Source: Burkholderiaceae bacterium
GTDB taxonomy: Bacteria > Pseudomonadota > Gammaproteobacteria > Burkholderiales > Burkholderiaceae_C
Assembly: GCA_004299095.1 (NCBI GenBank)
Contig: SCQQ01000041.1
Coordinates: 1 to 38,572 of the forward strand
Reading direction: 5' to 3'
DNA: 38,572 nt
This document shows, piece after piece, positions 1 through 38,572 of this stretch. A program made the position numbers and the translations under genes. Under the pieces are notes generated by a model, which worked only from the letters and a program-made list of their open reading frames with translations, was not told the DNA's origin and did not search any database. Positions within the stretch are counted from its first letter, which is position 1, and every line of letters begins with the position of its first letter.

Positions 1-1
1 G

Positions 2-253
2 CTGCTGCGCCTGCTGGACCAGGCGATGCACGCCGACGGCGTGCGCATCTTCATCGGCGGCGAAAGCCAGACCGTGCCGGTGGAACAGCTCTCCATCGTG
101 AGCGCGCCGTACGAAGTCGACGGCCAAGTGGTCGGCACCCTGGGTGTGATCGGCCCGATGCGCATGCCCTACGACCGCATGATCCAGATCGTCGACATCA
201 CCTCGCGCCTGGTGGGCAATGCTTTGAGTCAACCCCAGTCGTCCAAACCCTAG
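2..253 (+). CDS. hrcA: HrcA heat-shock repressor, C-terminal fragment (5' end outside window)
   Basis: The reading frame is open from the window edge to TAG at 251-253, giving about 83 residues. It reads as the end of the HrcA GAF-like domain: a segment with IFIGGE, then [28 protein letters not shown] and [14 protein letters not shown], the usual last block of the family. HrcA represses groE/dnaK-type heat-shock operons by binding CIRCE inverted repeats. Its DNA-binding N-terminus lies outside the window. It reads toward the tRNA gene just downstream, which is an ordinary housekeeping arrangement and suggests this is chromosome rather than plasmid. The family call is confident. Nothing can be said about its promoter. 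Confidence 0.93.
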
Positions 254-267
254 AATCGGCGTTCCTC

Positions 268-344
<77 letters not shown>

Positions 345-363
345 AACCCGCAGGCGCTGCTGA

Positions 364-1323
364 TCAGCGCCCAGCACGAAGATCAAGCGCCGACAACCGG
401 CGCGCGTTGTCCACGCCGGCGCGCAGCGCGGCAAAGGCTTCGGTCACGTTGAGCCCGGCGGTGTTGATGTGCAGATCGGCCTTGCCGTAAAGCGCGGCGC
501 GGCTTTGCAGGATGCGCTTCAGGTCTTCCATGGCCTCGGCGCGATTGGCGTTTTCCTCGATCGGGCGCTGGTCGCCGCCCTGATCGACCACCCGGCGCAT
601 GTGTTCTTCGGGCGAGGCCTGGACCCAGATGGTGTAGCAGTGCGACAGCAGCAGGCCGAAAGTGGCGGGCTCCGACACGATGCTGCCCGGCGTTCCGATG
701 ACCACGTCCGGATGTTTCCGCAGGGTGTCTTCGAGTGCGCGACGCTCGTGCCGGTGATAGGCCTGCGTGCCGTAGAGGTTCGAGATTTCGGCCACGGCAA
801 CGCCGGCCGCGTGTTCGATTTCGCGGCTGATCTCGATGAAGGGGACGGCCAGTTGCTGCGCCAGCATCCGACCCAGCGTCGATTTGCCGGCGCCGCGCAG
901 GCCGATCAGCGCGCAGCGCCGCAAGCGGCTGGATTCGCTGATCGGCGCGGCGCCGAACAGCGGCGAGAGCAAGGCGCGCGCGCGCTGCAGCTCGGCTTCG
1001 CTGCGGCCGACCAAGAGGTCGCGCAGCAGCAGCCACTCGGGCGACGACGCGGTTTCATCGCCGATGAGCTCGGCCAATGAGCAGTTGAGTGCATCCTTGA
1101 TCTGCCGCAGGATGCGGATCGACGGATTCGCGGTGCCGTATTCGAGATTCGCCAGGTAACGCTCCGACACGTCGGTTGCGGCCGAGAGGTCGCGGCGCGT
1201 CAGCCCGCGGCGCGCCCGCAGCGCGCGCACGCGCTCGCCCAGTGCGTGCTGGAATGGGTCGACGGGTTCGTTCGACTCCGGGGAGCCGGACGATGAAATG
1301 GCATTGGTTTTTTGGTCGAGCAC
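364..1323 (-). CDS. boxR: BoxR: benzoyl-CoA-responsive repressor of the box pathway
   Basis: 319 aa, GTG start at 1323. Residues about 28-90 form an XRE/Cro-type helix-turn-helix (ERVRALRARRGLTRRDLSAA, then SERYLANLEYG). After a linker, residues about 135 to the end are a shikimate-kinase-like domain with a P-loop (GLRGAGKST). This fusion is the hallmark of BoxR and its relative BzdR, in which the kinase-like domain senses benzoyl-CoA and releases the promoter. The gene is divergent from the box catabolic genes and shares a 131-bp region with them that contains a TGCA palindrome, fitting autoregulation and control of the right-hand unit. The start has only a weak purine stretch (GGCGGGA), so a slightly different start is possible. 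The family call is strong. Confidence 0.93.
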   Translation of the reverse strand: MLDQKTNAISSSGSPESNEPVDPFQHALGERVRALRARRGLTRRDLSAATDVSERYLANLEYGTANPSIRILRQIKDALNCSLAELIGDETASSPEWLLLRDLLVGRSEAELQRARALLSPLFGAAPISESSRLRRCALIGLRGAGKSTLGRMLAQQLAVPFIEISREIEHAAGVAVAEISNLYGTQAYHRHERRALEDTLRKHPDVVIGTPGSIVSEPATFGLLLSHCYTIWVQASPEEHMRRVVDQGGDQRPIEENANRAEAMEDLKRILQSRAALYGKADLHINTAGLNVTEAFAALRAGVDNARRLSALDLRAGR

Positions 1324-1341
1324 GCGTCCCGCCTGGAATCG

Positions 1342-1406
1342 AGTATTGTGTAGTATAGTGCCGGTGCTGCATCTTGATGCAGGTCAAGAATTTTGAAACC
1401 ATGCAG
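1342..1406. promoter_or_regulatory. Divergent boxR/box promoter with TGCA palindrome, candidate BoxR operator
   Basis: Positions 1367-1382 are a perfect inverted repeat, CTGCATC-TT-GATGCAG. A further TGCA follows at 1402-1405, and TATTGTGTA lies at 1344-1352. The same TATTGTG core with TGCA recurs twice before boxC. Known BzdR/BoxR proteins recognise TGCA-containing repeats, so this is the best operator candidate. It lies upstream of the GTG start chosen for the DUF4863 gene. The symmetry is seen; the binding is inferred. Confidence 0.6.
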
Positions 1407-1454
1407 CAAGCAGCATTTTCGCCGGTTTGCCGAGCGGTTTTCCAGGAGACCACA

Positions 1455-1928
1455 GTGTCGCGCGCGAATTTCGAGGTGTTGATGGGCGAATTGACGGATT
1501 TCGTCGCGCAGCAGCCGCTCGATGCCGCATTGGCCGAGAAATTGAACCGCGAACGCGGCCCGGCGTCGCCACAGTTCCGGTCCATTGAAAAAGCGTGCCG
1601 CGACGCGGTGGCCGACGGCTGGATGTGCGATCGCGAGGCTGGCGGTATCGCCTACGGGCGTGTGCTCAAGCCCGCCCCCGCGCTGCACGGCTTTTCCGTC
1701 GACGTAGTCGACATGCGCGACGTGGCGGGCCCGCACCACACCCACCCGCAAGGCGAAATCGACCTGGTGATGCCGCAGGACGGCGCGCCGCGCTTCGATG
1801 GCCACGGCGCCGGCTGGGTGGTGTACGGATCCGGCTCCGCGCACCGTCCCACCGTGACCGGCGGGCGCGCGCTGGTGCTGTACCTGCTGCCCGCGGGCGC
1901 GATCGAGTTCACCCGTGCGGCGGCGTGA
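1455..1928 (+). CDS. DUF4863 family protein, 4-hydroxylaminobenzoate lyase-like
   Basis: 157 aa from the GTG at 1455, preferred over upstream in-frame ATGs at 1374 and 1401 because AGGAG lies six bases before it and the earlier codons overlap the operator palindrome. The family (DUF4863) includes 4-hydroxylaminobenzoate lyase (PnbB type), which makes protocatechuate and ammonia, and members often sit beside box genes. A cupin-like metal site is suggested by HHTHPQGE at residues 94-101 and His130 in GSGSAHRP, with GHGAGW between. It is the first gene of the unit leading to benzoate-CoA ligase. Whether it acts on a benzoate analogue or has a protective role cannot be told from sequence. Confidence 0.8.
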   Translation: MSRANFEVLMGELTDFVAQQPLDAALAEKLNRERGPASPQFRSIEKACRDAVADGWMCDREAGGIAYGRVLKPAPALHGFSVDVVDMRDVAGPHHTHPQGEIDLVMPQDGAPRFDGHGAGWVVYGSGSAHRPTVTGGRALVLYLLPAGAIEFTRAAA

Positions 1929-2111
1929 TTCGTTCCGGGGGCGCGATCCGGCCGGGGATCCGGCGCGCGAGGACATCAAACCTGGTGTGCCCGTGGACGG
2001 GCGCGCTGCAACCGAATCACCGGCGGCGTGCGGCCCGGTTGGATCCGGGCGTTTCCGGCCGCTGCTTTTGACGACTTTCCATACCACCCATTCCAAATCG
2101 AGGAGATCAAT

Positions 2112-3674
2112 ATGACCGTGGAACTCAAGGCGCCGCCGGCGCACTTCAACTTTGCGCAGTACCTGTTTGAACTGGGTGCCAAGCGTGGCAGCAAGGTGGC
2201 GTACATCGACGACAGCGGAACGCTCACGTATGCCGAACTGGCGGAACGCAGCCGGCGCTTTGCCGGCGCCATCCTGAAGCTGGGCGTGCATCCCGAAGAG
2301 CGCGTGCTGCTGGTGATGCTCGATTGCCGCGAATGGGCGATCGCGTTCCTGGGCTGCCTGTACGCCGGCGTGGTGCCGGTGTGCGTCAACACCGTGCTGC
2401 CGCCGAACGAGCACGCCTACATGCTGGAGCACAGCCGCGCGCGCGCGGTGATCACGTCGGACGCGCTGCTCGACAAGGTGAAGGAAACCCTGGCACTGCT
2501 CGACACGGACCAGCGCGCCATGCCCATCGTCGCCGCGGGCCACGCGGCCGGGGGCGTCATTGCGTTCGACGACTTCATCCGGGTCGAGCCACTCGCTGCC
2601 GCGGCCGACACCTCGGTGGACGACATCGCGTTCTGGCTGTATTCGTCGGGCTCCACCGGCCGGCCCAAAGGCGCGGTGCATACCCACGGCAATGCCTACT
2701 GGACGATCGAAACCTACGCCAAGAACGTGCTCAAGCTGCGTGAGGACGACGTGGTGTTCTCCGCCGCCAAGTTCTTCTTTGCGTACGGCCTCGGCAATTC
2801 GCTCAGCTTCCCGCTGGCCGCTGGCGCCACGGTGGTGGTGATGGCGGAGCGGCCGACCACCACGGCCGTTTTCAAGCGCCTGACGCGACACCAAGTGACC
2901 GTGTTTTACGGCGTGCCGACGCTGTTCGCCGGCATGCTGGCCGATCCGGCGCTGCCGCCGAAGAGCGCGGTCGCCATGCGGCAATGCACGTCGGCCGGTG
3001 AAGCGCTGCCGGAAAAGCTCGGCAATGGTTTCCGGGAACACTTCGGCTGCGACATCCTGGACGGCATCGGCTCCACCGAAATGCTGCACATCTATCTGTC
3101 CAACCGCTTCGACGACGTGCGCTACGGCACCACCGGCAAACCCGTGCCGGGCTACGAGCTGTCGCTGCGCGACGAGAAGGGCAATCCGGTGGCCGATGGC
3201 GAAATCGGCGACCTCTACATCAACGGTCCGAGCTCGGCGCTGATGTACTGGACCGACCGCGCGCGCTCCAGCGCGACGTTCCAAGGGGTGTGGACGAGAA
3301 GCGGCGACAAGTACGTGGTCGAAGACGGCTATTACCGCTATTGCGGCCGCAGCGACGACATGATCAAGGTGAGCGGCCAGTACGTTTCGCCCGCCGAGGT
3401 CGAGGGCGTTCTGATCAGCCACGATTCGGTACTGGAAGCAGCCGTGATCGAAGTGACCGATACCGACGGCCTCACGCGCTGCAAGGGCTTCGTGGTGCTG
3501 AAGAAGGGCGTGGCGGCATCGCCGGAGCACGAACAGGTCCTGCGCGAGTTTGTGAAATCCAGGCTCGCGCCGCACAAGGCGCCGCGCTCCATCGAGTTCG
3601 TGCCGGAGCTGCCCAAGACCGCGACCGGAAAAATCCAGCGCTTCCGCCTGCGCGAGCGCGAGCGCGCGGCGTGA
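2112..3674 (+). CDS. bclA: Benzoate-CoA ligase
   Basis: 520 aa. The ATG at 2112 follows AGGAG at 2101. This is an ANL-superfamily ligase that forms benzoyl-CoA from benzoate, ATP and CoA, the entry step of the box pathway. Motifs in order: the P-loop-like SSGSTGRPKGAVHTHG (near residue 180), the aromatic-acid-ligase block GIGSTEMLHIYLSN, the hinge YCGRSDDMIKVSGQYVSP, and the C-terminal catalytic lysine region PKTATGKIQRFRL. The length matches benzoate/4-hydroxybenzoate-CoA ligases, and the setting next to boxR and boxABC favours benzoate. The stop overlaps the GTG start of the following hydrolase (GTGA), so the two are probably translationally coupled. Confidence 0.93.
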   Translation: MTVELKAPPAHFNFAQYLFELGAKRGSKVAYIDDSGTLTYAELAERSRRFAGAILKLGVHPEERVLLVMLDCREWAIAFLGCLYAGVVPVCVNTVLPPNEHAYMLEHSRARAVITSDALLDKVKETLALLDTDQRAMPIVAAGHAAGGVIAFDDFIRVEPLAAAADTSVDDIAFWLYSSGSTGRPKGAVHTHGNAYWTIETYAKNVLKLREDDVVFSAAKFFFAYGLGNSLSFPLAAGATVVVMAERPTTTAVFKRLTRHQVTVFYGVPTLFAGMLADPALPPKSAVAMRQCTSAGEALPEKLGNGFREHFGCDILDGIGSTEMLHIYLSNRFDDVRYGTTGKPVPGYELSLRDEKGNPVADGEIGDLYINGPSSALMYWTDRARSSATFQGVWTRSGDKYVVEDGYYRYCGRSDDMIKVSGQYVSPAEVEGVLISHDSVLEAAVIEVTDTDGLTRCKGFVVLKKGVAASPEHEQVLREFVKSRLAPHKAPRSIEFVPELPKTATGKIQRFRLRERERAA

Positions 3675-4465
3675 ACACCTCGCTCGCCTCGCTGCGGGCT
3701 GGCGGCCGCGCGCTGCAAATCGAGTACGCGTTCGTCGGCAGCTCCGCCGCCGACGCGCCGTGGCTCGTGATCCTGCACGAGGGGCTGGGGTCGATCGCCA
3801 TGTGGCGCGACTTTCCGGAAAAACTCTGCAGCGCCTGTGGCGTGCGCGGCCTGGTCTATTCGCGCGTGGGCTATGGTCATTCGACGCCGCGCGCCGCGAA
3901 CGACCACTGGGCGCCCGATTTCATGCACCGCGAGGCGCGCGACGTGCTGCCGGCGCTGCTCGATGCCCTGGGCGCGCCGGGGCGGTATTCGATCCTGGGG
4001 CACAGCGACGGCGCTTCGATAGGCCTGATTCACGCAGCGTCTTTTCCCGAGCGCGTGCGCAAGCTGGCCGTGCTGGCGCCGCACATTCTGGTGGAAGACG
4101 TGTCGGTGAAAAGCATTCGCGCCGCGCGCGCGGCCTACCTTGAAGGCGACTTGCGCGCGCGCTTGGCGCGCCACCACGCGGACGTTGATTCGGCGTTCTG
4201 GGGCTGGAACGATATCTGGCTCGCGCCCGAATTCCGCGCCTGGTCGCTGCGCGATCTGCTGCCTGCGATCCGCTGCCCGGTGCTGGCGATACAAGGGCTA
4301 CAGGACCAGTACGGAACGATGGCACAAATCGACGGCATCGCTGCGGCGCTGCCGGCTGGGCGGTGCGCGCTGCTCAAGCTCGACCACTGCGGGCACGTCG
4401 TGCATAAGGATCAACCGGACGCGGTCATTGGGGCGGTGCAAGCCTTTCTTGGAGCTGAGGCGTAG
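3671..4465 (+). CDS. Alpha/beta hydrolase of the box cluster
   Basis: 264 aa. The GTG start at 3671 overlaps the ligase stop by four bases. Alpha/beta-hydrolase fold: the oxyanion region is near HEGLGSIAMWRDFP, the nucleophile elbow is GHSDG with Ser112, and the catalytic His is His242 in DHCGHVVH; the acid probably lies in the LQDQYGT segment. Hydrolases of this type recur beside benzoate-CoA ligase in box clusters, possibly as a thioesterase relieving CoA trapping or an esterase feeding benzoate in. No signal peptide is seen, so it is cytoplasmic. The exact substrate cannot be assigned. Confidence 0.82.
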   Translation: MNTSLASLRAGGRALQIEYAFVGSSAADAPWLVILHEGLGSIAMWRDFPEKLCSACGVRGLVYSRVGYGHSTPRAANDHWAPDFMHREARDVLPALLDALGAPGRYSILGHSDGASIGLIHAASFPERVRKLAVLAPHILVEDVSVKSIRAARAAYLEGDLRARLARHHADVDSAFWGWNDIWLAPEFRAWSLRDLLPAIRCPVLAIQGLQDQYGTMAQIDGIAAALPAGRCALLKLDHCGHVVHKDQPDAVIGAVQAFLGAEA

Positions 4466-4612
4466 ATCGCCTGAACGGATCACCGAGCGAGCCGGTCGCG
4501 CAGGGTTGAGGACGTTGCGGAGACCAGCGACTGCGCGGATTCAAAGGACTGCTTTGGCGTCGGCTATCAAAGCAACACGCCCGCCAAAGACGTCCGAATG
4601 AATCTTGAAAAA

Positions 4613-4726
4613 GTACCGTCGTCTCCGCGAAGGCGGGGACCCAGGGTGTTTGCCCAGCGCTCGAAGCAGGCACTGGAACCCCGCCCCTCGATCGGGGCCG
4701 GGGGCAGGCCCCACCGGGATGACGGG
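4613..4726. repeat. Dispersed GC-rich repeat remnant in the hydrolase-boxC gap
   Basis: The 458-bp gap between the hydrolase and boxC holds no gene. This stretch starts with CGTCGTCTCCGCGAAGGCGG and ends near CACCGGGATGACGG. Motifs of the kind 'CGCGAAGGCGGG...GGGATGACG' are familiar as intergenic repeats scattered through many betaproteobacterial genomes. The middle has a GGCCCC/GGGGCC-rich hairpin potential around 4680-4715. Only one copy is in the window, so repeat status rests on resemblance. It may also end transcription from the upstream unit. Confidence 0.5.
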
Positions 4727-4790
4727 GTGCGGTGTGGCGCGTAAGCCTTCGTTTCCAACCGCTGCGTCACTGCGCCTTGCCGATTCCTTG

Positions 4791-4860
4791 ATTTGCATCA
4801 TTGCGGTGACACGCAGTATTGTGCATGTCAGCCCGTGTTTTCGAGTAAACTATTGTGCAA
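4791..4860. promoter_or_regulatory. boxC promoter region with repeated TGCA sites, candidate BoxR operator
   Basis: TATTGTGCA occurs at 4817-4825 and again at 4851-4859, exactly 34 bp apart, about three helical turns. A third TGCA is at 4794-4797. The TATTGTG core also occurs before the first box unit (1344-1350). A -10-like TAAACT is at 4846-4851 without a convincing -35. The repeats are seen; BoxR control is inferred from the shared motif and gene order. This suggests that boxCBA has its own promoter. Confidence 0.55.
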
Positions 4861-4923
4861 ACGACGACTCTGATTTCAGGATCGTCCTTTCTCGCACTCA
4901 CCCACATCCGAGGTCGCCGCGCC

Positions 4924-6624
<1,701 letters not shown>

Positions 6625-6671
6625 AGGTCAGAGCGCGCACTCTTTTTTCAACCTTTTTCCTGGAGATCCTG

Positions 6672-8099
6672 ATGCCCGCAATCAACTACAACGAGAAGAT
6701 TCCGAACAACGTCAACCTGAGCGACGACCGCACGCTGCAGCGCGCGCTCGAGCAGTGGCAGCCCAACTTCCTGAAATGGTGGGACGGCATGGGGCCGGAG
6801 AAATCGAGCAATTTCGACGTCTACCTGCGCACTGCCGTCAGCGCCGAGCCGCAGGGCTGGGCGCATTTCGATTACGTCAAGATGCCCGATTACCGCTGGG
6901 GCATTTTCCTCAGCCCACCCGAACAGGAGCGCAAGATCCACTTCGGCGAGCAGAGGGGGCAGGACGCGTGGCAGGACGTGCCGGGCGAGCACCGCTCCAA
7001 CCTGCGCCGCATCATCGTCACGCAAGGCGATACCGAGCCGGCGTCGGTCGAGCAGCAAAAGCACCTGGGCCTGACCGCGCCCTCGCTCTACGACCTGCGC
7101 AACCTGTTCCAGGTGAACGTCGAGGAAGGGCGGCATCTGTGGGCCATGGTGCACCTGCTGCACCGCTATTTCGGCCGTGACGGCCGCGACGAGGCCGAAG
7201 CGCTGCTGGAGCGCAATTCGGGCGACGCCAACAACCCCCGCATCCTCGGCGCGTTCAATGAAAAAACGCCGGACTGGCTGGCGTTCTTCATGTTCACCTA
7301 CTTCACCGATCGCGATGGCAAGTTCCAGTTGTCGGCGCTGGCGGAGAGCGCGTTCGATCCGCTCGCGCGCACCACCAAATTCATGCTGACTGAAGAGGCG
7401 CACCACATGTTCGTGGGCGAAAGCGGCGTGTCGCGCGTGGTGCAGCGCACCTGCGAAGTGATGAACGAGCTGAAGACCGACGATCCGGCCAAGGTGCGCG
7501 CCGGCGGCGCCATCGACCTCGACATGATCCAGCGCTACCTCAATTTCCACTACAGCGTGACTATCGACCTGTTCGGCGCGGATCAGTCGAGCAATGCCGC
7601 CACGTTCTACAGCTCGGGCTTGAAAGGGCGCTACGAGGAAGGCAAGCGCACCGACGACCACGTGCTGAAAGAGCAGAGCTACAAAGTGCTGGAGGTGGTC
7701 GACGGCCAATTGCAGGAAAAGGAAGTGCCGATGCTGAACGCCCTGAACGAAGTGCTGCGCGACGACTTCATCAAGGACAGCGTGGCGGGCGTCGGCCGCT
7801 GGAACAAGGTGATCGAGAAAGCGGGCATTCCCAGTCGCCTGATCGTTCCGCACAAGGCGTTCAACCGCAAGATCGGCGCGCTGGCCGGCGTGCGCATTTC
7901 GCCCCAAGGCAAGCCGGTGAGCGCCACTGAATGGGCGGCCAACGAAAAGAACTGGCTGCCGACTGCGGAAGACCGTGCGTTCGTCGCTTCGCTCATGGGG
8001 CGGGTGGCGGAAGCGGGCAAGTTTGCCGGCTGGATCGCGCCGCCGCGCGTCGGCGTCGACCGCAAGCCGGTTGATTTCGAATACGTGCGCTTTGGCTGA
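6672..8099 (+). CDS. boxB: Benzoyl-CoA 2,3-epoxidase, di-iron oxygenase subunit BoxB
   Basis: 475 aa. The ATG at 6672 follows GGAG at 6662. BoxB is the di-iron oxygenase that epoxidises benzoyl-CoA, using electrons from BoxA and O2. Two typical metal-binding pairs are visible: Glu152-x-x-His155 in NVEEGRHLW and Glu242-x-x-His245 in EEAHHMF, each shifted by two from the numbering I recall for the Azoarcus enzyme. The N-terminus and the length are typical. The gene lies between boxC and boxA, the canonical order boxCBA. It has no membrane segment and is expected to be soluble. Confidence 0.95.
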   Translation: MPAINYNEKIPNNVNLSDDRTLQRALEQWQPNFLKWWDGMGPEKSSNFDVYLRTAVSAEPQGWAHFDYVKMPDYRWGIFLSPPEQERKIHFGEQRGQDAWQDVPGEHRSNLRRIIVTQGDTEPASVEQQKHLGLTAPSLYDLRNLFQVNVEEGRHLWAMVHLLHRYFGRDGRDEAEALLERNSGDANNPRILGAFNEKTPDWLAFFMFTYFTDRDGKFQLSALAESAFDPLARTTKFMLTEEAHHMFVGESGVSRVVQRTCEVMNELKTDDPAKVRAGGAIDLDMIQRYLNFHYSVTIDLFGADQSSNAATFYSSGLKGRYEEGKRTDDHVLKEQSYKVLEVVDGQLQEKEVPMLNALNEVLRDDFIKDSVAGVGRWNKVIEKAGIPSRLIVPHKAFNRKIGALAGVRISPQGKPVSATEWAANEKNWLPTAEDRAFVASLMGRVAEAGKFAGWIAPPRVGVDRKPVDFEYVRFG

Positions 8100-8175
8100 T
8101 TTGCGCTGTTGATTGCGCGCGCTGTCGCGGTCGTCATCGAGACGCGACAGGAAACTGGGCTGATGGAGTTTGACG

Positions 8176-9531
8176 ATGGCAAGTGAAGCACTGGCGCTGG
8201 GAGGCGTTCTCCAGCATCTGATCGATCCCGAAATCTGCATTCGCTGCGGCGCCTGCGAAGCGGCATGCCCGATCGACGCGATCACCCACGACGACCGCAA
8301 TTACGTCATCAAGCCGGACGTGTGTGAGGGCTGCATGGCGTGCATCACCGTGTGCCCGACCGGTGCGATCGACAACTGGCTGCGCGTTCCCGACACCGGA
8401 CCGCACGCGCTGGAAGCGCAATTCGGTTGGGACGCCCTGCCGCACGAGCGCGACGCCGTCGCGGACGAAGTCAAGAGCCAGGGCGCGCTGCTGGCGTCGG
8501 GCAAGAAGCCGGGCGGTGAACCCGCCGACGCGGAAGCGCCGGCTGCGCAAGCCAGCGCCGAGCCGGCTGCAGCGGCGGCACCTGCCGTTGCTCCTTCAGC
8601 CAAGCCGGCTGATGCCGCAGCGGAGACGCCGTTTGATTCCGCGCACTACGCCTCCAAGGTGCCGCCCTGGTCGGCATCGCACGCCTTCAGCAACCTGTAC
8701 GGCGTGAAAGAGCCCACGATCGCCACCATCGTCAGCAACGAGAACTGCACGCTGCCGGGCGCCGCCAGCGAAACCCGGCACATCGTGCTTGATTTCGGCG
8801 CCACGCCGTTCCCGGTCCTCGAAGGGCAGACGATAGGCGTGATCCCGCCCGGACAAGACGCCAACGGCCGCGGCTACGTGGCGCGCGAATATTCGGTCGC
8901 GAGTTCGCGCAGCGGCGAATACCGCGGCCGCAACGACTTGTCGATCACCGTCAAGCGCGTGACCGAAAATCACGACGGCAATCCGGTGCGCGGCGTGGCA
9001 TCTAACTACCTGTGCGACCTACAGCCGGGCAGCGAAGTGCAAGTCATCGGCCCGTTCGGCACCACGTTTTTGATGCCCAACCATCCGGGATCGAGCATCG
9101 TCATGATCTGCACCGGTGCTGGCAGCGCGCCGATGCGCGCGATGACCGAATGGCGCCGGCGCCTGATCAAGAGCGGCAAGTTCAAGGGCGGCAAGATGAT
9201 TCTGTTCTACGGCGCGCGCACGCCGCAGGAGCTGCCTTACTTGGAGCCGCTGGAAAACCTGCCGAAAGACCTGCTTGACATCAACTTTGCGTTCTCGCGT
9301 GAACCCGGCAAACCCAAGCGCTACGTGCAGGACGCGATGCGCGCGCGCGCGGGCGACCTGGCCGAGATGATCGGCAACGGCGACAGCTATTTCTACGTCT
9401 GCGGCCTGAAGGCGATGGAAGAAGGCGTGCTGCGCACCATGGCCGAAATCGCTCGCCAAGCCGGCCTCAACTGGGGCGAGATCGCCACCGACATGCGCCG
9501 TGGGGGGCGGCTGCAGTTGGAAACGTACTGA
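8176..9531 (+). CDS. boxA: Benzoyl-CoA 2,3-epoxidase, NADPH-dependent reductase subunit BoxA
   Basis: 451 aa. ATG 8176 is chosen over an in-frame TTG at 8170 because GGAG at 8164 is well spaced to it. The N-terminus has two [4Fe-4S] ferredoxin motifs (CIRCGACEAACP, then CEGCMACITVCP). An Ala/Pro/Glu-rich linker follows at about residues 115-150, then a ferredoxin-NADP-reductase module with the flavin-binding REYSVAS, the pyridine-nucleotide signature CTGAGSAPMRAM, FYGARTPQELPY and the terminal YFYVCGLKAMEEG. It moves electrons from NADPH through FAD and iron-sulfur clusters to BoxB. It is the last gene of the boxCBA run; composition changes soon after it. Confidence 0.95.
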   Translation: MASEALALGGVLQHLIDPEICIRCGACEAACPIDAITHDDRNYVIKPDVCEGCMACITVCPTGAIDNWLRVPDTGPHALEAQFGWDALPHERDAVADEVKSQGALLASGKKPGGEPADAEAPAAQASAEPAAAAAPAVAPSAKPADAAAETPFDSAHYASKVPPWSASHAFSNLYGVKEPTIATIVSNENCTLPGAASETRHIVLDFGATPFPVLEGQTIGVIPPGQDANGRGYVAREYSVASSRSGEYRGRNDLSITVKRVTENHDGNPVRGVASNYLCDLQPGSEVQVIGPFGTTFLMPNHPGSSIVMICTGAGSAPMRAMTEWRRRLIKSGKFKGGKMILFYGARTPQELPYLEPLENLPKDLLDINFAFSREPGKPKRYVQDAMRARAGDLAEMIGNGDSYFYVCGLKAMEEGVLRTMAEIARQAGLNWGEIATDMRRGGRLQLETY

Positions 9532-9707
9532 TGAAGAAATTGCGCGCCTTCGAGTCTTGATTTCGAGACGCACCGGGTCTGGCCGGAAGAAAGCCGCGAT
9601 CCTGCTCTTTCACCGGAAGCAGGTTCTGCGCCGGCGGCCCGGAGAGTCATACGCATCGATGCGTGCAAACCGGATATTCGGGACGGATTTCTCAGGAGTC
9701 AATAACC

Positions 9708-10877
9708 GTGTCAATTGCAATTCCTGCCAATCTTTTGTGGACATCGCCGTTCAGTCGTTGGGGACTTTCGCTGAGTAACGTTGACAGCTTGGACTTTGGA
9801 TCGTCGGTTGCGAAAAGTGCGCTGGAAAAACACAACCTTGATCCGAAGCGAATCGACGAGATCGTTCTGGGCTGGAGCGTTCCCCAGCGGAATATTTTCT
9901 ACGGCGCGCCTACATTTGCGGTCAAGATCGGTGCACCCGGGATTTCAGGACCCATGATCAGCCAAGCTTGCGCGACTTCCGTGGCGGCGCTGAAGGTGGC
10001 GGCGGAATCCATCCGGTGCGCAAAGTCCTCCAGGATTGTCCTCGCGGCGGTTACGGACAGAACGAGTAACGGGCCGACGCTGATTTATCCCAATCCGTCA
10101 AATCCGGGCGGCAGCCCCGACGCAGAGCGTTGGGTTCTGGATTCATTCAATGCGGACCCGAATACCGGCAAGGCGATGATCACGACCGCGGATGAAGTCG
10201 CCGCGGCGGAAGGGATTTCCCGCGCCGAACTGGACGATGTCACCGCGCTGCGTTATGCGCAATATCAAAAATACGGCGGCACAGGGGATCATGTCGTCCC
10301 GATATCGATAAAGAAACGGAAGCGCACCATCGAGTTGACGGCCGATGAAGGGGTGCTCACGACCACCAAAGAAAGCCTTGCAGCACTGCGGCCAGCAATG
10401 CCGAATGGAATCCACAGTTTCGGCAATCAAACCCATCCGGCCGATGGCGCCGCTGGCGCAATCGTTACCACGGCAGACATCGCACGTGAATTGTCGGATG
10501 GCGCAGGCGTGGTCGAGCTTTTGGGTTTCGGCGTTTGCCGCGTGGGCGCGGCTCGTATGCCGACGGCCTTGGTTCCAGCCGCGCTGGCGGCGCTCAAGGC
10601 TGCGAACATCGACTTGAACGCCGTGGACCTGATGACGACGCACAACCCGTTCGCGGTCAACGATGTGTTTTTTTCAAGAAAAACGGGGTTCCCTCTGGAA
10701 AAGATGAATACACGGGGGTGCAGCCTTGTCTTCGGTCATCCGCAAGGGCCGACCGGAATGCGATCAATCGTGGAGCTGGTCGCGTCTTTGCGCGAGCGTG
10801 GCGGTGGCGTGGGGCTTTTTACCGGCTGCGCTGCGGGAGATTCGGGCGCCGCCGTGGTCATTCGCGTCACCGATTGA
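9708..10877 (+). CDS. Thiolase family acyl-CoA acetyltransferase
   Basis: 389 aa. GTG at 9708 follows AGGAGT at 9694. Thiolase fold: the nucleophile Cys88 is in SQACATSVAAL, the C-terminal His344 in FGHPQGPTG and the second Cys374 in GCAAGDSG. The family's NEAFA loop appears as HNPFAVND. The three classical catalytic elements are therefore present, but around them the sequence is divergent. It may cleave a 3-oxoacyl-CoA, for example a beta-ketoadipyl-CoA downstream of the box pathway or the product of the ligase encoded next. Codons here are clearly less GC-biased than in boxA, suggesting a different origin. The substrate is unknown. Confidence 0.78.
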   Translation: MSIAIPANLLWTSPFSRWGLSLSNVDSLDFGSSVAKSALEKHNLDPKRIDEIVLGWSVPQRNIFYGAPTFAVKIGAPGISGPMISQACATSVAALKVAAESIRCAKSSRIVLAAVTDRTSNGPTLIYPNPSNPGGSPDAERWVLDSFNADPNTGKAMITTADEVAAAEGISRAELDDVTALRYAQYQKYGGTGDHVVPISIKKRKRTIELTADEGVLTTTKESLAALRPAMPNGIHSFGNQTHPADGAAGAIVTTADIARELSDGAGVVELLGFGVCRVGAARMPTALVPAALAALKAANIDLNAVDLMTTHNPFAVNDVFFSRKTGFPLEKMNTRGCSLVFGHPQGPTGMRSIVELVASLRERGGGVGLFTGCAAGDSGAAVVIRVTD

Positions 10878-10972
10878 AAGCCCGGGGTGGTGGGTGCCGA
10901 AATAAAACCCGGATCGATTTTCAGTCATGGAAATGCCGGCGCTGAATTGACGGAATTGACAGGAGACCCTGA

Positions 10973-12766
10973 ATGCCCGATCGACTTTTTGCCGAACCCC
11001 ATATCCGGATGACGGAACGCGACGACGGCGCGATTTTCATATTGTCAGCCGAGCCGCTCCAGGATGCGCCGTTGTTGATTGAGGATTTCCGCCGCCACGC
11101 GGCGCTGCACCCGGATCGGGTTCTCGTCGGCGATCACGTGACCGGCGTTTGGCGTACCTGCACCTGGGGCGAGATGCGCAAGCGCGTGGATCGTCTGGCG
11201 CAGGGTTTGATTGACCAGGGATTCGTCGATCGGCCGATCATGATTCTGTCGGGCGCCAGCATCGAACACTTGACGCTGGAGCTGGCCGCGTTGACGTTGG
11301 GCGTGCCCGTCGCACCCGCCAGCGTTCCGTATTCATTGGGCAGCGAATCGCACGAGAAACTTCGCGGGCTGGCGGAAGTCGTCGACCCTTGCCTGGTATT
11401 CGCGCAGGCTGCCTCATTTGAATCCGCCGCCCGCGCCGTATCGAATCGGGATCGTGTCGTTGTTTCTCCCGACGGTGTCATCTCCGGTTCCAGGAAATTC
11501 GAGGACCTGTTCGTCGAAGCGACGTCGGCCGTGGAGGAACGGTTCTCGCGGGTCGATTCCGCTTCGGTTGCCAAGATCCTGTTCACTTCCGGTTCCACCG
11601 GCAAGCCCAAAGGGGTGATCAATACGCAAGGCATGCTCGCGGTGAACCAGCAGCAGATTCGCCAGGTGTGGCCGTTCCTGCGCAATGAGCCGCCCGTGTT
11701 GCTCGACTGGCTGCCGTGGAGTCATACGTTCGGTGGCAATCACAATGTCGATATGGTCCTGGCGAATGGCGGGAGTTATTGGATTGATGACGGCGGGCCG
11801 TCGCCGTCGCTGGTCAAGCGGACCATTGCCAATCTCAATGATGTCCAGCCCACCGTCTTTTTCAACGTGCCGGCCGGCTATTCAGTATTGGTCCCGATCC
11901 TGGAGAAATCACCCGATCTGGCGGCCAGGTTTTTTTCCAAGCTGCGCGTTGCTTTTTTTGCTGCGTCCGCGCTTCCGCAAACGCTATGGGACCGGATTGA
12001 ACTGCTGGCGGCGAAGCATCACTCCGAGATGATGCTGACAACGTCCTGGGGCCTGACGGAAACTGCGCCCTCGGCGACGACCACGCATTTCAAGATATCG
12101 CAAAGCAACAACATCGGCGTTCCGCTCCCGGGGGTGGAACTCAAGCTGACCCCCGACAGCGGGGGAAAACTCGAAATTCGAATTCGCGGCCCCAACGTGA
12201 CTCCGGGATATTACGGTCGACCGGATCTGACACGTGAAAAATTCGATTCCGAGGGTTACTTGCGAACCGGGGACGCCGTTCAATTGGTCGATCCGCGCGA
12301 TCCAGCGCGCGGGATCCGATTCGACGGGAGGATCGCCGAGGATTTCAAGCTCGCTACCGGTACCTTCGTGAGTGCCGGAACGCTCCGGCCCAAGCTCCTG
12401 TCACTAGCCAATGGCCTGTTTGCGGATGCCGTCATTTGCGGCCACGACACGGACGCGGTCAAGGCCATGGCGTGGCTGAGTGCGGGGCACGCCGGCCGAT
12501 GCAGCGAAGATGGCACGCCGGAGCCTTCGCTTCGCCAGGAAATCGAGCACATCCTGGATCAGACGTCACAAGGGGGCGCCGGGTCGTCGCAGCGTGTCGA
12601 AAGGTTGCTGCTCGTCACCAAACCGCCGGACCTTGAATCCGGCGAAATCACCGACAAGGGTTACATCAATCAAGCCAAGGTTCAAGAGATCCGGCACGAA
12701 ATCGTGATCCTGCTGAACGCGGAGCAGCCAGACCCGCGGGTCGTCGTCGTACCGAAGCGACGTTGA
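10973..12766 (+). CDS. AMP-forming acyl-CoA ligase, feruloyl-CoA synthase-like
   Basis: 597 aa. The ATG at 10973 follows AGGAG at 10961. ANL-superfamily motifs: TSGSTGKPKGVINTQG (about residues 200-215), WLPWSHTFGGNH, TTSWGLTETAP, GYLRTGDAVQL and the C-terminal SGEITDKGYINQAK. The WSHTFGGNH block, the GEITDKGYINQ ending and the length resemble feruloyl-CoA synthases and relatives that activate hydroxycinnamates. It lies 95 bp after the thiolase, so the two may form a side-chain-shortening pair, as in fcs/aat loci; no enoyl-CoA hydratase or vanillin dehydrogenase gene accompanies them. Codon use matches the thiolase and differs from the box genes. Ferulate itself is not proven. Confidence 0.75.
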   Translation: MPDRLFAEPHIRMTERDDGAIFILSAEPLQDAPLLIEDFRRHAALHPDRVLVGDHVTGVWRTCTWGEMRKRVDRLAQGLIDQGFVDRPIMILSGASIEHLTLELAALTLGVPVAPASVPYSLGSESHEKLRGLAEVVDPCLVFAQAASFESAARAVSNRDRVVVSPDGVISGSRKFEDLFVEATSAVEERFSRVDSASVAKILFTSGSTGKPKGVINTQGMLAVNQQQIRQVWPFLRNEPPVLLDWLPWSHTFGGNHNVDMVLANGGSYWIDDGGPSPSLVKRTIANLNDVQPTVFFNVPAGYSVLVPILEKSPDLAARFFSKLRVAFFAASALPQTLWDRIELLAAKHHSEMMLTTSWGLTETAPSATTTHFKISQSNNIGVPLPGVELKLTPDSGGKLEIRIRGPNVTPGYYGRPDLTREKFDSEGYLRTGDAVQLVDPRDPARGIRFDGRIAEDFKLATGTFVSAGTLRPKLLSLANGLFADAVICGHDTDAVKAMAWLSAGHAGRCSEDGTPEPSLRQEIEHILDQTSQGGAGSSQRVERLLLVTKPPDLESGEITDKGYINQAKVQEIRHEIVILLNAEQPDPRVVVVPKRR

Positions 12767-12871
12767 AGGGCCGCCACCGAAAATCGAACGGTGCATGGGT
12801 TGCCGGCGCGGCGGTAGGTTGATCCGCGACCGCGAGGCGGAAAGATTTACGCGGCGGTTCGAACACTGCCC

Positions 12872-13792
12872 TCAGGCCAGCTTGCAGTAGCGCCACGTGC
12901 CGTCGGCGATCAGCGTTTCGGTGAGCGTCCGGATCAGTTCGATCACGGCTTTGCGCGCGGGGCGCTCGAGCGAGCCGCGGCTGGTGCACAGGCTGATTTC
13001 GCGCGACAGCGATGGCGTCAGCGGGTAGAAGCGGATGGTGCCTGCGTGGATTTCGCGGTAGGCCGCCGAATACGGCAGGATGGCGGCGCCCAGGCCTTCG
13101 CTGATCGCCGGCAGCGTGATCGCCGAGGTACTGACCTGCGCCAGCAGCCGGTAGGGCAGCCGCGCGTTCATGAAGGCGTAATCGACGCGCATGCGCAGCT
13201 TGTTGGGCGGGCGCGACAGGATCAGCGGCACGTCGGCCAGGTCCGTGATCGTCAGGTGGTCTTCGGGCAGTTTCACGGACGGGTGTGCGAGCACCAGCAA
13301 CTCCTCGACCAGCAGCGGCGTGGTGACGAGGTCCGAGCTGTTTTCTTGGTCGGGCGAGAGTGAAATGTCCAGGCGTCCCTGCTGCACCATCAGCGTCAGG
13401 TCGGCGCTCGGGACGTCGACGATTTCCAGATCGATCGCCGGATAGCGCGCGCGCACGGCGCGAATCAGCGGCAGCGCCAGCATGCGCGCCGTGCTGGACG
13501 ACATGCCGACCGACACCGTGCCGACGACCAGGTTCTCTTCGCGTCCCAGCATGCCCGGGATGGCGTCGACTTCGCGCAGGATGGTCTTGGCCTGGCGGTA
13601 CAGGATTTCACCTTTCGCCGTGGGCTCGACGCCGCGGGGGTTGCGCACCAGCAGTGGGGTCTCGACGTCGCCTTCCAGCAGCGCCATTTGCTGGCTCAGC
13701 GCCGGCTGCGCCACGTACAGGCTTTCCGCCGCGCGTGTCATGTTGCGCAGTTCGACGATGCGCACGAAATAAGCCAGTTGTCGCAGGTTCAT
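12872..13792 (-). CDS. LysR-type regulator, divergent from the CoA-transferase/Mo-hydroxylase locus
   Basis: 306 aa. ATG at 13792. The N-terminal winged helix-turn-helix reads LRQLAYFVRIVELRNMTRAAESLYVAQPALSQQM, shown here only in part (YVAQPALSQQM is the recognition helix). The rest is a LysR substrate-binding domain with LVVGTVSVGMSS and LLVEELLVLAHPSVKLP. This resembles the NAC/CatM-like aromatic-catabolism regulators. It diverges from the CoA-transferase gene with 99 bp between them, and a perfect T-N11-A palindrome lies 11 bp before its start codon. It is therefore the likely local activator and self-repressor. The effector is unknown. Confidence 0.88.
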   Translation of the reverse strand: MNLRQLAYFVRIVELRNMTRAAESLYVAQPALSQQMALLEGDVETPLLVRNPRGVEPTAKGEILYRQAKTILREVDAIPGMLGREENLVVGTVSVGMSSSTARMLALPLIRAVRARYPAIDLEIVDVPSADLTLMVQQGRLDISLSPDQENSSDLVTTPLLVEELLVLAHPSVKLPEDHLTITDLADVPLILSRPPNKLRMRVDYAFMNARLPYRLLAQVSTSAITLPAISEGLGAAILPYSAAYREIHAGTIRFYPLTPSLSREISLCTSRGSLERPARKAVIELIRTLTETLIADGTWRYCKLA

Positions 13793-13802
13793 CGTCTGAG
13801 AA

Positions 13803-13817
13803 ATAAGAGCGTCTTAT
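13803..13817. promoter_or_regulatory. LysR-box palindrome in the divergent promoter
   Basis: ATAAGA-GCG-TCTTAT is a perfect 6+3+6 inverted repeat and contains the T-N11-A pattern expected of LysR-type operators. It sits only 11 bp upstream of the regulator's start and about 75 bp upstream of the CoA-transferase start, a position suited to autorepression and divergent activation. The symmetry is seen; the binding is inferred. Confidence 0.65.
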
Positions 13818-13891
13818 GGCTGAATTAGAACATCCTATTTGCGCTTGCGATCTGGCGTGCCTAGCATGAACCAAAACAACGCAGCAGGCCT

Positions 13892-15127
13892 ATGACAGCA
13901 ACCGGAGACAACCGCACCGGCGTGCGGACAGGAAACGATAAGGCGCGCCAAGGTGCCTTGGCGGACGTGCGCGTGCTGGATTTTTCCCGCGTCCGCGCCG
14001 GCCCGACGTGCGTTCGCATGCTGGCGGACTTCGGCGCCGACGTGGTGCGCATCGAGCCGCCCTCGGACACCGATCCGAACGCGGCCATGTTCGCCGAAGA
14101 CCGTCTGGGCGGCGATTTCCAGAATCTGAATCGCAACAAGCGGTCGCTATCACTCAATCTCAAGCGCCCTGAGGCGCGCGCGATCGTCGAACGCTTGGTG
14201 CAGGGCGCCGATATCGTGGTGGAAAACTGGCGCCCGGCCGTGAAGAAAAAACTCGGCCTCGATTACGAAACACTGTCGCGCATCAACCCCCGGATCATCC
14301 TTGCGAGTATTTCGGGCTACGGACAAAGCGGCCCTTATGTGGCGCGACCGGCGTTCGACCAAGTGATCCAGGGCATGGGCGGGCTGATGTCGGTGACCGG
14401 CCTGCCGGGGCAGGGCCCAGTGCGCGCCGGCATTGCCGTATCGGATTCGAGTTCCGGTCTTTACACCGCAATCGGCATTCTGCTGGCGCTGCACGAGCGC
14501 AGGAATTCGGGGCACGGGCAGTGGGTGCACACGTCGCTGCTGCACACCATGATCGCAATGATGGATTTCCAGGTGGCGCGCTTCCTGAACGACGGCGAGC
14601 TGCCGGCGCAGGAGGGCAACAACCATCCGACCACCTGCCCGATGGGGCTTTTCTCGGGCGCTGATGGGCTGTTCAATTTCGGCGTGGCGGGCGAAGGCAT
14701 GTGGCAGGCGTTTTGCGGCGTGATGCAGCAGCCCGGATGGGCCGGCGATCCGCGCTTCGCGAGCGCCGAGCTGCGCAGCCGCAACCGCGCCGAGCTGAAC
14801 CCGCTGGTGCAGGACATCCTGAGCACGAAGCCGGTGGCGCACTGGGTGGATGCGCTCAACGCGGCCGGTATTCCGGCGGGGCCCGTTTACAACGTCGAAC
14901 AGATGCTGGGCGATGCGCAGGTCCAGCATGCGCACGTGCATACGTCGGTGCTGGCGTATGGCAAGGCGGAGCGGCATTTCGTGACCCAACCCGTGATCCT
15001 CGAGCGCACGCCGGCACGCGTGGACACCGCCGCACCGGGGCTGGGCGAACACTCGGCCGAGGTGCTGGGCGAGCTGGGCTACAGCGCTGCCGAGATCGAC
15101 GGCTTCAGGGCGCAGAAGGTCATCTGA
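13892..15127 (+). CDS. Class III CoA-transferase (CaiB/BaiF family)
   Basis: 411 aa. Start at ATG 13892; an earlier ATG at 13866 gives only a nine-codon peptide. The family moves CoA between carboxylic acids through an aspartyl-CoA anhydride; the likely catalytic Asp is Asp156 in ARPAFDQVIQGMGG. Other family blocks: LDFSRVRAGPTCVRMLADFGADVVRIEPP, cited here for its LADFGADVVRIEPP core, LNRNKRSLSLNLK, VVENWRP and ILASISGYGQSGPY. It is the first gene of the locus and would activate the imported acid without ATP, using a donor such as succinyl-CoA. The crotonase gene begins one base after its stop, so co-translation is likely. The substrate is unknown. Confidence 0.88.
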   Translation: MTATGDNRTGVRTGNDKARQGALADVRVLDFSRVRAGPTCVRMLADFGADVVRIEPPSDTDPNAAMFAEDRLGGDFQNLNRNKRSLSLNLKRPEARAIVERLVQGADIVVENWRPAVKKKLGLDYETLSRINPRIILASISGYGQSGPYVARPAFDQVIQGMGGLMSVTGLPGQGPVRAGIAVSDSSSGLYTAIGILLALHERRNSGHGQWVHTSLLHTMIAMMDFQVARFLNDGELPAQEGNNHPTTCPMGLFSGADGLFNFGVAGEGMWQAFCGVMQQPGWAGDPRFASAELRSRNRAELNPLVQDILSTKPVAHWVDALNAAGIPAGPVYNVEQMLGDAQVQHAHVHTSVLAYGKAERHFVTQPVILERTPARVDTAAPGLGEHSAEVLGELGYSAAEIDGFRAQKVI

Positions 15128-15128
15128 T

Positions 15129-15944
15129 ATGGGCTCAGCGGGCGGTCACATGGAACAGGCAACGGGTCGAGTCATCGCGGAGACGCGAGCGGGCATCCTG
15201 AAAATCAGGATTGCCAACTCGGCGCGCTACAACGCGCTTTCCATGCAAATGTGGGAAGACCTGGGCGCGGCTGTGCGGAACGCGAGCGTGGATGACGCCA
15301 TCCGCGTGGTCGTGCTGACGGGCGACGGAACGCGTGCGTTTGCGGCCGGCGCCGACATCTCCGAGTTCGAGGATTTCCGCTCGGATCCAGCGCTGGTCCA
15401 GCGTTTCAACGCCGCGATTCATGGCGCGACGGCGGCGCTGGCGTCGTGCCGGCACCCGACCGTCGCCGTGATCCGCGGCATTTGCATGGGCGGCGGCATG
15501 TCGCTCGCGCAGGCCTGCGACGTCCGCTATTGCGCCGACGACGCACGTTTTCGCATGCCGGCCGGCCGGCTCGGGATCGGCTACGAGCCCGCGGGCATTC
15601 AGCGCATGGTCGATATGGTCGGCGCGGCGCGGACGGCGGACTTGTTCCTGACCGCGCGCACGTTTTCCGGCCGCGAAGCGGAACGGATCGGCTACGTGCA
15701 GGAGTGCTTTCCGGTGGAAGACTTTGCTGCGATGAGCGCGGCGCGCGTCGAGACCATCGCCGCGATGGCGCCGCTCACGCTGCGTGCTTTCAAGCTGGCG
15801 CTGCGCGCTGCCACGGGCGGAGCGGACGCACCGACGTCGAAGGCGGTGGAAGAAGCCTGCCTGGCCTGTTTCGACAGCGTCGACTATCAGGAAGGGCAAG
15901 CCGCGTTTCGCGAGAAGCGCGAGCCGCGCTTCCAGGGCCGGTGA
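15129..15944 (+). CDS. Crotonase-fold protein (enoyl-CoA hydratase/isomerase family) lacking the usual catalytic glutamates
   Basis: 271 aa from ATG 15129; ATG 15150 is an alternative, and neither has a clear ribosome site. The fold is evident from the oxyanion-hole segments AAGADISEF and GICMGGGMSLAQACD. In classical hydratases two glutamates follow GGGx and lie in the PExxLG block; here they are Ser125 (GGGMS) and Ala145 (MPAGRLGIG). Ordinary hydration of an enoyl-CoA is therefore unlikely. Crotonases with such changes act as hydrolases, isomerases, decarboxylases or C-C lyases. Its place between a CoA-transferase and a Mo-hydroxylase recalls 2-furoate-type loci, where a crotonase acts late on the oxidised CoA ester. 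That parallel is inference. Confidence 0.85.
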   Translation: MGSAGGHMEQATGRVIAETRAGILKIRIANSARYNALSMQMWEDLGAAVRNASVDDAIRVVVLTGDGTRAFAAGADISEFEDFRSDPALVQRFNAAIHGATAALASCRHPTVAVIRGICMGGGMSLAQACDVRYCADDARFRMPAGRLGIGYEPAGIQRMVDMVGAARTADLFLTARTFSGREAERIGYVQECFPVEDFAAMSAARVETIAAMAPLTLRAFKLALRAATGGADAPTSKAVEEACLACFDSVDYQEGQAAFREKREPRFQGR

Positions 15945-15980
15945 GGCGCTTTGGTCAGGCGGACGAATGGAGACGATGCA

Positions 15981-16535
15981 ATGGAAATGAGTGGCGACCG
16001 GGTGGTACCCGTTCCGCAGCAGGCCGCGTGGGACGCCTTGAACGACCCCGAAGTGTTGAAGGCATGCATCCCGGGTTGCGAATCACTGGAGAGCGATGCC
16101 GATGGCGGCTTCCACGCGGTGGTTCGCGTCGCGGTGGGGCCGGTGCGCGCCCGGTTCAAGGGCCGGGTCACGCTGTCCGACATCCTGGCGCCTGATTCCT
16201 ACACGCTCGCCTTCAAGGGCGAAGGCGCGGCCGGCTTCGCGCAGGGCGAATCGCAGGTTCGCCTGGTTCCGTCGAATTCGGCCGCCGAAACGGCGATCCA
16301 CTACACCGCCAACGCCAAGATCGGCGGCAAGCTGGCGCAAGTGGGCTCGCGCCTGATCGACGGGGCGGCGAACAAAATCGCGGGCGAGTTTTTTGCGAAC
16401 CTGACGCAGCGCCTGGGCGGCGATACGGCGGCGCCTGTCGGCGAAGGCGAACCGGTGGAGCAGTCCAAGGAAAAGAAGGGCATCCTCGGCTTCTTCAAAA
16501 AAGGCAAAGGCGGCAAGGACGCCGCGCCAGAATGA
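15981..16535 (+). CDS. CoxG-like SRPBCC protein of the Mo-hydroxylase operon
   Basis: 184 aa. ATG at 15981 follows GGAGA at 15969. CoxG/SRPBCC fold: the opening MEMSGDRVVPVPQQAAWDAL, then LKACIPGCESLE, then GPVRARFKGRVTLSD and FKGEGAAGFAQGES. The C-terminus is a Ser/Glu/Lys linker ending in a short hydrophobic, Lys-rich tail (KGILGFFKKGKGGKD), which looks like a peripheral membrane anchor. CoxG proteins accompany CO-dehydrogenase-type Mo enzymes and are linked to membrane recruitment and quinone delivery. Here it suggests that electrons from the hydroxylase go to the respiratory chain rather than to NAD. It lies directly upstream of the two large subunits. Confidence 0.86.
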   Translation: MEMSGDRVVPVPQQAAWDALNDPEVLKACIPGCESLESDADGGFHAVVRVAVGPVRARFKGRVTLSDILAPDSYTLAFKGEGAAGFAQGESQVRLVPSNSAAETAIHYTANAKIGGKLAQVGSRLIDGAANKIAGEFFANLTQRLGGDTAAPVGEGEPVEQSKEKKGILGFFKKGKGGKDAAPE

Positions 16536-16594
16536 CGTGCAACATCCGATTTTGCGGCCGACCGAACCCATGAAGTCGTGGTCAAGAATTTGAA

Positions 16595-18970
16595 ATGACG
16601 ATGGAGACAAACGCACAAAAAAGCGAGCGCACGCGGCACGGCGGCGCAGCGGAGCTGCTGCGCCTGGTGCGCGGGCAGGGGTGCTATCTCGACGATGTCG
16701 AGACGCCGAAAAACACGCTGCATCTGGCGTTCGTCCGCAGCCCGTATGCACGGGCGAAAGTGCGCGGCGTCGATACCCGCCAGGCCGCAAAGCTGGCCGG
16801 CGTGGTGCGCATCGTCACCGGCGCTGATCTGGAGCACGCCGTGCGGCCGCTCGGCGCGCGCCTCGAAGCGCGCGACGACTACACCTACCACGCGGCCGAC
16901 TGGCCGGCGCTCGCGAGCGCCGAGGCGCGCTACGTGGGCGAGGCGGTCGCGGTGGTGGCAGCCGACAGCCGCGCTCTTGCCGAAGACGCCGCGGCACTGG
17001 TGGAAGTGGACTGGGAGCCGCTGCCGGCGGTGTCGGACGCGGAGCGCGCGCTGGCGCCGGGCGCGCCGAGAGTCCATGCGAACCTGGCCGACAACGTGCT
17101 GTACCGCCAGCATGCCGGCAAGGCGAGCGACGCGCCTGAATTCGACGCGCCCGGTCTGATCCGCGTGAAAGGGCGCTTTCGCCATCCGCGCGTGGCCGGC
17201 CTGTCCATGGAAGCGCGCGGCGTGCTGGCCGACTACCACGTCAGCTCTGACGAGCTGACGGTCTGGAGTTCGACGCAGATTCCCCATTTGCTGCGCGATG
17301 CACTGAGCGAGAGCCTGGGGCTGCCCGCGTCCAACCTGCGCGTGATCGCGCCCGACGTCGGCGGCGCTTTCGGCATCAAAATGCAGGCGTTTCCGGAAGA
17401 ACTGACGGCCGCTTTCCTGGCCTATGTCCTGAAGCGGCCGGTCAAATGGGTGGAAGACCGGCTGGAGAATCTGCAGGCCGCCTGCCATGCGCGCGATGCG
17501 CTGGTGGATGCCGAACTCGCCGCCACGCCCGACGGCCGCATCGCCTGGATCCGGGCGAGCGGCATTTTCGACGTGGGCGCGTATTCCACGTTTCCGCTCA
17601 CCTGCGCGCTCGAGCCGGCCACGGCGGCGCCGGCGCTGCCCGGCCCTTACCGCGTGCCGTTCTTTGCTTATGAGGGCATCGCCGTGGCCACGAACAAGAC
17701 GCCCGAAGGCGCGTACCGCGGCGTCGGCGTGCCGGTGGGGCCGATCGTGACCGAAGGGCTGCTGAATGCCTTGGCGCATCAGCTCGGGCGCGATCCGGCG
17801 GAGCTCCGGCGCATCAACCTGGTGCGTGCCGAGGACTTTCCGTACACGAGCGCATCCGGCGCCACGTTCGACAGCGGCGATTACCAGAATCTGCTGCAGC
17901 TCGCTCTGAACCGCGCCGATTACGCCGGCTGGCGCCGCCGGCAGCAGGCAGAGCGCGCACACGGCAAGCTGGTGGGTGTGGGGGTGTGCTGCTTCATCGA
18001 GCCCACGGGCATGAACCGCAACACCTACCGCACGCGCGGCATGATCCAGGTGCCGGGCTTCGATGGCGCCATCCTGCGCGTCGATCCGGCCGGGCGCATC
18101 GAAGCGGCGGTGAGCATCCCCTCGCAGGGCCAGACCCAGGCCACCGCCTTCACGCAGCTGCTGGTCGAGTCGCTCGGCGTGGCGGCGGAAACCATCCACA
18201 TCACCCTAGGCGACACCGCGCGCACGCCCTACGGCTGCGGCACGTTTGCCAGCCGCGGCATGGTGGCGGGCGGCGGCGCGCTGCTGCAGGCTGCGCGCAA
18301 GCTGAAAGCCAAGGTGTGCAAGCTGGCGGCGCAGCACTGGGCCGCGGATGTGGCGCTGGTGCGCTATGCCGACGGCGGCGTGGTGCGCGGCGACACCGGC
18401 GCGCAGCTCAGCTTCCAGCAACTGGCCGAAATCGCGCATTCGCCGCTGCAGCGCCTCGACGCCGATTCCGAGCCGGGGCTGGAAATCCACACGTTCTACG
18501 ACCCGCCGGTGACGACGATCGCTGCGGGCGTGCATCTGGCGTTGGTCGAAGTGGACCGCGGCACCGGCCGGGTCACGATCCGCCAGTATGTGGTGGGCGA
18601 GGACTGCGGCCCCATGGTCAACCTCCAAGCGGTCGAAGGCCAGGTGCGCGGCGGCGTGGCGCAGGGCATCGGCACCGCGCTGCTGGAAGAAATCCGCTAC
18701 GACACAGACGGTCAGTTGCTGACCGCCACGCTTGCCGACTATCTGGTGCCCGGCAGTTGCGATGTGCCGAACATCGATGTGGTGCACCAGGAAACGCCTT
18801 CGCCCTATACCGAAGGCGGGCTCAAGGGTGTGGGCGAAAGCGGCGTGATCGGCGCGCCCGCGGCGATCTGCGGCGCGGTGCTCGACGCCATCGGCGTCTG
18901 GCCCGAGCGCGTGGACTTGCCGCTCACGCCCGAGCGGATCCTGAAGTGGCTGAATGCGAGAGGTGCGTGA
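16595..18970 (+). CDS. Molybdenum hydroxylase large subunit, first paralogue (CoxL/XdhB-like)
   Basis: 791 aa. Xanthine-oxidase/CO-dehydrogenase family large subunit that binds molybdopterin-cytosine dinucleotide. The N-terminal a/b-hammerhead domain (GQGCYLDDVETP, YVGEAVAVVAAD) is followed by Mo-cofactor domains with PDVGGAFGIKMQ, FPEE, the substrate loop AYRGVGVPVGP (Gly376 where CO dehydrogenase has Cys) and the catalytic base Glu748 in GLKGVGESGVIGAP. So it should hydroxylate an organic substrate with water, not CO. Its stop overlaps the start of a second large subunit, which is unusual. The two share a single medium and small subunit. Cytoplasmic; no Tat signal seen. Confidence 0.88.
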   Translation: MTMETNAQKSERTRHGGAAELLRLVRGQGCYLDDVETPKNTLHLAFVRSPYARAKVRGVDTRQAAKLAGVVRIVTGADLEHAVRPLGARLEARDDYTYHAADWPALASAEARYVGEAVAVVAADSRALAEDAAALVEVDWEPLPAVSDAERALAPGAPRVHANLADNVLYRQHAGKASDAPEFDAPGLIRVKGRFRHPRVAGLSMEARGVLADYHVSSDELTVWSSTQIPHLLRDALSESLGLPASNLRVIAPDVGGAFGIKMQAFPEELTAAFLAYVLKRPVKWVEDRLENLQAACHARDALVDAELAATPDGRIAWIRASGIFDVGAYSTFPLTCALEPATAAPALPGPYRVPFFAYEGIAVATNKTPEGAYRGVGVPVGPIVTEGLLNALAHQLGRDPAELRRINLVRAEDFPYTSASGATFDSGDYQNLLQLALNRADYAGWRRRQQAERAHGKLVGVGVCCFIEPTGMNRNTYRTRGMIQVPGFDGAILRVDPAGRIEAAVSIPSQGQTQATAFTQLLVESLGVAAETIHITLGDTARTPYGCGTFASRGMVAGGGALLQAARKLKAKVCKLAAQHWAADVALVRYADGGVVRGDTGAQLSFQQLAEIAHSPLQRLDADSEPGLEIHTFYDPPVTTIAAGVHLALVEVDRGTGRVTIRQYVVGEDCGPMVNLQAVEGQVRGGVAQGIGTALLEEIRYDTDGQLLTATLADYLVPGSCDVPNIDVVHQETPSPYTEGGLKGVGESGVIGAPAAICGAVLDAIGVWPERVDLPLTPERILKWLNARGA

Positions 18971-21357
18971 TGAGTGCTGTCAGCGTGAAAGGGCAATTCA
19001 TAGGGCACGGAGTGCCCAGGCGTCCGGAAATCTTGCGCTTCATCAAGGGGCAGGGCCGTTACCTGGACGATATCGACCTGCCGCACATGCTGCACGCGGT
19101 GGTGCTGCGCAGCTCGCACGCGCACGCCCGCATCCTCGGCATCGACGCCACGCGCGCGCGCCAGATGCCGGGCGTCGTGGCGATCATCACGCCCACCGAG
19201 GTGGGCGACAAGCTGCGGCCGATTCCGGTGCGCCTCAATCCCTACAACACGCTGGACCCGTATTTGCAGATGCCGCTGGCCACCGACCGCGTGCGCTACG
19301 TGGGCGAGCCGATCGCGCTCGTCGTGGCTGCCACGCAGGCGCTGGCCGAGGACGCGCGCGACCAGATCGAGGTCGATTTCGAGCCGTTGCCGGTCATGAC
19401 CAACGCCGAAAGCGACAAGGTCGAATGCGCGCTGTTCGACAAGGCGCCCGACAACGTGTCGGCGCGCATCACCTCCCGGTTCGGCGACATCGATGCCGTA
19501 CTGGCCAGCGCAGATGAAGTCGTCGACTTCGATTTCCGCACTGGCCGCGACAGCGCCGTGCCGCTGGAAACGCGCGGCCTGCTGGCACGCTTCGACGAAG
19601 GCGCCGACCGGCTGGAAGTCTGGGGCGCGGCCAAGGTGGTGCACTTCAACCGCACGGTGCTCGCCGGCATGCTCGACTTGCCCGAATCGAAAATTCGCCT
19701 GGTGGAACCCGACGTGGGCGGCGGCTTTGGCGCGCGCGGCGAGTTCTATCCGGAAGATTTCCTGGTTCCGTTTGCCGCGCTGTACACGCACCGGCCGGTG
19801 AAGTGGGTGGAAGACCGCATGGAGCACCTGCTCGCGATCAACCATTCGCGCCAGCAGAGTTACCACATGACGTTGGGCGTGCAGCGCGACGGCACGCTGC
19901 TCGGGATCAAGATCGACTTGGTGAACGACATGGGCGGCTATTTGCGCACCCACGGCATCATCGTGCCCGAAATGTCGGCGGGTTTCTTCCCCGGACCGTA
20001 CCGCTGGAAAGCGTATGCCTGCACGGCGCGCGCCGTCATGACCAACAAGACGCCCACCGGCACCTACCGCTGCCCGGGGCGCTTCGAATGCAACGCGGCG
20101 CGCGAGCGCATTCTGGACGTGGCCGCGGCCCGGCTTGGCATGGACCCGGCCGAACTGCGTCGCAAGAACCTGATCCCGCCCGATGCCATGCCCTACAGCG
20201 TGGGCACGCATGCGCTCGGCGAAGACGTGGTGTACGACAGCGGCGACTACCCCGCAGCGCTGGCCGAAGTGCTGCGGCTCTCCAACTACGAAGCGCTGCG
20301 CAGCGCGCCGCGCACCGACAGCCGCCACATCCGCGGCGTGGGCCTCGGCTGCTTCACGGAAAAAACCGGCAAAGGGCCGTTCGGCGGCGCGCGCGTGCTG
20401 GTGGACTCCAGTGGCACCGTCGAAGTGCGTACCGGCGCGTCCAACCTCGGCCAGGGGCTGGAAACCAGCTTGGCGCAAATCGTCGGCGATGTGCTCGGCG
20501 TGGATCCGCGCGTGATCGTGGTGCGCCATGGGGACACCGACCTGATTCCGTTCGGTGTCGGCAGCTTTGCCAGCCGCGCCACCGTCATGGCCGGGAACGC
20601 CGCGTACCAGGCGGCCGAAGTCATTCGCGACCGGGCAGTGGGCATCGCTGCCAACGCCTGGGGGGTCGCGGCCGACCAGGTGCGGTTTGAAAACGGCGCG
20701 GCGCTTGCATCCGATGGCCGCAGCCTGATGCTGCACGCCATTGCGCAGCAATCAGGCCCAGCGCATTCGGGCGATCCCGAGGCCACGCTCGACGTCACGC
20801 GCTACTTCAAGTGCGACCACATGGTCTACTCGCACGGCGCGGTGGTGGCCGAAGTCGAACTCGACCGGCTGCTGGGCAAAGTCAAGCCGCTACAAATCTG
20901 GGTGGTGTACGACGTCGGCACTGTCATCAACCCCGAAATCGTGGCGGCGCAGGTGGAAGGCGGCGCAGCGCAGGCCGTGGGCGGCGCTTTCCTCGAAGAA
21001 TTCATTTACGACGACGAAGGCCAGTTGCTTACCGGCTCCTTCATGGACTTTTTGCTGCCGACCGCCGACGTGGTGCCGACCATGCACCACGAAGACCTGA
21101 AGCGCTCGCCGTCACCGCTCAATCCACTGGGCGTCAAGGGCACCGGCGAAGCCGGCGTGGCTGGCACCGGCGCGGCGCTTGCCAATGCGGTGGCCGATGC
21201 GCTCGGCCGCGGCTTTGGCGACCACGTGAACCAGCTGCCGATGACGCCGCAGCGCGTCTGGACGTGGGCGGGGCTGGACGGCGCCACCCCCCGCGGCGCT
21301 GGCGCGGCCGACGCCCGCACCCCATTACGCGCCGCCGTTGCCGAGGACATGAAATGA
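18970..21357 (+). CDS. Molybdenum hydroxylase large subunit, second paralogue
   Basis: 795 aa. ATG at 18970 overlaps the previous stop (TGATG). The same architecture as its neighbour: GQGRYLDDIDLP, YVGEPIALVVAA, PDVGGGFGARGEFYPED, FASRATVMAG and the catalytic base Glu727 in GVKGTGEAGVAG. The substrate loop differs: TYRCPGRFE with Cys368 at the position of the metal-linked Cys of form I CO dehydrogenase (AYRCSFR), although the residues after it do not match. The final ~35 residues are Ala/Arg-rich with no family motif. It overlaps the FAD-subunit gene by ATGA. Either the two large subunits form a heteromer or they give two enzymes with different specificities using the same electron-transfer subunits. 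Confidence 0.88.
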   Translation: MSAVSVKGQFIGHGVPRRPEILRFIKGQGRYLDDIDLPHMLHAVVLRSSHAHARILGIDATRARQMPGVVAIITPTEVGDKLRPIPVRLNPYNTLDPYLQMPLATDRVRYVGEPIALVVAATQALAEDARDQIEVDFEPLPVMTNAESDKVECALFDKAPDNVSARITSRFGDIDAVLASADEVVDFDFRTGRDSAVPLETRGLLARFDEGADRLEVWGAAKVVHFNRTVLAGMLDLPESKIRLVEPDVGGGFGARGEFYPEDFLVPFAALYTHRPVKWVEDRMEHLLAINHSRQQSYHMTLGVQRDGTLLGIKIDLVNDMGGYLRTHGIIVPEMSAGFFPGPYRWKAYACTARAVMTNKTPTGTYRCPGRFECNAARERILDVAAARLGMDPAELRRKNLIPPDAMPYSVGTHALGEDVVYDSGDYPAALAEVLRLSNYEALRSAPRTDSRHIRGVGLGCFTEKTGKGPFGGARVLVDSSGTVEVRTGASNLGQGLETSLAQIVGDVLGVDPRVIVVRHGDTDLIPFGVGSFASRATVMAGNAAYQAAEVIRDRAVGIAANAWGVAADQVRFENGAALASDGRSLMLHAIAQQSGPAHSGDPEATLDVTRYFKCDHMVYSHGAVVAEVELDRLLGKVKPLQIWVVYDVGTVINPEIVAAQVEGGAAQAVGGAFLEEFIYDDEGQLLTGSFMDFLLPTADVVPTMHHEDLKRSPSPLNPLGVKGTGEAGVAGTGAALANAVADALGRGFGDHVNQLPMTPQRVWTWAGLDGATPRGAGAADARTPLRAAVAEDMK

Positions 21358-22235
21358 AACCCGCACCTTTCCAATATTTCGCACCCGAGACGGTCGACGA
21401 AGCGCTGGGCCTGCTGGCGCAATACGGCCTGGACGGCAAGGTCATCGCCGGCGGCCAGACCCTGGGGCCGCTCCTGAACATGCGCATGGCGACGCCCGAC
21501 GTGCTGATCGACATCAACCGCATCCAGGCCTTGAACTACCAGCGCTACGAAAGCGACGGCCGGCTGATTCTGGGCGCGCTCACACGCCAAAGCACGATGG
21601 AAGACGATCCGCGCCTGCCCGGCGCGCAGCCGCTGATTGCCGCGGCCGAGCCGGAAGTGGCGCACCGCGCCATCCGCAACCGCGGGACGATCGCGGGCAG
21701 CTTGGCGCACGCCGACCCGGCGGCTGAATGGCCGGGGCTGGTCACGGCGCTGGATGCCGAACTGGTGCTGCGCCGGCACGGCGGCGCATCGCGCACCGTT
21801 GCCGCCAAGGACTTTTTCCAGGGTGCGCTCACGACCGCGATCGAACCGGAAGAGCTGCTGACCGAAATCCGCATTCCGCGCTGGAATCCGTCTTCCGGCT
21901 GGGGCTTCCAGGAATTCAACCGCCGCCACGGCGACTTTGCGCTGGCGGGCGCGATGGTGCGGCTGGATGTGGCGGTCGACGGCGGCTGCCGCGACGCGGC
22001 GATCGCCCTCATCGGCGTGGAAGAAACGCCCACGCGCGCCCACGCCGCCGAGGAATTCCTGCGCTCCGCCAAAGTGGACGACGCGGCGCTGAAGGAAGCG
22101 GCCAGCCGGGCGGCCGCACAGGTCACGCCGCTGGCCGACATCCACGCGTCAGCCGACTACCGGCGCAGCCTGACCCGCGAGCTGGTATACCGCGCGCTCA
22201 CCGACGCGTCGGCGCGCGCCACCGCGATCCAGTAA
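21354..22235 (+). CDS. Molybdenum hydroxylase FAD-binding medium subunit (CoxM-like)
   Basis: 293 aa. ATG 21354 overlaps the preceding stop. Both FAD-binding motifs are present: AGGQTLGPLLNMR (near residue 30) and TIAGSLAHADPAAEWP (near residue 110). The C-terminal CO-dehydrogenase flavoprotein domain follows (GAMVRLDVAVDGG, IGVEETPTRA). It passes electrons from the 2Fe-2S subunit to the external acceptor. There is only one cysteine and no cluster-binding insertion, which argues against 4-hydroxybenzoyl-CoA reductase, whose medium subunit carries an extra [4Fe-4S] loop. Thirty-one bases separate it from the small-subunit gene. Confidence 0.92.
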   Translation: MKPAPFQYFAPETVDEALGLLAQYGLDGKVIAGGQTLGPLLNMRMATPDVLIDINRIQALNYQRYESDGRLILGALTRQSTMEDDPRLPGAQPLIAAAEPEVAHRAIRNRGTIAGSLAHADPAAEWPGLVTALDAELVLRRHGGASRTVAAKDFFQGALTTAIEPEELLTEIRIPRWNPSSGWGFQEFNRRHGDFALAGAMVRLDVAVDGGCRDAAIALIGVEETPTRAHAAEEFLRSAKVDDAALKEAASRAAAQVTPLADIHASADYRRSLTRELVYRALTDASARATAIQ

Positions 22236-22266
22236 GCCGCGGAACGATCATCGAGAGGTAACGCAA

Positions 22267-22806
22267 ATGACATCGAATGAACCCACCCTGCGTACCGTTC
22301 ACCTGAACGTGAACGGCGTGGATGTCGAGCGCACGGTCGAGCCGCGCATGAGTCTCGCGGATTTCCTGCGGCACGAGATCGGCCTGACCGGCACCCACCT
22401 GGGCTGCGAGCACGGCGTGTGCGGCGCCTGCACGGTGATGCTCGATGGCGCCCCGGCGCGCTCCTGCATCCTGTACGCGGTGCAGGCCGACGGTCACAGG
22501 ATCACGACGGTCGAGGGGCTCGCCACCAGCGAAGACGAACTCCATCCCGTGCAACAGGCGTTCTGGGAGCACGGCGCGCTGCAGTGCGGCTTCTGCACCT
22601 CCGGCATGCTGATCAGCGCGGTCGACCTGCTGAAGCGCAACCCGGATCCCACGGAGCAGGACGTGCGCGAGGCGCTCTCCGGCAACCTGTGCCGCTGCAC
22701 CGGCTATCAGCCCATCGTGGCGGCGGTGCTGGACGCGGCCAAGCGCCTGCAGGCCGGCAAAGCGGCGCAGACCACGCGCCATGAAGATCTGGAGCGCACC
22801 GTATGA
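22267..22806 (+). CDS. Molybdenum hydroxylase 2Fe-2S small subunit (CoxS-like)
   Basis: 179 aa. ATG at 22267 follows GAGAGG at 22253. The plant-type ferredoxin N-terminal domain carries a cluster on Cys47, Cys52, Cys55 and Cys67 ([15 protein letters not shown]). The helical C-terminal domain carries the second on Cys107, Cys110, Cys142 and Cys144 ([16 protein letters not shown]). All eight ligands are present. It links the Mo site of the large subunit to FAD. The tail after residue 160 is slightly longer than usual. It closes the enzyme part of the operon; two strong hairpins separate it from the transporter genes. Confidence 0.94.
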
Positions 22807-22810
22807 ACGA

Positions 22811-22875
22811 GCCCGCGCGGATCCGGTGGCGCGGGCAGGGAAAAGCCGCGTGGCAGCGTGACCGCTGCCGCGCGG
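22811..22875 (+). terminator. Two tandem hairpins between the Mo-hydroxylase and transporter genes
   Basis: First hairpin: GCCCGCGC (22811-22818) pairs with GCGCGGGC (22829-22836). Second: CCGCGTGGCAGCG (22846-22858) pairs with CGCTGCCGCGCGG (22863-22875), 13 pairs with one G-U and a TGAC loop. There is no U-tract, so this is probably an attenuator, an mRNA stabiliser or a weak terminator rather than a full stop. It may set different expression of the enzyme and importer genes. Confidence 0.5.
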
Positions 22876-22946
22876 TTGTGGGGTGATTCGGGCACTGGGC
22901 CCTGAAGTAAGCTGTTCATCATCGAAACACAGACAAGGAGACAACC

Positions 22947-24245
22947 ATGCGCACCTACAAACGCATACTCGGAGCGATCGCCCTCGCGTCGCTGATGGCG
23001 CCGCTGGCACTGGCGCAGGGCGACAAGCCGGCGGAGCTGAAAGTCGGCATCGTCACCTTTATGTCCGGTTCTGGCGGAGTCGTGGGCGGCCCGAGCGTCG
23101 ATGCCGCCAAATTGCTGGTCAAGCAAATCAATGCGGCGGGCGGCGTGGATGGCGTTCCGCTGAAAGTCCAGTATGTGGACGAAGAAGGCGGCGTCAGCCG
23201 CAACATCGCGAACTACCGGCAACTGGCCGGGAACGTCGACGCGGTGATCGGCTATGTGTCCAGTTCCGACTGCCTGGCCGTTGCGCCCGTGGCCGAAGAG
23301 CTCGGAATGTTGACGATCCTGGCCGACTGCACCACCGATTCGCTGTTCGAAGGGCACCACTACAAATGGGTGTTCCGCACGCAAATGCCGTCGTCGTCCA
23401 ATGCCCTGGCCGGCGCGCTCTATCTCGCCAAGATGAAGCCGGACATCAAGTCGGTGACCGGCATCAATCAGGACTACGCGTTCGGCCGGGACGAGTGGAA
23501 GTATTTCTCCGCGGCGGTGGGCAAGTTCCTGCCCAAGGCGAAGATCGAGTCGCCGATCTTCACCAAGCTTTTCACCAACAACTATTCGAGCGAAATATCG
23601 CGTCTCTTGGCGCAAAACGCCGACCTGATTTATTCGAGCTTCTGGGGCGGCGACAACGTCGCTTTCGTACAGCAGGGTTCCGCCCGTGGCCTGTTCAAGG
23701 ATGGCCACGTGATGATGTCGCTCATCACGCAAGGCGATCTCGAGGGCATGAAAGCCATGCCGGACGGCGTGATGGGCGGCTCCGAGAGCAGCTACCTGTT
23801 CCACAACGGGCCGTTCGAGAACGAGAAGCTCGCCACGTTCGTGAAGCAGTACCACGAAGCCACCGGGCAATACCCGATCTCGACGTACCCGTACACCATG
23901 CGCCGCAGCATCAACGCGCTGGTGGGTGCGTACAAGAAAGCGATTGCGGCCAACAACGGCAAGTGGCCGTCCAAGGACGACATCGTGAAAGCCATGGAAG
24001 GGCTGAAAGTCGACACCGTGCTCGGCACGATGACGATCCGCAAGGACCACCAGGCGAGCTACCACGAGATCTACGGCATGACGGTGAGCACCGACAAATA
24101 CCCGTTCAAGGTGTTCACCAACATCATCACCTTTCCGCCGGATCTGATCCTGGCGCCGGAAGGCACGACCGACGTGGCAGCGTGGATCAAGTCGCTGCCG
24201 GCCTCGACGCTGGACAAGGTGCCGGCGCCCGTTTCCTACAAATAG
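22947..24245 (+). CDS. ABC transporter periplasmic binding protein, branched-chain amino acid/aromatic acid type
   Basis: 432 aa. ATG at 22947 follows AAGGAGA. The Sec signal peptide MRTYKRILGAIALASLMAPLALAQ, quoted here only as its core ALASLMAPLALA, is probably cleaved after the final ALA. The mature part is a type I periplasmic-binding fold (LivJ/LivK-like): LKVGIVTFMSGSGG, VDAAKLLVKQINAAGGVDGVP, then VIGYVSSSDCLAVAPVAEEL and DYAFGRDEWKYF. Such proteins in aromatic-catabolic loci bind benzoate-like or other carboxylic acids as often as amino acids. It begins a complete importer operon (five genes) placed after the enzyme genes, so its ligand is probably the pathway substrate. Confidence 0.9.
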   Translation: MRTYKRILGAIALASLMAPLALAQGDKPAELKVGIVTFMSGSGGVVGGPSVDAAKLLVKQINAAGGVDGVPLKVQYVDEEGGVSRNIANYRQLAGNVDAVIGYVSSSDCLAVAPVAEELGMLTILADCTTDSLFEGHHYKWVFRTQMPSSSNALAGALYLAKMKPDIKSVTGINQDYAFGRDEWKYFSAAVGKFLPKAKIESPIFTKLFTNNYSSEISRLLAQNADLIYSSFWGGDNVAFVQQGSARGLFKDGHVMMSLITQGDLEGMKAMPDGVMGGSESSYLFHNGPFENEKLATFVKQYHEATGQYPISTYPYTMRRSINALVGAYKKAIAANNGKWPSKDDIVKAMEGLKVDTVLGTMTIRKDHQASYHEIYGMTVSTDKYPFKVFTNIITFPPDLILAPEGTTDVAAWIKSLPASTLDKVPAPVSYK

Positions 24246-24278
24246 GGCTGTGCGCGGAAACTTGGCCTGGGCCACGGT

Positions 24279-25196
24279 ATGGGTTTGACGATCGCCATTT
24301 TGTTGAACGGCGTGATTGCCGGTTCGACGCTGTTTCTGGTGGCGGTCGGCCTCACGCTGATCTTCGGCGTGCTCAACATCCTGAACATCGCCCACGGCAG
24401 TTTCTATGCGTTCGGGGCGTTCACGGCGGCCAGCATCTCGTTGCTGCTGGCCAAGCTGGGGGCGTCGCCGTACTTGCTGTACCCGGCGTTTCTGCTGGCC
24501 GCGATCTGCATCGGCGGCGCGCTTGGGCCGCTGGTCGAGCGCTATCTGCTGCGCTGGACGTACACCGTGGCGCAATTCCAGGCGCAGCGTGAATACATCC
24601 AGTTGCTGGCCACCTACGCGATTTTCCTGGTGTTCGAAGGGGCGCAACGCCTGATCTGGGGCGTGCAGCCGTATTACACCGGCGAGGCGCTCACGCAACT
24701 GGGCCAGACCAAGGTGGCCGGCATCCCGTACACCAATTACCAGCTTTTCATCGTGATTCCGGCGGCGGTCGTGGTTTTCATCCTGCTGCGCTGGGCGCTG
24801 CGGCGCACCGTGATCGGGCGGCTCACCGTCGCCGTGTCGGAAGACGCTGAGATCTCGGCCAGCATGGGGATCGACGTCCGCAAGGTGTATCTGATCAGCT
24901 TTGCCGTGGGTTCCGGGCTGGCGGTATTGGCCGGCGCGCTGGAATCGCCCACGATCGGTGTCGCGGTCGGCATCGGTGCGGACACGGTCATCCTGTCGTT
25001 TGCGGTGATCGCCATCGCCGGCTTGGGGCAGATCGAGGGCACCGCGCTCGCGGCGCTGGGGGTGGGCATCGCCCAGGCAGCCGCGGTCTTTCTTTACGAG
25101 GAGATGAGTTCGGTGGTGCCGTACCTCATCATGTTGCTGGTGCTGATCATTCGGCCTTACGGCATTTTTGGCTCGGCGCAGCGGCGCAAGATATGA
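24279..25196 (+). CDS. Branched-chain-type ABC transporter permease (LivH family)
   Basis: 305 aa. Start at ATG 24279, 33 bp after the binding-protein gene; no strong ribosome site. LivH family: the start ILLNGVIAGSTLFLVAVGLTLIFGVLNILNIAHGSFYAFGAF (the core NIAHGSFYAFGAF is diagnostic) and about eight hydrophobic segments. The cytoplasmic loop SEDAEISASMGIDVRKVYL contacts the ATPases, and the C-terminus (LIIRPYGIFG) is typical. It forms the inner-membrane channel with the LivM-type protein. The setting is a five-gene importer operon. Confidence 0.92.
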   Translation: MGLTIAILLNGVIAGSTLFLVAVGLTLIFGVLNILNIAHGSFYAFGAFTAASISLLLAKLGASPYLLYPAFLLAAICIGGALGPLVERYLLRWTYTVAQFQAQREYIQLLATYAIFLVFEGAQRLIWGVQPYYTGEALTQLGQTKVAGIPYTNYQLFIVIPAAVVVFILLRWALRRTVIGRLTVAVSEDAEISASMGIDVRKVYLISFAVGSGLAVLAGALESPTIGVAVGIGADTVILSFAVIAIAGLGQIEGTALAALGVGIAQAAAVFLYEEMSSVVPYLIMLLVLIIRPYGIFGSAQRRKI

Positions 25197-25249
25197 CGCC
25201 GATCCGGAAATCCCGGCCTGCGCACGCTTGAGACGACTCGAACAAAGAC

Positions 25250-26203
25250 ATGAGTTATCTGCGACGCGCCCTCTTCATCCTCGCCATCGTGCTGTTCGCC
25301 GCGGTGCCGTTGACGAATTCTTCGGTGCCCTACCAGTTCACCATCATCCTCGCGAGCGGCCTGGCGACCTTGGGCGTGGTCGTCTTGCTGCGCGCCGGCC
25401 TGATTTCCTTCGGGCACGGGCTGTATTACGCGACCGGCGCGTATGCCGTGGCTTATCTCGCACCCGTGCTGCACGTGAATGCGCTGCTGGTGGTGCTGGC
25501 GGCCACCGCCATTGCCGGGGTTCTCGCCGCCGTCATCGGCCTGTTCATGGTGCGCTATCGCGGCGTGTTTTTCGCCATGCTGAACCTGGCGCTTTCGATG
25601 GTGGCGTACACGGTGCTGTTGAAGTTCTACAACCTGACCGGCGGCTCCGATGGCATGCAGGTGAGCACGCTGCAATTCTTCGGCCTGGCGCGCAAGGACC
25701 CGAGCTTTCTCTATCTGCTGCTGTACCTCACGCTGGCGCTCGTCGTCGTCGTGGGCTGGCTGCTCACGCGCTACCTGGATTCGCCGCTGGGCTGGGCGCT
25801 GACCGCGATCGAGAACAACGAAACGCGCGTTGAATACATGGGTAAGCCGGTCAAAAAAATCCTGCTGCTCGCCTACACCTTGTCGGGGTTGCTGGCCGGA
25901 TTGGGCGGCGCGATCACCGCGGTTGCCGTGGGCTACGTCGATCCGGGCTTCGCCTACTGGCTCAAATCGGCCGAGTTCCTGGTGATTGCGGTGCTGGGCG
26001 GCGTCGGCAGCGTGGTCGGGGCCTTCGGCGGCGCGCTGATTTTTGAAATGCTCAGCATCAACGCGGCGCAATACCTCACCAACACCTGGGGCATCCTGCT
26101 GGGGATCGCGATCTACGCGATCGTGCGCTTTGCCCCCAAGGGGCTCTGGGGTTTGTACGACGCCTGGTGGCGCCTGCGCGGCGCGAGGGTCACGCATGAC
26201 TGA
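25250..26203 (+). CDS. Branched-chain-type ABC transporter permease (LivM family)
   Basis: 317 aa. ATG at 25250. Family landmarks: the early segment LISFGHGLYYATGAYAVAYL, the conserved loop TAIENNETRVEYMGKPVKK, GGAITAVAVGYVDPGFAYW and GGVGSVVGAFGGALIFE, with about nine membrane spans. It pairs with LivH in the inner membrane. Its stop overlaps the start of the first ATPase gene by eight bases, implying coupled translation. Confidence 0.92.
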   Translation: MSYLRRALFILAIVLFAAVPLTNSSVPYQFTIILASGLATLGVVVLLRAGLISFGHGLYYATGAYAVAYLAPVLHVNALLVVLAATAIAGVLAAVIGLFMVRYRGVFFAMLNLALSMVAYTVLLKFYNLTGGSDGMQVSTLQFFGLARKDPSFLYLLLYLTLALVVVVGWLLTRYLDSPLGWALTAIENNETRVEYMGKPVKKILLLAYTLSGLLAGLGGAITAVAVGYVDPGFAYWLKSAEFLVIAVLGGVGSVVGAFGGALIFEMLSINAAQYLTNTWGILLGIAIYAIVRFAPKGLWGLYDAWWRLRGARVTHD

Positions 26204-26948
26204 AGCGCCGCAACCCGCGCTGTTGCTGCAAGCCAGGGGACTCGCCATCAGCTTCGGCGGCGTGCACGCCGCGCGCGACATCAGCATCGACGTGTACGAG
26301 CACGAGCGGCTCGCCATCATCGGGCAGAACGGCGCCGGAAAAAGCACGTTCCTGAACATGTGCACGGGCTATCTGCGCCCCGAAGCGGGGCAGGTGGTCT
26401 ATCGCGCGCGCGACATCACGCGCTTGACGCCGCACGAGATCGCGCGGCTCGGCATCGCCCGCGCGTTCCAGCACCCGCAGGTGTTCATCGAGCACACCGT
26501 GCTCGACAACCTGCGTTTCGCCTCGTCGGCGTGCGGTGGCTTCTGGCAGGGATGGCGCGGCGTGCGCAGCCCAAGGTATGACGACAAGGCACGCGAGTTG
26601 GCGGCGCTGTTCCGGCTGGAAAGCGTGACGGAAAAGCGTGTTTCCGAGACTTCGGAGGGCACGCGCAAGCTGCTCGACATTGCCATGGCGCTGGCGTTGG
26701 AGCCGCGCCTCTTGATGCTGGACGAGCCCACCAGCGGCGTCAGCGCCGAGGACAAGTTCAAGGTCATGGACACGCTGCGCGATGCGCTGGACATCCGCGG
26801 CGTGGCCGCCGTGTTCGTCGAGCACGACATGGACGTGGTGCGCAACTACGCCGAACGCGTGGCGGTCTGGGTGGAAGGCCGGATCCTGGCTGCCGGCCCG
26901 CCCGATGACGTGCTGCACGACCCGCGCGTGCTGGAGAGCGTGCTGTGA
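26196..26948 (+). CDS. Branched-chain-type ABC transporter ATPase (LivG family)
   Basis: 250 aa. ATG at 26196 lies inside the end of the permease gene. Walker A is GQNGAGKST (near residue 46), the Q-loop is in ARAFQHPQVF, Walker B is LLMLDEPTSG and the switch His is in VEHDMDVV. The signature motif is TSEGTRKLLDIAMAL in place of canonical LSGGQ, a variant known in this ATPase group. It acts at the cytoplasmic face of the importer. It overlaps the next ATPase gene by GTGA. Confidence 0.91.
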   Translation: MTEAPQPALLLQARGLAISFGGVHAARDISIDVYEHERLAIIGQNGAGKSTFLNMCTGYLRPEAGQVVYRARDITRLTPHEIARLGIARAFQHPQVFIEHTVLDNLRFASSACGGFWQGWRGVRSPRYDDKARELAALFRLESVTEKRVSETSEGTRKLLDIAMALALEPRLLMLDEPTSGVSAEDKFKVMDTLRDALDIRGVAAVFVEHDMDVVRNYAERVAVWVEGRILAAGPPDDVLHDPRVLESVL

Positions 26949-27655
26949 CCGCGGATTTGGCACTGGCCGTCGCCGGGCTCTCGGTGGAGTTGGGCGGAAC
27001 GCGCATCCTGCGTGACGTCACGCTCGACGTGGCGTCGGGCTCGACGGTGGCTTTGATTGGCCGCAACGGCGCCGGCAAGACGACCACGCTGCGCGCCATC
27101 ATGGGGCTCGTCGCCCGGCAGGATGGCACGATCCGGTTCCATGGCGCCGCCGTGGACGGCTTGGCGACGCATCAGCGCGCGCGCCTCGGGATCGGCTATG
27201 TGCCGGAAGATCGCCGCATGATCAGCGCGCTGTCGGTGGAAAGCAATGTGCTGCTGCCGGCCGATGCCTGTAAGCTGGCGGCAGGCGAGCGCGGCGCCCG
27301 GCTGGAGCGGGTGTATGCGCTGTTGCCGGAGCTCACGAAAATGCGCGAGCGCTCGGCCGGTTCACTGAGCGGCGGGCAGCAAAAAATGGTCGCGCTGGGA
27401 CGCGCGCTCATGATTGGCAGTCGCCTGCTGTTGCTGGACGAGCCCTTCCAGGGTTTGTCCCCGGCGCTGTCGCGCAACTACGCGGAGACGCTCGCCGGCT
27501 TGCGCGAGCGGGACAGCGAACTTGCGATTCTGGTGGCCGAAGCCAATCCGGCGCTGCTGCGGCCGCTAGCCGGGATCTGGTACGCCATCGAGCGCGGTGC
27601 GGTCACGCGCCAGGACGCGGGTGCGCCCGCGCCCGCACCGGTGCATTCGGGGTAG
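26945..27655 (+). CDS. Branched-chain-type ABC transporter ATPase (LivF family)
   Basis: 236 aa. The GTG at 26945 overlaps the previous stop. Walker A is GRNGAGKTT, followed by TLRAIMGLV, the family block GIGYVPEDRRM, a canonical signature LSGGQQKMVALGRAL and Walker B LLLLDEPFQGLSP. In place of the usual histidine, the switch region reads LVAEANP, which is common in LivF proteins. It is the last of five transporter genes, completing a binding protein, two permeases and two ATPases. Confidence 0.91.
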   Translation: MTADLALAVAGLSVELGGTRILRDVTLDVASGSTVALIGRNGAGKTTTLRAIMGLVARQDGTIRFHGAAVDGLATHQRARLGIGYVPEDRRMISALSVESNVLLPADACKLAAGERGARLERVYALLPELTKMRERSAGSLSGGQQKMVALGRALMIGSRLLLLDEPFQGLSPALSRNYAETLAGLRERDSELAILVAEANPALLRPLAGIWYAIERGAVTRQDAGAPAPAPVHSG

Positions 27656-27750
27656 CGGAAATGGATCACGGCTGTCCAATTTCGTCGCAGTTCACATCAT
27701 CGAGCGGCCGCTGAGCACGGCCGCCGCGGTACCCGTTTTCAGGAGATCAC

Positions 27751-28611
27751 ATGCCCCAAGTCACCACCACCGACGGCGTTACGCTGTACTACGAAGAGAC
27801 GGGAACCGGCACGCCCGTGGTTTTCGTCCACGAATTTGCCGGTGACTACCGCACTTGGGAGCCACAGATGCGGCATTTCGGCCGTTCGCACCGGTGCGTG
27901 ACGTTCAGCGCGCGCGGCTATCCACCGTCTGACGTGCCGGAGGATGCGCACGCCTACGGCCAAGCGCGCGCCTGCCAGGATGTGGTCGATCTGATGGATG
28001 CCCTGAAGATCCCGAAAGCGCACGTCGTCGGCCACTCCATGGGCGCCTACACCGCATTGCACATGGGAATCCGCCATCCCGAGCGCTGCATTTCCGTGGT
28101 GGCCGCGGGTTGCGGCTGGGGTTCGAATCCGGGCGAACGCGCCGCCGCGCGGCAAGCGTGCCAGGACATCGCCAAGCTGTTTCGCGAGCAGCCGATCGAA
28201 GCGGCCGCCGAGCAATACGCCCATGCGCCGATGCGACTGACCTACAAGGCCAAGGACCCGCGCGGCTTTGCCGCTTTTGCCGCCATGCTGGCCGAGCATT
28301 CCGGACCAGGCTCGGCGATGACCATGTTGAACCTGCAGATGGAGCGCCCGACGCTGCCCGAGCTGGAAGCCGAGCTGAAGCGCTTTTCCGTGCCGCTGCT
28401 GGTGATCGTGGGCGACGAAGACGGCCCGTGTCTCGATGGCAGCGTGTTCCTGAAGAAGACGGTGCCGACCGCGGCGCTGCTCGTCGTGCCACGCACCGGC
28501 CACACGATCACCAGCGAGGAGCCAGAAACGTTCAACCGCGCGGTCACGCAGTTGTTCCAGGATGCCGAGTCGGGCAACTGGCTGACGTTCAAGCGCTATC
28601 TGCAGGAATAG
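27751..28611 (+). CDS. Alpha/beta hydrolase of the second catabolic locus
   Basis: 286 aa. ATG at 27751 follows CAGGAGA. Alpha/beta-hydrolase fold related to 3-oxoadipate enol-lactonases and C-C bond hydrolases: VVFVHEFAGDYRTWEPQM (oxyanion region), nucleophile Ser96 in VGHSMGAYTAL, acid probably in GDEDGPCLDG and His251 in RTGHTITSEEPE. No signal peptide. It lies 95 bp after the ABC importer and 51 bp before the SDR gene, in the same direction, so it probably acts on a late intermediate such as a lactone or a ring-opened ketone. The substrate is not recognisable from sequence. Confidence 0.85.
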   Translation: MPQVTTTDGVTLYYEETGTGTPVVFVHEFAGDYRTWEPQMRHFGRSHRCVTFSARGYPPSDVPEDAHAYGQARACQDVVDLMDALKIPKAHVVGHSMGAYTALHMGIRHPERCISVVAAGCGWGSNPGERAAARQACQDIAKLFREQPIEAAAEQYAHAPMRLTYKAKDPRGFAAFAAMLAEHSGPGSAMTMLNLQMERPTLPELEAELKRFSVPLLVIVGDEDGPCLDGSVFLKKTVPTAALLVVPRTGHTITSEEPETFNRAVTQLFQDAESGNWLTFKRYLQE

Positions 28612-28662
28612 GACAGACCCTTTCCTGATTTTTCCAAACCCATCAACCCACAGGAGAACGTG

Positions 28663-29472
28663 ATGGAACTGCAACTCAAGGACAAGAAAGCACTGGTGAC
28701 CGGCGGCAGCCAGGGCATCGGCAAAGCCATCGCGCTGGCGCTGGCGCAGGAAGGCGTGGACGTGGCGATCTGCGCCCGTACCCTCGCGCCGCTGAAAAAA
28801 GTGGCCGACGAAATCGCCAAGGCGACCGGCCGCAGGATCGTTCCGATCGCGGCCGATTTGACGTCCGCCGCTGACGCCGAGCGCTTCGTGACGGAGGCGC
28901 ACCAGGCGCTGGGCCGCATCGACATCCTGGTCAACAACGCGGGTTCGGCGCCCGGCGGCGTGATCGAAACGCTCACCGAAGACGACTGGGCCAAGGCGCT
29001 GCAACTGAAGTTCATGGGCTACGTGCGCTGCATCCGCTACGCGCTGCCGATCATGGCGAAGCAAGGCGGCGGCCGCGTGGTCAATCTGATCGGCAACGAC
29101 GGCGTGAAACCGTCGTACTGGGAAATCGCACCCGGCGCAGCCAACGCCGCCGGACAGAACCTGACGAAATCGCTGGCCGGGCAGTACGGCAAGCACAACA
29201 TCAGCTTCGTCGCCGTCAACCCGGGGCCGGTAAACACCGAGCGCTGGGACGGGTTGGTGAAAGCCATGTCGCGTGACATGCATTTGCCGTACGAAGAAGC
29301 CGACAAGCTCGCGCCCGCGTCGATTCCCATGGGCCGCATCGTCGAGCCGGTGGAAGTGGCCAACCTGGTCACCATGCTGGCGTCGCCGCTGATGCATTAC
29401 GTGACGGGGACCATGATCGAAATCGACGGCGGGCAGGAAAAATCGTTGATGGATCGGTCGCGCGATCGTTGA
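28663..29472 (+). CDS. SDR-superfamily protein lacking the YxxxK catalytic motif
   Basis: 269 aa. ATG at 28663 with AGGAG at 28652; GTG 28660 is also possible. The Rossmann cofactor motif is intact (VTGGSQGIGKA near residue 10, then ILVNNAG). At the site where classical members have YxxxK, this protein reads PGAAN (Pro157, Asn161) before the usual helix (AAGQNLTKSLAGQYG), followed by AVNPGPVNTERW and the C-terminal IDGGQEKS. I recall other SDR proteins with a GAANAA-type replacement, so this may be a defined subgroup rather than decay. It may act as a lyase or isomerase, or use another proton donor. The final gene of the locus. Confidence 0.82.
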   Translation: MELQLKDKKALVTGGSQGIGKAIALALAQEGVDVAICARTLAPLKKVADEIAKATGRRIVPIAADLTSAADAERFVTEAHQALGRIDILVNNAGSAPGGVIETLTEDDWAKALQLKFMGYVRCIRYALPIMAKQGGGRVVNLIGNDGVKPSYWEIAPGAANAAGQNLTKSLAGQYGKHNISFVAVNPGPVNTERWDGLVKAMSRDMHLPYEEADKLAPASIPMGRIVEPVEVANLVTMLASPLMHYVTGTMIEIDGGQEKSLMDRSRDR

Positions 29473-29712
29473 TTCGGCGGCGGTTCACGAGAGCACAGGC
29501 GCCGCACGCCGGCCTGGACGGCTTGGCCCGCGTGCGGTGGCCGATCCCACCCGTCACGGGCCACCCTTCGCAGCGTTGTCGCACAGTGGCTGGAGATGAG
29601 GGCAACGCTCCAACTTGGACGATGTTGGCCAGTTACGCGTTGAGGCGCGCCTCGGAGGGCTTTGAGGCAGCGAAGCCAGGATTCGGCAGCGTGTTGATCG
29701 ATTTCAGTTCGT
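29473..29712. other. Intergenic stretch, no supported gene
   Basis: It separates the end of the Mo-hydroxylase locus from the convergent chimeric LysR gene. Short open frames occur on both strands, but none has a start site, a family motif or consistent codon use. No clear terminator was found. Confidence 0.5.
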
Positions 29713-30624
29713 TCAACCCGCGCGGCGTGATTTTTCCGTCGTGCGGGTGTTCTTTCGCAAAGCCGGGAGCTCGTCGGATTCATGGTTTTCGGGGACCTCG
29801 CCGGCCAGTATCTTCAACTGATCGATGAACCACCGTCCCGCTGGCCCGGGCGGCTCGGATGCGCGATAAACGGCGTTCATCGCCAACGCGAAATTCAGGC
29901 GGTCGTCGAGGCGCACCAGCCTCCCTTCGGCGATGTCGGTTTCCGCCATGTGACGCGGCATGCTGCCCCACCCGACACCGTCCCTGAGGAATGCACGCTT
30001 GGTCGAAAGATCGGCGAGCCGCCAGGTCTTCGGCGAGAACACGCCAAAGTCCCTGCCGGCCAACAAGTTTGATCGGTCGGTGAGCACCATCTGTATGTGC
30101 TTGGCGAGTTCGCGTTTCGGGATTCGGCTACGGAATCGGGCCAGTGGGTGACTTGGTGCCGCCACCATCACCATGGAAACCTCATCCACGCGTTCGCTGA
30201 CCAGCGATGGAAATTCGAGTGGCAACGACGCCAGGATGTCCAGGCTGCAGCGTTCGTCCAGCACCGGCTGGTACGCCGCGCCCAGGCCCTCTACAAACAG
30301 CCGCAACGGGGTCAACGGATAGCGCTGTGCAAACGCTTTTGCCACCGCGGCGATGCGGGTCGTCGGAAAAGCCACGTCGATGACGACTGAAAGTTCGGCC
30401 TCAAGTCCGCCTGCCATCAGCTTGGCGCGCGCCTTCAGCGCATCGACACCCGAAACGATATTGCGAGCATCGGCGAGCAACAGCACACCCTCGGGCGTGA
30501 GCTTCGGGAATCGTGCCGTGCGGTCGAACAGCACCACGTCCTCGATGAAGCGTTTTGCCGCGGCGCGGCCGATGCCGGTAGCACCACCGGTAATCACGGC
30601 GGTCTTTCCATTCAGTCTGTTCAT
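29713..30624 (-). pseudogene. Deletion-born chimera: SDR N-terminus joined to a LysR regulator lacking most of its DNA-binding domain
   Basis: An open frame of about 303 codons. ATG at 30624 is best placed after GGAGG; ATG 30633 is also possible. The first ~28 residues are the start of an SDR enzyme (NRLNGKTAVITGGATGIGRA). At about 30540-30545 the sequence switches to a LysR protein at the end of its helix-turn-helix wing (VVLFDRTARFPKLTPEG) and continues through a complete effector domain (VMVAAPSHPLARF, KHIQMVLTDRS, GVGWGSMPRHM). The recognition helix is missing, so DNA binding should be lost. The effector part resembles the LysR encoded at 32186, suggesting paralogues. It is in frame and may be translated, but both parent functions are probably gone. 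Confidence 0.82.
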
Positions 30625-30688
30625 GTCGTGCATCCTCCGCTGAAGTCGTACTGAAACGGGAGAACTGCTTGTTTGAAGCGCGCATTCG

Positions 30689-31447
30689 TCAGCGCGCCGT
30701 CATGCCACCATCCACACGGTAATTCGCGCCGGTCAGGAACTTGCCGCGGTCCGACACGAGCAGTGCGACGACCTCGGCGATGTCCTCGGTGGCGCCGATG
30801 CGACCCAGCGGAATGTTCCGGACCCAGTCATCGGAGGAAAATCCCGGAGTCGTCCGGGCAAACTCGGCGGAACCCGGCGTTGCGATGACGCCGGGCGACA
30901 CCACGTTCACGCGGATGCCGCTCGGCGCGAGTTCCATCGCGAGTGTGCGCGAGTAGTACTCGAGCGCCGCCTTGGCGGCGCCGTAGTGCGCGAAGGGACC
31001 AAACGGCATCGTCGCGGCTGCCGAAGAGATGTTCACGACAGCTGCGGCCTTCGACGCACGGAGCGCTGGAAGGACCGCGTTGGTGAGGCGGATCGCGGCG
31101 AACAGGTTGAGCGCGAAACTGTCGTGCCACGCCTCATCGGGGATCGTCCAGGACCCTTCCAGAAACGCGCGTCCACCACCTGCGTTGTTTACCAGAATGT
31201 CGAGGCCGCCGAGCGCCGCGAGCGCCTGCGTCGCGATCGCGTCCACGCCTTCGCTGGTGCTGATGTCGCCGGCGACGAACGCTGCCGCCGCGGGTGCATC
31301 GTCGTTGGGTGTGCGCGCGGCGACCACGACTTTGGCACCGGCATCGAGAAGGCGCTGCGCGATGGCCGCGCCGTTGCCGCGTGTGCCTCCGGTGATGAGG
31401 GCACGGCGGTCGACGAATTCTTTCGAGAGATCGAGTTTGTTGGACAT
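30689..31447 (-). CDS. Classical SDR oxidoreductase
   Basis: 252 aa. ATG at 31447 after GAAGGAA. An intact short-chain dehydrogenase: cofactor motif TGGTRGNGAAIA (Asn in place of the usual Ile), NNAGGG, catalytic Ser in NISSAAA, catalytic YGAAK, then PGVIATPG and the C-terminal YRVDGGM. NADP(H) use is plausible from the Arg after the glycine motif but is not certain. It lies between the F420-reductase-like gene and the chimera, all reading left, so the three may have been an operon controlled by the divergent LysR at 32186. The substrate is unknown. Confidence 0.88.
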   Translation of the reverse strand: MSNKLDLSKEFVDRRALITGGTRGNGAAIAQRLLDAGAKVVVAARTPNDDAPAAAAFVAGDISTSEGVDAIATQALAALGGLDILVNNAGGGRAFLEGSWTIPDEAWHDSFALNLFAAIRLTNAVLPALRASKAAAVVNISSAAATMPFGPFAHYGAAKAALEYYSRTLAMELAPSGIRVNVVSPGVIATPGSAEFARTTPGFSSDDWVRNIPLGRIGATEDIAEVVALLVSDRGKFLTGANYRVDGGMTAR

Positions 31448-31502
31448 GGGATATTCCTTCGCGGATGGGTCAATGTTTTCGGAGGCGTGATCTAGGCCGC
31501 GC

Positions 31503-32081
31503 TCACGCCGCGTTCTTGAAGAGGTCCTGGAAGATCAAGGGTCCCCAGCTCTTGTCCGCGTGCGCCTGTACCAGCGCGCCGCCCTCTTCGAGCTTGCCGA
31601 GATTGACGGGCGCGAAACCGAGTTGTTCGGCGAGCGCGGCCACCGGCGCTGCGGCACCTTCGTCGTCGCTCGACAGGAACACGACCCGCCGGCCGCCGTC
31701 GACGTGCGGGTTGGTGGCCAGGGTGCGGGCCAGGAGATGATTGAAGCCCTTCACCAATCGGGCACCGGGGAAGGCTTTCGCGACGACGGCAGAGGAGACG
31801 CCAAACCCGTTCATCGCGTCGATGATCGTCTTGCCCTGCCAGTTCGCCAGGCTTTTGCCGACGTCGCGATGTCCCTCGAAGAGAACGGCCAGAAAAATCA
31901 CGTCCGCCTTGATCGCCTCCTGCAGCGTCTTGGGGACGACGGTGGGTCCGATCGCCTGCGCCTGTGGCAACAGGGCTTCGGGCGGCCGCCGACTGGCGAC
32001 CGCGACTTCGATGTTTTTCCGAGCAAAGGCACGGGCGAGGGCCTGGCCCACGGCGCCGAAACCGATGATTGCGTAACTCAT
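31503..32081 (-). CDS. NAD(P)-binding oxidoreductase, NADPH-dependent F420 reductase-like
   Basis: 192 aa from ATG 32081, which follows GGAGA; the frame stays open to 32144, but those codons overlap the divergent promoter. A compact Rossmann protein with GFGAVGQALARAF at the N-terminus and VASRRPPEAL after the second strand, where arginines point to NADPH. A later segment reads DAMNGFGVSSAVV and VKGFNHLLARTL, as in the F420-dependent NADP reductase-like family. In bacteria without F420 these proteins act on other acceptors; the natural partner here is unknown. It is divergent from a LysR gene with 104 bp between. Confidence 0.82.
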   Translation of the reverse strand: MSYAIIGFGAVGQALARAFARKNIEVAVASRRPPEALLPQAQAIGPTVVPKTLQEAIKADVIFLAVLFEGHRDVGKSLANWQGKTIIDAMNGFGVSSAVVAKAFPGARLVKGFNHLLARTLATNPHVDGGRRVVFLSSDDEGAAAPVAALAEQLGFAPVNLGKLEEGGALVQAHADKSWGPLIFQDLFKNAA

Positions 32082-32185
32082 GATGTTCTCCATTTCAGTA
32101 TCAAGATTGAGTACGGGACTAATCTGGACCTCTTGACACATCAAAACAATTGACGAAACATTGATTTATAAAATCTATTTTCTGG
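32082..32185. promoter_or_regulatory. Divergent promoter with repeated TCAA/TTGA inverted repeats
   Basis: This AT-rich gap contains TCAA-AACAA-TTGA at 32141-32153 (also a T-N11-A pattern), TTGA-CACA-TCAA at 32133-32144, and TCAA-GA-TTGA at 32101-32110. TTGACA at 32133 could be a -35 element for the right-hand gene, but no strong -10 is spaced to it. The overlapping repeats suggest LysR-type binding by the adjacent regulator. Confidence 0.5.
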
Positions 32186-33082
32186 ATGACCATGCTCGAC
32201 AACGTCACCATCAACCAATTGCGTGCGTTCGTTGCCGTCTGCGATCAAGGCAGCTTCTCGGGTGCGGCGCGCAAGCTCAGGCGCGCGCAGTCGGCTATCA
32301 GCCACGCGATCAAGGCGCTGGAAAGCGCGTTCGATGTCGAATTGTTCGAGCGCAACGCCCGCAAGGCGCGACTCACCGTGGCGGGACGCAGCCTTTTGCC
32401 GGATGCACGAGCGGTGATTTCACGCACGGAAGAAATGAAGAACCGCGCCGGGGCGATCGCCCAAGCCGGGGCGCCGCAGGTTTCGGTGGCGGTCGATGCC
32501 TACTTCCCGCGCGCCCACCTGATCGACTGTTTGCGGGCACTGCAACAGGAGTTTCCGACCGCCGCGATCAACCTGCGGATCACGAGCATGCAGGGCGGCG
32601 AGAACCTGGTGCTCGAAAGGGTGTGTGCCCTGGCCGTCACGATCGAGAACGTGCCGGAAGTGAGCCCGGATGCCATGGAACGCAGCTGGCTGTGCGAGGC
32701 CGAGATGGTGACGGTATGTGCATCATCGCATCCACTTGCTTCGACACCGAAACCCATCCCCAGGGACGAGTTTGGCCGACACATCCAGATTGTCGTGACC
32801 GACAACCAACCCGAAGCGGAAAAGACCCAGCAGGGCGTCGCGGGCAAGCGCCAGTGGCTGGTCAACGATCTCGGCGCCAAGCGCGATCTTCTCAAGGCCG
32901 GTCTGGGCTGGGGACACTTGCCACGGCACCTCGTCGGCGAGGATCTGGCAAGCGGACAGCTGGTCGAACTCGAACGCCGCGCCTGGCACCTCGGTCCGCT
33001 CACGTTCGTGATCTCGCAGCGCCGGGGCTACGATCTTTCCCCCTGCGAGTCGCGGCTGGTGGAGCTCTTGGCAGACCCTTAG
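32186..33082 (+). CDS. LysR-type regulator
   Basis: 298 aa. ATG at 32186 (a second ATG is at 32192). The N-terminal winged helix-turn-helix is complete: TINQLRAFVAVCDQGSFSGA, then RRAQSAISHAIKALE and LFERNARKARLTVAG. The effector domain includes VTVCASSHPLAST, RHIQIVVTDNQ and GLGWGHLPRHLV, the last two blocks closely like those of the truncated regulator at 29713-30624. It diverges from the F420-reductase-like/SDR genes and probably controls them. It is convergent with the next LysR gene, with a REP-like pair between. Confidence 0.88.
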   Translation: MTMLDNVTINQLRAFVAVCDQGSFSGAARKLRRAQSAISHAIKALESAFDVELFERNARKARLTVAGRSLLPDARAVISRTEEMKNRAGAIAQAGAPQVSVAVDAYFPRAHLIDCLRALQQEFPTAAINLRITSMQGGENLVLERVCALAVTIENVPEVSPDAMERSWLCEAEMVTVCASSHPLASTPKPIPRDEFGRHIQIVVTDNQPEAEKTQQGVAGKRQWLVNDLGAKRDLLKAGLGWGHLPRHLVGEDLASGQLVELERRAWHLGPLTFVISQRRGYDLSPCESRLVELLADP

Positions 33083-33170
33083 CTTCATGCAAACCGCAGC
33101 CATCCGGCGCTGACCGGCCACGAGCAGTCCTTGGGCAATCGGCGTGCGCGCGCACCGATCGAACGGGTCG

Positions 33171-33240
33171 CGCGCAGGCGCGCTCCTACAATCGCCCGCG
33201 GCCGGTGCTTTTGTAGGAGCCGGTCTGCCGGCGAACTGCG
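33171..33240. repeat. REP-like inverted pair between convergent LysR genes
   Basis: GCTCCTACAA at 33182-33191 pairs perfectly with TTGTAGGAGC at 33211-33220. Outside the stem lie CGCAGGCGC on the left and CGGTCTGCCGGCG on the right. The GTAGGAGC core and GC-rich flanks are the pattern of bacterial REP/BIME elements mobilised by REP-associated transposases. The place, between two converging genes, is typical. It could also end transcription from both sides. Confidence 0.65.
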
Positions 33241-33280
33241 GCAGTCGCGGGAAAAGGTCCAGACGAGCCTGCCGATGTGG

Positions 33281-34162
33281 TCACCCCTCCAGGACCAGCT
33301 CACCGTCCGGATACTGATCGCGCATGAAGTCCACGAAGGCACGTACCTTCGCACTGGGCAGGCGACGCGAGGTGTGCAGGGCCCAAAGTTCGACCACCTT
33401 GCCCGTTGTTGCCCACTGCACCAGCTCGCCACTTTTCAATCTTGACCCGATGATGGATCGCGGCAACACCGCGACGCCGACGCCGGCCAGCGCGGCATCG
33501 CGGACGATCAACAGTGACGAGGCACGCATCACCGGCTGCGGATCGATCACCAGACGACTGCGGTCGAGAGGCCAAGGTTCGCCGGCGTAGGAAGACAGCA
33601 CCACCGCTGGAACCTGGACGGGTTTTCCGGCCTTGCCCGCCCTTGGCATTTTTATCGAGGGTGCCGCGGCGATGACGAGCCGGTCCTTGGCAAAGCATCG
33701 GCCCACCAACGTGCTGTCCTCACGCGGATTGACGCGGATGGCCACGTCGAAATGTTCTTCCACCAGATCAACCGCACGATCCTGCGCGACCACGTCCAGT
33801 TGCACGTCCGGGTAGGCGGCCAGGAACCGGGCGCCAAGCTGGCCGAACGCGAGTTGTGAAAACAGCAACGGCGCGGCAACGCGCAAGCGGCCGCGCGGCA
33901 TGGCAAGCCCTTCGCGTGCCGCGGTCACGGCCTCCCCCACTTCGCGCATCGGATCTTCGGCGCGGGCCAACAGCAACTGCCCCGCCTCGGTCAGGATGAG
34001 TCGATTCGACCCCCGTTCGAGCAATCGGACGCCCAGCGCCTCTTCCAGATCCGCAATGCGGCGTGACAGCGTGGCCTTCGACCGGCCACTCGCGCGGCTG
34101 GCTTTGCCCAGGCCGCCGTGGGCTGCCACCAGCAGGAAGTCCTCGAGCGCGTTGAGATTCAT
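33281..34162 (-). CDS. LysR-type regulator divergent from the old-yellow-enzyme gene
   Basis: 293 aa. ATG at 34162. The helix-turn-helix begins LNALEDFLLVAAHGGLGKAS and continues RSKATLSRRIADLEEALGVRLLERG (core KATLSRRIADLEEALG). The effector domain has RGRLRVAAPLLFSQLAF, IAIRVN-like AIRVNPREDSTLVGR, and GVGVAVLPRSI. This is the CrgA/DsdC-like group, often paired with quinone- or enone-reducing enzymes. It diverges from the reductase gene with 103 bp between, which contain a symmetrical operator candidate. It probably senses an electrophile or quinone; that is inference. Confidence 0.88.
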   Translation of the reverse strand: MNLNALEDFLLVAAHGGLGKASRASGRSKATLSRRIADLEEALGVRLLERGSNRLILTEAGQLLLARAEDPMREVGEAVTAAREGLAMPRGRLRVAAPLLFSQLAFGQLGARFLAAYPDVQLDVVAQDRAVDLVEEHFDVAIRVNPREDSTLVGRCFAKDRLVIAAAPSIKMPRAGKAGKPVQVPAVVLSSYAGEPWPLDRSRLVIDPQPVMRASSLLIVRDAALAGVGVAVLPRSIIGSRLKSGELVQWATTGKVVELWALHTSRRLPSAKVRAFVDFMRDQYPDGELVLEG

Positions 34163-34170
34163 GTGTTTCT

Positions 34171-34195
34171 ATATTGAGACACTGTGTCCCCATAT
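34171..34195. promoter_or_regulatory. Symmetrical operator candidate, LysR/reductase promoter
   Basis: GACAC-T-GTGTC at 34178-34188 is a perfect palindrome. It is flanked symmetrically by ATAT at 34171-34174 and 34192-34195, so the whole 25-bp site is centred on 34183. It begins nine bases upstream of the LysR start codon and lies about 70-95 bp upstream of the reductase start, fitting self-repression and divergent regulation. Confidence 0.62.
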
Positions 34196-34265
34196 TAGCG
34201 TCTATGTTTTGTTCGTGTAACTACCTATCTTCGCAGTACACAAGCAATCGAAAGGAAAGCACAAC

Positions 34266-35342
34266 ATGAACCCGCAACTGTTCAACCCTGTCCGCGTCGG
34301 ACGCTATACGCTTCCCAATCGCCTGGTCATGGCGCCGATGACCCGTTCGCGTGCCAACGTTGACGGCACACCCGGCGATCTCGCGGTGGACTATTACCGC
34401 CAGCGTGCCAGCGTCGGCCTCGTCGTCACCGAAGGGACGCAACCCTCGGAGGATGGGCAGGGCTACCTCACCACGCCGGGCATTCATGCCGGCGCACACG
34501 TCGCCGGCTGGAAGCAGGTCACGGCCGCCGTGCACGACAAGGGTGGCCGCATCTTCATCCAGCTCATGCACGCCGGACGCATGTCACACCCGGACAACAC
34601 GCCGCACCACCGGCCGGGCGTCGCACCTTCCGCCATTGCGCCGGGTGCCCCCATGTTCACGGCCACCGGTATGCAGGAAATTCCTGAGCCGCGTGCACTG
34701 ACCACCGGGGAAATCCACCAGACGGTGGAGGATTTCCGCCTCGCCGCGCGCCGTGCGATCGAAGCGGGTGCGGACGGTGTCGAAATCCACGGCGCGAACG
34801 CCTACCTGGTGCATCAGTTTCTCGCGCCCAGCGCCAACACGCGCACCGATCGGTACGGCGGGTCGATCCCGAACCGCGCCCGCTTTGCCATCGAAGTGGC
34901 CACGGCGATTGCCGCTGAAATCGGATCGGACAGAACCGCCATCCGCCTGTCACCCGGCATGCAGCTGTGGGGCATCGACGAAGGCGCCGAGGGACCGGAC
35001 CTCTACCGCCATCTGGTCGGCGAACTCGATGCACTGGGCCTGGCTTACCTGCACATCGCGCAGCAAGGCGACGAAGCGCTGCTGGCCGACATTCGCAAGC
35101 TTTGGAAGGGTACGCTGGTGCTTAATCGCGCAAGTCGGCCGCGAGACCGGATCGGCACCGACGTGGCCGCCGGGCTGGCCGACTTGGAATCCTACGGCCA
35201 GTTGGTGCTCGCCAATCCCGACTTCGTCGCGCGGCTGAAGGCCGGCGCGCCCATGAACACCGCCGATCGCAGCACTTTCTTCGGCGGCACGGCGAAGGGA
35301 TACACCGACTACCCGGCGTTGCGCGAAGCGCTGGCCGCGTAG
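34266..35342 (+). CDS. Old yellow enzyme family ene-reductase (NemA/XenB-like)
   Basis: 358 aa. ATG at 34266 after AAAGGAAAG. An FMN-binding TIM barrel that reduces activated C=C bonds (enones, maleimides) and often nitro compounds with NAD(P)H. Landmarks: PNRLVMAPMTRSRA (start of barrel), GRIFIQLMHAGRMSHP, the substrate-anion pair His-x-x-Asn in EIHGANAYLVHQFL, RTDRYGGSIPNRARF, the phosphate-binding LVLNRA region and the end TDYPALREAL. The length is normal. Control by the divergent LysR gene is likely, as is common for nemA-like loci. A detoxifying role is the family norm; no link to the benzoate genes is evident. Confidence 0.92.
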   Translation: MNPQLFNPVRVGRYTLPNRLVMAPMTRSRANVDGTPGDLAVDYYRQRASVGLVVTEGTQPSEDGQGYLTTPGIHAGAHVAGWKQVTAAVHDKGGRIFIQLMHAGRMSHPDNTPHHRPGVAPSAIAPGAPMFTATGMQEIPEPRALTTGEIHQTVEDFRLAARRAIEAGADGVEIHGANAYLVHQFLAPSANTRTDRYGGSIPNRARFAIEVATAIAAEIGSDRTAIRLSPGMQLWGIDEGAEGPDLYRHLVGELDALGLAYLHIAQQGDEALLADIRKLWKGTLVLNRASRPRDRIGTDVAAGLADLESYGQLVLANPDFVARLKAGAPMNTADRSTFFGGTAKGYTDYPALREALAA

Positions 35343-35600
35343 GACGCCGCCCGACATCGCACCGCTCATGGACACGCTCAGGCTTGCCAACGGAGGGCGC
35401 CCATTTCTCTCGGTCAGTCGACCCTGTTTCATGCGAAAGCTGCGCGGTGAGGTACGCGAGAGCCGTGTCGTCATGCCGAACTGGCCGGAAACGACGGCGC
35501 CTTTTTCCGACCGCTGGCCGGGGCTGTACGTCAAGGGTGGATGGGGTCGCTCGATCATCGGTTTTCGTTGGCGGGACCGCGTCGGCGCCGGTTTTGCGCC
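35343..35600. other. Intergenic stretch before tRNA-Arg, no supported gene
   Basis: Open frames here run into the tRNA gene or lack start sites and family motifs. No terminator with a clear U-tract was found after the reductase gene. Confidence 0.5.
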
Positions 35601-35604
35601 AACG

Positions 35605-35610
35605 TATAAT
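35605..35610 (+). promoter_or_regulatory. -10 element of the tRNA-Arg promoter
   Basis: A perfect TATAAT ends 12 bp before the tRNA, followed by the GC-rich CGCGGCTCGCG discriminator-like stretch often found at stable-RNA promoters. No matching -35 hexamer is seen 16-18 bp upstream. Confidence 0.65.
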
Positions 35611-35622
35611 CGCGGCTCGCGT

Positions 35623-35699
35623 GCGCCTGTAGCTCAGTTGGATAGAGTACTTGGCTACGAACCAAGGGGTCGTGGGTTCGAATCCTGCCAGGCGCACCA
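35623..35699 (+). tRNA. tRNA-Arg (ACG)
   Basis: A 77-nt cloverleaf with encoded CCA. Acceptor GCGCCTG pairs with CAGGCGC, the D-loop has AGTTGGAT, the anticodon stem CTTGG/CCAAG encloses the loop CTACGAA with ACG, and the T-arm has GGTTCGAATCC. ACG is read as ICG after A34 deamination and decodes CGU, CGC and CGA. A strong terminator follows nine bases later. Confidence 0.97.
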
Positions 35700-35707
35700 A
35701 TAAAATC

Positions 35708-35747
35708 AAGGACTTGCAGCACGCGTGCTGCAAGTCCTTTTTCTTTG
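35708..35747 (+). terminator. Strong intrinsic terminator after tRNA-Arg
   Basis: Positions 35708-35739 are a perfect 32-bp palindrome (half-site AAGGACTTGCAGCACG) followed by TTTTCTTT. Folding gives about 14 paired bases with a four-base loop and a U-tract, a textbook Rho-independent terminator. Confidence 0.93.
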
Positions 35748-35960
35748 GAACTGTTTTTACCCCACCGAATTTCAAGGCTAAGACGCGGGGGTCCCGGCAC
35801 GGGCGATGCAGTATCAGGCACATGCCATGACTTTTTCGGCGGTGTATCGCGGAAGGGCGACGAGTTGCCGTTGTTAGACCGAGGGCGACCGTGAATTTCT
35901 CGTCATGGGATGGCGCTGACGGGGTGCTTGGGAGCCGCTCGGGTTGCCTGATGCTGGTGA
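35748..35960. other. Intergenic stretch, no supported gene
   Basis: No frame in this stretch has a start site with family motifs. It lies between the tRNA terminator and the spaced repeats described next. Composition is mixed, which fits decayed mobile DNA. Confidence 0.4.
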
Positions 35961-35974
35961 TTGGACGTTGCGTA

Positions 35975-36046
35975 TTTCAGCGACCGCAGACGCTGATTTC
36001 AGCGTGATCGCGGACGGCGTTTCAAGGTGATCGCACACGATCACGG
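35975..36046. repeat. Three spaced TTTCA repeats, possible IS21-type element end
   Basis: TTTCAGCG (35975), TTTCAGCGTGATCGC (35997) and TTTCAAGGTGATCGC (36020) recur every 22-23 bp, about two helical turns. The second and third share GTGATCGC and a trailing 'ACG'. Arrays of TTTCA..GTGATCG repeats are typical of the ends of some IS21-family elements, where IstA binds. No istA or istB gene is present, so this would be a remnant or solo end. The repeats are seen; the IS assignment is an inference. Confidence 0.5.
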
Positions 36047-36158
36047 CAAGCGCGCGAGCGAGGGGATTCGTCCCATCTCAGTTGTCGCCGAAGGCGGTGG
36101 GTTTCCCGAGAGAGTTCAAGCCTGGTGCGATTCAAAGACAGAAATCTGCTGCGTCCGG

Positions 36159-37358
36159 TCATGGGGGTATCCGAATCCTCGATCCCTCGCGTCGCAGGTC
36201 CCATGCCACGCCCACCAGCGCAAGGCAGGCGGCCACGCCCAGTACACCCGAAATCCACAAGGCCGCTGTTCCCAGCCGCCCCAGCGCCAGGCCGAACAAG
36301 AAAGGGGCACCCGCTTGCACGATGCGGGCCGGCACCATCAGGAACCCCTGCCGCTGGCCGTACCCTTGCGTGCCGAAGAGCACCAGCGGCAGGGTCCCGA
36401 CGGCGATGGTCAGGATTCCATTGCCCAGGCCGTGCAGTACCGCGAAGGCCAGCGCGCCCGAGCTGCCGAACAGGCCGATACACAGCGCACCCAGGGGATG
36501 GGCCAGCGTGGCTAGGCGCGCCGACAGCAGCGGATGCACACGGCTCAGAAAAGTGAATTCGATCAGACGGCCCGCGACCTGTGCCGGTCCCACCAGTGCC
36601 GCAATGCCCACGGCGGTCGCCAGGCTGATTCCCACGCCCTGCAACAGCTCGGGCAGGTGTGCCGCCATCGCGGTGCTGATGAACCAGGCCGCAGCGAACA
36701 CGAACGCCAGCAGGACGGCCACGCCATGCTGCCGATTCGGGGCCAGGATCGCTTGTTGACCGGGTTCACCCGCGGTGTCTTTTGACGGGCGTGCGGCGCG
36801 ACCGGCCGACGGCAACATGGCATTGAGCGGCAGGCCGATGACCAGGTGCAGGCCCGCCCACACCAGGCAGGCTTCGCGCCACCCCATGCTGCTCTCCAGC
36901 CAGGCGGTCAGCGGCCATCCGACCGTGCTGGCGAAGCCGGCAAACAAGGTGATGCCGGTGATGGTGCGGCGCGCTTGCTGACCGTGCAGGCGAACGGCGG
37001 TGGCGAAGGCGGCTTCATACAGACCGCTGCCCATGGACAGACCCATCACGGCCCAGGCCGCGAAGACGTGCAGCGGCTGCTGTGCCTGGCTGAGCGCAGC
37101 CAGGCCGGCCGCGAACACCACATTGCTGGCCATCAACACGGGACGTCCGCCCCGCCGGTCGATCAGTTTGCCGGCAACGGGTCCGACGGCTGCGGATATC
37201 AGCAAAGCCACGGAAAAGGCGCCAAACACCGTTGACGCGGAGGCACCCACGTCCTTGCCGATGGCACCGGCCAGAATGGCCGGTAGGTAGTACGACGAGG
37301 CCCACGCCAGCGTTTGCGCCACACCCAGCAGCACAGTGGTCGTGGTTCGGCTTTGCAT
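36159..37358 (-). CDS. MFS transporter
   Basis: 399 aa. ATG at 37358. About twelve hydrophobic segments in two halves with the loop-2 signature as GKLIDRRGGRPVLM after the second span; between the halves is a hydrophilic loop near PSAGRAARPSKDTAGEPGQQ (residues about 190-210). It starts TVLLGVAQTLAWASSYYLPAI, a form common in uncharacterised proteobacterial MFS proteins. Inner-membrane exporter or importer of an unknown solute. It lies downstream of the small ORF and TerC remnant on the same strand. The last residues (GSRIRIPP) look unselected, so the native stop may have been altered by nearby rearrangement. Confidence 0.82.
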   Translation of the reverse strand: MQSRTTTTVLLGVAQTLAWASSYYLPAILAGAIGKDVGASASTVFGAFSVALLISAAVGPVAGKLIDRRGGRPVLMASNVVFAAGLAALSQAQQPLHVFAAWAVMGLSMGSGLYEAAFATAVRLHGQQARRTITGITLFAGFASTVGWPLTAWLESSMGWREACLVWAGLHLVIGLPLNAMLPSAGRAARPSKDTAGEPGQQAILAPNRQHGVAVLLAFVFAAAWFISTAMAAHLPELLQGVGISLATAVGIAALVGPAQVAGRLIEFTFLSRVHPLLSARLATLAHPLGALCIGLFGSSGALAFAVLHGLGNGILTIAVGTLPLVLFGTQGYGQRQGFLMVPARIVQAGAPFLFGLALGRLGTAALWISGVLGVAACLALVGVAWDLRREGSRIRIPP

Positions 37359-37372
37359 CTGGGTCGGGCCGG

Positions 37373-37537
37373 TCAGATGCTGCGCAGGTTGACCCGTCTG
37401 GGCAGCGCCCCCGCGCTCTCGCGCCGCTCGCTGTGGCGATCCACCAGGTCGCTGGCGCAGTCGCGCGTCAGCAGCGTGAACTTCACCCCTTCTTCCATCA
37501 CATTCACCACACGTTCATGGTACGGCGAGAGCTTCAT
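37373..37537 (-). CDS. Small hypothetical protein, 54 aa
   Basis: ATG at 37537 with AAGGA seven bases upstream, stop at 37373-37375, 15 bp before the MFS start. The product begins MKLSPYHERVVNVMEEGVKF and continues LLTRDCASDLVDRHSERRES, ending in basic LPRRVNLRSI. It is soluble and charged, with no membrane segment or signal. I do not recognise a named family. The good ribosome site and close spacing to the MFS gene argue that it is real, although its 5' end overlaps the remnant TerC frame in another frame. Confidence 0.55.
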   Translation of the reverse strand: MKLSPYHERVVNVMEEGVKFTLLTRDCASDLVDRHSERRESAGALPRRVNLRSI

Positions 37538-37736
37538 GCGATTGTCCTTCTCGAACCCTGTGAAGGCCGATGCCGAAGAGCACCGAGAGCGTGACGAAGA
37601 ATGCGGTCCACGCGGCTGCTTCCTTTATGGATGGCTCGTGCGCTTTGCGGATGTGCGTGAAGAAGCTGAGCGCCAGCAACGCGATGATGCCGCCCGCCGT
37701 GGCGAGCCAGATCCAGAGCGGGACTTGCATGGGCAT
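37515..37736 (-). pseudogene. TerC-family membrane protein, truncated N-terminal remnant
   Basis: The 73-codon frame starts at ATG 37736. The first ~59 residues match the start of TerC/Alx-type proteins: LWIWLATAGGIIALLALSFF, then THIRKAHEPSIKEAAAWTAFF and LSVLFGIGL, i.e. the first two membrane spans and the RKAH..S/T..EA loop. Intact members are roughly 300-340 aa with acidic metal-site motifs in later spans; here the frame runs into unrelated sequence (HRVREGQSHEALAVP) and stops. A deletion joining TerC to the small-ORF region explains this. A yybP-ykoY-like leader was looked for upstream and not found. Confidence 0.72.
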
Positions 37737-37993
37737 TGAGTGAAACGTGGTCAAAGACTGGTGCAGCGGGAACCGGGAATGTCCGCATCGCGGAGCGCAG
37801 GCGGGAAGGGTGCAGAAGCGCCGGGCCTGCTCGAATTCCTGCGCGCAAGTCGGCCGGTAGGCGTGATTATCCTGGGTGCCAGCCACCGGACGGGCGCGCA
37901 GGCCGATCGCTACATATTTACCTGGCGACAATGCGCTGCTGCAATGAGCCGTCTTGCGGCTCAACGTTTCCAATCGCAGAGGAACACCGAAAA

Positions 37994-38161
37994 ATGATCA
38001 AACCTGTTTTTTGTGCCGTGCTTGCCACGCTTCTCATGTCGGGATGCGCTGTCTATACGCCCGGCGTGGCCGTGGTGACGCCGGCACCTGCCGTGGTGGT
38101 GGTGCCGGCGCCCGGCCCCGGGTTCTGCCCGCCAGGCCAGGCAAAGAAGGGGCGCTGCTGA
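37994..38161 (+). CDS. Small Pro/Val-rich lipoprotein, 55 aa
   Basis: ATG at 37994 after AGAGGAA. The signal sequence MIKPVFCAVLATLLMSGC ends in a lipobox (LMSGC), so Cys18 would be lipidated. The mature part is a Val/Pro/Ala repeat (YTPGVAVVTPAPAVVVVPAPGPG) ending CPPGQAKKGRC, with two cysteines that could pair. The residue after the lipid Cys is Ala, giving no inner-membrane retention signal, so the outer membrane is likely. Tiny lipoproteins of this YxPxPVVVxPxP kind are frequent in betaproteobacteria; their function is unknown. Confidence 0.78.
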   Translation: MIKPVFCAVLATLLMSGCAVYTPGVAVVTPAPAVVVVPAPGPGFCPPGQAKKGRC

Positions 38162-38460
38162 ACGGTCGCGCGGCCATCGCGGCTCGCGGGTGATGTCGCA
38201 ATACAAGCAGAGGCGCACGATCCCGGTTTCTTCTGGCGTTTCGCAGCAGTTGCGCACGAGGCCGCACGTGAGTGCGAAGGCGGGTGAGCCGTCGCCCACG
38301 TGAGAACACCGGCCCGCACGTGCTGCGGCACATGACGGCCGATGTTGCAGTTCCTGCAAGAGTGCATTGCGGAACGCGCAGCGCAATCACGTAACGCCGC
38401 CCAGTCCAAACCCATCCAAGGTAGTGAAGGCCATACCGATCAGCCTTCGACCTCCCCCTG
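38162..38460. other. Intergenic stretch with a possible decayed cysteine-rich small frame
   Basis: No gene can be supported. On the minus strand a stretch around 38200-38290 reads ALTCGLVRNCCETPEETG followed by VRLCLYCDI, which looks protein-like, but the codons before it in the same frame do not, and the better-looking start (MHSCRNCNIG) is in another frame. A frameshifted small Cys-rich gene is possible. Confidence 0.3.
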
Positions 38461-38572
38461 TGTCACGATAGATGTCCGCATAGTTGAACCTCAACAGGGA
38501 GCGGCGGAGATCAAACGCGATGCGTACATTCAGCCCGGAATTCAAAGAGCAGTTGGTAAAGAAACTGCTGAT
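38461..38572 (+). mobile_element. Left end of an IS3-type insertion sequence (cut by window edge)
   Basis: From 38520 the frame reads MRTFSPEFKEQLVKKLL, the start of an IS3-family OrfA-like helix-turn-helix transposase. The gene runs off the window after 17 codons. TGTCACGATAGATGTC at 38461 is a plausible terminal repeat, about 60 bp before the start codon as usual for the family; AGGGAGCGGCGGAG at 38497 supplies the ribosome site. The family call rests on a few residues, and the exact boundary is a guess. Confidence 0.55.
38520..38572 (+). CDS. IS3-type transposase OrfA-like, first 17 codons
   Basis: ATG at 38520. RTFSPEFKEQLVKKLL matches the typical opening of HTH_Tnp_1 transposases (R-x-F-S-x-E-F-K). 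The remainder lies beyond the window, so it cannot be said whether the element is intact. Confidence 0.6.
   Translation, partial: MRTFSPEFKEQLVKKLL

Follow-up and report, generated by a model that had tools for sequence, protein, structure and literature searches.

A betaproteobacterial operon with two unlike molybdenum hydroxylase large subunits and a tentative role in the degradation of a heteroaromatic carboxylic acid

The operon at 13892–29472 of the window, the whole stretch of 38,572 nucleotides that was analysed from a Burkholderiaceae bacterium, encodes two full-length Mo large subunits of different types (LS1 and LS2), with a single FAD gene and a single 2Fe-2S gene common to both. 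We tentatively propose that the operon imports a heteroaromatic carboxylic acid, most likely one with nitrogen in the ring, and degrades it by a CoA-dependent route of two hydroxylations, reduction of a ring C=C bond and ring opening, with a probability of roughly 0.37. From the observed gene content, subunit types, residues and recurrence, we infer the substrate class, the order of the steps, the presence of one complex rather than two, and the roles of the hydrolase and the crotonase. With the pair also present in SAR202-type loci, and with a regulator, an importer and CoA enzymes beside it, this betaproteobacterial operon offers a tractable route to the role of such an enzyme.

Gene content and layout

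The sequence-only reading had described catabolic genes, all on one strand, that combine CoA chemistry and a Mo hydroxylase with an ABC importer of their own, next to a divergent LysR gene. Pfam and NCBIfam found every family that it named, in the same order, in 14 genes that all lie on the + strand; the divergent regulator was confirmed, and the binding protein, LivH, LivM, LivG and LivF of the importer were all identified. The relatives of the Mo subunits, the recurrence of the pair and the types of crotonase and SDR are what the present analysis revises. Pfam placed the genes from the CoA-transferase to the LivH permease, while LivM, LivG, LivF, the alpha/beta hydrolase and the SDR are assigned from strong NCBIfam matches that lie under the curated cut-offs. 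The features are as follows.

12872..13792, − strand: LysR-type regulator, divergent (Pfam HTH_1 and LysR_substrate; best NCBIfam match NAC, 208 bits against a cut-off of 309)
13803..13817, divergent gap: candidate LysR operator, ATAAG-N5-CTTAT, a T-N11-A inverted repeat (read from the sequence)
13892..15127, + strand: family III CoA-transferase (PF02515, 394 bits; best NCBIfam match succinate-glutarate CoA-transferase, below cut-off)
15129..15944, + strand: crotonase-fold protein, PRK06127 subfamily (NCBIfam, above cut-off; alignment; Pfam 161 bits)
15951..16535, + strand: CoxG/SRPBCC accessory protein (PF06240, 108 bits)
16595..18970, + strand: LS1, Mo large subunit, tentatively Qor/Ndh-type (Pfam, score, tree, residue alignment)
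18970..21357, + strand: LS2, Kdh-type Mo large subunit (Pfam, score, tree, residue alignment)
21354..22235, + strand: FAD subunit, the sole one in the cluster (PF00941, PF03450)
22267..22806, + strand: [2Fe-2S] subunit, the sole one in the cluster (PF00111, PF01799)
22947..24245, + strand: periplasmic binding protein, Peripla_BP_6 (PF13458, 171 bits)
24279..25196, + strand: LivH-type permease (PF02653)
25250..26203, + strand: LivM-type permease (NCBIfam UrtC/LivM, below cut-off)
26196..26948, + strand: LivG-type ATPase (NCBIfam UrtD/LivG, below cut-off)
26945..27655, + strand: LivF-type ATPase (NCBIfam UrtE/LivF, below cut-off)
27751..28611, + strand: alpha/beta hydrolase with Ser (GHSMG), Asp and His motifs (NCBIfam MenH/PcaD, below cut-off; alignment)
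28660..29472, + strand: AerF-like SDR (PDB sequence search, alignment, AF2 model, Foldseek)

The LS1 and LS2 genes share base 18970, and the LS2 and FAD genes overlap at 21354–21357. Translation of CoxG probably starts at an ATG, at 15981 or 15987, rather than at the listed TTG at 15951. The candidate operator was picked out by T-N11-A, which we take to be the LysR consensus. No promoter-like site was found in 12700–30000, the divergent gap included, and terminator-like sites in the same range were at chance level (14 seen, 12.9 expected).

The two large subunits

LS1 and LS2 are both complete, each with Ald_Xan_dh_C, MoCoBD_1 and MoCoBD_2 in Pfam, and their MoCo domains, FAD and 2Fe-2S partners and catalytic Glu (Glu748 and Glu727) are those of xanthine-dehydrogenase-family Mo hydroxylases. 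The best score of LS1 was with quinoline 2-oxidoreductase (Qor, 1t3q; 525 bits), its closest solved relative, followed closely by CO dehydrogenase 8uem (503 bits). LS2 scored best with 6-hydroxypseudooxynicotine dehydrogenase (531 bits), and higher with CO dehydrogenase 8uem (424 bits) than with quinoline oxidoreductase (414 bits). Judged by these comparisons, N-heteroarene hydroxylases are the best characterised relatives of both subunits, and 8uem follows closely in the case of LS1. The relatives of LS2 are only 37–48% identical, so its substrate is not fixed by them. Among the 13 NCBIfam matches of each large subunit, no furoyl-CoA dehydrogenase family was named.

The large subunits were aligned across loci L002–L107 and L118–L132 (129 rows plus LS1 and LS2, 131 in all), with identical rows merged and L001 and matches shorter than 650 residues left out. 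The quick tree used 78 of the 131 rows and three references, after 43 CO-dehydrogenase-like rows (L062–L107) and ten of L036–L061 were dropped; LS1, LS2, KdhC and the LS1 of L033 carry long-branch flags in it. A clade of 27 rows (SH-aLRT 99) holds LS2 together with KdhC, subject to this long-branch warning. LS1 formed an 11-row group with QorL and NdhC (SH-aLRT 99), whose internal order is unsettled and in which LS1 is a long branch with 8uem near in score.

Opposite Q240, C388 and E763 of CoxL, LS1 has Gln228, Gly376 and Glu748, and LS2 has Lys222, Cys368 and Glu727. LS2 and its clade have Lys where CO dehydrogenase has Gln240 (26 of the 131 aligned rows), which provides a natural test of a residue adjoining the Mo centre. 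The AYRCSFR loop of form I CO dehydrogenase (CoxL) is replaced by AYRGVG in LS1 and TYRCPG in LS2, and the NCBIfam CO dehydrogenase models scored below cut-off. Two explanations were rejected: LS2 as a CO dehydrogenase on account of Cys368, since other rows of the Lys clade have G, A or S there and the AYRCSFR loop is absent, and a recent tandem duplication, since LS1 and LS2 are 37% identical and belong to different clades.

Five other loci carry the same pair with a single FAD and a single 2Fe-2S gene, four from Chloroflexota of the SAR202/Dehalococcoidia type (L029, L030, L031 and L038, in the order FAD-FeS-LS1-LS2) and one from a betaproteobacterial MAG (L033). With large subunits of two types, and with the pair present in a second phylum as well, the arrangement is no local oddity. 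The Chloroflexota loci differ from the window in that their LS1 has Arg in place of Gln240 and no CoA-transferase match lies within the stretches fetched. We found no description, in the open-licence literature, of a Mo hydroxylase in which one set of small subunits serves two full-length large subunits; the 'four-component' 3-hydroxypyridine dehydrogenase may be a precedent. Mo-hydroxylase paralogues are many in SAR202, and excerpts of PMC5395668 only speculate on the role of the family.

The nicotine genes of pAO1 are one of the closest known parallels. Ndh and then Kdh hydroxylate one and the same pyridine ring, and the gene adjacent to kdhL encodes an alpha/beta hydrolase for the following step, according to the parts of PMC6122326 that treat them; in the quick tree, NdhC groups with LS1 and KdhC with LS2. 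The same parts of PMC6122326 give Ndh and Kdh each their own FAD and 2Fe-2S subunits, unlike the window. KdhC also has His at the Gln240 position, where LS2 has Lys, and CoA-transferase and crotonase are absent among the 23 features listed for the pAO1 stretch.

The SDR, CoA enzymes and importer

The SDR has Gly, Pro and Asn in place of the Ser-Tyr-Lys triad and retains the TGxxxGIG nucleotide motif. Its relatives in L128, L021, L121, L123, L030 and L031 likewise have Gly, Pro and Asn instead of the Ser and YxxxK of classical SDR alcohol dehydrogenases, and by these residues it is not an ordinary alcohol dehydrogenase. The AF2 model (pLDDT 85.9) had AerF as all of its top four Foldseek matches, and AerF was also the only PDB sequence match at E ≤ 1e-35. 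AerF of Microcystis aeruginosa (6jh7, 6jha, 6jhb), the nearest solved relative, is a double-bond reductase that likewise has Gly for Ser and Asn for Lys, lacks the Tyr and carries the NAD(P)H motif; unlike the window SDR it is biosynthetic, making the Choi moiety, and it is 38% identical in the Foldseek alignment.

This SDR type was found in 6 of 399 genomes of the order, all within the 20 that carry an LS2-type subunit; each count is the number of genomes whose best match was strong, with up to two or up to six candidates scored per genome. The hypergeometric probability (7e-9 with and 1.4e-7 without the window genome) ignores shared ancestry and was given no weight, and one genus supplies four of the six genomes. 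The SDR gene adjoins Mo genes in the window, G047, G581, G701 and G544 (there only a FAD gene before the contig end), and it lies immediately 3' of LS2 in L030 and L031 (52–53%). It occurs without nearby Mo genes in G580 (L140), in Paraburkholderia L128 (75% identity; no Mo gene lies within 14 kb) and, more distantly, in L166–L168, where a carbamoylase/M20-family hydrolase accompanies the SDR and alpha/beta hydrolase.

The CoA-transferase covers positions 1–366 of the 366-position family III profile, and the Asp that we take to be the nucleophile is present in 9 of 9 aligned rows. The crotonase has Ser and Ala opposite the two Glu of EchA8, the catalytic residues of hydratases (144 and 164 in rat numbering), and by these residues it is not an ordinary hydratase. 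In L169, an alpha/beta hydrolase-crotonase-CoA-transferase set stands with VOC and FAH-family genes, a gene set that counts against the proposed substrate class and points to carbocyclic aromatics.

Liv-type importers adjoin other Mo-hydroxylase genes as well (L033, L131, L145), and the importer is therefore no peculiarity of this locus. PDB relatives of the binding protein are weak (E 1e-12 to 1e-8), and a structure-based guess at its ligand was abandoned as the AF2 model had a pLDDT of 39.9.

Proposed pathway and competing readings

In the proposed pathway, the Liv-type importer would take up the acid, and the CoA-transferase would form the CoA thioester without ATP, either before or after the hydroxylations. 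The Mo enzyme would hydroxylate the ring with oxygen from water, LS1 and LS2 on the common FAD and 2Fe-2S subunits probably acting at successive ring positions, as the separate Ndh and Kdh do on the pyridine ring of nicotine. The AerF-like SDR would then reduce a ring C=C bond conjugated to the new carbonyl, and ring opening, or cleavage of a C-C or acyl bond, could fall to the alpha/beta hydrolase, the atypical crotonase or both. The substrate that best fits these types of step is isonicotinate or a related pyridine carboxylate, as a candidate only. Isonicotinate is degraded by a citrazinate/citrazyl-CoA route; no gene-level paper on its degradation was found in the open-licence literature. 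A more specific version, in which two unlike Mo active sites (Gln, or Arg in Chloroflexota, and Lys) with one electron-transfer set carry out a double hydroxylation followed by reductive dearomatisation by the Tyr-less SDR, is doubtful as a whole. The same doubt attaches to the suggestion that a route with a two-site Mo hydroxylase and a Tyr-less SDR, of which our searches found no description, is common to betaproteobacteria and SAR202-type Chloroflexota. A search for close homologues of the entire locus whose substrate is known covered plasmid records (none spans 80% of 13800–29600), the 80 retained genome-contig loci and the order genomes, and it turned up none.

The presence of nitrogen in the ring can be argued both ways. 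An N-heteroaromatic pathway needs an amidase, imidase or deaminase somewhere, and the absence of all three from the cluster counts against nitrogen; amidases that adjoin CoA-transferase and crotonase relatives elsewhere (L130, L132, L161, L165) count for it, as do the amidase that L163 has with a CoA-transferase and an alpha/beta hydrolase and the carbamoylase/M20-family hydrolase of L166–L168. The missing nitrogen-releasing gene would suit an O- or S-heteroaromatic acid such as furoate or thiophene carboxylate, which would be converted to a CoA thioester before the Mo enzyme hydroxylates the ring and the crotonase opens it. The 2-furoate (Hmf) pathway likewise combines a CoA thioester, an XDH-family furoyl-CoA dehydrogenase and a crotonase, and the window has a CoA-activating enzyme, an XDH-family enzyme and a crotonase in one cluster; the Hmf pathway differs in using a ligase, for which the CoA-transferase would have to stand in, and one large subunit. 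Both large subunits of the window score best, among characterised relatives, with N-heteroarene hydroxylases, and we consider this reading unlikely. Still harder to favour is a pathway for a cyclic amide or imide, or an open amide acid, in which a lactam-like ring is oxidised by the Mo enzyme, while the CoA-transferase, crotonase and hydrolase deal with the half-amide of a dicarboxylate. It draws on the amidase and polysaccharide-deacetylase genes that flank the CoA-transferase/crotonase pair in L130 and L132, and on the amidase-like, deacetylase-like and isochorismatase-like ORFs seen by eye around the large-subunit pair in L029, but no amidase or deacetylase turned up in the window cluster and the characterised N-ring relatives use aromatic rings.

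Other readings concern how the parts belong together. A single hydroxylation, with LS1 and LS2 as alternative catalytic subunits for different substrates or with one of them mainly structural, would explain the single FAD and 2Fe-2S set, and LS2-clade members in L028, L119 and L129 have their own FAD and 2Fe-2S genes and no LS1-type neighbour. We doubt this arrangement, as both subunits retain their catalytic Glu and GQ motif region and the unlike pair is conserved across two phyla; Qor, for comparison, has a single large subunit per enzyme. It is improbable that the locus holds two separate functions, a Mo hydroxylase and a general acyl-CoA unit that includes the importer, joined by position alone. 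CoA-transferase relatives of 54–66% identity do occur without nearby Mo genes (L130, L132, L161–L165), so the CoA-transferase part may be a general module, and L128 has the SDR, an alpha/beta hydrolase and a crotonase without Mo genes. Against this stand the single strand, the tight spacing, the overlaps of the LS1, LS2 and FAD genes, and a cluster in genus g20 that also joins the SDR, alpha/beta hydrolase, CoxG, FAD, 2Fe-2S and LS2-type genes. In favour of the proposed pathway, box (benzoyl-CoA) genes lie upstream of the operon, with DNA 74% identical to that of Mycetohabitans, and CoA-type ring catabolism is thus native to this genome.

Gene organization of the operon

The 14 genes of the predicted operon lie on the forward strand beside a divergent LysR gene, and ORF and family searches showed that the gene list given for 13892-29472 by the sequence-only reading was correct.

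Genes of the operon and its regulator (each an ORF with a family match)
12872-13792, -, LysR
13892-15127, +, CoA-transferase III
15129-15944, +, crotonase
15951-16535, +, CoxG (start probably ATG at 15981 or 15987)
16595-18970, +, LS1, first Mo large subunit
18970-21357, +, LS2, second Mo large subunit
21354-22235, +, FAD subunit
22267-22806, +, 2Fe-2S subunit
22947-24245, +, binding protein
24279-25196, +, LivH
25250-26203, +, LivM
26196-26948, +, LivG
26945-27655, +, LivF
27751-28611, +, alpha/beta hydrolase
28660-29472, +, SDR

The LS1 and LS2 genes overlap by 1 base, and the LS2 and FAD genes by 4 bases. An inverted repeat, ATAAG-N5-CTTAT (T-N11-A), was read from the sequence at 13803-13817, in the gap between the LysR and CoA-transferase genes; we take it to be a candidate LysR operator, based on the T-N11-A consensus. 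Pattern scans of 12700-30000 detected no promoter-like sites, and terminator-like sites showed no excess over chance.

The two large subunits and their pairing

Sequence searches against the PDB showed that LS1 scores higher with quinoline 2-oxidoreductase (1t3q, 525 bits) than with CO dehydrogenase (8uem, 503 bits) or 6-hydroxypseudooxynicotine dehydrogenase (7dqx, 354 bits), while LS2 scores highest with 7dqx (531 bits), followed by 8uem (424 bits) and 1t3q (414 bits). In a quick maximum-likelihood tree built from 81 rows, with long-branch flags on LS1, LS2, KdhC and the LS1 of locus L033, LS2 fell with KdhC (the reference subunit of 6-hydroxypseudooxynicotine dehydrogenase) in a 27-row clade (SH-aLRT 99). 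LS1 was grouped with the quinoline 2-oxidoreductase (QorL) and nicotine dehydrogenase (NdhC) subunits in 11 rows (SH-aLRT 99), with the inner order unresolved.

The positions corresponding to Gln240, Cys388 and Glu763 of the CO dehydrogenase subunit CoxL, whose numbering was verified against the alignment, are occupied by Gln228, Gly376 and Glu748 in LS1 and by Lys222, Cys368 and Glu727 in LS2. Of the 131 large subunits in the alignment, 100 have Gln at the Gln240 position, 26 have Lys, 4 have Arg and 1 has Met. The 27-row clade comprises all 26 Lys rows plus KdhC, whose residue here is His; five pairs among the Lys rows are >90% identical, so the rows do not represent 26 independent cases. 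All four Arg rows are Chloroflexota LS1 (L029, L030, L031, L038), and both subunits of these pairs therefore lack the usual Mo-side Gln. The catalytic Glu is kept in 130 of 131 rows, the exception (L059) being truncated at a contig end. Genome G047, from the same order, carries several LS2-type paralogues (L021-L027; six Lys-type rows from six places), which suggests that the Lys clade has expanded locally.

A scan of genome contigs, in which 80 of 351 confirmed loci were kept, found a Lys-type LS2 in seven (L028-L033, L038). An LS1-type subunit is also present in five of these: the four Chloroflexota loci and L033, a betaproteobacterial MAG. The order is FAD-FeS-LS1-LS2 in L029, L030 and L031, and likewise in L038 with other ORFs interspersed; L033 has FAD-LS1-FeS-LS2, then a binding protein and Liv genes. 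Each paired locus matched one FAD and one 2Fe-2S gene, and L030 has an extra Gln-type large subunit ~7.6 kb away on the opposite strand. No LS1 was found on the L028 (7.5 kb) or L032 (9.7 kb) contigs. The paired large-subunit unit is conserved between phyla.

The LS2 type was matched in 20 of 399 order genomes (E<=1e-145) and, in a class sample of 369 genomes, in its own genome only (E<=1e-150). LS2 was matched in 54 plasmid records (E<=1e-100), all <60% identical. A Bradyrhizobium elkanii plasmid (L146, 4082-16207) carries another unassigned Mo-hydroxylase cluster, with genes for an enoyl-CoA hydratase-related protein, FAD and 2Fe-2S subunits, a lactonase-family protein, a Mo large subunit, SDR, AMP ligase, binding protein, HpaB-like protein and CoxG.

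Accessory enzymes and the proposed route

The crotonase scores 321 bits against the PRK06127 model, named 'enoyl-CoA hydratase' (cut-off 291). Its alignment places Ser and Ala opposite the two Glu of EchA8, and these sites vary among homologues in L130 (47% identity), L132 (42%; one Glu kept) and L128 (39%), so hydratase activity appears unlikely from the sequence. CoA-transferase relatives (54-66%) adjoin a crotonase gene in L130, L132, L161, L162, L164 and L165; an amidase lies near this pair in L130, L132, L161 and L165, and near a CoA-transferase and alpha/beta hydrolase in L163. The CoA-transferase alone is not rare, since it was matched in 47 of 300 order genomes (E<=1e-115).

The SDR retains the TGxxxGIG motif and has Gly, Pro and Asn in place of the catalytic Ser, Tyr and Lys; the same replacement occurs in L128, L021, L121 and L123 (74-75% identity), as well as in L030 and L031, where the SDR gene (52-53%) lies directly 3' of LS2. 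An ordinary SDR nearby (30689-31447) has normal catalytic residues. The sole PDB match by sequence (E<=1e-35) was 6jh7, and the four best Foldseek matches of the AF2 model (pLDDT 85.9) were AerF chains. At E<=1e-70, the SDR type occurs in 6 of 399 order genomes, four from one genus, and all six are among the 20 with the LS2 type. In the window and in G047, G581 and G701, it shares a cluster with Mo genes, and in G544 it sits next to the FAD gene where the contig ends. No match to a Mo gene was obtained near it in G580 (L140) or in L128, which is from Paraburkholderia and is the single plasmid record with an SDR match at this threshold.

The L128 hydrolase is 66% identical to that of the operon, and its neighbors are a crotonase, an AMP ligase instead of the CoA-transferase, and the SDR (75%); an amidase-like ORF beside a BMP-type transporter was read by eye. 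In L166-L168, the hydrolase (47%) adjoins a carbamoylase/M20-family hydrolase and an SDR that lacks the Tyr (36-39%). These three are alphaproteobacterial plasmids whose small cassette also includes an aminotransferase, and the transporters differ. Sphingobium L169 has the order hydrolase-crotonase-CoA-transferase with VOC and FAH-family genes, a set that points to carbocyclic rings.

According to passages of PMC6122326, the pyridine ring of nicotine is hydroxylated by Ndh and later again by Kdh, and the next step is carried out by an alpha/beta hydrolase encoded beside kdhL. Compared with Ndh and Kdh, the operon has one large subunit of each type on a common electron-transfer set, plus an alpha/beta hydrolase, and the AerF relative of its SDR reduces a conjugated C=C. 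The substrate would be activated with CoA and hydroxylated twice adjacent to the ring nitrogen, the resulting dioxo ring would be reduced, and the ring would be opened by hydrolysis. This scheme fits because both large-subunit types, the hydrolase, the AerF-like SDR and CoA activation occur together. We infer a nitrogen-containing ring as the substrate class, and an isonicotinate-like compound would be our guess. The step types presumably match the isonicotinate-citrazinate-citrazyl-CoA route, for which a literature search found no gene-level paper. The main weaknesses of the nitrogen-ring reading are the absence of an amidase from the cluster, the fact that LS1 scores nearly as well with CO dehydrogenase, and the less probable alternative of furoate-type enzymes. 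The parts list is ordinary; three active sites and the paired large-subunit unit are unusual, and the operon is worth a bench test.

Genomic setting

The operon lies directly downstream of box-type aerobic benzoyl-CoA genes, a thiolase-like gene and a PRK12582-like ligase gene (2028-12766), also on the forward strand.

Genes upstream of the operon
2028-3674, +, AMP ligase
6489-8099, +, PaaA/PaaC-family protein
8170-9531, +, Fer4 plus NAD-binding reductase
9663-10877, +, thiolase-like
10973-12766, +, second AMP ligase

A DNA search showed that 4977-8083 is ~74% identical to Mycetohabitans boxC and boxB. Because of these box-type genes, aerobic CoA-type ring catabolism is native to this setting. 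Maturation of such Mo enzymes is plausible in the host, since its genome has two XdhC/CoxI matches, both on other contigs. Downstream, a chimeric ORF (29713-30633, -) fuses an SDR N-terminus of ~32 residues to a LysR effector domain that lacks its helix-turn-helix, and it resembles a deletion scar.
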